Source: a virus. Taken from it: a stretch of DNA of 55,207 nt. The DNA lies in IMG/VR virus record IMGVR_UViG_3300044640_002813, positions 1 to 55,207 of that record; one strand, written 5' to 3'. The position numbers were made by a program, and so were the translations under genes. Below are positions 1 to 55,207 of this stretch, one piece after another (position 1 is the stretch's first letter; every line of letters starts with the position of its first letter). The notes under the pieces are model-generated. The model worked only from the letters and a program-made list of their open reading frames with translations, made no database searches and had not been told where the DNA came from.

Positions 1-432
1 GCAGATCGATATGATCTACACGTTTACTATACCCCAAATGAATTTCAAGGCTGGTATGAGTCTCCACAATTTTCAGATTTTGACACTAGAGGATTAAGAT
101 ACTATTGGAAAGAACTTTCAGGCGGCAAACCAGTTGTGGTTTTAGTGCCAGGAACCGGAGAAAGATTCGATCATAAATCAGCTGAATTCATCGCATATGA
201 AGAAGTATTTCAAGATCTGATGAGTATTCCTGAATTTAGGGAAATCAATCGATTTGCTGAGGCCAGAGGAGGCAGTGCATCAGTTCCTAAAGAACTGACA
301 ATGGGGCTGATTGCAAAGGTCAAAGAAATGGGACTAGACAGCAGAATCCGGGATATCTTCGATAAATCAAAAGAGGATCCAGAATACATCAAGGCGATGG
401 TTAAGGAGTCCAGTCGAATGGGATTGATTTAA
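1..432 (+). CDS. Unknown protein, C-terminal part (partial gene)
   Basis: The frame is open from the first base, so the gene begins upstream; 143 residues and the stop at 430-432 are visible. A GTG at 136 could be a start, but the upstream reading frame looks equally protein-like (aromatic, Asp/Glu-rich, including DTRGLRYYWKEL), so I treat it as the interior of a longer gene. No domain was recognised. The C-terminal part is charged and helical, including a stretch reading DKSKEDPEYIKAMVKESSRM. Its stop overlaps by two bases the stop of the convergent sigma-factor gene. Product unknown; it probably belongs to a plus-strand unit left of the window. Confidence 0.75.
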   Translation, partial: ADRYDLHVYYTPNEFQGWYESPQFSDFDTRGLRYYWKELSGGKPVVVLVPGTGERFDHKSAEFIAYEEVFQDLMSIPEFREINRFAEARGGSASVPKELTMGLIAKVKEMGLDSRIRDIFDKSKEDPEYIKAMVKESSRMGLI

Positions 433-1316
433 AGTTCTCTCCGAATTCTAGCCTGATTCATAATAATTTTCAGTTTTCGAATCGCTTTAGTATATCTTTG
501 TCTGATGGTCTCAGGGGTGAAATCTCCAAATTGATTAGCAATTCGAGTAAAGCTATGAGGCTCGTATCCAAACAGACCCAGTCGCATTGCGATTATCTGC
601 TTTTGAACCGGAGTCAGCTTATTGAGATATCTTTCTATCATTTGATCCGATGATCCGGTAATGACCAGGTGATCTGTACCTTCCGGGTCACCATTGATCG
701 TATTGATCGGACCCCAATCTCCTTCTATGTCTGAATCATTACCCCATCCGTCCATCGGAGTAGGAGCATGATTTGCAACCAGCGCCATCTTGATTCCTTC
801 AATTTTGGCATCAGGATCAACCGTCTCTAAATAGGCATCGAAGAGCTCATCAATAGTAGGATCCCTTTGTAAGTCTTGAGCCATTTTAGATTCTAGCTGA
901 TTGATCTTTGAAATAGTAGAAACCTGATTAGACGGCACTCGGATCTGTCTGGAATTATCAGTTAGGTATTTCAACATATTCTTTCTAATAAACCAAACTG
1001 CATAGGATATAAATTTAAAGCCAGTAGTCGGATCGAATCCTTCTGCCGCTTCAAGCAGACCCATGTTGCCTTCATTGATCAGGTCTTCCATCTTAGTACT
1101 GTCACGGCCGGCATACATCTTAGCTACCGAAATCACAAATCTCAGGTTGGAAGTAATCAGTCTCTCCTTGGCTAACAGGTCCCCTTCTCTAGCTAGAACA
1201 GCAAGTTCTGCTTCTTGAGTTGGAGTCAGGGCTTCATATCTAGATATCTCAGTCATGTATCGACTTAAACTGTCTGTTCTAACTGTGTATCTAGCTGAAA
1301 TTTTAAATTCTCTCAT
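429..1316 (-). CDS. RpoD-like sigma-70 family RNA polymerase sigma factor
   Basis: A 295-residue sigma-70 protein that should redirect host RNA polymerase. Region 1.2 lies at about residues 15-45. Region 2 is at about 50-125, with NLRFVISVAKMY, DLINEGNMGLLEA and GFKFISYAVWFIRKNML, the core-binding and -10 recognition helices. Region 3 is at about 130-205 and region 4 at about 225-285, ending IRQRYTKAIRKLK. The start MREFKIS resembles the MRQLKI start of Bacteroidetes primary sigma factors, suggesting capture from such a host. Region 3 carries an Asp/Gly-rich insert near 189-212, and the region 4 helix-turn-helix diverges from the usual ERVRQIE pattern, so promoter preference may differ from the host factor. 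No TAAATAA late-type element precedes it, so it is probably made early or mid infection. Family assignment is firm; promoter target is inference. Confidence 0.95.
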   Translation of the reverse strand: MREFKISARYTVRTDSLSRYMTEISRYEALTPTQEAELAVLAREGDLLAKERLITSNLRFVISVAKMYAGRDSTKMEDLINEGNMGLLEAAEGFDPTTGFKFISYAVWFIRKNMLKYLTDNSRQIRVPSNQVSTISKINQLESKMAQDLQRDPTIDELFDAYLETVDPDAKIEGIKMALVANHAPTPMDGWGNDSDIEGDWGPINTINGDPEGTDHLVITGSSDQMIERYLNKLTPVQKQIIAMRLGLFGYEPHSFTRIANQFGDFTPETIRQRYTKAIRKLKIIMNQARIRREL

Positions 1317-1365
1317 TTTGTTCTTTAAATTAATAAGTTTTAAAACTATTTTACCACATAAATCA

Positions 1366-1380
1366 GATAAATAATAAAAA
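1366..1380 (+). promoter_or_regulatory. Late-type promoter element for the 1391 gene
   Basis: GATAAATAATAAAAA; its TAAATA begins 23 nt before the ATG. It is one of 21 such elements in the window and resembles the T4 late promoter TATAAATA. Promoter function is inferred from recurrence and fixed spacing. Confidence 0.6.
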
Positions 1381-1390
1381 ATTATTAAAT

Positions 1391-2416
1391 ATGGGATTTA
1401 GACACGTTATACCCTATTCAAAATGGCATAAGGTAAATGAAGTTAATATTGCGGCATATAATCAACCTTCTATTCCACTTAAACAGCCTATTTTAACTAA
1501 TAAGGATGGATCATCTATTCCTAATCCTGAAGATAAAAAAGAAGGGGCTCCGGTTGTTAAAACGGAGGATCCAGCTCCTAGCGGAATTCCAACTCCGAAT
1601 AATACTTCATTGCGGGACGATTTAATTACAATCGCAGTAAATAAGACAGTGGTTAAATTTATAGATTTAATGAACGAGAATAAAAAATATTTTCCAGCTG
1701 AATTATATAAAGGAAAAAAAGAATTTTGGGAATTCTTCACTAATGTTCAAAATGGAACCTTAAGTAAGCCTGAATTTGCTAAAATGGTAAAAGACAAGAA
1801 GCTTATATTCTGTCCGCCAGTTGATAGCGATATGAAAGTTTCAATGGACTACTTCACGTGGTTCCCGTCTGATGACACTGGAGAAAACTGGACGCTTGAA
1901 CCCTATACTCAACCTGGATTCAATAAGATCGCTTGGACTTTTAAAGATAGTTATTCATGTCCAGTTCCAACAACAAAGGAAGAGAGAGAAAAAGAACCTA
2001 CTCTAGGTGAAACCTTTCCTCAGTTAGGACTAGGAAATCCAGATTCTTCTACTAAAACCTGTCCATTTGGGCCGGGTGAATGGCTATATGTCAAGCAATT
2101 CTCAGGTTCTGAGGCTCCAGAATATAATGGTCAGAAAAAGGTTTCTGCCAGATCTCTTGCGGCTACCTCATCTGCTACTTCTTCTACACTTACTACTAGC
2201 GCAACTCCAGCAGTTCCAGTTCCTACTGATATCTTGATCCTTGAACAGGACTACGAAACCAAGGTTACTACTGGTAAATCGTATGGATATGTCTTGTTAA
2301 TTAAGAGAAATCAAGCTCAAGGAGGATCAGCATCTTATGGTGGAGTCAGAGGAGGAAGTTACGGAGTAGGAGGATACGGAACCCCAGTTGAAAAGTACAG
2401 TGCAAAGTACTTCTAA
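1391..2416 (+). CDS. Putative capsid-targeted internal protein, 341 aa
   Basis: The N-terminus MGFRHVIPYSKWHKVNE|VN is a short basic/aromatic leader ending V-N-E, like T4 capsid-targeting sequences cut by the prohead protease. Ten of its residues (HVIPYSKW plus context) recur at the extreme C-terminus of the 23553-25502 product, which argues that the peptide is a mobile tag. The body has a Pro-rich linker (residues about 35-70), a globular middle with several Trp and Cys residues (about 75-240), a Ser/Thr/Ala linker and a Gly/Tyr/Ser-rich tail ending AKYF. No enzymatic domain recognised. It starts 23 nt after a late-type element and is followed by another leader-bearing gene. Role inferred as an ejected or internal head protein; actual activity unknown. 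Confidence 0.85.
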   Translation: MGFRHVIPYSKWHKVNEVNIAAYNQPSIPLKQPILTNKDGSSIPNPEDKKEGAPVVKTEDPAPSGIPTPNNTSLRDDLITIAVNKTVVKFIDLMNENKKYFPAELYKGKKEFWEFFTNVQNGTLSKPEFAKMVKDKKLIFCPPVDSDMKVSMDYFTWFPSDDTGENWTLEPYTQPGFNKIAWTFKDSYSCPVPTTKEEREKEPTLGETFPQLGLGNPDSSTKTCPFGPGEWLYVKQFSGSEAPEYNGQKKVSARSLAATSSATSSTLTTSATPAVPVPTDILILEQDYETKVTTGKSYGYVLLIKRNQAQGGSASYGGVRGGSYGVGGYGTPVEKYSAKYF

Positions 2417-2441
2417 TTTGAAAAAAAGGAGTAATAAGGGA

Positions 2442-2457
2442 AATAAATAAAAAAAAG
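2442..2457 (+). promoter_or_regulatory. Late-type promoter element for the 2466 gene
   Basis: AATAAATAAAAAAAAG, with TAAATA 22 nt before the ATG. Together with the following leader codons it is nearly identical to the block at 4739-4845. Confidence 0.55.
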
Positions 2458-2465
2458 AATAACAT

Positions 2466-4097
2466 ATGTCTCACATTAAGAATTTTAAAGACTGGTTCCG
2501 AGTATATGAATCGGCAGGATTTAAGTACAAGTCAGGAATGGCAATTTTCGAAACGACCCCCACTCCAAGCGATGGTTCAATAGAAGCAGATATAAAGGTT
2601 CAATTTGCTGCAGGAGCATATGGAGCAACTCAAGCTGAACAAGATCAGTTAATAGGTCAAATACGAACAAGTTTAACCCCATTAGTAGAGTTCATTAAAA
2701 ATCCTGCACCGGATTATTTTGGACACTTTATAAATATTGAAGTTGAAGCTAGTGCAGACGCAACTGGATTATCAGCGGGAGCACTCCAAAAAGCTGCTGC
2801 TCTAGGGATCACCGCACAAATGCAACCTTCTGAACAAAATACAATTTTATCAAATGCTAGAAAGGATACGTGTATCAAATTAATAAACAAAATATTAGTA
2901 GAAGAACTTGGCGTGACTGAAGAAGAATTAAAAACTAAAATTACTATATCTGGAAAAGCAACAGTTAGTCCTAACCTAAATGATCCAAGTGCAAGATTTG
3001 TAAAAGCTAGATTAAGTAAGGGAGCTCAATATTTGCCGCCGCCGCCGCCTGATAAGATAGAAGAAGACGTACTCAAATGTGGTTACGAAGAAACAAAGGA
3101 GGGAACCGAAGCTAAAAAATATCCATACATTGGATATGAAAAAAAGGTTAAAAGTTCTATGAGGACTGGTCAAAAAATGACTTTGTCATTTAATTCATAC
3201 AACTATCCAGATGCATTCTATATAAAATATGGAGACGTTGAAAAATTTAGCGGATTCATTGGAGCACAAAAAAAGGACGGTAGAGATTTTAATTCGGAGC
3301 TATCTAGCTATGGAGCAGAACTTAAAAAAGCAGTTGATGAGACTATTAAGAGACTCGGAGGAAAGATTGAATCAGATTTACAAACAGATTTTCAAGTAAC
3401 AGGCACACCTACTGAAATGACGAATGCTTTAAAAAAGAAAATAAAGGAGAGTACACTTGATCCTAAATATCATGAATGGCCTCTTATGATTGTAGGATAC
3501 TTAAATGATAGCGGTAATCGATCCGACGGAATTTTGGGGACCACTTGGGTTCAAAATCCTGGAGAAGCTATGGCTTTACCGCCAGATGAATATTTAATAG
3601 GCGCTAAATCACAAAACAGTTTAATGTTAAAAACTCTATTAAAAGAAGGGTTTATTTCTATTCCAGATGAAGGCAATTATAGTGATGCATTTCGGGAAAA
3701 ACTAGAGGGTACTGATTCTAATCCTACTGAAAATGATAAAAAATTAATAGAAGAAGAAGGATCAAAATGGAAAAAAGTGAAATGGACTATTGACAATGCT
3801 TCTAAATTTGCTGGAGGAGGAAGGGGCATAGACGGTTCAACAATAAAGCCTAGAGACATAACAAAGGAAAAAAACTACACGCCGTTAACCAAAGAAATAG
3901 TTTTGGAAATGATTAAGAATGGAAGTTTAGGGGAAGAAGTAAAGAATAGAAGAAACTTAACTCCAAATCCCGCAAATAAAAATGCACTGGATTTTAATTT
4001 TACCTTTGAAAAAGATTTTAGAGATGAATACGTAACAATTGTTGTATTTTCGCCTTTATCTGGAACCGAATTTAATATTAAAGCAACTTGTAAATAA
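2466..4097 (+). CDS. Putative capsid-targeted protein with OmpA-like N-terminal region, 543 aa
   Basis: The leader MSHIKNFKDWFRVYE|SA is shared residue for residue with the 4765 gene, and a second possible cut follows shortly (MAIFE|T). Residues about 30-190 look OmpA-like: a V-x-F start, a run of helix, then an I-x-V-E strand followed by a region with LS, NARK and ARFVKARLS, the order seen in peptidoglycan-associated OmpA domains. This is a weak match made by eye. A PPPPPP linker follows at about residue 193, then roughly 340 residues of unknown fold, with a WPLMIVGYLNDSGN segment. It lies downstream of a late-type element and convergent to a small secreted-protein gene. Likely a virion-internal protein; function otherwise unknown. 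Confidence 0.85.
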   Translation: MSHIKNFKDWFRVYESAGFKYKSGMAIFETTPTPSDGSIEADIKVQFAAGAYGATQAEQDQLIGQIRTSLTPLVEFIKNPAPDYFGHFINIEVEASADATGLSAGALQKAAALGITAQMQPSEQNTILSNARKDTCIKLINKILVEELGVTEEELKTKITISGKATVSPNLNDPSARFVKARLSKGAQYLPPPPPDKIEEDVLKCGYEETKEGTEAKKYPYIGYEKKVKSSMRTGQKMTLSFNSYNYPDAFYIKYGDVEKFSGFIGAQKKDGRDFNSELSSYGAELKKAVDETIKRLGGKIESDLQTDFQVTGTPTEMTNALKKKIKESTLDPKYHEWPLMIVGYLNDSGNRSDGILGTTWVQNPGEAMALPPDEYLIGAKSQNSLMLKTLLKEGFISIPDEGNYSDAFREKLEGTDSNPTENDKKLIEEEGSKWKKVKWTIDNASKFAGGGRGIDGSTIKPRDITKEKNYTPLTKEIVLEMIKNGSLGEEVKNRRNLTPNPANKNALDFNFTFEKDFRDEYVTIVVFSPLSGTEFNIKATCK

Positions 4098-4101
4098 ACA
4101 A

Positions 4102-4133
4102 TTGAGCACTGATAATGCATTATCAGTGCTCAA
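4102..4133. terminator. Perfect 32-bp palindrome between convergent genes
   Basis: Two exact 16-nt inverted arms (TTGAGCACTGATAATG and its complement) with no loop lie between two convergent genes. The stop codon of the minus-strand gene (4123-4125) sits inside it. On the minus-strand transcript it is followed by a U-rich tract, so it can act as a terminator there; the plus-strand side has no T run. A protein-binding operator or recombination site is an alternative. Confidence 0.6.
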
Positions 4134-4662
4134 GAGATTCTGCACACTTGTATTTCATCGGTACATTTTTAACACTGATAATAAATATTTTATAGACAGT
4201 CTCCTCATTTTGTATTAAGATGTCGATATAAAAACCTACAAGATAAGGTTTATCAGCATTTATATTTTTACCAGACCACCATTCGGTAGATATTTTGCCA
4301 GGCGTTTCTGACATTCTTTCCTCTAATCGTTGAGTTAATAACGATTCAGGCTTATAATAACAAGATATAGCATTAGGTATAGATTGAGTAACTTGATAGG
4401 TATCGTATAATGCCCAATTATCTTCTAATTTTAAAACATTTAGAAAATTAGTATTTTCAACAGTTTCTTTAATTTTAAATATCTGTTGAGCCATTTGGTC
4501 AGCTTCAGTAGACGATCGTATTTCTCCTAACATCATACTTGATCTTTTTTTATTTAAGCTTAATAGAAAAGAATTCTTGACAGTTTCAGTTAATTTATTA
4601 TCTATTTGAGAATTGATACTTGATGCTACAACTAAAGTGATTAAAAGGATTAAAGATTTCAT
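4123..4662 (-). CDS. Small secreted protein of unknown function
   Basis: I start at the ATG at 4662, giving 179 residues beginning MKSLILLITLVVASSINSQ. This is a good Sec signal peptide, with a Lys, a hydrophobic core and a small-residue cleavage region. An upstream in-frame ATG at 4713 would bury the signal, and the extra codons coincide with an 18-nt sequence (GATTATAACCAATTAAAT) shared with the 7076 gene, so I read that as an untranslated leader. The mature part is mixed alpha/beta with two Cys residues. No family recognised. It interrupts two leader-bearing plus-strand genes in opposite orientation, like a moron insertion. Likely exported by the infected cell; function unknown. Confidence 0.75.
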   Translation of the reverse strand: MKSLILLITLVVASSINSQIDNKLTETVKNSFLLSLNKKRSSMMLGEIRSSTEADQMAQQIFKIKETVENTNFLNVLKLEDNWALYDTYQVTQSIPNAISCYYKPESLLTQRLEERMSETPGKISTEWWSGKNINADKPYLVGFYIDILIQNEETVYKIFIISVKNVPMKYKCAESLEH

Positions 4663-4738
4663 CGTTTTCGGATTTAATTGGTTATAATCTAATTTACTCA
4701 ATTTTATCGACATTTTTAAAAAAAATCATTTCTTTTAA

Positions 4739-4754
4739 GAATAAATAATAAAAA
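4739..4754 (+). promoter_or_regulatory. Late-type promoter element for the 4765 gene
   Basis: GAATAAATAATAAAAA, with TAAATA 23 nt before the ATG. The element, spacer and first 20 codons are a near copy of those upstream of 2466, indicating duplication of a promoter-plus-leader cassette. Confidence 0.6.
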
Positions 4755-4764
4755 AGAATAACAA

Positions 4765-6561
4765 ATGTCACACATTAAAAACTTTAAAGACTGGTTCCGA
4801 GTGTATGAATCAGCAGGATTTAAGTATCAGCCTGGCATGGCAATATTTGAAGCGACAATTACCCCAGGGGCGCTTTATGCTGCTGATACTGCTATTGAAA
4901 ATTTGGAAGGGTTGTCAACTAAACTTGATAAAATGACTTCAGAAATGTCAACTGACTGGACCTCACTTATAAATGGATGGAAAAAATTAATTGCAAACAA
5001 AGCACCGGGTGACGGAAAGGCTGAGACAAGTAACGTTTACACAACATGGTTTGAGGGCTCCAAAGCCGGTAATCTCGACAAGGCACAGACAGAGTTCAGT
5101 GCATTCCTAGCAGACACCACCAAATATACAAAACCATCTTTTTCAATTGTGAAGAATGATTTTGTAATTAACAATGCAAAAGGAAGAAAGGTTCCGTTTA
5201 CTAACGGATCACTAACATGGTGGATCAATGCTGACAATTTACTCATGAGGTTTAATGCAACTAATATTTTAAATATGCTTGTATCGTTAAATGACCACTA
5301 TCCGACTGCAGCTTGGGCCAGCGGTAAAACAGTTGAACAGTTGGGATCAATGGCATGGGACAAAATAAAAGATGGAGGAGGCATAGGAAAATGGTATTGG
5401 CCTGATGCCGCAGTTGCCAAAATCGTCGCCCCTGCTATCCAAAGATTCTTATCCTGGAAAGATGCATTAGCGATAAGCTCAGGTTCTAAAGCATTGTCTG
5501 CTGATAGCTTAGGTGGAGGAATCAAGGCAGGAGATACGGTTTCAGACCCAAAAGGGATGGAAAAGGAGATTCTTGTTCAAAAATTTGGTTTTTATACTAT
5601 TGCTTCAGTGGAACAAGGAGCCGGAAATGAATACACCAAATTTGAGACAACCTCAGTTCAGGTTCCAGTCGGAGGAGGAAAAGGGGCAGTTGCAGTTAAA
5701 GACGATAAGCAATCTTTACTGGGATCATCTGGTTTATTTGCTCAAGGTTCTAAAACTCCAGTTCCAGCCAAAGCCGCTGGACAGCTTGAAGCCTTACAAA
5801 AGATATTAAGTCAGTATTCTAACATTACTTCTATTAAAGTTCAAGGATCCGCCTCATGGGAATGGACTAACGGTAACACAAGAGACGACGCTCAAAATCT
5901 GGCATTAGCTAAAATTAGAGCTCAATGGTTTATTGATCAACTTAATGTCGGAACAAACAAAGTTGCAACCATGTGGATGCCTACTGAAGTAGATAAAGTG
6001 GTAAATGGAGTAAAGCAGGTAGTAGGTGAAGGGGCCGTAGTTCAACCTACTAATGATGTAAAAACTGCTCCTGATTGGAGGGTAACCAACTTCTTTATAA
6101 CTGGAGATAAAGTAACAGAAAATACACTACCTGAAAAATGGATCACAGTGACTGAAACTGGAGATATTACATTAAAATATGATAAGGTTACAATCACCGA
6201 GCATATTTTAACGGTTTCTTTTACATCTCCAGGATTGATAACGTCTAAAGGATGGGGACAGGAGAAAGGTAAAAAAGATATAAAATCAGAGCTTAAACAG
6301 AGTACTAAATGGGATGACTTAAAGGCGGGACAGGAGATAGTTATAAACGATAAGTCAGACCCTCCAAAACCAGTCGGAGGTGGAGTCGATGGTAAACAGA
6401 TTTTCGTAGTAGGCGAAGGTACTGAAAAAAATACCTTAAAGGTTAAATTGGTAACTACAAAGGACGGTCAGAAATCAGAAAGAGAGATTGACAACGTAAT
6501 CAAAGATAGATATCTAAGAGAAGTAAAACCTAAACCTGTCGAAGGAGAAGATAACTTATAA
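4765..6561 (+). CDS. Putative capsid-targeted protein with OmpA-like domain, 598 aa
   Basis: It begins with the same leader as the 2466 product, MSHIKNFKDWFRVYE|SA, followed by a second potential cut MAIFE|AT. After the leader the two proteins diverge. Residues about 325-395 look like an OmpA/Pal-type peptidoglycan-associating fold: a helix (LEALQKILSQYSNITSI), a V-x-G-S-A strand, and an LALAKIRAQWFIDQL helix matching the usual LAxxRA pattern. The C-terminal third is beta-rich with Gly/Lys-rich turns and ends in an acidic tail. The downstream hairpin at 6577-6608 closes the unit. A peptidoglycan- or envelope-interacting internal protein is plausible; that role is inference. Confidence 0.87.
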   Translation: MSHIKNFKDWFRVYESAGFKYQPGMAIFEATITPGALYAADTAIENLEGLSTKLDKMTSEMSTDWTSLINGWKKLIANKAPGDGKAETSNVYTTWFEGSKAGNLDKAQTEFSAFLADTTKYTKPSFSIVKNDFVINNAKGRKVPFTNGSLTWWINADNLLMRFNATNILNMLVSLNDHYPTAAWASGKTVEQLGSMAWDKIKDGGGIGKWYWPDAAVAKIVAPAIQRFLSWKDALAISSGSKALSADSLGGGIKAGDTVSDPKGMEKEILVQKFGFYTIASVEQGAGNEYTKFETTSVQVPVGGGKGAVAVKDDKQSLLGSSGLFAQGSKTPVPAKAAGQLEALQKILSQYSNITSIKVQGSASWEWTNGNTRDDAQNLALAKIRAQWFIDQLNVGTNKVATMWMPTEVDKVVNGVKQVVGEGAVVQPTNDVKTAPDWRVTNFFITGDKVTENTLPEKWITVTETGDITLKYDKVTITEHILTVSFTSPGLITSKGWGQEKGKKDIKSELKQSTKWDDLKAGQEIVINDKSDPPKPVGGGVDGKQIFVVGEGTEKNTLKVKLVTTKDGQKSEREIDNVIKDRYLREVKPKPVEGEDNL

Positions 6562-6576
6562 AAGATCATAACTAAT

Positions 6577-6608
6577 AAAAAACCCATCTGTTAAAGATGG
6601 GTTTTTTT
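6577..6608 (+). terminator. Intrinsic terminator after the 4765 gene
   Basis: The stem AAACCCATCT / AGATGGGTTT has a short GTTA loop and is followed by a T run. It lies between convergent genes and has an A run on the other side, so it can serve both directions. Confidence 0.85.
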
Positions 6609-6626
6609 ATTTAATAATTTATGAAA

Positions 6627-7076
6627 CTAATAATCAATTGATATTGCCATATAACTTCTTCCTTCAACATCTCCAAATACAATAGAATATTTTGTAAATT
6701 CAAAATCTTTAATCTGTATTTCTTCATTTGTTATATTCTCCTTTACTCTAGAAATCAAATGAGATAAAGGAAGATCATAGATAGATACTACATCGTTTGG
6801 AACAGAATTTACTGATCTAAAATGAACTTTACTATCGTCATTTAAAAAGGACTCTCCTTTAATTTTTTTAATAGCATAACCATGACATTCAGGATTAAAA
6901 GATTCAGTTAATTCTACGTTTCCAAGCTCTGCCTTGATCAATGAATCAATTGAATACTTGATACGTTCAATTTTTGCAGACTTGTCTTTAAATTCAGTAG
7001 AATCTAATCCGTTAGAGAATGCTAAGTTAAATACTAATGATCCTCCGATTACTAAGGCTAAAATTAACTTTTTCAT
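6627..7076 (-). CDS. Small secreted protein of unknown function
   Basis: I start at the ATG at 7076 (149 residues), which gives a clear signal peptide, MKKLILALVIGGSLVFNLAFS. The longer frame from 7115 adds 13 residues encoded by the 18-nt sequence GATTATAACCAATTAAAT, also found before the 4662 gene, which I take as a shared 5' leader. The mature part is charged and mixed alpha/beta with a single Cys and no recognised family. It does not resemble the 4123-4662 product beyond its upstream region and signal. It is convergent with the 4765 gene and shares its terminator. Function unknown. Confidence 0.75.
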   Translation of the reverse strand: MKKLILALVIGGSLVFNLAFSNGLDSTEFKDKSAKIERIKYSIDSLIKAELGNVELTESFNPECHGYAIKKIKGESFLNDDSKVHFRSVNSVPNDVVSIYDLPLSHLISRVKENITNEEIQIKDFEFTKYSIVFGDVEGRSYMAISIDY

Positions 7077-7134
7077 GGCTTTTAAATTTAATTGGTTATA
7101 ATCAATACTACTCATATTATCTGTAAATTTAAAA

Positions 7135-7150
7135 AAATAAATAATAAGAA
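7135..7150 (+). promoter_or_regulatory. Late-type promoter element for the 7162 gene
   Basis: AAATAAATAATAAGAA, with TAAATA 24 nt before the ATG; same pattern as the other late-type elements. Confidence 0.55.
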
Positions 7151-7161
7151 ATAACTTAGAA

Positions 7162-7509
7162 ATGAAAAGAATTAAAAAACTATTCTCTGATCTGTTGATG
7201 GAGAAAGGATTCTATTCACAAGGTAGAATTTATTTGTTCATATCTGTGTTGGCCTATTACATTACCCTAGGCATCCTGACATGCACTGGAATGAGCAAGA
7301 AACATGCTGATATTGACATCAATAATTTTAAAATGATTGTTGATGGGCTACAATACGCAATGGTCCTATTTGCAGGTTATGTGTTTGGTGGTAAATTTGT
7401 AGATGTTCTAAAAGAGGCTAAATATTTAAAGTCTAATGACTCTGCTAATGCTACTGCATCTAATCAGATGCAGGGTTCAACTCCAGATCCTAATTTAGGA
7501 GCTAATTAA
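7162..7509 (+). CDS. Small two-helix membrane protein, possible holin
   Basis: 115 residues. It has a basic N-terminus (MKRIKKL), two hydrophobic segments at about residues 27-48 (YLFISVLAYYITLGILTC) and 62-84 (VDGLQYAMVLFAGYVFGG), and a polar Ser/Asn/Gln tail. Size and topology fit a phage holin or other inner-membrane protein, but no holin family signature was recognised. It has its own late-type element and is followed by a hairpin terminator, so it is a monocistronic late unit, as would suit a lysis gene. The nearest cell-wall hydrolase is 10 kb away, which weakens the lysis-cassette argument. Confidence 0.8.
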   Translation: MKRIKKLFSDLLMEKGFYSQGRIYLFISVLAYYITLGILTCTGMSKKHADIDINNFKMIVDGLQYAMVLFAGYVFGGKFVDVLKEAKYLKSNDSANATASNQMQGSTPDPNLGAN

Positions 7510-7512
7510 AAA

Positions 7513-7534
7513 AAGAGGGAGTAGTCTCCCTCTT
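7513..7534. terminator. Bidirectional hairpin terminator
   Basis: The stem AAGAGGGA / TCCCTCTT with a 6-nt loop lies between the convergent 7162 and 8618 genes. An A run on one side gives a U tail to the minus-strand transcript. Confidence 0.75.
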
Positions 7535-8618
7535 AAATTAATCCTCCAAGTCCTAGTTCTTCTAGTCCTAATTCTTTAAAGATGTCAGTATAAACTGTAG
7601 CAGTTTTACCGGTTGCAATGAATTGTAAGAATTTACTACATGCTCCCATTAAGCTGTGACGTTCTACCACATCTTTGATATCAGCTTTCTTATCCCAAGA
7701 ATCTGGTGCCTTTTTCTTATAGTCTCCCTTGTCTCCTAGGTATTCAATGAATTTTCTGTATTCTACATCGATCTGACCGTCTGACATGGTACCCGTTTCG
7801 ATGTCCTTAGCTGCAGCTAACAATTGAGCAAGAGGCCCAGCTGCTGAAATTGATTGATAACTACCAAAGTCTTTTAATTCTTCAGGATCAATCTGAGACA
7901 ATTGCCTTTGGAAATCCTCCTTCTTTTTAACCGATTTCTTATCGTATACTTTGGTCAAGATGTTAGTGTATTCTTTCTTAAAATAATCCAAGAAAATCTT
8001 GTCGTCCATCTTTTTAGTCTCTTCTCGTTTCTCACGTTTTTCAGTAGCTCTGGTTTCTCGTTCCATGATATAGAGAACTGAATTTTCAGTGATGTCCTCT
8101 CTTAATTGTTCGATTGTGCCTCTCCATGCTGCTACTGGTTCTCCAGTCTCGCGGTCAATAGTTACGATTCGGATATAGTTACCGCGTTTCTGAGAAACTT
8201 CTGGACGGTCTGGATCGTATCCTTTCCAATCCCGAGTCTTACCTGTTTTTCGGGTAATGTAGTGAACCATCTGTTCGTCTGGATTTACCAAGATCAATTT
8301 AACTGCAGTATCAGTTCTTTTATCAATACTGTTTACTAAGTAATCATAGATTCTCTGAACTCCTGATTTGGATCCAACTACTCCAACGTCATGTGATACC
8401 GGATCATCCTGAGTTTGAGGCCAGTCTCCACCGTATTCTCCGTGTAAGGTTCTAAATTTACCTCCACGCATCATACCGGATTTGGTTCTAGCAACATTTT
8501 TGCCAGTCAGCTTGTGAATGAACTGCATCAGGTCCTTTGGAACCCCTAGTTTGGTCAATTCACTCGCCATCTCATTGATCTGAGAATATTGATTGAATCC
8601 TTTTAAATATCTTTTCAT
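7533..8618 (-). CDS. Putative capsid-targeted internal protein, 361 aa
   Basis: The N-terminus MKRYLKGFNQYSQINE|MA is a leader of the capsid-targeting type ending I-N-E. The body contains a beta-rich region (about residues 85-180: VKLILVNPDEQMVHYITRK and NYIRIVTIDRETGEPVAAW), a very charged helical stretch (about 185-245, RETRATEKREKREETKK) and a helical C-terminal half ending in Leu/Gly. No family recognised. A late-type element precedes the start by 25 nt, back to back with that of the 8694 gene, so two leader-bearing genes are fired divergently from 75 bp. Internal or ejected protein by inference; function unknown. Confidence 0.85.
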   Translation of the reverse strand: MKRYLKGFNQYSQINEMASELTKLGVPKDLMQFIHKLTGKNVARTKSGMMRGGKFRTLHGEYGGDWPQTQDDPVSHDVGVVGSKSGVQRIYDYLVNSIDKRTDTAVKLILVNPDEQMVHYITRKTGKTRDWKGYDPDRPEVSQKRGNYIRIVTIDRETGEPVAAWRGTIEQLREDITENSVLYIMERETRATEKREKREETKKMDDKIFLDYFKKEYTNILTKVYDKKSVKKKEDFQRQLSQIDPEELKDFGSYQSISAAGPLAQLLAAAKDIETGTMSDGQIDVEYRKFIEYLGDKGDYKKKAPDSWDKKADIKDVVERHSLMGACSKFLQFIATGKTATVYTDIFKELGLEELGLGGLI

Positions 8619-8630
8619 AATGTAGATTCT

Positions 8631-8646
8631 TTTTTATTATTTATTA
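8631..8646 (-). promoter_or_regulatory. Late-type promoter element for the 8618 gene
   Basis: The minus-strand reading is TAATAAATAATAAAAA, with TAAATA 25 nt before the ATG. It is divergent from the element at 8669-8684. Confidence 0.6.
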
Positions 8647-8668
8647 GAAAAAAGTCCGGATATTTTAA

Positions 8669-8684
8669 GATAAATAATAAAAAA
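8669..8684 (+). promoter_or_regulatory. Late-type promoter element for the 8694 gene
   Basis: GATAAATAATAAAAAA, with TAAATA 23 nt before the ATG. It forms a divergent pair with the minus-strand element 25 bp away. Confidence 0.6.
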
Positions 8685-8693
8685 GAAGAGAAT

Positions 8694-10097
8694 ATGAGTA
8701 ATAGATTTATCATTACAGAATATAAAAATTGGTCTAAATTTGGACATGCTAATTTTAATAAAATTTATGAGAATATTCCGAAGGATGCCTCTCTAGCGGC
8801 AGGTCCGGTTGCTCCAGTAGCGCCAGTAGCGCCAGTAGCGCCAGGCCAAGTAGATGCGGCTACTCCAACTACAACAGTTCCAGAAGAACTTCAAACAGCT
8901 GACACTCAGCAAAAGGCTAATGAAGAATTAGATAGAGGATGTAATTGGATGGTTGTTGCAAAATCAGATGGAAATAAGGAGGTTTTATATATTAAGGAAG
9001 AAAAAACAGCAGATTCTACTTCCTTTACTCTATTAGCAGGAGACAAGGCTAAAGCAGAAGCTGTTTCTAAATTTAGCACTGGCTTATCTACTATACGAGT
9101 TCAAGGCGGAGGATTTGATAAAACTAAAGCGATAGGATCCTATTATTTCGGTTCATTAGGAGGATCCTATAATGTATATGTTGCAAAAGACGATCACTGC
9201 TTCTATCTTAAGCAGGTTCTCGGACAGGGAACTACCGGATCTAGTTTGACTGCTAATGCATCGGCAGATTCGATGGGAGAATATTATACGGTTGAATGGG
9301 TAAGAGATGAAAATTTTGCGAATAGCGGAATTTTGATGGTGTGGAAAAAATTAGCAAGCGGAAAGCTAGAGAAAAAAGGATATTTACAGCCTGATACCGG
9401 AGGAGAAGACTACGTGTTTATCAAATTTTTAAGTCAAACTGGATCATGGGAGCCTAAAGCGCTGAGTGATGGCCCTAGATATTTTGTTAATGCAAATAGA
9501 ATAATAACATTTGCTAATAATCTCTGGAATGCGATGTCTGGGGGTGGAACTGATCCGTTTTTAATAAACGGGACTCTAACTGACATGCAACCTCTTGAAT
9601 TCCTGGTTTTAGAGAGATTATGGACCAGCAATGCGTGGTCAACACCAGCTGGAACTCTTAGTAAACTAGATCCTAGAATTTCAAATGCTTCAGACTTTGC
9701 TAAATTTGCCAATGCAACTCCAGTGTATGACCAGGCTGACGTCGATACCAACGATCCTATGTCTTCTTCTGACGATATTGTAGAATATTTCCCTTCAGCT
9801 AAAACTCCAAGCTTGCTACTGGATTTATTTTGGGAAATGGAGGATCATTATGATGAACGCCAACTAGCAATGACAACACAGCTTGATAGATTAATCGGAG
9901 GTCTAGTTAATGAAAAGGAAGCTGATTATGCAAAGCCTTTTCAAATTGAAGAAGAACAATCTGGAAATATTATAATTAATACCCAAGAAGATATCCTCGA
10001 ATTAAAAGGTATAAAAGGATTAAGCATTATTGAATTAGGTAAAATGCTACAAAACGAGGCAAGTGGATATAAATTATCTGAATACTGGAAAGATTAA
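8694..10097 (+). CDS. Putative capsid-targeted internal protein, 467 aa
   Basis: The leader has aromatic residues and ends NFNKIYE|NI (residues about 21-29), a longer version of the capsid-targeting pattern. A Pro/Ala linker with four APV units (encoded by a 9-bp tandem repeat near 8808-8843) separates it from a beta-rich body containing repeated Gly/Tyr/Ser strands (about residues 100-220) and a helical C-terminal part. No enzymatic motif recognised. It is co-transcribed with the 10112 gene 14 bp downstream, which has its own leader. Probably an internal head protein; function unknown. Confidence 0.85.
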   Translation: MSNRFIITEYKNWSKFGHANFNKIYENIPKDASLAAGPVAPVAPVAPVAPGQVDAATPTTTVPEELQTADTQQKANEELDRGCNWMVVAKSDGNKEVLYIKEEKTADSTSFTLLAGDKAKAEAVSKFSTGLSTIRVQGGGFDKTKAIGSYYFGSLGGSYNVYVAKDDHCFYLKQVLGQGTTGSSLTANASADSMGEYYTVEWVRDENFANSGILMVWKKLASGKLEKKGYLQPDTGGEDYVFIKFLSQTGSWEPKALSDGPRYFVNANRIITFANNLWNAMSGGGTDPFLINGTLTDMQPLEFLVLERLWTSNAWSTPAGTLSKLDPRISNASDFAKFANATPVYDQADVDTNDPMSSSDDIVEYFPSAKTPSLLLDLFWEMEDHYDERQLAMTTQLDRLIGGLVNEKEADYAKPFQIEEEQSGNIIINTQEDILELKGIKGLSIIELGKMLQNEASGYKLSEYWKD

Positions 10098-10111
10098 AAA
10101 ATTAAATTAAA

Positions 10112-11119
10112 ATGAGAATTGCCGGATATCAAAACTGGTCCAACCGAAATTTTAAGGGGCTATATGAAGATGTGGAAGTAACACAAGTTGATCCAATAGG
10201 ATCTAAGAAAATGTCATTTACAGCTGGAACTAGTTGGGATGGTAAAATGGTTCTTAAGCCTAATGGTGAAGACAAATTCATTTTAAAGATTATTGATAAA
10301 GATCGAAGTAATATAGAATACCCATATCTGCAGGCGGATGGTCGCCTGATAAAAGGATCAGAAGCTGACATTCTTAAATTTATACAGGAAAAAGGAGGAT
10401 TTGATCCCTCGATTCTTAAAACCAAAATTCTAGTTTATTATGGAAAGATAAAAAGAGGTGGAGCTCTTCAAATTATAAGTTTTGAACTTGTAAACCGAGA
10501 TGCTGTACCTGCTTCTGTTAATTTTGTACATAGCAATGAATGGAAGTCTGGAATAATTACTCCTAATCTTGATACTTCAATTGAATCGGATCCAGAATCT
10601 AAATCGGAAGCTGGGTCTCAAATAAATCTATCGGGAGGATCTAATTCTGTTGATCTAACTTCCGGAGACGCATTGAATGATCCTTTATATAAAAGATTAG
10701 TTGGACCTGGAATTCTTCCTCTTGAATATGGAGACGGTGGAACAAAAAGAATTGACAGCAAATATGTTAAAGTTGTGATTCAGTGGCTTCAAGCAATCTT
10801 GAAAAATCTAGGACAAAATATATCAGCAGACGGATGGTTTGGACCGATTACGATTAAAGCAATTGGATCTATAAACGGTCAAACATATACTGATGAGCAG
10901 ACTAAATCATTTAAATTTACAGATGTTGAGGCCCTTAAATTAGTAAATAAGGCTAAAGAAGCAAAAATAACTGCCGAGCAGGTTGAAAAATCTATTCCAG
11001 ATTATTTTGGATCTAAGCCTAAAGTTTATACTAATTCAGGGTCTAAGCCTGCTTCTTCTAATACTCCTGCGAGTTCAACGGCTCCTGCTAAAATGAAGAG
11101 AGTCATTAAATTTGGATAA
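10112..11119 (+). CDS. Putative capsid-targeted protein with peptidoglycan-binding-like domain, 335 aa
   Basis: The leader MRIAGYQNWSNRNFKGLYE|DV ends L-Y-E. Residues about 215-260 resemble the PG_binding_1 fold: VVIQWLQAILKNLGQNI followed by ADGWFGPITIKAIGSI, matching the usual pattern of an L-x-x-L-G helix, DGxFGPxT and a final helix. A Ser/Pro/Ala linker and the basic end MKRVIKFG follow. The N-terminal 150 residues are beta-rich and unassigned. Its 3' end overlaps the convergent 11106 gene by 14 bp. An encapsidated wall-binding protein is the best reading; the leader and domain are visible, the role is inferred. Confidence 0.87.
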   Translation: MRIAGYQNWSNRNFKGLYEDVEVTQVDPIGSKKMSFTAGTSWDGKMVLKPNGEDKFILKIIDKDRSNIEYPYLQADGRLIKGSEADILKFIQEKGGFDPSILKTKILVYYGKIKRGGALQIISFELVNRDAVPASVNFVHSNEWKSGIITPNLDTSIESDPESKSEAGSQINLSGGSNSVDLTSGDALNDPLYKRLVGPGILPLEYGDGGTKRIDSKYVKVVIQWLQAILKNLGQNISADGWFGPITIKAIGSINGQTYTDEQTKSFKFTDVEALKLVNKAKEAKITAEQVEKSIPDYFGSKPKVYTNSGSKPASSNTPASSTAPAKMKRVIKFG

Positions 11120-11594
11120 CCAATTTAATTTCTAACTTAGGGCGAATAGACCTTTCGGTTTTAAAATTTAAACTTATAGAATTACTGAGTATTCTGGAGA
11201 TCGTAAGGTCTCCAGGTATACCGTTTACTTCTTTTCCGTTTAACTGGTCTCCTCGAATCGGACCTGAATCTTCTATCTGATCAAGAGGTTTAGAATATTG
11301 AATGATGATTTTGTTTAGAATTGAAATAGGATCTGAGGTCGGATTAAATCTAGAAAAGTCCCATCTCCTCTCTTCAATGATCTTGAATAATTGATTTCCT
11401 AATCTGCCTTGAAACAGAATCTGATCTGGCCATTTACCAGTTTCACTAGCCAGTTCTTCTATCTTTAAACTAATAAAATAGAAGAACTGGATCTCAAACT
11501 CAGAATCCGGTTGACTTGGAATCTTAAACGTTTCCACTGGATTCTTCCAAGATTTTTTTAGTGATGTTGTTGATTCGATTAGCTCCAGGTCCAA
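11106..11594 (-). CDS. Hypothetical protein, up to 162 aa
   Basis: The ATG at 11594 makes it overlap the preceding gene (11524-11796) by 71 bp; the only other early candidate is a GTG at 11537, which would cut the overlap to 14 bp. The sequence has a helical region (about residues 35-80, FYFISLKIEELASETGKWPD and LFQGRLGNQLFKIIEERR) and a beta-rich C-terminus (ISLNFKTERSIRPKLEIKLVIQI). No family recognised. It has no leader and no late-type element and belongs to a small minus-strand cluster with the next two genes. Start uncertain. Confidence 0.65.
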   Translation of the reverse strand: MDLELIESTTSLKKSWKNPVETFKIPSQPDSEFEIQFFYFISLKIEELASETGKWPDQILFQGRLGNQLFKIIEERRWDFSRFNPTSDPISILNKIIIQYSKPLDQIEDSGPIRGDQLNGKEVNGIPGDLTISRILSNSISLNFKTERSIRPKLEIKLVIQI

Positions 11595-11796
11595 TCATCT
11601 TGTATTCACCCTGGGATCTTATAAATTTTCTCCATTTAGAATCCATGCAGTCCAATATAAATTCACCAGGATATTCAGGTTTAACCCCAAAATGATATAC
11701 AAAAGCCTCTTTATTATAGTAATCAGATCTGGCTTCTGCGTATTTAACCAGGACGTCATAGATCTTTTCAGCTGCTCGAGTAGGCATTCTATTCAT
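11524..11796 (-). CDS. Hypothetical protein, 90 aa
   Basis: A compact charged protein starting MNRMPTRAAEKIYDVLVKYA, with two aromatic segments (YYNKEAFVYHFGVKPEYPGEF and MDSKWRKFIRSQGEYKM) and a helical end. No family recognised. It sits 8 bp downstream of the DUF4494-like gene and overlaps the following gene, so the three are probably one transcript of non-virion type. No leader or late-type element. Confidence 0.75.
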   Translation of the reverse strand: MNRMPTRAAEKIYDVLVKYAEARSDYYNKEAFVYHFGVKPEYPGEFILDCMDSKWRKFIRSQGEYKMIGPGANRINNITKKILEESSGNV

Positions 11797-11804
11797 GACC
11801 CTAA

Positions 11805-12005
11805 TTATTTAATTACTCCTAGGATTTTAGACTCTTTAACACTCACCACTGAAAATTCAGCCATAGTGTCTTTAAATTTAAGGTTTAATTTTTCTTCTGC
11901 GTCGGAAATTGAACGGGCCTCTACCAGATACTCTTCATACATCTTTCTGGTTCTACCGCTCTTGTCATCAATTGTTTCAAATTTTACTTTGGTTAAATAG
12001 TACAT
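11805..12005 (-). CDS. DUF4494-like small protein, 66 aa
   Basis: The pattern MYYLTKVKFETIDD, a short loop, EEYLVEARSISDAEEKL and a final beta-strand region resembles the DUF4494 family, which I associate with Bacteroidetes and their phages. That family has a strand, a YLVxAxSFxxAE helix, then strands, and this copy is shorter than I remember for full-length members. Function unknown. It is the first gene of a three-gene minus-strand unit, preceded by a TATA-like GGTACAATA some 35 nt upstream rather than the late-type TAAATAA. Supports a Bacteroidetes link; family call made by eye. Confidence 0.7.
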   Translation of the reverse strand: MYYLTKVKFETIDDKSGRTRKMYEEYLVEARSISDAEEKLNLKFKDTMAEFSVVSVKESKILGVIK

Positions 12006-12058
12006 GTTATATGATTTAAAAATTAATGATATATTGTACCGTGATCCTGGAATAGGTT

Positions 12059-12496
12059 TTAGAATTTAAGTCGGCAGTTATTGTTTTTTAGATTCTTTTT
12101 GCACCAGCCTGATTTTAATTCAACTGCAAATCTGCAAGGCTTCTTACTGGAATATTTAGGAAGATCCTCTTCTTCTAGGTCGGTTCCAGGTTCCATTGTT
12201 TGATTATCTATCAAATTAAGATTAGAATCAAAGAAGAGAATATCTAGAGGAAAATCGACATTTTTCATCCAGAAAACCAAAGGTTCCTCAGAATCATAGA
12301 CGAATAGGATTCCCTCATCATCTCCGGGCTCACCTGAGTGCATGAATCCTTTAGATCGAGTTTCATCTTTAGCTGCAACTTTAAGTTTAACAGGGATTCC
12401 CTCGATGTGAGCTACTATTTCCTTACCATCGATCTGATTTTTTCGACAGAAATTTTCAAACAGAGGAACAAATTGATCTTCGGATCGGTATTGCAT
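12059..12496 (-). CDS. DUF192-family protein with possible capsid-targeting leader, 145 aa
   Basis: Residues about 27-140 fit DUF192 (COG1430): SKGFMHSGEPGDDEGILFVY, then PLVFWMKNVDFPLDILFFD, then a Pro-Gly turn and a C-terminal AVELKSGW. Family members are small beta-barrel proteins, often exported, of unknown biochemical role. No signal peptide is present. Instead the N-terminus MQYRSEDQFVPLFE|NF resembles the leaders of neighbouring proteins (compare FDQFITE|A in the adjacent gene), suggesting capsid targeting. Its ATG overlaps the stop of the 1028-residue gene by one base, so the two are translationally linked. Family confident; leader less so. Confidence 0.88.
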   Translation of the reverse strand: MQYRSEDQFVPLFENFCRKNQIDGKEIVAHIEGIPVKLKVAAKDETRSKGFMHSGEPGDDEGILFVYDSEEPLVFWMKNVDFPLDILFFDSNLNLIDNQTMEPGTDLEEEDLPKYSSKKPCRFAVELKSGWCKKNLKNNNCRLKF

Positions 12497-15400
12497 TATT
12501 CAGATTTTAGATTTTTAAGATAAGCGACTGAAGCATCTACTCCTGCAATTACCCCTTTAATCTTTTCAACGTTGGCTTTGGGATTTCTAGAAGGATCTTT
12601 AAGAATTATCTGTAAGGCGGTATTTAGCTTTTGGCGAGTCTCATTCGTGACAGCGACAACCTTATTAATAGTATCAGCAGTGTATTGAGGCGAACCTTCA
12701 AATATAAGCTTAAACATTCTGGCTCCGTTTACTGTAACACATCCAATTCGATTAAATCTCTCAAGAGCCAGAGATCGGGCTTTATCTCCAGCTTCTGGAT
12801 TAAGGGCCATTTCTTTAGCAATTATCAACTCTTGTAACCTACTCTTCTTCTCCGCTTCAGCATTGTCTGAAGATGATCCTTTGATCACGCTAAGTTCGAT
12901 TCCTTTAATCATATCCTGCACTACGTTTGCAATTTCTTTGGTATCATTTAACTTTCTATAAATTGGGTCAATTGCAGAGTTTAGATCAACTTCAGGTTTA
13001 AGAGAAATCTGTATCTCTTCTAGCCCTTCATCTGGGACTCCGTGTTTCCTCATTAAATCAATCATGTTGTCACCTTCATATCCGACCTGATTATCATCTT
13101 TACGGTGAGCTGTTTTTAATCTACCTGTTGCATCTGGACTGTATCCAACCATACTCATTGGATCAGCAGAACTCTTTCCAAAATCAAACATGACATATTG
13201 AATTCGGGATCCACCTGCATAGGTATACCACATTCCTTGACCTCCATAATGGCGTGGAATAATACACCAGCTAGCAGATCTACATAATTCTCCAAGAGCA
13301 TTAGGTGATCTGAAAACTGCGATAATTCTCTGATCATCTTCGTATACTGGAACTACACCTGGATATAATTCATTAATTCGGGCGGAAACTTCACCTTTTT
13401 GAGTTCCAATAGAATCTATTTTATTAACCAGATTAGTTAGTATCTGATCTAAAGATTTATAGCTAGACATCTTTCGGGTAATCTCGCCTACTAGTTTACC
13501 TGAATCATCTGCTTTATTTAGCTGAGCAGCTGTTGATATTAATTCATCCTGCACCTCTTTTGGAGCGGCAGCAAATAGAGCTTTTTGATCGATCGGAGTC
13601 CTACCCGGAATTGGTTCCCCGGTTCCAGGATAACGGTAACCTGCTTCTCTTACCAAGCTTCTAGGCAGCCATAATCCCATTTGAACATCTTCTAATTTAG
13701 TAAGATCATCCAATAATCTTTCAAATCCAGGTCGAGTATCTTTAGCATCCTGCATTATAGTTGCATACTGAGTCACCTGCATCGGAAGCTTGTTTAGGAT
13801 TGCATTTAATCGGTTGAGTTCAGCAAATATAGTTTCTAAGTTGGTATAAGTAGCCCCCTGTTCGTATTTAAATTTGATAAACGGAATCATGAGATTAGGT
13901 TTGCTCTCAGTTAAGTTTCTGATCTGATTAAATTCAGGATCTGATTCTATTCGAGCAATCTGCTCAGGTGTTAATTCATCGGGTCTGATCCCTTTTTTTT
14001 TAGCAATCATGCTCACAAAATACTCTTTTGCAGCTTTCACGTTTTCAAAGATTTGGTGATACTTTTCATAGGATTTCAAGTGTAACAGATTCGATACATT
14101 TTGAGATTCTGTTAAATATTTACTCAATCTTTCAACTTCTTTAAAATCACCAGAGTCTAGAGCGTTATCTATTAGGGCTTCAATTTCACGTTTAGAAAGG
14201 TTCTCAAGTGGGTCAGATTCAACATCCTGAGGTCCTTCCGAATAGTATTCGTCTGGATCATCGTCTGCCTCCAATTCAACTGCTCCCTGTTGAGGAGATG
14301 ATTGGACATCATCAGGCTTAGATTGATATTCAGATTCTGAATCTAATCCTGAAATAGCCTCTTCAACCATCGGATAGAATAACTCTTCTATTTTAGATTG
14401 ATTCTCCATTAAGACGTAGTACACAACCTCTAGAAAAGCCTTTCTATCATCAGTTCGATAGGTTGCTAATCTTCCAAATATCATCCAATATAACTGTTCT
14501 TCAAATGCTCCTAGTTCGTCCCATGCTGCGTCTGCTTCGGCAGGATCGTCGGAATTGGTATAACTTCTTAATCTGCTGATTCTTTCTTCCACATCCGGGT
14601 GGCTTGATATCGCAGAATAAAATGCTTTTTGCATCTCAGGTCCATATTTAAATTCTTCAGGTTCATCGCTTAAGGTATCAGTATTCATTAGAACCTGTTC
14701 AGCTTCTTCTTCAGAAAGATGTTCTAAACTTAATTGAGTAGCTAGCATATAGATACTCTTAATCGCTTCATGTATTAGGACTGAAAGATCTACTCCTCTG
14801 GCTTTGATAACTGATTGAACTCCGTTAAATAATTCTTCAGCGTCTTCACTGTTAAATACTGCATCATTATCAATATCAGATAGCAAATTTTGAGCAGCAT
14901 CTGCTTTGTCCTCGTCGGTTTCAACCTCTTCAAAATCAATACTACTAGATCCAGCAGTTGACATTTTTAAGAAATTAACGATTACGTTGTCAGGAAGTGT
15001 CCAATCATTAAACTGAGCAACATTAGAAATTTTATTCAGTATCGATACGTATTGAACCGCAGCATCTCTACCTAAAATATCAGCAAGTCCCTTTTTAAAC
15101 ATCGGTAAATTTAAAACCGCTTTTGATGTTAATCCTTTTCCTTGTTGAATTGATCTTAATATTTTACGAGCATGAATCTCATTCTTAATTTTATCATCCT
15201 CTATTTCTTCAAAATCAGGCATTTGTGGCTTTTCAGGAGTAGGCTCCATCATTTCCTTACTTTCAGACGGACTAGAAATTTTAAAATCCAGCTTAACGTC
15301 ATCCAATAGGGTTCCAAATAGAGACTTGATACATCTTTCAGCAAGATTAGAAAGATCATCCTCTTTACCCTGTTGCATAGACTGTGACTGTCCAACTAGG

Positions 15401-15582
15401 CCCATGAAGTTTCTAATATCTCCTTGATTCTGATTAAAAAACTGTTGCATCGCGGGATCCTTAGACCTCTTGATTTTATCTAACCAGGAAGGATCCTGGG
15501 AATCTCCTTCTCCTGGGATTCCAATGTTACCTCGTAATGAGGCCTCTGTTATAAATTGATCGAAACCTCTAAGCTTATGCAT
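12496..15582 (-). CDS. Large putative capsid-targeted protein with internal leader-like site, 1028 aa
   Basis: The leader MHKLRGFDQFITE|AS is a close match to T4 internal-protein leaders. Residues about 20-485 are acidic and helical, with long Asp/Glu-rich stretches, scaffold-like in composition. Near residues 485-513 lies a second leader-like element, YLTE|SQ followed by LHLKSYEKYHQIFE|NV, and NLTE|S occurs about 45 residues further on. The C-terminal half contains, near residue 770, RSPNALGELCRSASWCI followed by an aromatic YTYAGG segment, resembling the SWC motif I have seen in other phage hypothetical proteins. Proteolysis would yield an acidic N-half and a separate C-terminal cargo. It overlaps the 15575 gene by 8 bp. 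Function unknown; possible polyprotein. Confidence 0.9.
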   Translation of the reverse strand: MHKLRGFDQFITEASLRGNIGIPGEGDSQDPSWLDKIKRSKDPAMQQFFNQNQGDIRNFMGLVGQSQSMQQGKEDDLSNLAERCIKSLFGTLLDDVKLDFKISSPSESKEMMEPTPEKPQMPDFEEIEDDKIKNEIHARKILRSIQQGKGLTSKAVLNLPMFKKGLADILGRDAAVQYVSILNKISNVAQFNDWTLPDNVIVNFLKMSTAGSSSIDFEEVETDEDKADAAQNLLSDIDNDAVFNSEDAEELFNGVQSVIKARGVDLSVLIHEAIKSIYMLATQLSLEHLSEEEAEQVLMNTDTLSDEPEEFKYGPEMQKAFYSAISSHPDVEERISRLRSYTNSDDPAEADAAWDELGAFEEQLYWMIFGRLATYRTDDRKAFLEVVYYVLMENQSKIEELFYPMVEEAISGLDSESEYQSKPDDVQSSPQQGAVELEADDDPDEYYSEGPQDVESDPLENLSKREIEALIDNALDSGDFKEVERLSKYLTESQNVSNLLHLKSYEKYHQIFENVKAAKEYFVSMIAKKKGIRPDELTPEQIARIESDPEFNQIRNLTESKPNLMIPFIKFKYEQGATYTNLETIFAELNRLNAILNKLPMQVTQYATIMQDAKDTRPGFERLLDDLTKLEDVQMGLWLPRSLVREAGYRYPGTGEPIPGRTPIDQKALFAAAPKEVQDELISTAAQLNKADDSGKLVGEITRKMSSYKSLDQILTNLVNKIDSIGTQKGEVSARINELYPGVVPVYEDDQRIIAVFRSPNALGELCRSASWCIIPRHYGGQGMWYTYAGGSRIQYVMFDFGKSSADPMSMVGYSPDATGRLKTAHRKDDNQVGYEGDNMIDLMRKHGVPDEGLEEIQISLKPEVDLNSAIDPIYRKLNDTKEIANVVQDMIKGIELSVIKGSSSDNAEAEKKSRLQELIIAKEMALNPEAGDKARSLALERFNRIGCVTVNGARMFKLIFEGSPQYTADTINKVVAVTNETRQKLNTALQIILKDPSRNPKANVEKIKGVIAGVDASVAYLKNLKSE

Positions 15583-15841
15583 ATTTATTACGTAAATTTT
15601 TCATCATAGTTTGACCGTTCTTGGTATTTGAAACTGATTTAAGATCAGAGAAAAACATCTCTAGAACCTGGCCTAATTTAGCTATAGGTTTACTCTTTTC
15701 TCTTTCACTAGGTCTTTTAGTTGGAACAGGTCTCCAAGGTCTAGTTGCAGGGGGTGCAGTAGTTGGAGGAGCGGTAGTAGGCTTAACCTCAGTAGCATAT
15801 TCTGCCCATTCGTTAATTCCTTTTACATAATTAATTTTCAT
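15575..15841 (-). CDS. Small putative capsid-targeted protein, 88 aa
   Basis: The N-terminus MKINYVKGINE|WAEYATE contains I-N-E in leader position, followed by a Thr/Pro-rich linker (VKPTTAPPTTAPP), a basic region and a helical end (LEMFFSDLKSVSNTKNGQTM). No family recognised. It is the first gene of the unit with the 1028-residue protein and DUF192 gene, behind a late-type element. Size and composition (short, basic, proline linker) suit a head-internal peptide precursor; that is inference. Confidence 0.78.
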   Translation of the reverse strand: MKINYVKGINEWAEYATEVKPTTAPPTTAPPATRPWRPVPTKRPSEREKSKPIAKLGQVLEMFFSDLKSVSNTKNGQTMMKNLRNKYA

Positions 15842-15853
15842 TTAATTATATTA

Positions 15854-15870
15854 TTTTAATTATTTATCTT
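15854..15870 (-). promoter_or_regulatory. Late-type promoter element for the 15841 gene
   Basis: The minus-strand reading is AAGATAAATAATTAAAA, with TAAATA 25 nt before the ATG. It would drive the 88-aa, 1028-aa and DUF192 genes. Confidence 0.58.
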
Positions 15871-15885
15871 AAAAGGATCAAAAAA

Positions 15886-15911
15886 AAATCCCGACTAAGG
15901 TCGGGATTTTG
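15886..15911 (-). terminator. Intrinsic terminator after the 16316 gene
   Basis: The stem AAAATCCCGAC / GTCGGGATTTT has a TAAG loop, with a run of eight A on the plus strand that becomes the U tail of the minus-strand transcript. Confidence 0.88.
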
Positions 15912-15935
15912 ATATATTATTGAGAAAGTATCAAT

Positions 15936-16316
15936 TTACCAGTTTTTTCTCCATCTCCAAGATTCGTTAGCTGGCTCTTCACCTTCAGCTGGCTCTTCGC
16001 CTTCTTCACCTTCAGCTGGCTCTTCGCCTTCTTCACCTTCAGCTGGCTCTTCTTCAGCTCCACCACCTTCTAATTCTTCAACTCTAGCTGTCAAATCATC
16101 AAGCATAGCTTTTAAATCTTCTAGTGTAACTTCTTCTCCTTCTCCTTCAGCTCCTTCTTCGCCTTCTTCTGGCATTTCATCAGTTAAAGCAGCTCCACCT
16201 TCTTCATCCTCTGGATTAGCTCCATAGTATCCGAAGTCTTCGCCTTCTGCATATTCTCCTGACATTGATTCATTCAATCTTGCTCGCATGAATCCTGAAA
16301 AATTTTTTACTTTCAT
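15936..16316 (-). CDS. Very acidic putative prohead core protein with cut sites at both ends, 126 aa
   Basis: The leader MKVKNFSGFMRARLNE|SM and the C-terminus PANE|SWRWRKNW both carry an N-E|S site and both flanking tags are basic/aromatic. The roughly 100 residues between them are extremely acidic, with Glu-Gly-Glu repeats (EEPAEGEEGEEPAEGEE, encoded by a direct repeat at about 15970-16050). This resembles T4 prohead core proteins such as gp67, which the prohead protease reduces to acidic internal peptides. It is a monocistronic unit between a late-type element and a strong terminator, as suits a highly expressed protein. Homology by sequence is not claimed; the analogy is from architecture. 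Confidence 0.85.
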   Translation of the reverse strand: MKVKNFSGFMRARLNESMSGEYAEGEDFGYYGANPEDEEGGAALTDEMPEEGEEGAEGEGEEVTLEDLKAMLDDLTARVEELEGGGAEEEPAEGEEGEEPAEGEEGEEPAEGEEPANESWRWRKNW

Positions 16317-16339
16317 TTTAATCTAATTATTTTTTATTA

Positions 16340-16356
16340 TTTTAATTATTTATTAG
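16340..16356 (-). promoter_or_regulatory. Late-type promoter element for the 16316 gene
   Basis: The minus-strand reading is CTAATAAATAATTAAAA, with TAAATA 36 nt before the ATG, the longest spacing in the set. Bases 16357-16463 beyond it hold no gene that I can see. Confidence 0.5.
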
Positions 16357-16465
16357 AAAGATTTAAAAAAAAACGAAGAAAATAAAATTAATATAACTCT
16401 TTCTATGTTTATTTTAATTAAAAAGGAATAGTGTCCTGCTTTTTATTTACTTGTACCTAATGAAA

Positions 16466-16493
16466 AAATCCTAACTTTTTAGGTTAGGATTTT
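16466..16493 (-). terminator. Intrinsic terminator after the 17025 gene
   Basis: The stem AAAATCCTAAC / GTTAGGATTTT has a 6-nt loop, with an A run giving a U tail on the minus-strand transcript. Confidence 0.85.
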
Positions 16494-16518
16494 AGGTTTA
16501 TAGTTTAGGAGTTGATAA

Positions 16519-17025
16519 CTATTCAGGTGAAATCATAGATTTCAGTTCTTCATCAAGTCTTCCCATTTCAGAAAGTGCAGGTCTTAAGAGCATGCTAGCT
16601 GCAAAAAGTTTCTGAGCAGAATCTTCTCCAACTCCAGTCGCTTTATTTAAAAAGTAGGAAGTGGACTCGATAGTTGCTGCAGTTAATTCTACTTGATGTG
16701 AAGATTTTTTATCTAATTGAGCTAATTCTTCGCATATGCTAGATAGTTCCAATTTTGAGATGATTAACAAATAAGCCTGTTGAGGCCCTACCCATTCTGA
16801 TTTATCTAATCTGTTTCTTAGATAAGTAGCATCTGAATAAGTCATGTTGATTTTGAAAGTTCCAGTTCTTTCTAGTCTTAATCGAGTCATCTTTTCTTCT
16901 AGAGTTTCTTCACGCTCGGACTCCATTTCTACTGGAGCATCTGAATCGGTTTCAACATTTAATTCAACTGTTTCTTCTAAAACAGTTTCGTTTTCTACCA
17001 CTGGGGTCTTTAATTCTTGATCCAT
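16519..17025 (-). CDS. Hypothetical protein with acidic N-terminal tail, 168 aa
   Basis: Residues 1-50 are Glu/Val/Thr-rich and probably disordered (ETVLEETVELNVETDSD). Residues about 55-165 are helical, with a conserved-looking TFKINMTYSDATYLRNRL start and several amphipathic helices. No family recognised. It has no leader and no late-type element; instead a TATAATA-like sequence lies about 17-23 nt upstream (near 17042-17049), suggesting expression under a different class. It has its own terminator. Function unknown. Confidence 0.85.
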   Translation of the reverse strand: MDQELKTPVVENETVLEETVELNVETDSDAPVEMESEREETLEEKMTRLRLERTGTFKINMTYSDATYLRNRLDKSEWVGPQQAYLLIISKLELSSICEELAQLDKKSSHQVELTAATIESTSYFLNKATGVGEDSAQKLFAASMLLRPALSEMGRLDEELKSMISPE

Positions 17026-17067
17026 AATTTTAATTTTTAAATATTATACTCAAGACCTGAAAAAGGT

Positions 17068-19206
17068 TTAAGCGTATTCTTCTGAAAAATTAGGTCTAAT
17101 TCCCTGAGCTGCAGATATTCCCCAGGTAGGATCAGTTCCCCATCCTCCATTTGCTCTAACGAAATTATAGATCGCATCATCTATAGTTTCAAATCCGTTA
17201 GGATCTATTCCTTTCTGTTTAAGTTGAGGAACTAACATTGCAACTGCAATCTTAGCAGCTATCACTGGATTATTAGCAAGATCGGGATTAGAGACAAGAT
17301 CAGCTCCGACCACCTTACCATACTGAGCATATAGGCTCTTAAAGGTGATGCCATTAAATCCTCTACCTCTATATTTCCAACCGTCTCCTTTTTGAGTATT
17401 ACCGGTATTTGGCCATAAATAAGGAGTAGCCTCCTTTCCATAAACCGCGTCCCAGAATTCCTCTTCATTATTTTTAAGAGCGGTCAGTTCAGCGTCATCA
17501 TATTTTGCAACTCTGGCTCCAAAAATAGATCGGATTCGGCTATTAGCTGTTGTTGCATAGCTTATTTCTCTCTGAGGTATAAATCCACTCTCTTTTCCAA
17601 TAACACAAAGAAGTCCAATTAAAGACTTGGTATTAGTGATTCCCGCCTTTTTAGCTACTTCTTCTATGATCCTGATATTTTTAGCCTGCTCACCCGTATA
17701 TGTGTGCTTGATTCGACTAGGTCCAGTTATTTCTATTTGGATATCACCTTGATCGACCTTTCCAGAATCCGCTATTTCTTCATCAGGGAGAGAAAATAAT
17801 CTTAACATTATTTTACCTATTTCAGTGTCTGTAATGTCCTTTTCCTCTTTTTGAATAACCTGAATAATTCTATCATCTTTTTTTATAAATTGGCCTGTTG
17901 GTTTTTTATCTTTATCGTATACATCATAAATATTTTTATCCATAAATTTACGCTTAACTATAAGCATTCTTCTATTTTCTTTATCATATATTTTAATAAA
18001 ATTTCTTCTCTTTTTAGAAAAACTGGTTCCTGAATAGAGTTCCCTTTCAGTATCGTCGTCTAGAGCTCCAGTCTCAGGCAGACCTTTATCTTTTTGAAAT
18101 TTCATTAAAGTTGCTTTAGTTTCTCCATAAAAGAGACCATCAATTCCATATACTGGAAGCTCGTATCCTTTATCAACTAGGGCCTGTTGCATTCGTTTAA
18201 CGTCTTCTGATTCTGAACCATATTTTAAAGTTCCTCCTTCTGAAGATGATGAAGAAATATCTCTACCTGCCCCTGATAGATATGGAAGAGGATCAACATG
18301 GTCCCCATTGAGAGATTTTCTGATTTCAAAGTGTAGATGTGCCCCTCTAGAATTTCCAGCCCCTCCTTCTACTCCTTGATCTCCGCCTGACTTTCCTATG
18401 ATCTGACCCTTTTTGACGCTATCACCTGCCTGGACATCCATTTGAGAAAGATGAGCGTATAAAGAATAGAGGGTTTCACCGCCTACATCATGTCGAATTA
18501 ATATCACGTTTCCATATCCATACTTATCTGACATATCGGCACGTTCAACGGTTCCGTCTGCAATTGATACAACACCTGCCCCAGTTGGAATACCTAGATC
18601 TATTCCTTTATGCATTCTTCCCCACCTAGGTCCAAATTTTGAAGTTAAAGTGGCTTCAGATGCTAGTGGATAATTAAATTTTCCTTCTCCAGAATCTGAT
18701 TCTTCAGGTTCAGTTTTAGGTGCTCCTAATATATTTCCAGATTCATCAACATAGTTTTTTAAATCTTTATTCTTAAGTCCAATATGTACATGTTCATACC
18801 ACGTTCTGCCGTCTGATGGCCGACCGATATGACCGATGAGTTCACCTTTCTTTAGTTCATATCCACTTTTAATTGAAGGTTCTAAACTTCCAAGATGAGT
18901 GTAGAACACCTTTTCATTGAATTCTGATGCCGTTACCGTGACATGCCAACCATATACTTTCTGATTAGATGAGTTAGATAATTTTACTGATTTAACTTTA
19001 CCGTCAAATATCGAATATACTGGAGTTCCTGCTTTTGCCATGACATCCCATGCATTATCAGATTCCCAATTACCAAATGCCCTTTTACCATGTGCATCAG
19101 GTCCGCCACCCCATGTGAATTTTTTGTTTCCAACCAAGTGGCTAGATGAGGTTGCAGATTCGTTAATTGCTTTATGATATTTCCAAGGATTTATGAAATC
19201 GTGCAT
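17068..19206 (-). CDS. Four-domain peptidoglycan hydrolase (M23-M23-PG_binding-GH19) with capsid-targeting-like leader
   Basis: 712 residues. The leader MHDFINPWKYHKAINE|SA ends I-N-E|S. The first M23-like domain is at about 25-150 (H104 in YTHL, H139 and H141 in HVHIGL; the first zinc His is replaced by Asp50 in SDNAWD, so activity is doubtful). The second M23 domain, at about 180-305, has a complete set: H199 and D203 in HKGIDLG, H252 in YAHL, H290 and H292 in HLHFEI. A PG_binding_1 domain follows at about 328-392. The C-terminal 510-712 resembles GH19/phage endolysin, with probable catalytic E539 (GKESGF) and KYRGRGFNGIT. It should cleave both peptide cross-links and glycan strands. No signal peptide. 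Late-type element upstream. Location inside the capsid is inferred from the leader; a tail-associated or lysis role remains possible. Confidence 0.95.
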   Translation of the reverse strand: MHDFINPWKYHKAINESATSSSHLVGNKKFTWGGGPDAHGKRAFGNWESDNAWDVMAKAGTPVYSIFDGKVKSVKLSNSSNQKVYGWHVTVTASEFNEKVFYTHLGSLEPSIKSGYELKKGELIGHIGRPSDGRTWYEHVHIGLKNKDLKNYVDESGNILGAPKTEPEESDSGEGKFNYPLASEATLTSKFGPRWGRMHKGIDLGIPTGAGVVSIADGTVERADMSDKYGYGNVILIRHDVGGETLYSLYAHLSQMDVQAGDSVKKGQIIGKSGGDQGVEGGAGNSRGAHLHFEIRKSLNGDHVDPLPYLSGAGRDISSSSSEGGTLKYGSESEDVKRMQQALVDKGYELPVYGIDGLFYGETKATLMKFQKDKGLPETGALDDDTERELYSGTSFSKKRRNFIKIYDKENRRMLIVKRKFMDKNIYDVYDKDKKPTGQFIKKDDRIIQVIQKEEKDITDTEIGKIMLRLFSLPDEEIADSGKVDQGDIQIEITGPSRIKHTYTGEQAKNIRIIEEVAKKAGITNTKSLIGLLCVIGKESGFIPQREISYATTANSRIRSIFGARVAKYDDAELTALKNNEEEFWDAVYGKEATPYLWPNTGNTQKGDGWKYRGRGFNGITFKSLYAQYGKVVGADLVSNPDLANNPVIAAKIAVAMLVPQLKQKGIDPNGFETIDDAIYNFVRANGGWGTDPTWGISAAQGIRPNFSEEYA

Positions 19207-19218
19207 CTATTTGATTAA

Positions 19219-19236
19219 TTTTTATTATTTATTTAG
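19219..19236 (-). promoter_or_regulatory. Late-type promoter element for the 19206 gene
   Basis: The minus-strand reading is CTAAATAAATAATAAAAA, with TAAATA 25 nt before the ATG. It overlaps the stop codon of the Nudix gene. Confidence 0.6.
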
Positions 19237-19712
19237 GAAAGGCGGTCTAGAATTATCATTTGAGATCTGTGTATCATTCCATAAGCATCTCGGATTGGAA
19301 CAAATCCTGCCCAGTCTACTTCTTCTAATTGTAATTGAGATTTAGGAACTTTAAGATCTATAAGATCTATTTCTGAAAGATCTTGAATTAGCATATTAAA
19401 ATAAATCAGCTGGCCTGTCAATTTACCTGAATCATCATACTTATATGACTCCATAGGACTGAGATCTAATTGATTTGAAATCTGATCAGGTCTAATAATG
19501 ATTCCAGTTTCCTCCCTCATTTCTCTGATTGCGGCTTCAAGAGGATCTTCACCCTCTTCTATCTTTCCTTTAGGGATGCTTAAATTGTTTTTATGCCAGC
19601 TTGAATTAGTAGAGTGGACCAATAGGATCAAGTCAAGATACTTAATGGCGATCCCAGCGGCTACTCTAGGCTTATTCATAGATTCATTAAAGGATTTAAA
19701 ATTTAAGATCAT
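19233..19712 (-). CDS. Nudix hydrolase with capsid-targeting-like leader, 159 aa
   Basis: A complete Nudix box lies at residues 49-71: G49, E55, then REMREETGI at 63-71, matching G-x5-E-x7-REUXEEXGU. Such enzymes hydrolyse a nucleoside diphosphate linked to another group (NDP-sugars, ADP-ribose, NAD, dinucleoside polyphosphates, capped RNA); the substrate cannot be read from the sequence. The N-terminus MILNFKSFNE|SM precedes the fold and has the leader pattern F-N-E|S, implying packaging in the head and injection. It overlaps the bS21 gene by 17 bp and follows the ATP-grasp-like gene, so the three are one transcript. Family certain; packaging inferred. Confidence 0.95.
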   Translation of the reverse strand: MILNFKSFNESMNKPRVAAGIAIKYLDLILLVHSTNSSWHKNNLSIPKGKIEEGEDPLEAAIREMREETGIIIRPDQISNQLDLSPMESYKYDDSGKLTGQLIYFNMLIQDLSEIDLIDLKVPKSQLQLEEVDWAGFVPIRDAYGMIHRSQMIILDRLS

Positions 19713-19887
19713 TATTCTTATTTGCTAAATATTTTGCTCTATTTAATTGTTCTCTTCTTTTTTGAGATTTAGAAATAAAAGTTTTTCTGTTTCTCAATTC
19801 ATCGTGTATTTTATACTTATCCATCCTTTGACGATAAGTTTTTAAAACTGATTCTATTTTTTTATTTTTAACCTCTACTATTATCAT
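19696..19887 (-). CDS. rpsU: Ribosomal protein bS21 homologue, 63 aa
   Basis: The sequence MIIVEVKNKKIESVLKTYRQ, followed by a KYKIHDELRNRKTF segment, S-x-S-x-KRREQ and an N-x-AKYLANKNN end, has the length, basic helices and residue order of bacterial bS21 (strand, helix, ELRxRxxF, KRR, helix). bS21 sits on the 30S subunit near the anti-Shine-Dalgarno end of 16S rRNA. Phage-encoded bS21 is known in some large phages and is thought to exchange into host ribosomes to favour phage mRNAs. In Bacteroidetes, bS21 helps hide the anti-Shine-Dalgarno, which makes this copy notable given the A-rich, Shine-Dalgarno-poor start sites here. It overlaps both neighbours (4 bp with ATP-grasp, 17 bp with Nudix). 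It has no leader. Confidence 0.88.
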   Translation of the reverse strand: MIIVEVKNKKIESVLKTYRQRMDKYKIHDELRNRKTFISKSQKRREQLNRAKYLANKNNDLKF

Positions 19888-20738
19888 TTTTTAAATAATT
19901 TTGAATAGTCCATAGAATACTTACTCTTGATTAATTTAGAATCAAAGTATTTCCTTTTATAATAATCTGAAAGATCTTCATCTAATATTCTATTTTTAAC
20001 CCAAGGTGGGAGTTTGGAATTATAATGATCTTGATATATGTTATTATATACTGTATATGCCTGATGAGGATTTAAATTTAAATTTTTATTTAAATCCGAA
20101 AGATATATTTTTCCATCTAATGATTCGATTAAATCTATATTAAATACATCTAATTTATATGATTCATATAGATCATTGACAATGTCTTTTATTTGATTCG
20201 AATGTTTAAATGAATTAAGATCCATATCAAATGACATGTTGTTAATCTTTTCTTCTCCGCATATGGGATAATTTTTAAATGCGACTATTTTAAAACGAGT
20301 CCGGGGCTGAGGAGATTCAGTAAACATTTTATACCGAGTCTCAGCTTGCCTGAGTTTATGCAACGTTTTATATAAATCTGATTTATTACCATTTGATGCA
20401 GTAACTGGAAACTTTAATAATTTAACATTTTGAATATTATCAACCGCGTTAGGAATCCAGTTTTTATTTTTAAAATCAGAAAAGACTTCATTTAAAGATG
20501 GAGTAATAGCTGAATTATAAGTGCTAGAATTGGACTCATTGATTCGGATTGAATCAAAACTAAAATTATCACATAAAATTATTGGAATATCAGATTCTAG
20601 AAGATCGTATTTATTTTCTATGTGTTTAAAATATTCATGGCTCGGTTTATTCTGGCAAGCCAGGCCTATTTTTTTAAAGAATGCTATTTTATAGTCAGTG
20701 TGTCTTTTTACATAGTCATCAAATTTATGAAATTTCAT
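19884..20738 (-). CDS. ATP-grasp-like enzyme, 284 aa
   Basis: Residues about 115-260 follow an ATP-grasp order: KLLKFPVTASNGNKSD (nucleotide-binding Lys and glycine loop position), a partner-strand region ending RTRFKIVAFKNYP, and DVFNIDLIESLDGKIYLSD followed by LNKNLNLNP, comparable to the D-x-x-x-G-x-x-Y-v-x-E-v-N-x-x-P metal-binding end. These enzymes join a carboxylate to an amine or thiol through an acyl-phosphate. The usual Glu of the E-v-N motif appears as Asp, and the sequence is divergent, so this is a structural guess by eye. It heads the operon with bS21 and Nudix behind a late-type element. An amidoligase-like gene lies at 43846. Substrate unknown. Confidence 0.85.
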   Translation of the reverse strand: MKFHKFDDYVKRHTDYKIAFFKKIGLACQNKPSHEYFKHIENKYDLLESDIPIILCDNFSFDSIRINESNSSTYNSAITPSLNEVFSDFKNKNWIPNAVDNIQNVKLLKFPVTASNGNKSDLYKTLHKLRQAETRYKMFTESPQPRTRFKIVAFKNYPICGEEKINNMSFDMDLNSFKHSNQIKDIVNDLYESYKLDVFNIDLIESLDGKIYLSDLNKNLNLNPHQAYTVYNNIYQDHYNSKLPPWVKNRILDEDLSDYYKRKYFDSKLIKSKYSMDYSKLFKK

Positions 20739-20752
20739 AATAACTTTATTGA

Positions 20753-20768
20753 TTTTTATTATTTATTT
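20753..20768 (-). promoter_or_regulatory. Late-type promoter element for the 20738 gene
   Basis: The minus-strand reading is AAAATAAATAATAAAA, with TAAATA 27 nt before the ATG. It would drive the ATP-grasp, bS21 and Nudix genes and is back to back with the plus-strand element at 20771. Confidence 0.58.
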
Positions 20769-20770
20769 TT

Positions 20771-20787
20771 AGATAAATAAAATAAAA
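20771..20787 (+). promoter_or_regulatory. Late-type promoter element for the 20796 gene
   Basis: AGATAAATAAAATAAAA, with TAAATA 22 nt before the ATG. It completes a divergent promoter pair in a 57-bp intergenic space. Confidence 0.6.
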
Positions 20788-20795
20788 TACTGATA

Positions 20796-21893
20796 ATGGG
20801 TAAAACTTATAATTCTTGGAAATCAGTTAACGAATGGAATATTTTTAATAATCCAAAAAGAGGAAAACAGGTATTTACTTCCCCGTCTGGTCAAAAACAA
20901 AGAATGGCTTTTAAAATTCAAGATGATTTTAATTTCATTATCAAGCTTTTCAGATTTTCAGACGTTATAGATCAAAAAGGAAATATAACTTCATTAGGAA
21001 TGGACTCGTTAATTAAATTCTTTAATGGACAATCGGACATGACTAACGTTTATGGCCCGTTTGATAGTTCTTTTTTCCAAAAAAAGTTTTTACTCTATAC
21101 AGTATTAGAAGACTCAGCCGACAAAGATAAAATTCAATTTACTATCATTAGTAGGAATATTTATCCAAAATTAGGCCCTCAGAATATTATGGTAAATGCT
21201 ATGAATTTAGCAAATTTAATAAGCGCAAATCAGCCTGAGGACGCTGAAATAATTCAAAATATACAGATTAATCGAGAAAAAGTAAAGGATAAAGATATTG
21301 AAGAGCCTGAAAAATTGAAAGACGATGTCAAGAAGGAAGAGGCAGGCGGAACCGATGCTACTGAAAAGGAATTAGGAAACAAATTTAGATACACCATGAG
21401 ATCAAATGGCAAACTTTATTTAATGGAGTTTGCAGCAGGAGGAGCGATAGACGCTCAAGTAATAGGAGAAGGACATCCGAATGGAGCAATATCATGGGAG
21501 GGATCTAGATTGATGTGGTATACTGATGCTGATTCAGTTGATAATATATCAGTCTATTCTAAATGGATTGATGAGGATATTCCCCTGTACACGGATACTG
21601 AAATAAATAATCCTGCGGATAAAGAATTTTTGTCTAAAATATTTACAGATGATGCATTTAGAAAAAAGGTAATCGGTGAATATGAAAAGGAATTTGGAGA
21701 ATCTGAAGTTAATTCTACAACTATAAAAAAGATGCTATTCTTTAAAGATGGTACTCCTATATTTCCAGAAGAAATAAAGCAACCAGTTCAATCCTCAACT
21801 ATTGATTCTAATACTGAAGATAATGTAGTTGAAGAACCTAAAGAAGACGAGGACTATGAATGGGTTAGAAAAGAAGAAACAAAATATTTCTAA
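20796..21893 (+). CDS. Putative capsid-targeted internal protein, 365 aa
   Basis: The leader MGKTYNSWKSVNE|WN ends V-N-E. The body has an N-terminal alpha/beta region (about residues 20-130), a charged linker (KDDVKKEEAGGTDATEKE), a beta-rich middle containing KLYLMEFAAGGAIDAQVIGE and an acidic tail ending EEDYEWVRKEETKYF-like residues. Its last residues KYF resemble the AKYF end of the 1391 product, but this is too short to weigh. No family recognised. It is 6 bp upstream of the 21900 gene, and both are leader-bearing, so they are probably co-packaged. Function unknown. Confidence 0.85.
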   Translation: MGKTYNSWKSVNEWNIFNNPKRGKQVFTSPSGQKQRMAFKIQDDFNFIIKLFRFSDVIDQKGNITSLGMDSLIKFFNGQSDMTNVYGPFDSSFFQKKFLLYTVLEDSADKDKIQFTIISRNIYPKLGPQNIMVNAMNLANLISANQPEDAEIIQNIQINREKVKDKDIEEPEKLKDDVKKEEAGGTDATEKELGNKFRYTMRSNGKLYLMEFAAGGAIDAQVIGEGHPNGAISWEGSRLMWYTDADSVDNISVYSKWIDEDIPLYTDTEINNPADKEFLSKIFTDDAFRKKVIGEYEKEFGESEVNSTTIKKMLFFKDGTPIFPEEIKQPVQSSTIDSNTEDNVVEEPKEDEDYEWVRKEETKYF

Positions 21894-21899
21894 AATAAT

Positions 21900-23552
21900 A
21901 TGTATAACGTAAATAATTATAAAAGATACGGTAATTTTTTATACGAGGACCTGAATATTTCTCTATCTGATGATTTAAATCCAAGATTGAAGCAATATCT
22001 GACCAATCAAAAATTAATAGACTTTTTAGCTGATAATTTTGATACTGTACCCGATGGACAGGAAGGTCAGATTCAATTAAATAACGAAGATTATGGAATA
22101 TTAAAAGAAGATAAGCTGTTTGTAAAAGTTGATAAGTCTAATCCTAAAGATCCTAAATTCTACTTATGGATCATGAATGATCAATTTTTATTCGGTGATG
22201 TTAATTTCGATATTGCAGCGACTCTATTAAAGCAAGCTGGAGATGAAGGAGGAACGATCGGGTATGTAGGAAATTTGTTAGGATCATTAATAGGATTGGG
22301 AGATGCTGGAGATTCCGGAACTGACGAAGACACAATAGTCGCAGTAGCAGGAGCAATGGCATCAATTGCTGCTGAAAAGAGTCAAGATCCGATGCTATAT
22401 TTTTCTAAATTAGCTGAGACTTTTTCTAAAAAATACGGACAAGATCTAACTTCTTTCTTAGAAACTGAATTTTCAGGAGGGTCAGAAGTGGCAGCTCTTA
22501 ACGCATTTAGAAGACCGATATCAGCTTCAACCGCTAGAGGTTTAAACATTCCAATGATTCTATTTGATGTTGCTTTAACTGCAGTTACATTTGGAGCTGG
22601 CACTGTTTTAAAAGCAGGGGTTCCAGCCGGAGCCAGAGGAGCAGCTGCAGCTACTCGTGCAGGTGAAGGTGCATTGGCCGCAACACGAGCAGGAGAAGCA
22701 GCAGGAGCTGCCGCAAGAGGAGCTGAAGCAGCAGCAGCCGGAGTCCGAGGAGCTGAAGGAGCAGTGATTGCTGGAGATGCAGCTTTAACTGGAACAAAAG
22801 GAGTTATATCCCGGCTTAAAGGATGGGCGGGAATTGGAAAAACCAAACAGATTAGTAATATTGAGCAGGAGATCAAAGTCGGTCAGCAGATCATGTATAA
22901 ACAAAAAAATAAAATGGTTCCACACAAAGTAACTGGAATAACTCAAAATGGAGTTCAGCTTCAGGCTTTAAGCGGACCTAAAAATACTTTCATAGCTGCC
23001 GCCGATAAATTTGTGTTAGAAGTTCATCCTAATCTTGCAAATAGAATTCTTAACCGAGCAGGATTAAATACAACTAAAGCCGGTTTAATACTTGCAACTA
23101 CTAAAATTAATAGCATTGTAGGTGCAACCTCTTCAACCGTAAGTCAGCCTGCTGGATTCTTTGGAAAAGCTGGAGAAATTATGGGATGGTACGATACATT
23201 TACAGCAGATGCAGGATCTTTTGCTGCATCTCTTCAAAATAAAACTGCTAAAGAATTAGCAGAAATGCTATTCGATCTTAAAAAAGGAACTGGATTCTTC
23301 GGTAATACTACTAATCAAGAGGAATTAGCAATGGCAGTTATCATAACCAGCCTTAGCCCTGAAGGAGCAAGACAGGTTCAAGCTGAATACTCTAAAATAG
23401 ATACTGAGATGTCAGTGTACGCTCTCTTAGCTGATGAAATTGGAGGAGAAGTTGGAATGTTCGCTAAGGCATATTGGACAGGAATAACCGGTGAAGGTAC
23501 AGAATATGTATCTGCAATCAGAAACGTTAGGGCTAAATTAAGAGCTAAATAA
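21900..23552 (+). CDS. Putative capsid-targeted protein with hydrophobic/Ala-rich region, 550 aa
   Basis: The leader MYNVNNYKRYGNFLYE|DL ends L-Y-E. Residues about 110-160 are Gly/Ala-rich and hydrophobic. Residues about 205-240 (IPMILFDVALTAVTFGAGTV) are followed by about 60 residues of Ala/Gly/Arg/Glu repeats (RAGEGALAATRAGEAAGAA). This combination resembles the hydrophobic pre-toxin regions of polymorphic toxins. The C-terminal 250 residues have a short beta-barrel-like segment (VGQQIMYKQKNKMVPHKVTG) and helices. No toxin domain recognised. The stop abuts (no gap) the stop of the convergent 649-residue gene, which has similar hydrophobic segments. Possible injected membrane-active protein; inference only. 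Confidence 0.87.
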   Translation: MYNVNNYKRYGNFLYEDLNISLSDDLNPRLKQYLTNQKLIDFLADNFDTVPDGQEGQIQLNNEDYGILKEDKLFVKVDKSNPKDPKFYLWIMNDQFLFGDVNFDIAATLLKQAGDEGGTIGYVGNLLGSLIGLGDAGDSGTDEDTIVAVAGAMASIAAEKSQDPMLYFSKLAETFSKKYGQDLTSFLETEFSGGSEVAALNAFRRPISASTARGLNIPMILFDVALTAVTFGAGTVLKAGVPAGARGAAAATRAGEGALAATRAGEAAGAAARGAEAAAAGVRGAEGAVIAGDAALTGTKGVISRLKGWAGIGKTKQISNIEQEIKVGQQIMYKQKNKMVPHKVTGITQNGVQLQALSGPKNTFIAAADKFVLEVHPNLANRILNRAGLNTTKAGLILATTKINSIVGATSSTVSQPAGFFGKAGEIMGWYDTFTADAGSFAASLQNKTAKELAEMLFDLKKGTGFFGNTTNQEELAMAVIITSLSPEGARQVQAEYSKIDTEMSVYALLADEIGGEVGMFAKAYWTGITGEGTEYVSAIRNVRAKLRAK

Positions 23553-25502
23553 TCACCATTTAGAGTAGGGAATCACGTGTTTAAACTTGGTAGATTCAGA
23601 TATATCTTTTTTAACAGTTGTTTCCTCTTCAGAATCTTTTAATTCAGGTGGAGTATCAATAGATAATTTCATTTCTTCATAATAATCAGGATTATCCGCG
23701 TGTACATTTGAATACCATTCTGCAACTTCAGGAGGTAATTTATCTTTTTCTCCACTTGTATAGTATACAACATCAACTATTCTAGGAAGATTAAATTTTT
23801 TGGCATAATAATCCAAATTATTTTGTAAAACTGGAACCGCATCATTATTTTCAAACGCATCTATATAGGGTACGCTGTATGATGCGTCTGGATTTTCTTT
23901 TAATTCTCGATCCATAATCTCTTGCATCTTCTGTTGAACTGCAGCATTTCCAAATAGTTCATATTCTCCTTCACTAAACTTTTTAGTTTGTCCGAAATGT
24001 CCAATCAATTTAAGAACCTGTTTCCCAATGAACAGGGGTACCATTTTACCAATTGTAATAGTTCCGAAAATCTTTCCAAACTTGTTTGCCTGACCGTATG
24101 TGTTACTAACTCGATTCATAAGACCTCCCACCTCTCCATAAAAGGAGTTTGCATTCATTTTAACACGACTCATCTCTGAAGTCAGATTCGTACCATATCT
24201 AGCAGAGATAAAATCAGTTTCTTTTAGAAATTCAGCGTCCAATTTAACCGCAGTTCCACTTTTAGTATTTACAATTAAATCGGTTCCTTTTGCTTCAATT
24301 CTTGCTCCATCTGAAGCGGCAGCCATAAAGAAATCATCTAGTTTTTGAACTTTGGCAGCATCTAATAATTGAGGAATGTTAGAAGCAAATTGATTCATTT
24401 TAGCAGAATAGGTTCCAAACATGTCAGCTATTCCTTCAAAAAAGGATCTTAAGGGTTTACCTACAAACGGGATCCATCCAACCACTGTTCCTAGAAAATC
24501 TCCAAAGAACTTAGCTATTAAATCTCCTATTGTTCCTAAAACCCCCTTAGTGCTTTTTCCAATATAGTCCAGGGCTTTCCAACTTTCAGGTCTAGCTGCT
24601 GCTGCTAAATTTATCGCATCTTTAGACATTTTAGCTGATCCACCTGCAACACCTCCGGCTGCTCCCATGTAACGGGTACTGATTTGTAAAACCTCAGCTC
24701 CTGCTTTGGATCCTTTAAACCAGCCTTTGAAAAGATCCCCAGCAAATGGAAGAGCTGCACATATAAAATTGATTAGTGCAAGTAACCATTTACCTCGAAT
24801 CATATAAATTATTCCATTGATGATATCCGCTATTAATCCTACTGGCTCAAATGCCGATCCAAAAAGTCCAACTAAATCTAGAACAAAGTGAAGAATTCCA
24901 ATTGGGGATCCTCCTTCAGTCAATGCACTTAGTAAGCCTTTCAGCATTCCTAATATTCCACCACCTCCCCAGTCCCCTTGAGAAGGGGAAGCTGCTCCGC
25001 TTACTGCAGCTAGAACGTCGTCTCCAGCTTCAGAAGAAGCAGGTGTAAATTCTCCAGATGCGGAAGAAGTTGGAGTCTCATCAAAAAATGACATGACATC
25101 ATCAGCAGTTTTTCCAATATCAAACGGGAGAGAAATATCGCTCTCGTTCACTTTCTTGAATCCAAATTCTCGAATCACTTTACTATATGATTCATTTAGT
25201 TTAGTGATCTCAGATTGAGACATGTGATTGAGGGACTCACGAACGATAGAATTAACTCCTCCCATCAGGTTTTTATAATAGTCAGTGCTTGTTACGATTC
25301 CTCGTTTAAGAATCATATCCAATTCAAGTTGGAATCTTAGATCTTCCGGAACCGACTCTTCAATCTTATTTAGGAAGTCGCATTCCTTTTTAATGGTTTC
25401 TAAACTAAGGGCCTTTGATAATTTATCCGCGTGCCCAACTAGTGCCTCATTAATAACAGAAGATAAATGGTTCAACTCAGAATAAGAGGAAACATGATTC
25501 AT
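23553..25502 (-). CDS. Putative capsid-targeted protein tagged at both ends, 649 aa
   Basis: The N-terminus has a long leader ending NHLSSVINE|AL (residues about 10-21). The C-terminus is DISE|STKFKHVIPYSKW, whose last ten residues nearly repeat the N-terminal tag of the 1391 product (FRHVIPYSKW) and which carries its own I-S-E|S site. Residues about 180-280 are hydrophobic, with GILGMLKGLLSAL, IGILHFVLDLVGLFGSAF and ADIINGIIYMIRGKWLLALI then ALPFAGD. That pattern (Dxxngiiy, Gxxxx-Al, lPxxGD) is familiar from pre-toxin regions of polymorphic toxins. The C-terminal half is mixed and unassigned. Late-type element upstream. A packaged, membrane-interacting effector is the inference. Confidence 0.88.
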   Translation of the reverse strand: MNHVSSYSELNHLSSVINEALVGHADKLSKALSLETIKKECDFLNKIEESVPEDLRFQLELDMILKRGIVTSTDYYKNLMGGVNSIVRESLNHMSQSEITKLNESYSKVIREFGFKKVNESDISLPFDIGKTADDVMSFFDETPTSSASGEFTPASSEAGDDVLAAVSGAASPSQGDWGGGGILGMLKGLLSALTEGGSPIGILHFVLDLVGLFGSAFEPVGLIADIINGIIYMIRGKWLLALINFICAALPFAGDLFKGWFKGSKAGAEVLQISTRYMGAAGGVAGGSAKMSKDAINLAAAARPESWKALDYIGKSTKGVLGTIGDLIAKFFGDFLGTVVGWIPFVGKPLRSFFEGIADMFGTYSAKMNQFASNIPQLLDAAKVQKLDDFFMAAASDGARIEAKGTDLIVNTKSGTAVKLDAEFLKETDFISARYGTNLTSEMSRVKMNANSFYGEVGGLMNRVSNTYGQANKFGKIFGTITIGKMVPLFIGKQVLKLIGHFGQTKKFSEGEYELFGNAAVQQKMQEIMDRELKENPDASYSVPYIDAFENNDAVPVLQNNLDYYAKKFNLPRIVDVVYYTSGEKDKLPPEVAEWYSNVHADNPDYYEEMKLSIDTPPELKDSEEETTVKKDISESTKFKHVIPYSKW

Positions 25503-25513
25503 ATTTAAAGATC

Positions 25514-25530
25514 TTTTTATTATTTATTCT
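25514..25530 (-). promoter_or_regulatory. Late-type promoter element for the 25502 gene
   Basis: The minus-strand reading is AGAATAAATAATAAAAA, with TAAATA 24 nt before the ATG. Confidence 0.6.
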
Positions 25531-25547
25531 TTTTTATAGAATAAAAA

Positions 25548-25567
25548 AAACCTCTTAGCAGAGGTTT
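25548..25567 (-). terminator. Intrinsic terminator after the glucosyltransferase operon
   Basis: The stem AAACCTCT / AGAGGTTT has a TAGC loop, with an upstream A run giving a U tail to the minus-strand transcript. Confidence 0.85.
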
Positions 25568-25577
25568 GACGGTGGAA

Positions 25578-26576
25578 TCAACTAAAAAGTCTCTTTAGCT
25601 CCTGCCTCTGTCTTCGAATCAGATCAGGAGAATAGGCAGCAATCAATCTTTTAATGTCATTCTGACTGGAAACATAGAGAAGATCTCTTAAAACCGGATC
25701 CTGTATTATTTCTCGATTAGGATCGTATTCGATTTGAATTGCAGCAAGACAATTAGAAGCAAGAGTCTCATACAATCGATAGGTTTTAACGTTATCTAGA
25801 TGCTCTTCATCTCCAGTTATTAATGAAACTTTAACCAGATCTAAGGTCTTCATTAATTCTCCATGCTCTAGTTTTTTCATAAACTCAGCCTGAACTCGAT
25901 CTGACTTATATCCAATTAGTAGATTTTGAGTATCTGTTGGAAAATATTTTCTGATTTGATTTTCTCTAAACGATCCTCTCTTATCTCCATAATATACAAG
26001 GTCCCATTTTTTCTCTACATCTTCTTTAATTAGGTCAAGATCTACACTCTCAAAACGGTGTTTAAAGATGTAAGTGAACCAGTCGACGTGAAGATGATTT
26101 TGAGGCTGCCAACCTAGATATTTAGATACATCTTTTCCTGAAAAAAGATAGGTGGCAGTTTGGATTATGGAATCCCATTTATCTACAGATTGAGTGCATA
26201 ACTGAAACCTATCAGATATGATCTTAGCATAATTGATTGGAGGTATTCTTGGATCATTAACTAACATATAGATCTTTCCTCGGTAATTAGCAAGATCGTT
26301 GCATATTTTTTCGCAATGTTCTCCCATTACTCCTCCAAAAAAATTGGCGGTGCTTAATTGAAGAATCACGGCTCCGTATTCTGAAAAATCAGTATCAGTA
26401 TAATTGATATAAAAATCCAGGTCTTTGGTATTTCTATTTTTGTATCCGACAACATCAACTTGAGCCCCTTTCTCTTCCATCATTTTTTTAATGAACATGG
26501 CTTCTAACCCTCTATGATTCTTATCATTGTAGGTCAAGTTAGCAAATACTGAAGTGATCGCTATTCTCTGTTTCAT
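25578..26576 (-). CDS. T4-type DNA beta-glucosyltransferase
   Basis: 332 residues, against about 351 for T4 Bgt. Matches recalled to T4 Bgt run in order: a strand ending STANFFGG (residues 75-82; T4 SSINFFGG), KIYMLVNDPRIP at 101-112 (T4 KIYYLFTDIRLP, with the catalytic Asp equivalent at D108), DLVYYGDKRGSFRENQ at 192-207 (T4 DVIYGGSFRSGQRES), and SLITGDEEHLDN then YRLYETLASN with E270 (T4 ALIIGD and LRVWETMASD). The T4 enzyme transfers glucose from UDP-glucose to 5-hydroxymethylcytosine in DNA, protecting it from restriction. No hydroxymethylase is in the window, so the acceptor base and sugar are unknown. It overlaps the 26573 gene by 4 bp (ATGA). Confidence 0.93.
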   Translation of the reverse strand: MKQRIAITSVFANLTYNDKNHRGLEAMFIKKMMEEKGAQVDVVGYKNRNTKDLDFYINYTDTDFSEYGAVILQLSTANFFGGVMGEHCEKICNDLANYRGKIYMLVNDPRIPPINYAKIISDRFQLCTQSVDKWDSIIQTATYLFSGKDVSKYLGWQPQNHLHVDWFTYIFKHRFESVDLDLIKEDVEKKWDLVYYGDKRGSFRENQIRKYFPTDTQNLLIGYKSDRVQAEFMKKLEHGELMKTLDLVKVSLITGDEEHLDNVKTYRLYETLASNCLAAIQIEYDPNREIIQDPVLRDLLYVSSQNDIKRLIAAYSPDLIRRQRQELKRLFS

Positions 26577-26845
26577 TTTTCGTTAATATAGTTATCTAAT
26601 CCTTGAATGTATGCAACTGCATCTAATAGATTATCCCTTTTATGATTATAGGATTCTCTAGAAAACTTGAGAGCAATGAGTGCTTTAAACATATCTGCTC
26701 CGGTTACGTTTAATCCTGTCATACCATTAAATATCATGGCAGCGCGATCCATTCCTTCTGAAAAAGGGCCGTACATTCGATCAGATTCTTCGCTTCTATT
26801 ATTTACGATCTGATCTGCTTCTTTTAAAATTGATTCTTGATTCAT
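26573..26845 (-). CDS. DUF6378-like protein, 90 aa
   Basis: The sequence fits the small phage family typified by DUF6378: an ILKEADQIVNNR helix, Y-G-P-F-S-E, a helix containing A-x-I-F-N, then DMFKALIALKFSRES and a DAVAYIQGLDNYI end. The function of this family is not established. It is the first gene of the unit with the glucosyltransferase (ATGA overlap), so it is made with the DNA-modification enzyme. No late-type element in the normal position; a TATAATATAAAT lies immediately before the ATG. Family call by eye. Confidence 0.82.
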   Translation of the reverse strand: MNQESILKEADQIVNNRSEESDRMYGPFSEGMDRAAMIFNGMTGLNVTGADMFKALIALKFSRESYNHKRDNLLDAVAYIQGLDNYINEK

Positions 26846-26890
26846 ATTTATATTATACTATAAATTCTATTCCAGTTTCAAAAGACATAA

Positions 26891-26915
26891 AAAAACCTGC
26901 GTTAAGCAGGTTTTT
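26891..26915 (-). terminator. Intrinsic terminator after the 28706 gene
   Basis: The stem AAAAACCTGC / GCAGGTTTTT has a GTTAA loop and is A-rich on the plus strand, giving a U tail to the minus-strand transcript. Confidence 0.88.
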
Positions 26916-26951
26916 ATTCTTTTTTAAATAGGTAGGATGTCCCTTTAAAAT

Positions 26952-28706
26952 TTATTTTTTAATAACTCCTTTAGCGATTAAAATGTCCTTTTTAGTAACT
27001 TTACCGTCTCCGCTCATATCTGGAAATTTTCCTCCTTTTTTAGATTTCTTTTTGGATTTTTCCTCTTTTTCTTTCTCTTCTTTTTTCTCTTTAATAGCTT
27101 TAGCTTCAGCTAGGACATCAAATTTAATCAAGTCAACTTTAACGTATTCTTCTTTAAGATTAGAAATTGTAACATTGATTGATTCCTTTACTTTTTCTAG
27201 TTTCTTTTTAGAATCAGTATCCGTATCATCTGATCCAATTGCATCTTCTAATTTTTTAGCTGATACTTCTAATTTTGAAATATCTTGAAGAATCTTATTC
27301 TTCTTGCCTTCTGCTACTTTTCTTAATTTAGAAGCTTCATTTATTTCAGATTCAAAGATTGAACTTACGTCGTAGTTGAATTTGTTCATACAGTGCTCGT
27401 ATAGAGACTGTCCAGTAACACGACTCCATTTTCTCTCTACTTGATTTAGTTTCTCGCATAATATTTTAGTGCCTTCTAATTCAAAAACTGTAGATTCACT
27501 TAAAGTTCGATCGTTCTTGATATTTTTAATAAATTCAAAATTACAGATTAGGTTTTGATTTTCTAAAATAGCTTTAACATCTGATCTTACTGGGGCAGGG
27601 TATAGAGCAAGAGCCTCATTTAAATTAACAGACGCGGCATCAGTAACTTTTTTTCCATTGATCTTTAATTCCAGGTCTCTTTTAAAATTAGGAGTAAATG
27701 AGATTTTAAAATCTTTAATTGAAGAACTCTCAACCCCTTCATAGATATCATACGGCATGAATCCTAATTTAACATAAGATTCGCAAACTCCGTAAAATTT
27801 AGGAAAATTTTGTTTAACCCAGTCAGGATTAACAGTTGATACTCTAAATCCTCCGGTTTTAATATGAACTCGATCTTCTCCTGCAGCTAATTTAGACTCA
27901 GTTAATTTCATGAATCGATCATCAGTGTAAATTAAAAGTCCACCCTTAATCTTTCTAGCTGGAGCAATAGTATTTCGAACTACAGTATCTCCATTTCCAT
28001 TTCCTAAATAGAATGAACCAAACTTTTTAGATTCAAGAATTCTTAAGTTTTCAACTAGAGCATTAACAATAGGAAGGTTAGAAGTTCCATACTTTAAGTT
28101 GATGATGTCCGGAGTGTAAGTTCTCTCAGCTAGCATTTGCTTTAATTCTTTAGAAACGGATTCGTATATTGGACTATTCATTCGATCCATCGACCAAATA
28201 GCATTCAACATTTCAAATCCAGAAGGATTGTTCTCTAAAACTTTAGATATTTTATTAACTGACTTCTTGATTGAAGATTCATGTAAATGTTGGCTAAATT
28301 CTTTTATGAACGGAGGATAAAGAGTAAATTCAGATGCTCCATTTTGGATTGCACCTAGATAATTTTCAACCTTTGTCATGATGATTGGATTAGAATAAGC
28401 AGTCGATTCTTTGATTGACTTTAATTCTCTTTCCAATCCTCCTATTTTATATAGATTTTCAATATATGAATCTATTGTTTTAGAATTTGCAGAAAACTGA
28501 TGTAGGATAACGTCTAAATTTTTATTTTTTAGATGTCGATTTACCCCTTTTAAACTCTCGTTTAATTCATGATATATTTTATCGTAGTTATCGCCTGCGT
28601 TAATTGATTTATTTGCTGATTCAACTACCATTTTAATCAACGAGTTTGTCTTAAAACTTGAGTTGCTAGTAAGTTCAGCTAATACGTTATTTACGAAATC
28701 CTTCAT
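26952..28706 (-). CDS. Scaffold-like protein with many prohead-protease-type sites and C-terminal EF-hand/dockerin-like motif, 584 aa
   Basis: It is helical and charged. It contains an unusual number of hydrophobic-x-E|S/A sites: VVE|S, LNE|S, LHE|S, IYE|S, LTE|S, VCE|S, LSE|S, IFE|S and INE|A, plus IKE|S. In T4 the scaffold gp22 is cut to small peptides at such sites. The last third is a Lys/Glu coiled coil (KEKKEEKEKEEKSKKKSKK), followed by FPDMSGDGKVTKKDIL, a single D-x-S-G-D-G-K calcium-loop motif as in dockerins or EF hands. A terminator follows and a late-type element precedes it. Role as a prohead core or scaffold component is inferred; T4 gene 22 homology is not claimed. Confidence 0.87.
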   Translation of the reverse strand: MKDFVNNVLAELTSNSSFKTNSLIKMVVESANKSINAGDNYDKIYHELNESLKGVNRHLKNKNLDVILHQFSANSKTIDSYIENLYKIGGLERELKSIKESTAYSNPIIMTKVENYLGAIQNGASEFTLYPPFIKEFSQHLHESSIKKSVNKISKVLENNPSGFEMLNAIWSMDRMNSPIYESVSKELKQMLAERTYTPDIINLKYGTSNLPIVNALVENLRILESKKFGSFYLGNGNGDTVVRNTIAPARKIKGGLLIYTDDRFMKLTESKLAAGEDRVHIKTGGFRVSTVNPDWVKQNFPKFYGVCESYVKLGFMPYDIYEGVESSSIKDFKISFTPNFKRDLELKINGKKVTDAASVNLNEALALYPAPVRSDVKAILENQNLICNFEFIKNIKNDRTLSESTVFELEGTKILCEKLNQVERKWSRVTGQSLYEHCMNKFNYDVSSIFESEINEASKLRKVAEGKKNKILQDISKLEVSAKKLEDAIGSDDTDTDSKKKLEKVKESINVTISNLKEEYVKVDLIKFDVLAEAKAIKEKKEEKEKEEKSKKKSKKGGKFPDMSGDGKVTKKDILIAKGVIKK

Positions 28707-28720
28707 TTCTATGTAAATTA

Positions 28721-28738
28721 TTTTATTTTATTTATCTT
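28721..28738 (-). promoter_or_regulatory. Late-type promoter element for the 28706 gene
   Basis: The minus-strand reading is AAGATAAATAAAATAAAA, with TAAATA 28 nt before the ATG. Confidence 0.57.
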
Positions 28739-28768
28739 ATTTTTTAGAGAATATTCTAAATTAAATCT

Positions 28769-30835
28769 TTATTTGGTAGATTTAGATCCAGAATTATTTG
28801 TATCCGTTTTAATTTTTTTAGGATTAGGTACGCCAATTCTATTCACAACTCCCGCTACTGCCTTATTTTTAATTGGATTAAGTTCTTCAACTTTAGGCTT
28901 TTTAGAGTTGAGCTTAACATTTAGTTTGTCTATTTTTTCCTCTACCTTCTTAATCATTTCTTCTTTTTTATTTCTAGCTTCAGCTTCGGCTTTAGCATCG
29001 GCAATAGCTTGATCTACATCTGATTGTTCTGAAACCAGTCTCCATTGTCCAGAATATAGAAGAGTCTCAGTTCCATCTTTAGCAACTGATGTAAGATAAA
29101 TTGTGCGGTTAACGGAGTTAACAATTTCAGAACTGTTAGCCTTCTTAACAATAAACAGGATTTCTCCAACTGAAAGATTTTCAGTACTTGGATCATTTTT
29201 ATTATCAATTGACACTTTTCCTTTACTGGTTTCAAACACTAATCTGAAATTTGACGCATTAAGATTTAAATCCAAAGGTATTGGGTTTTGATTAATCACA
29301 TTATATACTTTTAATCTTACAGCGTTATCGAATGGAGTTAGAACAAATCTTAATGCTCCTTGTTTAAATATCACCTGATCTTCAATATCGGTTTTATCGG
29401 CGATCGCACTTACGTTGGCTATAGAAATATTGTTATTACTAAAAAATACTGGGACGTATTCTACGACTGTTATGGGAGCAGCTACAGGTTGAACTAATTG
29501 CGGAACTGTGGGATCTGCAATAGCGACGGTCGTAGTTGCAGTAGGCTGGACCGTTATTTGAGTTGAAGTAATTCCAGTTTGAGAATTAAAACCTGGAGCA
29601 AAACTAGGTTCAATGAATAGATTAGTAGCCTCGAGATTGGTTTTTATGATCTTATTGTAAATCTTCTGAGACTGAGGCTCGTCAGTTAAAGGTATAATGT
29701 TTAGGTTCTTTCCATATTTCTTTGGAGAAAGCAGAGAAAACGAGGCTTCGCGTATGATCTGTTCTCCAGTTCGAGTATTAGTCAATCGACAAAGCAAGTC
29801 GATTGACATGCTCACAGCAGATCCTGCATTTCTTAATACTGGGCGATACAATAGAGGTTCGTCAAATTTCTCTTCTTGGAATATTACCTGTTTAGAAGTA
29901 TTTATGAATGATGATCCGATCTGTTCGAATACGCTCAACTGATGGATGATTATCCAGTTATCCGAAGGGTTTCTTCTATTTAAAATTGAAATCAATTCCT
30001 CAGGAAACGCTGAATTAAATGTGAGATAATATTCTATAAAATCGCCACTTGTAGATTCTCCGACAAAGGCTCCTACTGTATCAAATTCATTACTTTGAGA
30101 TATAGAAGATTCAAAATTTTGGCTAGATTCAAATACGTCGTATTTAACATTTAAAGCAGTAGATAATACTTCTTTTCTTCCGCATTCAGTTAAACTTATA
30201 TTGATTGGATTATTATATATAAAACCTGAATATCCAGTATCAGTCGGAGTTATAGCTGCTGAAAATGTAGTAGAAGGATTTAAGGAAATATTAAATTCTT
30301 CATTTATATTTTTAATAGATGGGACTTTTATATCTATAAATTTATCATAGGTCGCGTTACCTATAAATAGGGGCCTAGGATTAAAAGTTATAATTTCGTT
30401 AATCGTATCATTTGAAACTAAAATACGAGCAAAGACGTTATTTCTCCCATCATTCATTTGATTAGTGACACTTAAAATTATCCCTGCAAGGGGATTTAAT
30501 TGAAATCCTGATATAAAATGGAACCTTACTTTATCGTATACAACATTAAATCCATTTACTGGAGACTCACTTATCTTATCATCGTATATTAAATAATTAG
30601 GAATCTTTTCAGAATCTAAGTATGCAAATTTACCGTTTCCTATTGAAACAGCTGTTAGGTCCCTAATATTTCTAGTAGAATTAATAGCCGAATCCGGGTT
30701 AAAAATTTGATATGAATTAGAATGTTCATTAATTAATAGAGTAAAATCTTCACTCAAAAAGTTAATTGAGTTTAATGGTTCAAACATGTATTCTACAATA
30801 CAATAAGGAGTAAGATTTATAAATCGACTTTGCAT
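28769..30835 (-). CDS. Probable virion structural protein, 688 aa
   Basis: A long beta-rich protein of Asn/Ser/Thr-rich strands. Residues about 1-400 show no recognised family but have a regular strand-turn pattern. There is a Pro/Thr/Val linker (about 430-465, TVQPTATTTVAIADPTVPQL), then an Ig-like or baseplate-like beta domain (ALRFVLTPFDNAVRLKVYNV). The C-terminal end is a helical coiled coil (IADAKAEAEARNKKEEM) and a Lys/Asn-rich tail. It is 7 bp downstream of the membrane/coiled-coil gene at 30843 in the minus-strand morphogenesis block. A tail, baseplate or neck component is likely from context only. Confidence 0.87.
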   Translation of the reverse strand: MQSRFINLTPYCIVEYMFEPLNSINFLSEDFTLLINEHSNSYQIFNPDSAINSTRNIRDLTAVSIGNGKFAYLDSEKIPNYLIYDDKISESPVNGFNVVYDKVRFHFISGFQLNPLAGIILSVTNQMNDGRNNVFARILVSNDTINEIITFNPRPLFIGNATYDKFIDIKVPSIKNINEEFNISLNPSTTFSAAITPTDTGYSGFIYNNPINISLTECGRKEVLSTALNVKYDVFESSQNFESSISQSNEFDTVGAFVGESTSGDFIEYYLTFNSAFPEELISILNRRNPSDNWIIIHQLSVFEQIGSSFINTSKQVIFQEEKFDEPLLYRPVLRNAGSAVSMSIDLLCRLTNTRTGEQIIREASFSLLSPKKYGKNLNIIPLTDEPQSQKIYNKIIKTNLEATNLFIEPSFAPGFNSQTGITSTQITVQPTATTTVAIADPTVPQLVQPVAAPITVVEYVPVFFSNNNISIANVSAIADKTDIEDQVIFKQGALRFVLTPFDNAVRLKVYNVINQNPIPLDLNLNASNFRLVFETSKGKVSIDNKNDPSTENLSVGEILFIVKKANSSEIVNSVNRTIYLTSVAKDGTETLLYSGQWRLVSEQSDVDQAIADAKAEAEARNKKEEMIKKVEEKIDKLNVKLNSKKPKVEELNPIKNKAVAGVVNRIGVPNPKKIKTDTNNSGSKSTK

Positions 30836-30842
30836 TTAAATT

Positions 30843-31634
30843 TTATTTTTTCTTTTCTTTTACAAATTTATAGTAGTAATGTAATCCCACATAATTATTA
30901 GACATTGCATTTAATACTAAGACATTATTTTTATAGTATATACCTCCTCCTATTGAAATCGCTCCTTGATTAGTTGTGAGACTTTTAAAGAATCCACCTC
31001 CAAATACCAAACCTAAATTAGTATATTCTATAGGTTTTACAATTTTATCAGGAGGCAGGCTATTCACAGTCATTGAATCAACTAATAGCCAACTAGGTCC
31101 GATTAATTTACTACTCCACATTCCTTTAGATGTTTCTGTTAAAATCACCTGAAGTGGCAATTTTCCAAATTTCCATTCTCCTAAATAAGTTAAATTTTTA
31201 GTGTGAATTTTACCGTTCCAATTGATAAAAGATTCGCTTGAATTAGGATATTTAAGATCTAATTTTATGATATTGCTATCAACAGGATCCGGCTCTACAT
31301 CTCCTTGAGAAATTTCATCTTTTAAAGAAATGATTGAATTATTGATCATTAGGAGTCTTTCTCCTTGGTTTGTTATCCTCTCATATAATTCGATATTCTG
31401 TTTCTTTAATTGTTCATTTAATTCCTTTTGAGTCTTAAAAAAATTAACTAGTTTAGAATACTGGCCATCATCGTCTTTTTTTAGCCGATCAGCTGCTAAT
31501 ATGTCACGCTGTGCTTGACTGATCTGGTCCTTTAAATCCTGTTTTAATTTTTGATTCTCACAGTGACTGACTATTAATAGAAATATCAGTACTATTACTC
31601 CTATAAAAATAAAATTTTGTCTTACTTCTTTCAT
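30843..31634 (-). CDS. Membrane-anchored coiled-coil protein with beta-rich C-terminus, 263 aa
   Basis: Residues about 7-24 are one transmembrane segment (FIFIGVIVLIFLLIVSHC), followed by a coiled coil to about residue 110 (NQKLKQDLKDQISQAQRDIL and onward) and a beta-rich C-terminal 140 residues with Gly/Tyr strands that could sit in the periplasm. Topology suggests an N-in, C-out inner-membrane protein. A spanin-like or superinfection role is possible but no family was recognised. It overlaps the 31631 gene by 4 bp (ATGA) and is followed closely by the 688-aa gene. Confidence 0.83.
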   Translation of the reverse strand: MKEVRQNFIFIGVIVLIFLLIVSHCENQKLKQDLKDQISQAQRDILAADRLKKDDDGQYSKLVNFFKTQKELNEQLKKQNIELYERITNQGERLLMINNSIISLKDEISQGDVEPDPVDSNIIKLDLKYPNSSESFINWNGKIHTKNLTYLGEWKFGKLPLQVILTETSKGMWSSKLIGPSWLLVDSMTVNSLPPDKIVKPIEYTNLGLVFGGGFFKSLTTNQGAISIGGGIYYKNNVLVLNAMSNNYVGLHYYYKFVKEKKK

Positions 31635-31867
31635 ATTGTTAGCATTTTAAGCAATTCAGAATAGTCTAATTTTCTTCCTATTTGCTCTTCTATTTTATTT
31701 ATAGTTTTTTTTTCTTGTTCTCTAAGTAGATTAAGATCTTCTATTACTCTGGATTTTTGGAATTCAATTTCAATTAATTGATTGTTTAAATCAGTTAATT
31801 CATCATGAATTTTAGAATAGGTAGAACGAATTTGATCTAATTCTTGGAGTTGCGATTGATTCAACAT
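31631..31867 (-). CDS. Small coiled-coil protein, 78 aa
   Basis: Almost entirely heptad-like helix from LQELDQIRSTYSKIHDEL to the end; charged, with no Cys. It could be a structural spacer, chaperone or assembly factor. It overlaps the membrane protein gene by 4 bp and starts 10 bp after the 652-residue gene, so it is cotranscribed. No family recognised. Confidence 0.8.
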   Translation of the reverse strand: MLNQSQLQELDQIRSTYSKIHDELTDLNNQLIEIEFQKSRVIEDLNLLREQEKKTINKIEEQIGRKLDYSELLKMLTI

Positions 31868-31877
31868 ATATTTAATT

Positions 31878-33836
31878 TTAATTTATTACTTTTACTTCTA
31901 AAGGTCCCATTAATAAATCTTCTAATCTTCTCAGTCTCATTGATACCTCTGAAAGATCTACATAATTTCCTCCAACTGATGAATTGGTCATTGCGGTTTG
32001 AGATCCTTCATTAGTTGTTTGATTTGCAACATTATTGGATACCAAGGTCTCAGTGACTTGATTATTGACTGGATTTACTTCATTGTTTGTTTCATTCTTT
32101 AATTCTTCATTTGAATCCTGTGAAGCCGAGTTAGTATTAGTCGAAGTATTATTGAATGTATTAATTGGAGCAACCTTTTTATCTAAACCAACTGGATTTT
32201 TATTCACTTCTAAATTATCTGATTCTTTTAAAATCTCAGTTGATTTATCATTTTTATCAGTTGATACATTATTAGATTCAGTGGACATTGAGCTATTTAG
32301 TACTGTTTCTTTACCAAAGTATGAATTAATCATTTGTAGATCTTCTGCATTTCCAAAATCATTTAATGATATTGCATTAGCATCAGCATCTGTCAGAGAC
32401 TTAGTTACTGTAGTAGTATTTTTATTAAGCTCTTCTACTGTGTTAGTATACGATTCTAGATTATTAGACACTTCTTCTAATTTATCTGTAGTGTTGTTTA
32501 TTTCTGAAGTATTAGATTCAGAATTAGATGAATTTATATTATTATTATTATTATTTTGAGTCGAAGAAATTGGTGTTGAAATTACAGGCTCTCTCGATTC
32601 TTTCTCATTTATAACAGTAGTGTCCTCAACAATTTTATTACTCACATTCGATACTATGTCTTCGGTTACTTGATCTGAATTGATCGCTGATTTCTCCTCA
32701 GTACTTGAACGAGCCAGTTGCAAAATCTGTTCTAGATTGGATTCAGATTCAGCAACCGTCATGGTTTTTTTGCCAAAAATTTCATCTACTATATTAGATG
32801 ATATGTTCTCAGTAGTCTCGTTCAATATAGGAGCAGCATCTTCTATAATTTCCGCTGCTGGATTAACAGGGTTTATGACGGTAGATCCCCCTGAGGATGG
32901 TTGAGAGACATTTGTTACTTCTGAGGTATTTATTTCCTTACTATCATCTATATTATTTTGAGTATTATTTTGATTAATAACTGTCTCATTGACGGTAGAA
33001 GTATTATAAGTAATATTGTTAATTGTCCCGGATTGAGATCCAGAATCTTCAGATTTTATGTCACTTGGAGAATTTATGGTAGTCTCTGAAGCAGATATGT
33101 CGCTTGGTAAAACTTGAGATTCAACCGCAGGGCCCTTGGTTTCTATAGTTTCAGAGCTTTTGGTTATTTCTTCGGACTCAGTTTCTGTTGGATTTATCGG
33201 ACTCTTTCCTTTCTCTGAATCAGGTTTAGTTTCAAAGAAATCAGTGCTTAGAGTTTTAACCTCTTTTTCAGCCTGGTTTAGATTTTCAGTTTCATTTATA
33301 GGTGCTCCTCCCCCTTTTTTAGGAAATATTGCGCCTTTAAACTCTTTGCCAATCTGTTTAAGCTGATCTTTAAAACTTAATTCATTAAAATTTTTATAGA
33401 TATCGCTTATCTGTGTGAGTTTGACGATGTCTGGATAAATTTGCGTATAAAAAGGGGTCGATTCCTTTGACTCTCCGTGAAACAGATACGGTATGTTTAA
33501 ATCAAGCTGCATATCAGCTTTCCAGTATTTAAAGTTTCCCATTTCCTCTGGGCTTACCCCGGGCCCAGCGTTCAAAACATTATAGCTATTATCGATAGCT
33601 ACAAATGCATCTCTTAATTTCTTATTAGATAGGTTATCTCTTCCCATATCAGTGACATTGGTACGGGTACCAACTCTGATTTCCATTAATTGACCTTTTT
33701 GAAAAAATAATTGAACATCCCCTCTAGTAAGAAAATCAAAGACTACATCTTTCATTATACGCTCGGATGTCCAAACAAAACCTAAAGCTTTTAAATCTTC
33801 AATATGGGAGCTAGTAAAATCCTTGATTTCTGCCAT
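31878..33836 (-). CDS. Probable tail/baseplate-associated protein with long Asn/Ser/Thr-rich region, 652 aa
   Basis: Residues about 1-175 look folded: VFDFLTRGDVQLFFQKGQLM, then a region with Trp and aromatic residues up to LFHGESKESTPFYTQIYPD. Residues about 180-625 are low complexity, rich in Asn, Ser, Thr, Glu and Val, including NNNNNINSSNSESN, with little hydrophobic content and probably disordered. The C-terminal 25 residues (VSMRLRRLEDLL) could form a short coiled coil. It lies directly downstream of the gp26-like and small chaperone-like genes, where T4-like phages have hub genes. The disordered middle could be a tether. No family recognised. Confidence 0.85.
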   Translation of the reverse strand: MAEIKDFTSSHIEDLKALGFVWTSERIMKDVVFDFLTRGDVQLFFQKGQLMEIRVGTRTNVTDMGRDNLSNKKLRDAFVAIDNSYNVLNAGPGVSPEEMGNFKYWKADMQLDLNIPYLFHGESKESTPFYTQIYPDIVKLTQISDIYKNFNELSFKDQLKQIGKEFKGAIFPKKGGGAPINETENLNQAEKEVKTLSTDFFETKPDSEKGKSPINPTETESEEITKSSETIETKGPAVESQVLPSDISASETTINSPSDIKSEDSGSQSGTINNITYNTSTVNETVINQNNTQNNIDDSKEINTSEVTNVSQPSSGGSTVINPVNPAAEIIEDAAPILNETTENISSNIVDEIFGKKTMTVAESESNLEQILQLARSSTEEKSAINSDQVTEDIVSNVSNKIVEDTTVINEKESREPVISTPISSTQNNNNNNINSSNSESNTSEINNTTDKLEEVSNNLESYTNTVEELNKNTTTVTKSLTDADANAISLNDFGNAEDLQMINSYFGKETVLNSSMSTESNNVSTDKNDKSTEILKESDNLEVNKNPVGLDKKVAPINTFNNTSTNTNSASQDSNEELKNETNNEVNPVNNQVTETLVSNNVANQTTNEGSQTAMTNSSVGGNYVDLSEVSMRLRRLEDLLMGPLEVKVIN

Positions 33837-33848
33837 GAATTGATCTTA

Positions 33849-33865
33849 TTTTTATTATTTATCTC
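33849..33865 (-). promoter_or_regulatory. Late-type promoter element for the 33836 gene
   Basis: The minus-strand reading is GAGATAAATAATAAAAA, with TAAATA 25 nt before the ATG. It overlaps the 3' end of the upstream small gene. Confidence 0.6.
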
Positions 33866-34071
33866 AATTTCAAATGGCTAGGAAGATTGACAGAAGGGGC
33901 AGGCTGATTTGGATTATCAGCCATATTTAGAATATTATCATTCTCCTTTTCTATATCTTTATTGATTATATTTAAGAGAAGGGAGTACTCCATGTATTCC
34001 ATTTCATATAGGGTATCAAAGCTTTGATTAAGCTTCACTGCCAAGCGAGCATTTAGCTCAAATAAGTTCAT
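33859..34071 (-). CDS. Small protein, possible gp51-like hub assembly factor, 70 aa
   Basis: I choose the ATG at 34071, which overlaps the end of the gp26-like gene by 14 bp and begins MNLFELNARLAVKLNQSFDT; a start at 34161 would overlap by 104 bp. The pattern FDTLYEMEYMEYSLLLNIIN resembles short phage tail-assembly proteins that follow gp26 in T4-like genomes, where gp51 acts in hub assembly. The C-terminus is a Pro/Asn-rich tail. Assignment to gp51 is from position and one short motif, so it is tentative. Confidence 0.62.
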   Translation of the reverse strand: MNLFELNARLAVKLNQSFDTLYEMEYMEYSLLLNIINKDIEKENDNILNMADNPNQPAPSVNLPSHLKLR

Positions 34072-35050
34072 CAAGTCCAGCTGAAACAATGAAAATATCT
34101 TTGGTAGTGAAGCTTCCTCCCAAAAAAATGTGACTCTCCACTCCTGACTTACATTTTTCACAAACAGTAGTTGCCCTATTTAAAGAAGCCTTCTTTAAAG
34201 CCTCAGTAAATTTATGAATTATCATAAATTTCTGTTTATTCCAGTTTATAGAGTCAATTTTAAAATTTCCAAGGTCATCCATGCTTATTTTTCTCCAATT
34301 ATTTACCAAATAAGGTCCATAAGAATAAAATGCGCTGTCTACTTCTTTTCCGTTTTGGATGTCTATCTTTCTTTTTTGTGAAAATTTAGAATTCATGCCT
34401 ATTGTTGGCATGTAAAATACTAAAGTTTCACCTAATTTTTCTGAAGGAACAACAAAACATCTGTTTTCTTCCGAATACCATTTTAATATCTCGTCTGGAA
34501 TCTCAAAACCTAGTAGATTTTGACTGATGACCTGAGTTCGGTTTACATGTCCGCACTTATTGTTGTTACATTTTATATTTGCAAACAATTTATTTTCTTG
34601 ATTTGGAAAAGTAAGCTCATAAATTCTAAAAACGATGTGATATTTGTCGACTTCATTAAAGTCGTTAAAATTTAAGGGCATAGATCCACCTTTTATCTTG
34701 AATTTTGTGCAAGAATTTAGGATAAAGTTGATTTTTTCTCTAACATCGATCGGATCGTGCTCATCCATGGTTGACCAGTGTCTAATTTCTTTGGTTTTAG
34801 CCGATCTGATCATAAGTTCAGCATTCAAAGGATAGAACATTCCCTTTGATGGTAAAAGATCAAAGCTTAGGATCTTCCACGGTGACTCTTCAACTGCTGA
34901 CATTTCCATTTGTTGATAGCTGGAAGCTTTTCCTAGACTTTTAACCGGTTCCGATTTAACTTCTTCGACCTGATTAATCCCATTTTGACGATCTAGCTCA
35001 TTTAAATAGCCAAGGGCCTCGTCTTCATCTATTTTATCAAATTCTGACAT
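34058..35050 (-). CDS. Putative baseplate hub protein, gp26-like, 330 aa
   Basis: The motif LLPSKGMFYPLNAELMIRSA with downstream TKEIRHWSTM matches the P-S-x-G-x-F/Y-Y-P start and E-I-R-x-x-T/S core that I associate with gp26 of T4-like phages. Two Cys pairs, CNNNKCGHVNR (about residue 163) and CEKC (about residue 302), could bind zinc. An acidic N-terminal 60 residues precedes the core. In T4, gp26 takes part in forming the central hub of the baseplate. A TATATAATA sequence is about 20-28 nt upstream and no TAAATAA element is present at the usual place. Moderately sure. Confidence 0.82.
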   Translation of the reverse strand: MSEFDKIDEDEALGYLNELDRQNGINQVEEVKSEPVKSLGKASSYQQMEMSAVEESPWKILSFDLLPSKGMFYPLNAELMIRSAKTKEIRHWSTMDEHDPIDVREKINFILNSCTKFKIKGGSMPLNFNDFNEVDKYHIVFRIYELTFPNQENKLFANIKCNNNKCGHVNRTQVISQNLLGFEIPDEILKWYSEENRCFVVPSEKLGETLVFYMPTIGMNSKFSQKRKIDIQNGKEVDSAFYSYGPYLVNNWRKISMDDLGNFKIDSINWNKQKFMIIHKFTEALKKASLNRATTVCEKCKSGVESHIFLGGSFTTKDIFIVSAGLDELI

Positions 35051-35130
35051 AAATATTTATGATTTTTTTATATTATATACAAAAATAGGCAATCAGTTTT
35101 AAAAACTGACAATCTTTTTTAAAAAATTGA

Positions 35131-35592
35131 TTAGGAATTGACGAATTGAGAAAAACTTAGTGCCCGGTATGATTCAAACACTCTTTCCATAGTGTCTACA
35201 TATATTTCCTTCTTTTCTAGTGTCTTAGGGTCCCGGATAAACACCTTTATCGTCTTATCTCTTCTGTTTACTTTGATAGAATCTAATTTTCCAACTACGG
35301 TTCTTCCATTTTCAGTTCCGATCGTAGAATTTACAACGATTCCTCTTATTCTATCACCCGGTTTAAAGTGATACTTAAGCATATTGATATTCAGTTCAAA
35401 CTGGCTCACTCCGGGGTCAGATTTTCTAGACATATCACTTAAAGGTACGTTTTTGATGGAAACGCCAGGGGTAAATTGACTTCGGCCAACTACAAAGTTG
35501 AAATCTCCTTTTTCTCCATAAAAAGGAAGACCTCTCATCCCATCTTGTCGCTGGAACGAAGTAAAAGTTCTATTTTCGTTTAATCCGTTCAT
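35131..35592 (-). CDS. Virion-associated hypothetical protein with possible C-terminal tag, 153 aa
   Basis: A small protein with a beta-barrel-like middle (about residues 70-130: PGDRIRGIVVNSTIG, TVVGKLDSIKVNRRDKTIKV). It ends MERVFE|SYRALSFSQFVNS, where V-F-E|S is followed by a 13-residue aromatic tail, like the C-terminal tags of the 649- and 126-residue proteins. Its ATG and the stop of the 35592 gene share a base. In the morphogenesis block, a head, neck or baseplate component is likely. No family recognised. Confidence 0.83.
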   Translation of the reverse strand: MNGLNENRTFTSFQRQDGMRGLPFYGEKGDFNFVVGRSQFTPGVSIKNVPLSDMSRKSDPGVSQFELNINMLKYHFKPGDRIRGIVVNSTIGTENGRTVVGKLDSIKVNRRDKTIKVFIRDPKTLEKKEIYVDTMERVFESYRALSFSQFVNS

Positions 35593-36014
35593 TAATATAC
35601 AGTAGGTAGAGTTCTCTTTCTGTGGCCAAATATTTTATAAGACACTGGAGCCGTAACTGGGTCTCCCGCTACATCCGTCCATTCAAATTTCTTTAACCAT
35701 ACAAACATTTTAGGATTATCGATCAGGTAATCAGTAGGATAAACTGGAGCGTTCGCATCGTTATTATCTAATCCCCATATTTTGATATAGGCAGATCCTG
35801 GTACATCAACGAACTCCATCATATAGATCGGTCCGTAGGTGTTTCCTATTTTGTCTACAGCTGCAGGCCCACCTACTTGAAAATATCCAAGAGTTGTTGG
35901 TTGTCCAGGTGCTGCTCTTCGGTCAGTGCTGATAAACACTGGAGAATAATCTAAATCCGGACTAGCGGTTGATGCGTGTGCTAATTCTATAATTTCAGTT
36001 GCGCTTTCTAACAT
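35592..36014 (-). CDS. Hypothetical structural protein, 140 aa
   Basis: A compact beta-rich protein (YSPVFISTDRRAAPGQPTT, GPIYMMEFVDVPGSAYIKIW, VSYKIFGHRKRTLPTVY). No Cys, no signal. Composition suits a capsid decoration or baseplate protein, but nothing specific was recognised. It is translationally coupled to the 35131 gene and lies 7 bp below the 36021 gene stop. Confidence 0.83.
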   Translation of the reverse strand: MLESATEIIELAHASTASPDLDYSPVFISTDRRAAPGQPTTLGYFQVGGPAAVDKIGNTYGPIYMMEFVDVPGSAYIKIWGLDNNDANAPVYPTDYLIDNPKMFVWLKKFEWTDVAGDPVTAPVSYKIFGHRKRTLPTVY

Positions 36015-36020
36015 ATTTTA

Positions 36021-36551
36021 TTATATTTTTCCATATATTAATAATCCTCTTAATCTGGTTTGAAAGTCAGAATTTGGGTTTATTACTTTTATTTTATTTA
36101 TTAATTGATCAGGCTGGTTTGTTTTTGGATTGGCAAACATCATAAATAGATTGTGTAGATAATATCTTTTGTATTGTAAAGATTCACCGTCTTCAATCCA
36201 CAGTTCAACTGATTTATTGGTTAATAATATTTCTTCTCCGTTTGTATCGTTTGATGGATAACTAATGTATAGTAAAATTCCTCTTACATAATATTTGCTA
36301 TCATCTAATTCAGATGGAGATCCTATAGATTCCAGTTGATTATTAAATAGAGTTAACTCTTGCTCAGGCTCTAGATTTAAATTGATACATGAATGTCCAT
36401 CAGATAAATACGCAAAATCAGTTAAACAAAAGTCAGATATTATCTTCTCTTGCTCTACTATTTTAAAACACTTGTCATTAAACAATTGTAAAACGGCTTG
36501 TGGTCCGTTTCCTCCGCAGCATTCGCAAATATCATTAATATTGGGTATCAT
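36021..36551 (-). CDS. Hypothetical protein with Cys-rich start, 176 aa
   Basis: The N-terminal CECCGGNG and two more Cys residues (about 28 and 42) could form a metal site. The rest is beta-rich with acidic loops (EQELTLFNNQ, GILLYISYPSNDTNGEE) and a basic end. No family recognised. It is part of the same minus-strand string between the membrane protein gene and the 140-aa gene. Confidence 0.82.
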   Translation of the reverse strand: MIPNINDICECCGGNGPQAVLQLFNDKCFKIVEQEKIISDFCLTDFAYLSDGHSCINLNLEPEQELTLFNNQLESIGSPSELDDSKYYVRGILLYISYPSNDTNGEEILLTNKSVELWIEDGESLQYKRYYLHNLFMMFANPKTNQPDQLINKIKVINPNSDFQTRLRGLLIYGKI

Positions 36552-36558
36552 TCATGAC

Positions 36559-37320
36559 TTATTTTTTTAAGATTCTCCTCATCTTTGGACTTAGACCTGG
36601 AGCGCTTTTAGTATCCTTCTTTATACTATTTATATCGTCAGATTCAGATATTTCAGACTCTTCTAAATAAGGAGTAAAAGCTAGAGCACTGGGTTCATCT
36701 ATAAGATCTTCTTCAGTAATAATTGGTAATTTACCTTCTTCTCTTAATTCTCTTACTTTATCCCAAACTCTGTCGGCTTCGTTTTGTAAATCAGATTTTT
36801 CGTATTCCTCAACAGTTTCTTTAGAATCTTCGATGTTATCTTTTTCGTCATATACGATAGGATCTGTTTCTATTTGACCAAACTGAATGTAAAAGTGAAG
36901 AGCTGTAAGTGACATAACAGGAAGAGTTCCACCTTGAACGATTGCTAATAATCTGCGATGATCTAATGCGGACCACTCATCGAAAAAGGGAAGAACTAAT
37001 TCCATCCAGTCCTTAAATCCCTGGCTAGCAACGTCTATTTCTTTAAATTCAAAATAAACATTTCCTATTATTTGAATAAATGTGACCAATCCAAATAGAA
37101 ACCAGATCGCTACTTTGCTCGCCTTGATTGATGCAGCTGAAACTGAAGCCAGAGCAAATATTTCAATTGCTACTGACAGATATATTGCCCAGCTGATTGG
37201 ATTTCCTAGATCATACCAGCTGACAACATGGCTAATTGACATGATGACTACTAAAATAATAGGAAGAAGAAAGGAATTTCTAATAATAGATCTTTGATTC
37301 CTTTTGAAAAAATTAATCAT
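36559..37320 (-). CDS. Multi-pass membrane protein, 253 aa
   Basis: Basic N-terminus MINFFKRNQR, then four hydrophobic segments at about residues 14-32, 42-63, 68-88 and 128-145, the second AIYLSVAIEIFALASVSAAS and third VAIWFLFGLVTFIQIIGNVY. An acidic cytoplasmic-type C-terminal tail of about 100 residues follows. No family recognised. A membrane protein within a virion gene block could be involved in superinfection exclusion, lysis or membrane attachment of assembly; the sequence does not choose between them. Confidence 0.85.
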   Translation of the reverse strand: MINFFKRNQRSIIRNSFLLPIILVVIMSISHVVSWYDLGNPISWAIYLSVAIEIFALASVSAASIKASKVAIWFLFGLVTFIQIIGNVYFEFKEIDVASQGFKDWMELVLPFFDEWSALDHRRLLAIVQGGTLPVMSLTALHFYIQFGQIETDPIVYDEKDNIEDSKETVEEYEKSDLQNEADRVWDKVRELREEGKLPIITEEDLIDEPSALAFTPYLEESEISESDDINSIKKDTKSAPGLSPKMRRILKK

Positions 37321-37331
37321 TTTCCGTTATC

Positions 37332-37658
37332 TTATTTTTGTAATTTTTTGATGTTATCTTTAACGATCATATGAAGTTCCATTAACTGATCACCTCTGTC
37401 TTTTTGAGATATGTAGTTATCATATTCGATGTGAACTTTTATTTTTTCCAGTCTGATGACTTCGGATATTTTGCTTATGGTATCTTTCTGCCCGTTAATG
37501 ACACGAGTTAAACTATCAATAGTTCTTTCGTTTTTACTTTTTACTCTATCTAATTTTCTAGCTTCGCCGGATTTAGAACACGAACGAACAAAGAAAATGA
37601 ACAAAAGAGAGGATAAAATGTAGATTTTATATTTCTTAACGAATTCAACTGCTTTCAT
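37332..37658 (-). CDS. Small membrane-anchored coiled-coil protein, spanin-like architecture, 108 aa
   Basis: One N-terminal transmembrane segment (about 11-27, YILSSLLFIFFVRSC) is followed by an 80-residue charged helix (IDSLTRVINGQKDTISKISE and onward). This is the architecture of inner-membrane spanins (Rz) and also of many unrelated phage proteins. No outer-membrane lipoprotein partner was recognised next to it. It has its own late-type element 24 nt upstream of the ATG. Confidence 0.8.
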   Translation of the reverse strand: MKAVEFVKKYKIYILSSLLFIFFVRSCSKSGEARKLDRVKSKNERTIDSLTRVINGQKDTISKISEVIRLEKIKVHIEYDNYISQKDRGDQLMELHMIVKDNIKKLQK

Positions 37659-37669
37659 TTAATTTTATA

Positions 37670-37686
37670 TTTTTATTATTTATCTT
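37670..37686 (-). promoter_or_regulatory. Late-type promoter element for the 37658 gene
   Basis: The minus-strand reading is AAGATAAATAATAAAAA, with TAAATA 24 nt before the ATG. It overlaps the stop region of the upstream gene. Confidence 0.6.
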
Positions 37687-38144
37687 AAAATCAAGTATAA
37701 AGAGACTAGTGACACCACTAAAATTGATGAAAAATATCCAATTGAGTATTTAAATTTAGACTTTTTATATTTTTTAAAGTCAAATTCAATCTGGACAACG
37801 TAGCCATAATAATCAGTGGTCTGAACACGGTCGTAATCTGCCTTTATCACGTCTAGTATTCCTTCTTTTTGAAAGAAATCGGTGAATCTTCTCATTTTTT
37901 CGCTTATAAAGTTGATTTCCACTTGATTTTGAGACTCTTCACTGTATAATAAAAGTTCAGGATTAAGATCTATTCCCAGGTATAGTTTGCCGGAGTCGTG
38001 GCTTATTCCCATCTCTTTTAGTTTGTTGGACTCTTCAAGTTCTCTTAGGATGCCTTTGTACTTATTATAATATTTAAGTTCAGAAATATCTCCTTTTAAG
38101 GATTTCCAAACTCTATTCGGATATACATAGTCTAATATTTTCAT
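37680..38144 (-). CDS. C-terminally membrane-anchored hypothetical protein, 154 aa
   Basis: A charged soluble N-terminal part (about 130 residues, including YRVQTTDYYGYVVQIEFD-like strands) and one C-terminal transmembrane segment (IGYFSSILVVSLVSLYLILR at the end). This tail-anchored topology places the soluble part in the cytoplasm. No family recognised. It overlaps the ECF-like sigma gene by 4 bp (ATGA). Such coupling could hint at an anti-sigma role, but I see no anti-sigma motif. Confidence 0.82.
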   Translation of the reverse strand: MKILDYVYPNRVWKSLKGDISELKYYNKYKGILRELEESNKLKEMGISHDSGKLYLGIDLNPELLLYSEESQNQVEINFISEKMRRFTDFFQKEGILDVIKADYDRVQTTDYYGYVVQIEFDFKKYKKSKFKYSIGYFSSILVVSLVSLYLILR

Positions 38145-38773
38145 AGGTCAAATATATGTTTTAATGATTCTTTAAAATGAGGATTTTTCTCTAAAACTTT
38201 TTCTTTAATTTCAATCCTAGCCTTTCTAAGCTTGGTTTTTACAGTATTTTCGTTTATATCGTATTTTATAGCAATAGACTTTACTTTTTCTCGATTTATC
38301 ATCTTATCGATCGCTATGTTCTTAAGTAGGGCATCCTCCAATCCATAAATCTCAGATATGGTTTTATCGAATACGTCTTGAAATTCAAGTTCTAATTCTC
38401 TACCGGTTACTGCCCTGTCCGCCGGATCATAGTCGCAATAGATCGACTCAACTGAGATGATTGGAGATCTTTTCTTTTGGAAAAGATAGAAGAGTGTTTC
38501 ATTTCGGGCAATGGCATAGATCCAAGTTGTAAATCTTCCTCTTTCAAAATCGAATTTAGATATATTTTTAAATATCTTCTTAAGTGTCCATTGAAGAGCC
38601 TCATCTGTATCTTCAGAATTTTTACAAAACTTCCAGATGAAGAATTTTAATTTCGGATAAATAAGCTCGGCAAGCTCGTTTTTTTCCCTTTCGGTGATTA
38701 GATTGTTTTCAAATTTAGATGCGATTTCATGTATTCGATCATTGATCAAGCGATTAGTTGTTTCAAATCCCAT
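38141..38773 (-). CDS. ECF-like RNA polymerase sigma factor, candidate late sigma
   Basis: 210 residues with only regions 2 and 4. Region 2 is at about 35-100 (PKLKFFIWKFC, DEALQWTLKKIFKN, GRFTTWIYAIARNETLFYL). Region 4 is at about 145-195, with the helix-turn-helix SIAIKYDINENTVKTKLRKA. This is the ECF (group 4) layout. T4 gp55, the late sigma, is likewise a reduced sigma-70 protein, so this is a candidate reader of the TAAATAA elements. That link is inference from co-occurrence. It sits between the 102-aa and tail-anchored genes in one transcript. Family firm. Confidence 0.93.
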   Translation of the reverse strand: MGFETTNRLINDRIHEIASKFENNLITEREKNELAELIYPKLKFFIWKFCKNSEDTDEALQWTLKKIFKNISKFDFERGRFTTWIYAIARNETLFYLFQKKRSPIISVESIYCDYDPADRAVTGRELELEFQDVFDKTISEIYGLEDALLKNIAIDKMINREKVKSIAIKYDINENTVKTKLRKARIEIKEKVLEKNPHFKESLKHIFDL

Positions 38774-38774
38774 T

Positions 38775-39083
38775 TTAAGCTAATTGGTTTTTTTTATTTT
38801 TTATGTCATTTATAATGTTGACGCATTCTTGGCAAAGTTCATAGTATTCAATTTCTTCGAAGAAAGCAATACATTTATTTAAGCTGTCTATAAAACGATC
38901 CCGGCTTAAATTAATATTGTAATCCTTAGAGATGGTAGATATTTTTACCACTTTTACTTCCTTAATTTCAGAATTAAGGTAATTTTCTTTGATTGAAGTT
39001 AGAATATTCTCATAGATCTCTTTTCTATACGATTCAAATATCTCCTCTATTTCAAAGTCTCCGTTTAAATGTATGTTTTTCAT
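38775..39083 (-). CDS. Hypothetical protein upstream of the ECF-like sigma, 102 aa
   Basis: A charged, mostly helical protein with one short strand (IKEVKVVKISTISKDYN). Two Cys near the end (ELCQECVNI) form a CxxC. No family recognised. It is 2 bp upstream of the sigma gene and shares its transcript, which appears to start from a TATAATA-like element about 20-27 nt upstream (near 39103-39110), not a late-type one. A regulator of the sigma is possible; nothing in the sequence proves it. Confidence 0.82.
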   Translation of the reverse strand: MKNIHLNGDFEIEEIFESYRKEIYENILTSIKENYLNSEIKEVKVVKISTISKDYNINLSRDRFIDSLNKCIAFFEEIEYYELCQECVNIINDIKNKKNQLA

Positions 39084-39121
39084 AAATATAGGATTAACAA
39101 GGTTATTATACCATATCGAGA

Positions 39122-41101
39122 TTAGGATTTAAAAAATTTAGCATTTATTTTTTTAATCTGATCCCGAGTTTCAGGATTGAACACATCCCGTTTGACATCG
39201 TATCCAGGTTTAGGTTGATTATCTTTGGTAGAATTTAATTGTCTAATTGCGTCGTAATCATATAAAGATCTAGATCCGGTTCCTTCAATGTCAAATATCT
39301 TTTCATTTAATTCCTTCAAATATTCAGGTCCCATTCTTTCAAAGGTATCAACCGCTATGTCCCAGAACTGATTAGACTCAAATAGAGAAGAAAGGTTTAC
39401 TGAAGTCATAGCAAGGTCATCGTTTCCATTCTGACCTCTATATAGGCCTCCTTTAGATTTTCCAAATGACATTAATTCCATTATCGTAACATAATCATTA
39501 GGTATGATTCTATTAATAGTCACATAGTATTTAAATTTTTCACAATACTTAATCTTATTGGTTGGCCCTAATCTTAATCCTTGCTTGAATTGAACTGCAG
39601 CTTGAGTGTGTTTAGTGTGTATCATCTGACTTGGCCAATACGCTTCATTTACTCTAAATTGATTTAGCAGAATATCTCCCTTGTGATTTAATTCAAGAAC
39701 GATTCTGGTGTTATCAGGATTGAATACATTATATATGATATGTTCACAGGCGACAGTGAATTGACTGATGTCGATCTGATTGGATCTTAGGTATCCTATT
39801 TGAACTAGGGACACTGCGTCAATCTCACTCTTAATTAACTCCTTCTTTTTCAAAAGCTCTGAAATTGGCAAAGCTACCATTTTATAGATATTTAAGATTG
39901 AGTAATCCCCTCCGATTCCATCCGCGGTGTCAATGCTAAACACGTAACTGTTCGGATCGGATTTAAAGTCTGAAATACTTAAATTTGCATATTTAGGATG
40001 AAAGAAAAGATGATCGTTGATATAATCTAATTCCTCAGATAACATCAGTCTAGGGTTTTGATAATCAACTTTAATGTTGTCTAGTCTCTTTAGTTCTCTA
40101 GAGTTTAAAAGAAGTTTGTCAGATGAGAAGAACTGTAGACCGTATTCCTGATTAAATGCTTCAATTGACCCGATATCGGCTATGTTTTGCTGTTTCCAAT
40201 CTTCTCCTCTTCCTGGAATCTGCCACCAGTCAACTCTCATCGGGACATAGCTAGATTTTTTATCAATAGCATCTTTCCAAATTTCCCAGAATTTATTCTT
40301 GCCGTTAGGCGTAGACGTAATGATGATTTTTCCCTCTGGATCCGCAGTTACTGTTGGATAGATTGCTCGATAAAATTCATCTAGATTTGCTTCATTGATA
40401 TGGGCAAACTCATCAATATAAAGAAGGTTAACCGTTAAACCGATACCTGATTTTTTGGTAGTGGTTCTACCTACAATTCGGCTGTTTGAATCAAATTTTA
40501 CAGTACCTGCATTGATTACTTCTATTCCAGGCTTCATAAAGAAAGGCAAACCTTCTAAAGAAATTTTAAACTTATCTAGGAGTTCCTTAGTGGTTGTAAA
40601 GTTATCTGCAACACAGAGAGCAGTTTTGTCAGGATGAAACAGGAGATACCAGAGCATGAATATAGACGAGGTCACAGTTTTACCAGTTTGTCTGCTTGCC
40701 ATTAAAATGTTCAGCTTATTTCCCTTAAAAGATTTTAGAATTTGATTTTGAAAATCTCGAAGTCCTCCTGCATCTTTAACTGTTACTCGGCCGTTATTGG
40801 TTTGAATCACACAATAGTTTCTAGCAAAATAAAGCACGCTCTCTTTACATTTTGCAAGTTCGTCAATTTCATCTGGCGTATATTCAAATGGCAGATTATC
40901 TCGTCTTAGATTAATATCATTATCTTTAAAAGGGGAGTTTCCAAGTTTTCTAACATCTTTGGCACCATTATTAATGTCCTCAATCAATTTATTGATCTTT
41001 TCAGTAGTCCAAATATAGGAATTATCAGCAGTTCCGCCTGGGGTCATGGCTGACACTCTTATCGAGGAAAAACCTCCGCTTGATGACATTATATCCCTCA
41101 T
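39122..41101 (-). CDS. Terminase large subunit, T4 gp17-like
   Basis: 659 residues, close to T4 gp17 (610). ATPase: Walker A ASRQTGKT (135-142), Walker B LLYIDE (226-231), coupling motif ITSTPNG (261-267). Nuclease: VFSIDTADG (387-395, first metal Asp D391) and a late GNDDLAMTSV segment with the third acidic position. It packages DNA into the prohead as an ATP-driven motor and cuts the concatemer. The upstream 41103 gene ends 1 bp before its ATG, so the two are coupled. The domains are all present and undamaged. Strong assignment. Confidence 0.97.
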   Translation of the reverse strand: MRDIMSSSGGFSSIRVSAMTPGGTADNSYIWTTEKINKLIEDINNGAKDVRKLGNSPFKDNDINLRRDNLPFEYTPDEIDELAKCKESVLYFARNYCVIQTNNGRVTVKDAGGLRDFQNQILKSFKGNKLNILMASRQTGKTVTSSIFMLWYLLFHPDKTALCVADNFTTTKELLDKFKISLEGLPFFMKPGIEVINAGTVKFDSNSRIVGRTTTKKSGIGLTVNLLYIDEFAHINEANLDEFYRAIYPTVTADPEGKIIITSTPNGKNKFWEIWKDAIDKKSSYVPMRVDWWQIPGRGEDWKQQNIADIGSIEAFNQEYGLQFFSSDKLLLNSRELKRLDNIKVDYQNPRLMLSEELDYINDHLFFHPKYANLSISDFKSDPNSYVFSIDTADGIGGDYSILNIYKMVALPISELLKKKELIKSEIDAVSLVQIGYLRSNQIDISQFTVACEHIIYNVFNPDNTRIVLELNHKGDILLNQFRVNEAYWPSQMIHTKHTQAAVQFKQGLRLGPTNKIKYCEKFKYYVTINRIIPNDYVTIMELMSFGKSKGGLYRGQNGNDDLAMTSVNLSSLFESNQFWDIAVDTFERMGPEYLKELNEKIFDIEGTGSRSLYDYDAIRQLNSTKDNQPKPGYDVKRDVFNPETRDQIKKINAKFFKS

Positions 41102-41102
41102 A

Positions 41103-41837
41103 TTAAATTATCTCTTCAATATTTATAAATTCATCTCCGTCAATTGAATCATCAGAATCAGGTTCGATGTTTTGATCTCTCATCAGATTAAATTTATTAT
41201 TAGGATCCACTAGTCCGATAGATGATTCGTCCTCATCGTCTGTGATTTCAGATTTAGGTAAACTCTGGATCACATTTTTAGTTCCAACTGATATAAAAAA
41301 CTTGCCTTCAGCATCGCTGGACTCTACCTGAGTTGAATCCGGGTTCACTGGAGAATCATTATTCAATTTCTTATAAGTTTCTTCTAGGAAGAGAATATAG
41401 TTAGCCTGCATCTTTGTTATGTTGGCCATCTTGTCCTGTAATTGTCCCATCACCTCTAATAAACGAGGATGAGTATTGCCTGACGCAATATCTTCCATCA
41501 CCCGGATGATAGCTATTTTTAGGGTCTTTAATTGAAAGAAAAGGTTGGAAATGTTTATGGTATCCAGTTCTTTTTTATGGCGAGCATAATCATTCTTTTC
41601 AAATACTCCAATATCCACAAAATTTTTAAATAGGGAGTCAGTTATTTCTCTGGCTTTCACGGTGAACTGCTCGCTCATCTGATCGAAGTCGTATGGACTT
41701 TCTCTCTTTAATTCTTGCGCAAGTTCATTATCTGCTACCATTTCCTCATTAGGAGCTGATCCTATTGAACTTAATAGGCTCTCTAACTCATTTTTAAGAG
41801 CATGCCTGTTTTCTTTGCTTAACTTACCGTCTGACAT
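41103..41837 (-). CDS. Putative terminase small subunit, 244 aa
   Basis: Called from position (immediately upstream of the large subunit, 1 bp apart) and from composition: acidic and helical, with a central helical/coiled region (about residues 75-160, ISNLFFQLKTLKIAIIRVME and LQDKMANITKMQANYILFLE) like the oligomerising core of gp16-type proteins. The C-terminal 75 residues are acidic and probably disordered. No sequence motif proves it. It overlaps the 41837 gene by one base. Confidence 0.83.
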   Translation of the reverse strand: MSDGKLSKENRHALKNELESLLSSIGSAPNEEMVADNELAQELKRESPYDFDQMSEQFTVKAREITDSLFKNFVDIGVFEKNDYARHKKELDTINISNLFFQLKTLKIAIIRVMEDIASGNTHPRLLEVMGQLQDKMANITKMQANYILFLEETYKKLNNDSPVNPDSTQVESSDAEGKFFISVGTKNVIQSLPKSEITDDEDESSIGLVDPNNKFNLMRDQNIEPDSDDSIDGDEFINIEEII

Positions 41838-42082
41838 TAATTAATTTTGTTTTCGTACTTATCTACTGCTGGATTAGCAAAAGTTTTTATCTGTTTAACT
41901 GATTCTATCCAATTATAGATGATGTCGTTGATCCTCTTGATAAAAGTATCAAGGGTAGAGTTAACGTTGAATAATTGAGAAGAAAGAGTATTTCTCATGA
42001 TATTATCTTTATAATCGAATCCAAGATTTAATCTTCTTTCTCTTCTTTCATAAATTGGCCGATAAATGCTGTCTTTAACCAT
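41837..42082 (-). CDS. Small basic/helical protein, 81 aa
   Basis: A basic start (YRPIYERRERRLNLGFDYKD) and helical rest (LDTFIKRINDIIYNWIESVK). It lies between gp6-like and the terminase pair with 4 bp and 1-bp junctions, so it is part of the same transcript. No family recognised; perhaps a small tail or baseplate factor. Confidence 0.78.
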   Translation of the reverse strand: MVKDSIYRPIYERRERRLNLGFDYKDNIMRNTLSSQLFNVNSTLDTFIKRINDIIYNWIESVKQIKTFANPAVDKYENKIN

Positions 42083-42086
42083 ATTT

Positions 42087-43748
42087 TTATTTATTAATTG
42101 GGCGAGGAGTTATGTCCTTTATGTTTATGTTAACTGATCCTAATGAATCATCAGATAATCCTTCAGAATATACGTTTCCAAATCGGTCTGAGAATCCTCC
42201 TCTGATCACAGGAAGCTCCCCTTTTGAAATTATAATATCGTTGAACGGGTCTAACCCGACCTCGGCTGCATTCGAATTACTAGATTTTGCAATTTCATTA
42301 TTCTGACCTATGACTGTAATTGCCACTGAATCTATTCCATTTATTCTCTCTATTGATTTAATGAGATCGCTTTTAGGTATTCTAGATCTTCTGGTATTTT
42401 CAATGAAGTATTTGCCAATCGCATTATAGATATCTCTTTTAATTATTTCAGTTGAAACATCATCAAATACTATGACGCTTAAATTAATAACGTAACGAGT
42501 TATTACAGGATCTATTATGATTGGATCTGTTGAAATCAATTTACTGCCTGATTTTTCAATGTATTTTAAAATTTCAGATTTTTGATGATCAGATAATATA
42601 AATTTATCTAATTTGGAACTAAAATAATCCTGGGACGTGCTGAATGATTTTTGAATATCTGGAATTAGAAATAAATTTAGAATCCTATCATCTTGTTCAC
42701 TTAAAAAAACGTCGATTAGGGAAAATAATCCTAACCTTCTTAAAACAACTTCATAGTGATCCGGATTAACTAGAGCGAAACTTTTTGAAGTTTTAGGGGC
42801 GATTAATCGAGTAAGTTCAGGACTCTCTGGATTAATTCCAAAAAATGGTGCCTGAGTCGTTGTTATCGTGACGACCTTATTTAGATCAACATCTGCTCCG
42901 GTTAAACTAAATCCGGTATCAACAAATTTAAATTTAATTTGAGAAGGGTCGCTGGTTCTAATATTTCCTCGTGGTCCTTCAGTTATTAAATATTCGACTA
43001 TTATCTCAGATCCAGAATTAGGAATTTTTCCATAGTTACCGTTACCAAAATAGATATCGAGACCGCTAGTTATTCCTGTTTTAGTTATGTATCCTTTTTC
43101 GTTTCTCGGGATATCTAGAATGGATTCATATTTTTTCCACTTTTCGCCATTAACGTAAACATTGACATAGAAATTATCTATAAAATAATTTTGAGGGCTG
43201 CCTATTGAGAAACTTTCAAACGCTTTTCCTCTGGATACCACTGTCTGAGATTCTAAGATTCCTTGTTTAATAGCTAATTTGATTCCATCATCAGATCCAG
43301 ACAGAGAAAATTTTATTTCATCCTGAGGAAGATCTAATACGTAAGTCAATCCGTTGTTGGTACATTGTATTCTGGATAAATTTGGAATTATTGTTAAATC
43401 AGTATCAGCATCTCTAGCATTTTGATTTATAGATATAGAAATTTCCCCAGACGCTCCGATTGCTCGGCTTGGATTATGCCCTGCGAGAGATGCAAGGGAA
43501 TAAATTGAGGTTACTCGAGTTGCTTCATTAATATTTAATTCAGTGATTGAATCTTCAATATAGTAAAAAACTAATTGGGTTAAATTTTCAATTACTATTA
43601 AGATTTGTCCAAATGGGGAAGCCGCTGTGAAAACTGACTTACTTTGATTAAATCGAGTAGAAAGAAAATTAATGGTATCTAACAGAATATCTTCAACCAA
43701 TACACTCAGCCGTTGGAGAACCTGATATTTAAAAATCTGATTTGCCAT
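42087..43748 (-). CDS. Baseplate wedge protein, T4 gp6-like
   Basis: 553 residues (T4 gp6 is 660). It starts with a helical bundle (LSVLVEDILLDTINFLSTRF and LNINEATRVTSIYSLASLAG) followed by a NPSRAIGASGEISISIN strand region, the layout of gp6/baseplate-J family proteins. The middle has the GLDIYFGNGNYGKIPNSGSE motif typical of baseplate J (FGdG-x-x-G-x-x-P), and the end has repeated alpha/beta units (RYVINLSVIVFDDVSTE, IKSIERINGIDSVAITVIG). It should form the ring joining baseplate wedges. Preceded by an exact TATAAATA element. Strong assignment. Confidence 0.92.
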   Translation of the reverse strand: MANQIFKYQVLQRLSVLVEDILLDTINFLSTRFNQSKSVFTAASPFGQILIVIENLTQLVFYYIEDSITELNINEATRVTSIYSLASLAGHNPSRAIGASGEISISINQNARDADTDLTIIPNLSRIQCTNNGLTYVLDLPQDEIKFSLSGSDDGIKLAIKQGILESQTVVSRGKAFESFSIGSPQNYFIDNFYVNVYVNGEKWKKYESILDIPRNEKGYITKTGITSGLDIYFGNGNYGKIPNSGSEIIVEYLITEGPRGNIRTSDPSQIKFKFVDTGFSLTGADVDLNKVVTITTTQAPFFGINPESPELTRLIAPKTSKSFALVNPDHYEVVLRRLGLFSLIDVFLSEQDDRILNLFLIPDIQKSFSTSQDYFSSKLDKFILSDHQKSEILKYIEKSGSKLISTDPIIIDPVITRYVINLSVIVFDDVSTEIIKRDIYNAIGKYFIENTRRSRIPKSDLIKSIERINGIDSVAITVIGQNNEIAKSSNSNAAEVGLDPFNDIIISKGELPVIRGGFSDRFGNVYSEGLSDDSLGSVNINIKDITPRPINK

Positions 43749-43760
43749 TTAATTGATAAT

Positions 43761-43775
43761 TTATATTATTTATAC
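43761..43775 (-). promoter_or_regulatory. Late promoter for gp6-terminase unit (exact TATAAATA)
   Basis: The minus-strand reading is GTATAAATAATATAA, which contains the exact T4 late consensus TATAAATA at 43767-43774; TAAATA begins 24 nt before the ATG. Confidence 0.68.
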
Positions 43776-43811
43776 CGATTTAATTTGATTTAGATTATGC
43801 TGATCAGTTCT

Positions 43812-43828
43812 TTAATAAATAAAATAAG
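43812..43828 (+). promoter_or_regulatory. Late-type promoter element for the 43846 gene
   Basis: TTAATAAATAAAATAAG, with TAAATA 30 nt before the ATG. Divergent from the gp6-unit promoter. Confidence 0.5.
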
Positions 43829-43845
43829 AAATATCTTCAATTTAC

Positions 43846-45168
43846 ATGTATAAAGACCTAAGCAAATCCAATATTTACGAAAATTCAAATTTAAGTTTCG
43901 AGTTTGAGTTCATGTCCCCTATTAGAAGAAGAGACATGGCCTCTAAACTTTCAAAGATACTTGGAAAACAGGTAAAGTGGTTTAAAGGGGTAGACGAATC
44001 GTTTAAACCTAATCGAGAATGCTTTAAATTGAGCAATAAATACTCAGAAACTTCCAAGTCCTTTATATTAGAAACTGGATTTTTACCCTATCAGGAGGCA
44101 ATGCATATAATGTTAAAGACCTTTAATTCAATTAAGAACTACGGACACACTTGCGATAGATGTGAAATGACAGTAGGAATCCAATTAAATGAGGCCAGAA
44201 TAGGATTGCCAGTTAAGCTTCATAAAATAAACAAGTTTAAATATTTTATCGGCCTAAATGAGAACGAATTCCTAGGAGAATGGGGAACTGTTTCAACCGA
44301 GAGACAGAAACTTAGGCACACTAAATATTCTTACATTAAAGCCAAGGATCCTTACAATACCGTTATATCTCCTTCCCTTATCGAAAAGATGGATCCAACT
44401 GTTTTTTCTTTTCCGGAATCTGAGTTTTTCGGCCATGATTTTTCTAAAATAGAGGAAGGATGGGTAAAGATTAGTTACATCGGAGGTAAAGAATATGAAC
44501 TGCGAAAAAAGCAGGCAGTTGATACTATAAATTCAGTAATTAATCGACTATATGAAACTTTAAATCAGAATTGGGAATACAATCAAGATGAAAAAAGAAA
44601 AATCTATAGCCTGGTTGAAGACTATAATCAGTCGCTTAAGAACACCAGAACCTATCTTAATTTTGTTTCTAACTTTCCTTCGATTGAGCTCTATGTAGAT
44701 TTAAAACCTACTCAGTACCTGCTTGAGACTGAATATCCAAAGTTCAGAGAAAAGCTGCTAGAGCTAGTATCATTTGGAGAAATATCTGAAGCTAAATTAA
44801 ACTATGATAGAGATCGCGGAATGATTCAAATCAAGGACGCTAAAATCAATAAGAGCATCATCATTGAAGGGATAGAATTCTACGATTGCACCATTGAAGC
44901 TGATGCTAAAAATTGTGCCTTTAGTGGATGTCTAATTAAGAATTCAAAATTGGAAGAATGTAATATTTTAGCTGGAAATCAGATTTCCAATTCAAAGATA
45001 TTGGAATGCAAGTATCCTGGAGGAAATAATGAGATTTCTAATAGTTATTTAGATAATTCAGGATCAGATATGATAAACGCAGATTTAAAGTCATGTCTTG
45101 TAAACCGAGGAACATTTAAATACTTATCGGGAATAGATAAAGATACTGTCATCTTAAATAGAGGATAA
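43846..45168 (+). CDS. Amidoligase-like protein with pentapeptide-like C-terminal repeats, 440 aa
   Basis: Residues about 14-130 fit the amidoligase (glutamine-synthetase-like) plan: SNLSFEFEFMSP at the start, a later ETGFLPYQEAMHIMLKTF helix and CEMTVGIQLNEARI in the place of the usual G-x-H-V-H strand (the canonical His are absent, so activity is uncertain). These enzymes form amide bonds using ATP. Residues about 340-430 are short pentapeptide-like or beta-solenoid repeats (FYDCTIEADAKNCAFSGCLI and onward). The N-terminus MYKDLSKSNIYE|NS also resembles the capsid leaders. It lies between the gp6 unit and the fibre genes; with the ATP-grasp-like gene it could form a peptide-ligation pair. 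Moderate confidence. Confidence 0.83.
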   Translation: MYKDLSKSNIYENSNLSFEFEFMSPIRRRDMASKLSKILGKQVKWFKGVDESFKPNRECFKLSNKYSETSKSFILETGFLPYQEAMHIMLKTFNSIKNYGHTCDRCEMTVGIQLNEARIGLPVKLHKINKFKYFIGLNENEFLGEWGTVSTERQKLRHTKYSYIKAKDPYNTVISPSLIEKMDPTVFSFPESEFFGHDFSKIEEGWVKISYIGGKEYELRKKQAVDTINSVINRLYETLNQNWEYNQDEKRKIYSLVEDYNQSLKNTRTYLNFVSNFPSIELYVDLKPTQYLLETEYPKFREKLLELVSFGEISEAKLNYDRDRGMIQIKDAKINKSIIIEGIEFYDCTIEADAKNCAFSGCLIKNSKLEECNILAGNQISNSKILECKYPGGNNEISNSYLDNSGSDMINADLKSCLVNRGTFKYLSGIDKDTVILNRG

Positions 45169-45200
45169 TTCATTTGACCCGTATTTATTATCAATTCTCC

Positions 45201-45219
45201 ATAATAAATAAATAAAAAC
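45201..45219 (+). promoter_or_regulatory. Late-type promoter element for the 45231 fibre gene
   Basis: ATAATAAATAAATAAAAAC has two overlapping TAAATA copies, 26 and 22 nt before the ATG. Confidence 0.58.
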
Positions 45220-45230
45220 ATTAAAGTTGA

Positions 45231-47720
<2,490 letters not shown>

Positions 47721-47721
47721 C

Positions 47722-47913
47722 ATGAAAGGAACATATGAAATACTTGAGTATATTGCAATCACATCTAATGGAAACGAAAATCGTCAAATGATTGTATATT
47801 ATAGTAATGGCGGCAAGGAAGAAACTCGAGAACTTTATTATTCAGGGTATGTAATTCAAAGAGGATATGCTGAGAGAAGCAGTGTTATTTCTGATCAGCA
47901 GGACGAAGAATAG
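47722..47913 (+). CDS. Small hypothetical protein in the fibre cluster, 63 aa
   Basis: It starts 1 bp after the 829-residue fibre stop, MKGTYEILEYIAITSNGNEN. Mostly beta-strand in character (RQMIVYYSNGGKEETRELYY) with an acidic end. No family recognised. The tight spacing suggests co-expression with the fibre, perhaps as a fibre chaperone or small tip accessory. Confidence 0.75.
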   Translation: MKGTYEILEYIAITSNGNENRQMIVYYSNGGKEETRELYYSGYVIQRGYAERSSVISDQQDEE

Positions 47914-47924
47914 TTAAGTTTAAA

Positions 47925-48118
47925 GATAAACGGACTGGCTTGTTTATCCATATAGATTTATTTTTGTTCATTCTATGAGATAAATAAAAATAAACTATTC
48001 AATGCCTCTTAATTTTCCAATTCCTTCTTTTGTCGGTGAGATTTACACTGGACCAAACGGAAATCAATGGGAATGGACCGGCGCAATCTGGAAGATCTTA
48101 ACCCCTACTATTGCAGGA
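47925..48118 (+). repeat. Duplicated promoter-plus-fibre-anchor cassette, copy 1
   Basis: From 47925 to the ATG at 48002 this aligns without gaps, and with few mismatches, with 49904 to the ATG at 49981. The similarity continues into the coding part as [20 protein letters not shown] versus [20 protein letters not shown]. The duplicated block carries promoter, spacer, leader and anchor domain. Confidence 0.85.
47977..47995 (+). promoter_or_regulatory. Late-type promoter element for the 48002 gene
   Basis: GAGATAAATAAAAATAAAC, with TAAATA 21 nt before the ATG. Confidence 0.6.
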
Positions 48119-48850
48119 CCTACAGGTCCTATTGGCTCAACTGGACCATATCCATTCTATTATCAAAATACTGGCCCGTCAGGACCAACGCAAGTAGGAT
48201 CTTTATGGTATAATTCAGACACTGGAGAATTAGCAGTATACATCGATGACGGAAACTCAGAGCAATGGGTCACTCCGAATGGATATGTCGGTGCAACTGG
48301 ACCAACAGGTAACACTGGACCAACAGGTAACACTGGACCTACGGGAGACACTGGACCTACAGGAGACACTGGACCTACGGGAATTCCAGGTACTGCATCT
48401 AACACTGGTGCAACCGGACCTATCGGAGACACTGGACCTATCGGAGACACTGGACCTATCGGAGACACTGGACCTATCGGAGACACAGGACCTGCTGCAC
48501 CGAAAGTAATACAATTAGCAGCAAGCGATGAGATTACTGCATTAACAGCTGGAACTAACAAAATAACTTTTAGGATGCCGTATGCGATGACGCTATCAGA
48601 AGTTAGATCATCGTTAACAACAGCTCAATCGAGTGGTTCTATATTTACTATCGACATCAACCTAAATGGTTCTTCGGTCCTAGGAACACTTCTTACAATT
48701 GATAATACCGAAAAAACTTCAGTAACCGCTACCACGCCAGCAACAATAACAACAAGTTCACTGACGGATGACGGGGAAATAACTATAGACATAGATCAAA
48801 TTGGAAGCGGAACTGCCGCCGGTCTGAAAATAACTTTAATTGGTACATAA
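48002..48850 (+). CDS. Collagen-like fibre protein with conserved anchor and knob, 282 aa
   Basis: The anchor [20 protein letters not shown] and WEWTGAIW (about residues 1-40) is shared with the 49981 and 54260 genes. Then come collagen-like Gly-x-y blocks (about residues 37-50 and 95-165, mostly GPTGDT and GPIGDT), with a [18 protein letters not shown] domain between. The C-terminal 120 residues ([38 protein letters not shown]) match a knob domain widespread in phage and fibre-like proteins. Its stop overlaps the next gene start by one base. A short fibre is likely. Four exact 18-bp repeats lie at 48416-48487. Confidence 0.92.
48416..48487 (+). repeat. Four near-exact 18-bp tandem repeats (GPIGDT units)
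   Basis: Four direct copies of GGACCTATCGGAGACACT; the last copy differs by one base. A likely recent expansion and a site of fibre length variation. Confidence 0.9.
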
Positions 48851-49677
48851 TGCCATTTATAATTAATCCATACGTATTTGAGAATAATTTTGATCCTGAT
48901 GCCCAGGCGTTCATAACTTCGAGCGGTATCACAAGCTCGATCGAGCAGAACACACTAAATACTTTTGTTATTGGATTAAAAGGTGCAGGTCTATGGTCAC
49001 TTATCTATTTTATGCATGTTTATCTGGGATCTACTGCTTCTACACACAAGTATAACTTGGTAAATCCATTGGACGCTGACACTGCTTTTAGACTGCAATT
49101 TAATGGAGGATGGACGCATTCAAGCACAGGAGCTACACCGAATGGGGTAAATGCATGGGCCGACACATTTTTTGATCCATCAGTAAATCTTAATACCTCT
49201 GATCTATGTTCATTTGGATACTATTCAAGAACTGATTCAGCCGTTACATCTGAATACGTAATGGGTTCAAACAGTGGATTCACCCAAGCCGCATGTGCTT
49301 TAATAGCAAGAAGAGATACTGGTCTAAGGTTTGCAATTGCAGATTTTCCTTCAGGAACCAATTTTAGAGCAGCAGGGGATTCATTATCTGGAGACGGTAG
49401 AGGATTTTTTGTAGGAAGTGTAGATGGGCCTAACACTAAACTTTATGTAAACGGTGCAGTGGTTGCTTCAAATACTAGTGCAACATTAAATACTTTAGGA
49501 ACATTCGCACCAGTTATAGGAGCAATTAGGGCTGAATCTGGCGGTCCTATTATTGCAGGCTACACTGACAAAGAATGCGCACTCGATTTTGTAGCTAAAA
49601 AATTAAATGATGCCCAAGTGCTAACATTAACCAACTTAGTTCAGGCATTTCAAACCAGTTTAAGTAGACAAGTATGA
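48850..49677 (+). CDS. Fibre-associated LamG/lectin-like protein, 275 aa
   Basis: A beta-rich protein with a concanavalin/LamG-like feel: Gly-rich strands, GYYSRTDSAVTSEYVMG, FFVGSVDGPNTKLYVNGAVV and a GAIRAESGGPIIAGYTDKEC end, followed by a helix (KLNDAQVLTLTNLVQAFQT). This resembles jellyroll lectin-type tips on phage fibres. It starts at the A of the previous stop, so it is coupled to the collagen fibre; together they could form fibre and tip. Family call by eye. Confidence 0.85.
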   Translation: MPFIINPYVFENNFDPDAQAFITSSGITSSIEQNTLNTFVIGLKGAGLWSLIYFMHVYLGSTASTHKYNLVNPLDADTAFRLQFNGGWTHSSTGATPNGVNAWADTFFDPSVNLNTSDLCSFGYYSRTDSAVTSEYVMGSNSGFTQAACALIARRDTGLRFAIADFPSGTNFRAAGDSLSGDGRGFFVGSVDGPNTKLYVNGAVVASNTSATLNTLGTFAPVIGAIRAESGGPIIAGYTDKECALDFVAKKLNDAQVLTLTNLVQAFQTSLSRQV

Positions 49678-49889
49678 TACAAGTAGGATTATTAACAGAA
49701 ACACAAAAGAATGAGATTGAAGGTCAGATGTTTGATCTAGATTCTTACTTTTATCCATTTCAGGACATTGATGACAATTGGATAATATCGATCGAAGAAA
49801 TGGAAAAGTGTGTTAACCCTGCGTTTGATTGGGTAAAGGATTTGACTCTGATTGAACATAAACCGAAGCCGGTTCCTCTTCTTTTTTAA
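49674..49889 (+). CDS. Small fibre-cluster protein, 71 aa
   Basis: It overlaps the lectin-like gene by 4 bp (ATGA). It reads MIQVGLLTETQKNEIEGQMF, then FYPFQDIDDNWIISIEEMEK and W-V-K-D. Similar short acidic proteins sit next to fibre genes in other phages, but I could not assign a function. A fibre chaperone is possible. Confidence 0.78.
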   Translation: MIQVGLLTETQKNEIEGQMFDLDSYFYPFQDIDDNWIISIEEMEKCVNPAFDWVKDLTLIEHKPKPVPLLF

Positions 49890-49903
49890 TAATCTAATTT
49901 ATG

Positions 49904-50097
49904 GATAAATGGGCTGCCTTGTTTATTCACATGGATTTATTTTTGTTCATTCTATAAGATAAATAAAAATAAACTACTCAATGCCTCTTAATTTTCCGAC
50001 CCCTTCCTTTATAGGAGAAATTTATACAGGACCTAATGGAAATCAATGGGAATGGAACGGCTCAATTTGGAAGAGCTTGACGCCTGCAATTGCAGGT
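49904..50097 (+). repeat. Duplicated promoter-plus-fibre-anchor cassette, copy 2
   Basis: Second copy of the block at 47925-48118, covering the 77 bp before the ATG and the first about 39 codons. The two copies feed different fibre bodies: collagen in one, beta-helix in the other. Confidence 0.85.
49957..49974 (+). promoter_or_regulatory. Late-type promoter element for the 49981 gene
   Basis: AGATAAATAAAAATAAAC, with TAAATA 21 nt before the ATG; nearly identical to the element before 48002. Confidence 0.6.
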
Positions 50098-53000
50098 CCT
50101 ATTGATGTAACCTATTCTCAATTGGTATCAAGTATCGGATCAGGTTCTTTGATTGAGGGATCTTATTATTTAATAACTGATTTTAAAACCTGTTATGACC
50201 AGCCTGATTTTGATTATGACGGCAACCCGATAACAAGTGGCAACTATAAAGATTCAGCTCCAGTTGAGCCTATAATAGTTTTTGCGATAGGTACGGATCG
50301 AATAAGCGAAGACGCATACCAACCCGATTATCCAAATGACCGGATAAAATACGACTGGACATATTCTACGACTGAAGTAACAGGTGGAGCCGCTTATGGT
50401 AGAATAACAGAAAGAATAGACGAGTGGAATAATCGAACTGACTATGATCACAGAAATATTCTTTTTAAGAGATACCGACTATATGTCAGCACCAGTGAAA
50501 ACAGCTTAAGGATAAATGGTCAGATCGATCTTCTCTTTGATGGGACAGTAAATGGAACCGACACTCAATTTACTGATCTTTCAGTAGGAGACGTTATTTT
50601 TATAGACTCAATCAACCCTGGCTATTATGAAATATCTAACATAGCAGATAATGTTACGATGACTGTCATAGGGGACGTTATATCTCCAGTATCCGGATCT
50701 TATTTCTATAGAACAATAGAGATCACAAGAGGGGGTGAATACTTCAGCTATAAGAGAACTAATGTTAAGACGGATGACTATCGGGAATATACAACCTTTG
50801 GAAATGCTCTAGGATCATCATATGCTATTAATAACCGCATAGGAGACTATGCTAATGATTATCTTAATTTAGGTGAGACCTTTATGTTATCTAACAACGC
50901 GTTCTTAATAGGACCAGACGATAGCAACCGACTAGGTAATTTTTGCACTAATAATACGTTTGGTTCTGGATTAGTTTTCAACACTTTTGGAAGTTTATGC
51001 TCCAATAATGCGCTTTCGGGTTCTAAGGTGGAGAGTAACTCAATCGCAAACAGTTTTGTCGGTAACATTATAAATACTAACTTATACCTTAATAGGATAG
51101 GAAACGTTTTCCAATCAAATCTGCTACTTGCAGAAGACGGATCTCAACTAGAATCTAATCAAATAGACGATAGATTTGAGGGTAACTTAATCTATATGAG
51201 TTTTGTCGAAAATTCAATCGGAAATAATTTTAAGGGTAACGTTATAGGGGATTATTCTAATATCAATCAAGGCTTTTATTTTCAAAATAATGAAGTAGAT
51301 GACCTTTTTCAAAATAATAAGATAGGGAGATCTTTTTATTCTAATAGCATCGGTACTTCTTTTAAATCATGTACTGTATATGGAGATTTTTACGACAATG
51401 GAATCTCAGCTAATTTTACGAGTAATGAGATATATGGAGGGTTTTACGAAAACACCATAGATCTCGGGTTTAATAAAAATCAGGTCTATTCAGATTTTTA
51501 CGCAAACACTGTCGGAAAGTTTTTTGACACCAACCGAGTTGGCCCTGGATTTTTTCGGAATCAGATAGGATCAGGATTCCTGTCGAACGCACCCTATAAT
51601 TACGAGTATTTCGGACTGGATAATCTGAATACTGTATTGGACCGAAGTTATGATGTTGCGGGTGGCGCGATACCATCAGAATCAGTTATATTAGGACTAC
51701 CTCTGGTTATGAAAGTAACGTCGGTCGGTCCTGAAAGATATTTTAGAGTGCAATTTCTACAATGGACCCCATCAGGTGGAGGAGGTGGATTTTCGTATGT
51801 ACGAAATGAAATCGATTCTTCTACAGGAGCTGACATTGGCTCTCAAGTCCTTTTTACAAAGACTAACTCGGGTAGCGAAATTGATATAATCATACCAGGA
51901 GTTTTAGAAATAACAAGAGGATCAAGTGATGGAATATACAATGCAGCGACAGAAGGAGGATGGAGCGGATCCAGTCCGGCTGACACCCAGTGGAATTCAG
52001 TATATGTAGTGTATGCATTCGGACTCGACTTTGGATTCAACCAGATAGGGGACGATTTTAGTGACAACCTGATAGGACCTGAATTTGGAGCATTAGGTAA
52101 GAACTCGAATGGAAACTTGATAGGAGACTGCTTTCAAAAAAATACTATTTTTGGAACATTTTTAAACAATTCAATAGGGAACCTGATGACGGAAAATACC
52201 ATAGATGAAGGTTTTATTAATAATAGAATAAAGAACTATTGTGCAGGTAATACAATTGGACCTGGTTGGGAGAACAATGACATCGGGGATTTCTTCGGAA
52301 ATGCGAATCTACCTAATATAATAGGAGGAAACTTTACAAACAACAAAATAGGTAATTTTTTCGGATGCGGATCTACTAAAGATTACGGAGGTAACAAGAT
52401 CGGTACGGTGACCACTTTAAACTACAATTCGGTACAGGGAATACCTTCATCAATCTCTTTGACATCAGGTGGAAGTTCGTATTCAAATTCAAGTAATGTC
52501 GCTACAACTGGAGTCTCCGGATCTGGATTAACAGTTGACATCGTTACTGACGGGCTGGGACTAATCACGTCAATAACAATCAATACTCCAGGTACATATT
52601 ATTCAGTTGGTGATACCATAACAATAACCGGAGGCGGTAACGATGCCACCTTAAACATCGATTCAATCGGTTCATTTAATACTGGCGATGTTCTAGATAA
52701 CGGACTAGGCGATTCTTGTGAAGTAATCGTTGATGATCCAGGATCTTCATTAATGACGGTAAATGTTATAATAGGGGAGTTTGCAAATGGAGAAACCATA
52801 GATAATGGAACAGGTACACTTGCTATTTTTGACTCGATTTCTACGGAACCGGATAAAAATGCAAGTTTTTTAGACAATGTAATAGGTGATTATTTTATAA
52901 ACAATCAGATCGGGTTTAGATTTGCCGATAATCAAATAGGAAACTATTTTGGAAATAGTGGAGACACCGGAATATCTAACATCATTTTAGACGATTTTAG

Positions 53001-53721
53001 AGGAAATGTAATAGATAATTATTTCGGTATTGATGTTGAGACTCCATCAACCGATGAGGGTGGAAATATAATACGAAGTAATTTCATAGAGAATTATATA
53101 GGGGACAGCTTTATTTATAATATTACAGTAGATACCTCAGGCGGAGGATATTACAATAATGTTATCGGATGGGCCTGCACCAATAATATAATAGCTGACG
53201 GATTTAATTATAACAGACTAGGAGACATATTTCAATTCAACATTTTAAGCACCAGCTTTGCGTCAAACAATATAGGATTTTTCTTCAATGTCAATCTAAT
53301 AAGCGATAACTTTTCATCAAATGTGATAGGAGATTTATCCTGGTTCAATGACATAGGTTCAGGCTTTTCTCATAATAAAGCAGGAAATCTATTTGGAGAT
53401 TTCTTCGGAGGAGGCAATACTATAGGGGCAGATGCGATAGACAACATATTTTCTGAGCATGCGGTAGCTAATACTATTGGGGATAATTTTTTTAGTAATT
53501 CTCTTTCTGCGTATTTTGGTGGTAATCTAGTAGGTAATGATTTTCAATACAACACCTCACAATATCCAGTAACAGGATACGATTTTGTTAACCCTTCTCC
53601 TGCGCCTACTCATGTTTACGGAGGGTATACATGTACTATCAGTGGAGATCAATCTGGAAATTTAAAATTAACTTATATAGACGGAACTGGAACCATCGTA
53701 GTAGTGGATCCTGACGAATAA
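49981..53721 (+). CDS. Giant right-handed beta-helix fibre protein, 1246 aa
   Basis: The anchor [20 protein letters not shown] and WEWNGSIW is shared with neighbouring fibre genes. Next is a module with DVTYSQLVSSIGSGSLIEGS and YYLITDF, DYDGNPITSGN and RITERIDEWNNRTDYDHRNI (about residues 40-170). From about residue 280 come dozens of short repeats of the type N-x-I-G-x-x-F-x-x-N (for example DDLFQNNKIGRSFYSNSIG), the pattern of a parallel beta-helix with Asn ladders. A Ser/Gly-rich insert with GGSSYSNSSNVATTGVSGSG and SVGDTITITGG lies near 820-880. A long beta-helix shaft or tailspike is likely. No catalytic site recognised. Confidence 0.92.
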   Translation: MPLNFPTPSFIGEIYTGPNGNQWEWNGSIWKSLTPAIAGPIDVTYSQLVSSIGSGSLIEGSYYLITDFKTCYDQPDFDYDGNPITSGNYKDSAPVEPIIVFAIGTDRISEDAYQPDYPNDRIKYDWTYSTTEVTGGAAYGRITERIDEWNNRTDYDHRNILFKRYRLYVSTSENSLRINGQIDLLFDGTVNGTDTQFTDLSVGDVIFIDSINPGYYEISNIADNVTMTVIGDVISPVSGSYFYRTIEITRGGEYFSYKRTNVKTDDYREYTTFGNALGSSYAINNRIGDYANDYLNLGETFMLSNNAFLIGPDDSNRLGNFCTNNTFGSGLVFNTFGSLCSNNALSGSKVESNSIANSFVGNIINTNLYLNRIGNVFQSNLLLAEDGSQLESNQIDDRFEGNLIYMSFVENSIGNNFKGNVIGDYSNINQGFYFQNNEVDDLFQNNKIGRSFYSNSIGTSFKSCTVYGDFYDNGISANFTSNEIYGGFYENTIDLGFNKNQVYSDFYANTVGKFFDTNRVGPGFFRNQIGSGFLSNAPYNYEYFGLDNLNTVLDRSYDVAGGAIPSESVILGLPLVMKVTSVGPERYFRVQFLQWTPSGGGGGFSYVRNEIDSSTGADIGSQVLFTKTNSGSEIDIIIPGVLEITRGSSDGIYNAATEGGWSGSSPADTQWNSVYVVYAFGLDFGFNQIGDDFSDNLIGPEFGALGKNSNGNLIGDCFQKNTIFGTFLNNSIGNLMTENTIDEGFINNRIKNYCAGNTIGPGWENNDIGDFFGNANLPNIIGGNFTNNKIGNFFGCGSTKDYGGNKIGTVTTLNYNSVQGIPSSISLTSGGSSYSNSSNVATTGVSGSGLTVDIVTDGLGLITSITINTPGTYYSVGDTITITGGGNDATLNIDSIGSFNTGDVLDNGLGDSCEVIVDDPGSSLMTVNVIIGEFANGETIDNGTGTLAIFDSISTEPDKNASFLDNVIGDYFINNQIGFRFADNQIGNYFGNSGDTGISNIILDDFRGNVIDNYFGIDVETPSTDEGGNIIRSNFIENYIGDSFIYNITVDTSGGGYYNNVIGWACTNNIIADGFNYNRLGDIFQFNILSTSFASNNIGFFFNVNLISDNFSSNVIGDLSWFNDIGSGFSHNKAGNLFGDFFGGGNTIGADAIDNIFSEHAVANTIGDNFFSNSLSAYFGGNLVGNDFQYNTSQYPVTGYDFVNPSPAPTHVYGGYTCTISGDQSGNLKLTYIDGTGTIVVVDPDE

Positions 53722-53733
53722 AATCAATTATAA

Positions 53734-54240
53734 ATGGCACAACGTAAAAATATTCATGGATCTGGATCCTTTCTTAGGGATCTATCTATAATTCAAAAAA
53801 TAGAGGAGATAGTGAACGCTAGTTTTAATCAGTTTAACAAGACTGATCGGTCCCTTTTGAGACTGCAAAAAGAGATGTTTTCACTAGAAAAAAAGGATGA
53901 TGAGGCCAGCTTAAACAGAAAAAAAGAGCTGGAGCAGATAATAACAAAAGAGAGAGATAAGAAGGAAATAGAGAACCGGATGATTGAGAGTGGTGCCCTA
54001 GCTGAATCAGTGATTGAGGCTTTAAAAAAAGAGGATGGAGGTGCAGATATATCAATCGATATAGAGGCAGGCGTAAATGCAGGTCGTGGAAAGGAGCCAA
54101 TAGGGGAACTTCCTCCTGCTCGAGGACTGAAGGAAGCTGTACAGTCATTGATAGATAGAAGATCTTTGCATAGAGATATAAAACAAGAGTTCGGTAAACG
54201 AAATCTAAATTATTTTAATCTTAAAGAGATTGCAAAATAA
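53734..54240 (+). CDS. Coiled-coil protein between fibre genes, 168 aa
   Basis: Starts MAQRKNIHGSGSFLRDLSII. Residues about 25-95 form a strong charged coiled coil (RLQKEMFSLEKKDDEASLNR and onward); then a Gly/Pro-rich linker (ADISIDIEAGVNAGRGKEP) and a short helical end (KEAVQSLIDRRSLHRDIK). No family recognised. It sits 12 bp after the beta-helix gene and ends inside the next promoter element, so it may be a fibre connector or chaperone. Confidence 0.82.
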   Translation: MAQRKNIHGSGSFLRDLSIIQKIEEIVNASFNQFNKTDRSLLRLQKEMFSLEKKDDEASLNRKKELEQIITKERDKKEIENRMIESGALAESVIEALKKEDGGADISIDIEAGVNAGRGKEPIGELPPARGLKEAVQSLIDRRSLHRDIKQEFGKRNLNYFNLKEIAK

Positions 54241-54251
54241 ATAAAAATAAA
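54234..54251 (+). promoter_or_regulatory. Late-type promoter element for the 54260 gene
   Basis: AAAATAAATAAAAATAAA; TAAATA begins at 54238, 22 nt before the ATG, and the upstream gene's TAA stop lies within it. Confidence 0.58.
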
Positions 54252-54259
54252 TTGATCTG

Positions 54260-55207
54260 ATGCCAATTAACTTTCCAACACCCTCCTTTATAGGTGAATT
54301 ATATACCAGTCCAAATGGAGATATTTGGGAATGGAATGGATATGCCTGGTCAAAAGTAGGGGCTCCTTTTAATCAGGGACCTACTGGCTCAACTGGAGCA
54401 TCTGGAAAAACCGGACCTACTGGTTTTAAAGGGGCAACCGGATCCCAGGGACCTCAGGGAATCCAAGGAACACAAGGACCTCAGGGAATCCAAGGACCAC
54501 AAGGAGTTCAAGGACCTCAGGGTCAAACTGGACCTCAGGGCCAAACCGGACCTCAAGGAATCAAGGGATCAACTGGATGGACTGGACTGAACGGCACACC
54601 TGGACCGTCAGGTCCGACTGGGCCCGAAGGTCCAACTGGACCTTTAGGTGGACCCACTGGACCAACAGGAGGAGGAAGCACTGGAGCAACTGGCTGGACT
54701 GGTCCTACTGGTTGGACGGGTCAGACTGGACCAACTGGAGATTCAGGGCCTACTGGAGATTTTGGACCAACTGGAGATACTGGACCTGCTGGAGATACTG
54801 GTCCAACTGGAGATTCAGGGCCTACTGGAGATGCCGGACCATTTGGACCTCAAGGGCCAACTGGGCCAACTGGAATACTAGGAGCGACCGGGTCAATCGG
54901 GTCGACAGGTTCAACTGGACCAACAGGGCCGATAGATTTTAGATATAGAACAACTGGAGTAACTAGCACTCCGTATACTGCAACTTTTTCATTTGATTAT
55001 TATGGAGTTACGTATACCGGAGGAGTATGTAGTATATCCTTGCCAACCGCTGGGGTATTAGATGAAGGGAGAACTATTACAGTCGCCGACGAAGATGGTA
55101 ACATCAGCCTAGGAGGCAGAGGAATCCTGGTTTCCGGAACTGGGGGACAACTGATTGACGGAAGCAGTAGCGTTCTTATGCAGATAGATTACATGTCGTT
55201 AACCTTT
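54260..55207 (+). CDS. Collagen-like fibre protein, N-terminal part (runs off the window)
   Basis: It begins [20 protein letters not shown] then WEWNGYAW, the third copy of the fibre anchor. Residues about 38-230 are collagen-like: first [10 protein letters not shown]-type units, then [12 protein letters not shown] units, then a GSTGPTGP end. The visible tail is beta-rich ([20 protein letters not shown]). No stop is reached by the last base, so the gene is partial (316 codons seen). The mixture of unit types differs from the other two collagen fibres, indicating separate expansion histories. Start chosen by alignment with the 48002 and 49981 starts. Confidence 0.92.

Follow-up and report, generated by a model that had tools for sequence, protein, structure and literature searches.

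Why do so many unrelated proteins in one part of this viral DNA begin in the same way? The IMG/VR record was analysed whole and is referred to here as the window (55,207 bases, linear, a fragment). Within an island of the window, 14 otherwise unrelated proteins carry an N-terminal leader of 10-26 residues that is basic and aromatic with few acids. The aromatic residues usually form a pair spaced i,i+3, and the leader ends in (I/L/V/F)-x-E, as in FKDWFRVYE/S, FDQFITE/A, FSGFMRARLNE/S and YNSWKSVNE/W (a slash marks the predicted cut). A sequence-only reading of this DNA had proposed that such N-termini are T4-type capsid-targeting leaders, and all the N-terminal leaders that it listed are present at the given starts. 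The leaders, the weaker candidates and the truncated gene at the left edge are as follows.

1391..1441, plus strand: leader MGFRHVIPYSKWHKVNE/ of 1391-2416; motif match; HVIPYSKW in common with the C-terminus of 23553-25502
2466..2510, plus strand: leader MSHIKNFKDWFRVYE/ of 2466-4097; motif match; FKDWFRVYE recurs in relative G003 (103959); a second site, AIFE/ at residue 29, is possible
4765..4809, plus strand: leader MSHIKNFKDWFRVYE/ of 4765-6561; motif match; leader DNA like that of 2466
8571..8618, minus strand: leader MKRYLKGFNQYSQINE/ of 7533-8618; Glu aligned in 4/4 sequences, leader with indels
8694..8771, plus strand: leader MSNRFIITEYKNWSKFGHANFNKIYE/ of 8694-10097; motif match
10112..10168, plus strand: leader MRIAGYQNWSNRNFKGLYE/ of 10112-11119 (peptidoglycan-binding domain); motif match and ortholog alignment
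12455..12496, minus strand: probable leader MQYRSEDQFVPLFE/ of the DUF192 protein 12059-12496; (P/S)(L/M)FE kept in 6/6 sequences
15544..15582, minus strand: leader MHKLRGFDQFITE/ of 12496-15582 (1028 aa); homologue in a huge phage also with a leader
15788..15841, minus strand: weak leader candidate MKINYVKGINEWAEYATE of 15575-15841; site-only motif
16269..16316, minus strand: leader MKVKNFSGFMRARLNE/ of the acidic protein 15936-16316; Glu kept in 5/5 sequences
19159..19206, minus strand: leader MHDFINPWKYHKAINE/ of 17068-19206 (two M23 domains, PG_binding_1, GH19)
19683..19712, minus strand: leader MILNFKSFNE/ of the NUDIX hydrolase 19233-19712; Pfam NUDIX begins at residue 15
20796..20834, plus strand: leader MGKTYNSWKSVNE/ of 20796-21893; Glu aligned in 4/4 sequences
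21900..21947, plus strand: leader MYNVNNYKRYGNFLYE/ of 21900-23552; Glu aligned in 4/4 sequences
25446..25502, minus strand: leader MNHVSSYSELNHLSSVINE/ of 23553-25502; hydrophobic-x-E near the start in 6/6 orthologues, strict alignment placing the site in 2/6
136..432, plus strand: 3' part of a gene cut at the window's left edge; both orthologues open with leaders, MKSNVESYKKWYRQVFE/ and MNSSVASYDRWWKKVYE/

Judged from these orthologues, the gene at 136-432 is probably one more leader gene whose start lies beyond the window edge. Ten of the 14 leaders fit a motif of pair plus site ([FYW]xx[FYW]...[hydrophobic]xE within the first 30 residues), and four (12059, 17068, 19233 and 23553) depart from its exact form. 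A hydrophobic-x-Glu site of the processing type is present in the leaders according to the site-only motif and the ortholog alignments.

The window carries a T4-type terminase (39122-41101, PHROG terminase match), by which the nearest named phages are Sphingomonas phage PAU and Tenacibaculum phage PTm1, and it encodes a gp6-type baseplate protein. Ribosomal protein bS21 is encoded at 19696-19887 (minus strand, TIGR00030), in a gene overlapping that of the NUDIX leader protein. The accessible part of one study presents bS21 as a mark of large lake Bacteroidetes myoviruses; these freshwater phages encode bS21, as the window does, and have T4-like head genes, and the same part of the study makes no mention of leaders (PMC9723584). 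The lineage of large phages to which the window belongs probably infects Bacteroidota. Two sigma-70-like factors (429-1316 and 38141-38773, both minus strand) are encoded, one of primary and one of ECF type. Collagen-like GPTGDTG repeats and N-rich repeats occur in 45231-47720, 48002-48850 and 49981-53721, which are probably tail fibres; 48002 and 49981 have in common the N-terminus MPLNFP(I/T)PSF(V/I) with 14 further residues not spelled out here. Scattered among the leader genes are two small proteins with signal-peptide-like N-termini, both containing DYNQLN (4123-4713 and 6627-7115, minus strand).

At island N-termini the motif of pair plus site occurs in 10 of 22 cases, compared with 1.55% in protein interiors (P=4e-13). 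It matches 0 of the 27 window proteins outside the island, a control that speaks against such N-termini being general in this phage. The site-only motif is found in 17 of 54 window proteins (interior rate 3.9%, P=1.5e-11). As both motifs were shaped on the leader list of the sequence-only reading, relatives were examined as a fairer test. Megablast of the window's first 25 kb against phages gave no match, and scans of viral contigs with single proteins (12496-15582, 23553-25502, 7533-8618 and 19233-19712) gave few or no matches. A terminase search yielded 69 loci, and five whole records (G001-G005, 62-207 kb) were analysed. N-terminal enrichment of the motif was strong in G003 (25/135, P=7e-14) and G002 (25/193, P=1e-9), followed by G005 (9/65, P=2e-5), and weaker in G001 (16/218, P=6e-5) and G004 (P=0.004). 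Serine follows the Glu in 25 of 89 N-terminal matches in the relatives (28%) versus 16 of 167 interior matches (10%; P=1.7e-4), the residue after Glu having had no part in the selection. Across relatives the letters and the length of the leaders drift while the site Glu and the general form are kept. The proposed island of shared leaders on unrelated proteins was thus borne out both within the window and in its relatives.

Perhaps these N-termini are simply ordinary helices of folded families that resemble each other through compositional chance. The motif is loose and the leader short (interior rate 1.6-3%), and 43846, 41837 and 42087 are chance matches that did not pass the conservation test. 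This explanation is extremely improbable given the lack of matches outside the island, the replication in relatives, the variable leader length and the domain boundary after the cut. In the family of 7533-8618 the leaders end QINE/M, SIFE/M, RLNE/M and AINE/M, and the NUDIX orthologues have the leaders MGIMNFNDFINE, MRAVDFNSFINE, MLRFKDFLNE and MLIKKFSDFVNE; the G003 NUDIX orthologue retains FDEY and lacks the Glu. One leader also sits on two largely unrelated bodies, 2466 and 4765, with DNA conserved over the leader only: it is near-identical across roughly the first 30 codons (between about -10 and +80, steps of 15 bases are 80-100% alike) and diverges after, the bodies beyond being without clear similarity. 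The same picture, of leaders lying outside the folded portions of conserved families, fits the structure model of 7533-8618, in which residues 1-19 have a pLDDT below 50; structure models were used solely to note that leader and C-terminal tag are not confidently folded.

The three candidates that had been called weak fared differently. That of 12059-12496 (PLFE/N), its Glu kept in 6/6 sequences, is likely real, and 43846 was rejected, its Glu being replaced by L, D and D in 3/5 orthologs with no indels nearby. The candidate of 15575-15841 stays weak; the gene at the equivalent position in the huge phage LR745206 begins MRFLKKFEKFNE/. Matches at 41837 and 42087 were likewise discarded as chance, the Glu not being conserved and indels being absent.

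A search for a gp21-type protease had been called for by the sequence-only reading. Neither the gp21-type S77 protease nor scaffold or capsid protein genes were found within the 55-kb fragment. In two relatives, G001 and G002, Peptidase S77 scores above the Pfam cut-off, and both are long enough to hold the head-gene block; G003-G005 are fragments without the protease. In these relatives the protease ORF (about 660 residues; PHROG head maturation protease, E=4e-34) lies between a DnaJ-like gene and the gp23-type major capsid gene, directly upstream of the latter, and its (D/N/E)HP and (S/C)(S/T)R motifs line up with those of T4 gp21 and PAU gp151. Its C-terminal continuation consists of about ten tandem 14-residue repeats, with the consensus YTEYLAEKLNQSIN, that resemble the leader core. 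The fusions are located at:

L085:15494-17485: S77 protease-repeat fusion of G002
L074:12856-14856: S77 protease-repeat fusion of G001
L145-L204: S77 protease-repeat fusions in further loci

Strict copies of the repeat number 6-10 in most of 60 further loci. The strict motif [FYW]xx[FYWH][ILVM]xE occurs 34 times in G001, with nine occurrences in the protease-scaffold, 11 at N-termini (3.4 expected) and at most one in every other protein; G002 is similar. Aromatic pair, hydrophobic-x-E end and the protease in relatives together make T4-type capsid-targeting leaders the best-supported reading. On this sequence evidence the leaders are very probably capsid-targeting sequences and cleaved propeptides, the putative protease link for this phage resting on its relatives.

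The leaders may also imitate a single 14-residue scaffold repeat, a possibility that falls somewhat short of likely. A matrix built from the scaffold repeats only (8 columns) placed about 25 of its 120 top matches at N-termini versus 12 expected (per-genome rows summed), which backs mimicry just modestly, so that it is offered as a hypothesis.

The capsid-targeting sequence of T4 internal proteins and its gp21 protease were reportedly described by Mullaney and Black. IPI, IPII, IPIII and Alt of T4 resemble the window proteins in having a short N-terminal leader with an aromatic pair at i,i+3 and a hydrophobic-x-E site, and T4 resembles the relatives in that a gp21-family protease adjoins a gp23-type capsid gene. 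The window-derived motif gives 11 matches in T4, among them IPI, IPII and IPIII. In IPIII, residues 4 and 7 are the main determinants of packaging and residues 8 and 10 those of processing, and Asp at position 10 stops cutting but not packaging (PMC9026906). In the T4 record IPIII starts MKTYQEFIAE, so residues 4 and 7 are Y and F. Two proteins, 19884-20738 in the window (minus strand, FDDY) and 81778-82260 in G003 (FDEY), have the aromatic pair without a Glu site; by analogy with the Asp-10 mutants they are possibly tagged yet uncut.

The furthest extension of the pattern was seen in LR745206 (LR745206.1, loci L208-L220), an uncultured phage of 634,780 bases with a homologue of 12496-15582. 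This homologue begins MKNFKDFMNE/EVSLKGSSGIPGEGS, and the window protein reads ITE/ASLRGNIGIPGEGD. By the strict rule 98 of its 849 ORFs have leaders versus about 10 expected (P=2e-63), for example MKHLKKFNE/S and MKYLKTYKLFE/S, with Ser after Glu in 43 of the 98, and its protease-scaffold holds 11 strict repeats. Leader proteins include polyA polymerase-like, T4 Rnl1-type RNA ligase, M15 peptidase, methyltransferase and NUDIX proteins, and one of 2H/exonuclease type with weak likeness to Acb1. In LR756502, similar leaders are apparent in the 31 kb examined.

Alternatively, the leaders could send proteins elsewhere, to a membrane, a phage-made compartment or a replication site, with the Glu site incidental. 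In the 635-kb relative leaders do occur on many dispersed genes, and its RNA ligase, polyA polymerase-like and 2H/exonuclease proteins could work in the cytoplasm late in infection. A site Glu followed preferentially by Ser makes little sense without a protease, however; the T4 residue mapping agrees with a capsid address, and the protease-scaffold fusion itself bears the leader motif. Such other destinations are therefore considered very unlikely.

Some tags appear to lie at the other end of the protein. As a genome-wide signal C-terminal tags were not significantly enriched by regex, and they were retained only if backed by orthologues or by the common HVIPYSKW:

23556..23594, minus strand: C-terminal tag ISE/STKFKHVIPYSKW of 23553-25502; backed by orthologue ends
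15939..15962, minus strand: possible C-terminal tag ANE/SWRWRKNW of 15936-16316; G003 orthologue ends ANE/SWRFNKSRRYKRY
35134..35172, minus strand: C-terminal tag VFE/SYRALSFSQFVNS of 35131-35592; conserved residues in relatives

Orthologues of 23553-25502 end MRYITPYSQFIS, MKYIKPFII, KKIMNFSDFNR and ESRILSFSKFIND, with the cores MRYITPYSQF, MKYIKPF, NFSDF and SFSKF. HVIPYSKW is found both in the 1391 leader and at the C-terminus of 23553-25502, and 5 of its 8 codons differ synonymously, which indicates a conserved peptide rather than recent copying. In the 35131 family, E140, F147 and F150 are invariant in 13/13 relatives, the linker varies in length and F-x-x-F stands at the very end. Processing at the C-terminus has precedents in T4 gp21 and Alt (PMC9026906) and in the protease of SPN3US (PMC10052503). 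The C-terminal tail of 26952-28706 (minus strand) is dockerin/EF-hand-like, GDGKVTKKDILIAKGVIKK, and is identical over 24 residues to the tail of an unrelated G002 leader protein (20746-21516).

What the leaders carry bears on their purpose. Cargo in the window comprises the NUDIX hydrolase, the protein with two M23 domains, GH19 and peptidoglycan binding, a second peptidoglycan-binding protein and the DUF192 protein; relatives add NlpC/P60, CHAP, GDSL and AAA domains. PHROG and Pfam assigned no family to most window cargo, PDB sequence searches gave no matches, and fold searches with low-confidence models (pLDDT 62 and 57) gave none at E<=0.001. The cargo could instead be structural proteins of the head or its core (inner shell, vertex, core), with leaders serving as propeptides in assembly, like that of the capsid protein. 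The 35131-35592 family, with sites at both ends and its gene within a conserved structural block, would fit this, as would the many island proteins without an enzyme signature. The NUDIX, M23/GH19 and peptidoglycan-binding cargo and the added domains of the relatives do not, and for several cargo genes, unlike core head genes, some of the relatives yielded no homologue. An exclusively structural role is thus rather unlikely, and the cargo is likely a mixture of structural and injected proteins. The cell-wall enzymes suggest possible help with entry, and the injectable protein arsenal of the sequence-only reading is plausible.

Similar things are done by T4, P1, phiKZ/SPN3US and PAU, and the scale and anatomy seen here are new. 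T4 has about four tagged proteins whereas the window has at least 14 in 25 kb, its leaders more varied and often longer, with some tags C-terminal, and the protease of the relatives, unlike that of T4, is fused to a repeat scaffold. PAU, with its related terminase, T4-type MCP and S77 protease, has a single leader type, ending LYE/(A/S) or LNE/(A/S), on many of its proteins, and 4 of 5 proteins annotated 'internal capsid protein' begin MK(S/T/G)xxxLYE/(A/N). In contrast to the window, its leader is nearly uniform and without the aromatic pair, and in contrast to the relatives its protease and scaffold are separate genes. The PAU portal gp147, protease gp151 and gp155 have C-termini of the form (K/S)L(Y/L)E/SIK(A/S/N)..., a C-terminal version of the PAU leader. 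We know of no separate scaffold in P1. In P1 DarB, the N-terminal 30 residues target a reporter to the capsid (PMC9024508); this targeting sequence is unrelated to the window leaders. In phiKZ and SPN3US, including their ejection proteins, many head-protein propeptides are cut after x-x-E by the gp175 and gp245 proteases, respectively. SPN3US favours Ser at P1' of its cleavage sites, as seen after the window-type Glu, and its propeptides are mostly long (111-254 aa) and end in A-x-E, with nine substrates and 42 uncut head proteins (PMC10052503).

Based on these comparisons, the basic aromatic leader would dock its protein onto the scaffolding core during prohead assembly, perhaps being built into the core by mimicking a single scaffold repeat. 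The S77 prohead protease would then cut after the Glu, releasing the mature protein within the head, and would also dissolve the core, perhaps cutting scaffold repeats as well as leaders. At infection the cargo would leave with the DNA. For this phage we infer docking, packaging, cleavage, presence in the virion and ejection of the cargo. More tentatively than the mimicry itself, the capsid-targeting sequence may be a detached scaffold-repeat copy usable at either protein end, the protease-fused scaffold serving as a loading dock for cargo in general. Larger phages would load more types of cargo, a few in T4 and about a hundred in the 635-kb phage.

If this is true, the leaders would be a sequence-readable address for proteins carried in phage heads, and candidate injected proteins, mostly without assigned function, could be listed from genomes alone. 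Scaffold-repeat copying also points to a way in which the leader of T4 may attach to the core, an explanation not found in the cited literature. The natural leaders and their cargo classes (peptidoglycan enzymes, NUDIX and the RNA-repair and 2H proteins of the huge relative) would be usable for studies of early infection.

Follow-up and report, generated by a model that had tools for sequence, protein, structure and literature searches.

The 55,207-bp record analysed here, called the window, is a virus fragment of a large T4-like phage. Its terminase matches Pfam Terminase_6N, and the nearest terminases (31–36%) belong to metagenomic giant phages, Sphingomonas phage PAU and the Tenacibaculum phages PTm1/PTm5. 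The gene of a 649-aa protein sits amid baseplate and terminase genes; it and the gene of a 153-aa protein share a cluster with the terminase gene and a gene for a gp6-like baseplate protein (phrog_219). Neither a gp21-type protease nor a Gp23 capsid gene was found within the 55,207 bp of this fragment. The window also encodes a T4-type beta-glucosyltransferase (PF09198), which suggests glucosylated modified DNA. A 121-aa tryptophan-rich ORF resembles an out-of-frame reading of the tail-fibre collagen-like repeats and is probably not a gene. The coordinates of all features are collected in Table 1.

Table 1. Features of the window and of related contigs (window positions unless a contig is named; a slash marks a candidate cleavage position).
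Feature	Coordinates	Strand	Remarks
649-aa protein, leader-like peptides at both ends	23553..25502	-	
C-terminal tag STKFKHVIPYSKW, residues 637-649	23556..23594	-	sequence and conservation in relatives
Candidate gp21-type cleavage site I-S-E/S, residues 634-636	23595..23603	-	putative cleavage
N-terminal leader MNHVSSYSELNHLSSVINE/, residues 1-19, then A	25446..25502	-	sequence
E120 (VNE/S)	25143..25145	-	nearly invariant; at the edge of a linker with poor conservation; further candidate cleavage site
E196 (LTE/GGS)	24915..24917	-	just ahead of hydrophobic segment; further candidate cleavage site
Conserved hydrophobic segment, residues ~197-280, GGSxIGIxHFILDIVGLVGD...INGxIYMIRGKW	24660-24914	-	
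153-aa protein, C-terminal tag VFE/SYRALSFSQFVNS, short N-terminal MNGLNE/N	35131..35592	-	second C-tagged family
341-aa protein, N-terminal leader MGFRHVIPYSKWHKVNE/V	1391..2416	+	sequence
126-aa acidic protein, N-leader MKVKNFSGFMRARLNE/S, C-terminal NE/SWRWRKNW	15936..16316	-	
NUDIX-domain protein, N-leader MILNFKSFNE/S	19233..19712	-	leader-bearing enzyme example
M23 peptidase / PG-binding / GH19 protein, N-leader MHDFINPWKYHKAINE/S	17068..19206	-	
Two proteins with leader MSHIKNFKDWFRVYE/SAGFKY	2466-4097, 4765-6561	+	leader identical in both
T4-type beta-glucosyltransferase	25578-26576	-	
121-aa tryptophan-rich ORF	54577-54942	+	
Aromatic C-terminal motif without E-S	2390-2416, 21870-21893; G033 18236-19345, G010 32243-33241	+ (window)	
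Protease-scaffold fusion	G019 53018-54856, G032 55647-57485; L152-L209		in L152-L209, ORFs upstream of capsid gene
Proteins ending FNIPYKIWDL / FNIPYTSW	L193 1529-2359 / L168 3841-5517	-	
Run of small ORFs	G010 99600-109000	-	

The 649-aa protein ends in KKDISE/STKFKHVIPYSKW. The original prediction held that this end is nearly identical to the leader of the product of 1391–2416 and that the N-terminus of the protein is leader-like as well. Both statements were confirmed: the C-terminal tag is identical to the leader MGFRHVIPYSKWHKVNE at 9 of 10 residues, and the protein starts with MNHVSSYSELNHLSSVINE/A. At the level of sequence, protease-type sites lie near both termini, INE/A at residue 19 and ISE/S at residue 636. 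Searched with a degenerate DNA pattern encoding the peptide, the record gave only two matches; the reversed control gave 0. The two 30-nt copies have 25 bases in common and differ in their flanks; five codons differ, four of them synonymously and one by an R/K exchange. These mostly synonymous differences mean that the peptide is conserved at the protein level and is not a fresh DNA copy. Among the pairs of 10-mers from window proteins that agree in at least 9 of 10 residues, this is the only one joining unrelated proteins. The remaining pairs come from collagen-like repeats or other common tail-fibre sequence, or from the products of 2466–4097 and 4765–6561, which are likely paralogues.

Using the terminase, we gathered 69 related contigs, which contain 14 homologues of the 649-aa protein; an IMG/VR profile search raised the number of distinct C-termini of the family to about 40. 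All full-length homologues among the first 14 have a leader-like C-terminus, most of them after E-S or E-N (FKHIIPFYKFQ, MRYITPYSQFIS, MKYIKPFII, FKHLRKFKL, LKHIRDISDFL, VLSFKDFKKV, ILSFSKFIND, KKIMNFSDFNR). E[SNGA] followed by the core was present in 36 of 40 distinct C-termini, compared with 0.55 (maximum 4) in shuffled tails and 0.46 (maximum 3) in internal windows; the core pattern was devised after viewing the first 14 homologues, which biases these exact counts towards it. The distance of E[SN] from the end is less exposed to such post-hoc bias: it lies 9–19 residues from the end in 34 of 38 distinct full-length relatives, compared with a shuffled mean of 5.5 (maximum 14). Two relatives are without E[SNGAT] at the expected distance. 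The linker from the last conserved domain to the tag is variable in both length and sequence. A search for relatives lacking the tag had been proposed as a check; when it was run, the orthologues were seen to keep the tag, which is absent only from distant proteins sharing just the hydrophobic segment (L265–L280). The named phages PTm1, PAU, MaF61 and T4 yielded no relatives, nor did bacterial genomes.

The basic-aromatic tags that follow E-S or E-N fall into two kinds that grade into each other, KHI-x-P-Y/F and SFSxF. The intermediate tags (KHITPFSKFIR, RYIIPYSRF, RHIISFSDFK, KRILSYADF, KRILSYADFLKK) make the KHVxPY and SFSxF kinds one series, tied to the FxxF leader class. Aromatic residues stand three apart in the window tag (Y-S-K-W) and in many relatives (FSDF, YSRF and others); the KHLRKFKL and KYIKPFII tags are without such a pair. 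On capsid-gene contigs, three proteins that form no family end in FNIPYxxW, and the C-termini of the L193 and L168 proteins are near VIPYSKW.

In one clade, half of the 649-aa family, the N-terminus opens with M[KR][HY][VIL]x[PAS]Y, the same KHV-x-P-Y peptide, and the N-terminal core M[KR][HY][VI]x[PAS]Y was present in 25 of 53 relatives. The types of peptide at the two ends co-vary: 19 proteins have it at both ends, 16 at neither, 4 at the C-terminus only and 0 at the N-terminus only. The Fisher p of 1.5e-7 ignores phylogeny and overstates the strength of this co-variation, since related sequences are not independent. One relative with an SFS-type C-terminus (L254) also has an SFS-like N-terminus, HSFSEYL.

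The 153-aa protein represents a second family with a tag of this class. Its end, [YF]E/S..ALSFSQFINS or close to it, was found in 14 of 14 related genomes, and in a wider survey of 80 loci the glutamate site followed by ALSFSQFINS was kept in nearly all. Position 6 (M-x-x-[LI]-[ND]-E) holds a glutamate in every sequence of the 14-member alignment; this start recalls T4 Alt with its six-residue MELITE/. Among the 95 families tested, which are those with at least three members, only the 649-aa and 153-aa families have the C-terminal pattern in most members; the control at internal offsets gave 0–2 families (mean 0.18), compared with 2 at the true end. Over all proteins, a looser C-terminal pattern gave 42 matches against 26 in shuffled sequences (maximum 47), without clear enrichment, and a stricter one gave 24 against 5.2 (maximum 12). 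The C-terminal signal lies in the stricter pattern and at the family level, not in the looser pattern over all proteins. The identified terminase and gp6-like baseplate wedge families are not among the C-tagged ones. The terminase C-terminus, FNPETRDQIKKINAKFFKS, has a superficial likeness to the tag and was dropped, its glutamate not being kept. The C-terminal NE/SWRWRKNW of the 126-aa protein is common only to one relative, G025. Another short aromatic C-terminal motif, without a preceding E-S, ends several leader-bearing proteins (VEKYSAKYF, EETKYF, VDIYQQRTF, VDKYRATTF).

At the N-terminus, the pattern aromatic-xx-aromatic-[ILVM]-x-E[ASGNT] was seen 28 times within the first 25 residues, with 1.2 expected. 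These leaders are borne by unlike proteins, including the NUDIX-domain and M23/GH19 proteins. The presence of a gp21-type protease and a gp23-type capsid protein in the lineage is supported by the relatives: both (PF03420 and PF07068) were found in G019 and G032, the longest of them. In these two and in nearly all other capsid contigs examined, the protease and a scaffold-like region form a single fusion protein. In this region, a 14-residue unit, Y[STAQ][EDN]Y[LIV]AE[KNS]LNxSI, is repeated in tandem about eleven times. A gp21-like site occurs in many of the repeats, and at the level of pattern the repeats resemble YQEFIAE of the T4 leader. The idea that the leaders copy the scaffold repeat proved unsupported, as a matrix of 301 repeats placed 6 N-terminal sites in the top 50, with 5 expected. 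In the G010 region of small minus-strand ORFs, RPxTKGxR-like stretches recur and short matches to a Gp23 capsid gene are scattered among the ORFs.

The ISE/S of the window fits the T4 gp21 rule ([LIV]-x-E/). The original prediction that a glutamate is placed to release the C-terminal peptide thus agrees with the window itself; across the 649-aa family cutting at this end is not supported, since P3 is hydrophobic in only 15 of 36 relatives, near the background of 33%. In the 153-aa family, P3 is hydrophobic in 52 of 52 scored sites. The 649-aa protein may have further cleavage sites at E120 and E196, which lie in or beside poorly conserved stretches and are at least 90% conserved.

No function was obtained for the 649-aa and 153-aa proteins from Pfam, PHROGs, a PDB profile search, AlphaFold or Foldseek. 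The mean pLDDT of the AlphaFold models was 54 and 49, respectively; the low-confidence model of the 649-aa protein is helical, with long helices and the hydrophobic segment. This segment is the part common to distant 842-aa and 405-aa proteins. The T4 portal family matches other genes. Comparison of the 649-aa protein with T4 Alt by hhalign (E 0.25, probability 0.2%) showed no homology by sequence.

On balance, we lean towards the reading that STKFKHVIPYSKW is a capsid-core targeting propeptide, kin to the N-terminal leaders of the group and carried on a disordered acidic linker. As the tag is kept in nearly all relatives, it probably functions as an address at either terminus. While the head is being assembled, the basic-aromatic KHI-x-P-Y-x-x-W/F would dock the 649-aa protein on the scaffold core, alongside the N-terminal leader or in its stead. 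The gp21-type protease would cut after I-S-E636 and I-N-E19, perhaps also after E120 and E196; cleavage would release the protein from its attachment to the core, and the peptide would exit the head. The peptides, their conservation and the co-variation of the two ends are observed; docking, capsid location and cleavage at either end we infer.

Given that the gene neighbours baseplate and terminase genes and that both tagged families are without an assigned function, a tail-assembly or a permanent-docking role is possible. A tag that binds the scaffold or shell permanently and stays uncut, in the manner of encapsulin cargo, with E-S belonging to the binding element or the linker, would explain why P3 in the 649-aa family is not consistently hydrophobic; encapsulin cargo-loading peptides, too, have about 10 residues and are mostly C-terminal (PMC7355545). 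However, E[SN] stands at a set distance in 34 of 38 relatives, the site of the 153-aa family obeys the T4 rule wherever it was scored, and the leaders found at the N-terminus in these phages finish with E/S as well. We regard a permanently docked peptide as unlikely.

The 649-aa and 153-aa proteins might instead be tail components, for example of the tape measure or baseplate, with a tag that serves tail assembly and has nothing to do with the head. Their clustering with the gp6-like baseplate gene and the terminase fits this, as do the long helices and hydrophobic segment of the 649-aa protein and the match of 1 of 14 members to the tape-measure phrog_167 (3e-10); the Foldseek tape-measure matches of the 649-aa protein were at E 0.02 or worse. 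A tail signal is quite unlikely in our view, as the peptide is an N-terminal leader elsewhere (FRHVIPYSKW, 1391–2416), the leader class also occurs on the NUDIX protein, the terminase and baseplate wedge families that were identified are without the tag, and no match was found to T4 gp29 (hhalign E 0.086, probability 0.7%) or gp25. Chance or a recent 30-bp DNA duplication would account for there being only two copies in the window; this is refuted by the survey of relatives, in which the tag is conserved, and is at odds with the synonymous codon differences and the unlike flanks, so that we give it almost no credence.

The targeting-propeptide reading places the tag next to the capsid targeting sequence of T4. 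In the T4 IPIII leader (MKTYQEFIAE/A), targeting depends on the aromatic pair Y4 and F7, and processing on residues 8 and 10 (PMC9026906). The tag is similar in its length of about 10–15 residues, in its aromatics three apart and in its place beside a candidate gp21-type glutamate cut site. It differs in that the T4 sequence is N-terminal only, whereas here the motif is also C-terminal, downstream of the candidate site, and the C-terminal tag and the N-leader of the 649-aa protein are separate peptides. Encapsulin cargo-loading peptides, which are usually C-terminal and sometimes N-terminal (PMC7355545), are a working analogy for an address peptide of about 10 residues possible at either end; they belong to an unrelated system, bind the shell directly and, as far as known, are not removed by a protease. 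The capsid targeting signal of phage P1 DarB is a terminal peptide sufficient to direct a reporter into the phage head (PMC9024508); unlike the tag of the 649-aa protein, it is N-terminal only.

C-terminal propeptides are described for the prohead proteases SPN3US gp245 and phiKZ gp175, and such processing is expected for T4 gp21 (PMC7411985, PMC9026906). The gp245 propeptide is proposed to target the enzyme to the core. As would be the case for the 649-aa protein, a C-terminal peptide is removed by the prohead protease; however, the gp245 propeptide has 64 residues and sits on the protease itself (PMC7411985), and the cited passages report no motif that it has in common with N-leaders. In T4 Alt, gp21 removes 6 N-terminal and 63 C-terminal residues (ITE-6, LTE-619), and the authors of that work raised targeting, tethering and control as possible roles of the propeptides (PMC5694885). 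We aligned the Alt C-propeptide (residues 620–682, NC_000866.4) from eight divergent Tevenvirinae. An FxxF[VL] element inside a variable stretch is largely kept: DFASFVSS in T4, and SFASFASS, SFDSFVKS, SFASFVEK, DFGNFVKS, SFEGFVKS, GFNQFLVE and SASTFLTT in the others. The N-propeptide MELITE is without an aromatic pair. Alt resembles the 649-aa protein, whose cutting is predicted, in having propeptides at both termini, and its FxxF[VL] resembles the tags. Unlike the tag, the Alt C-propeptide is 63 residues long with other conserved parts, and the sequences are not homologous.

Tentatively, and from sequence comparison, T4-type head-targeting peptides might be independent of the terminus (N, C or both), and Alt itself might be addressed by its C-terminal FxxF[VL]. 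If this is true, T4-type heads could load cargo via either terminus. The role of C-terminal propeptides bears on T4 Alt, gp21 and the proteases of giant phages. A conserved C-propeptide that repeats the N-leader motif makes the targeting role of such propeptides in head proteins directly testable, and the short FxxF[VL] element of T4 Alt is pointed to as a testable candidate in a laboratory phage. The original prediction had considered removal from both ends unfamiliar from T4. Trimming at both ends is not new, T4 Alt being itself doubly trimmed, and C-terminal propeptides are known for SPN3US gp245 and phiKZ gp175; the novelty is that the same leader motif occurs at the two termini of one protein.
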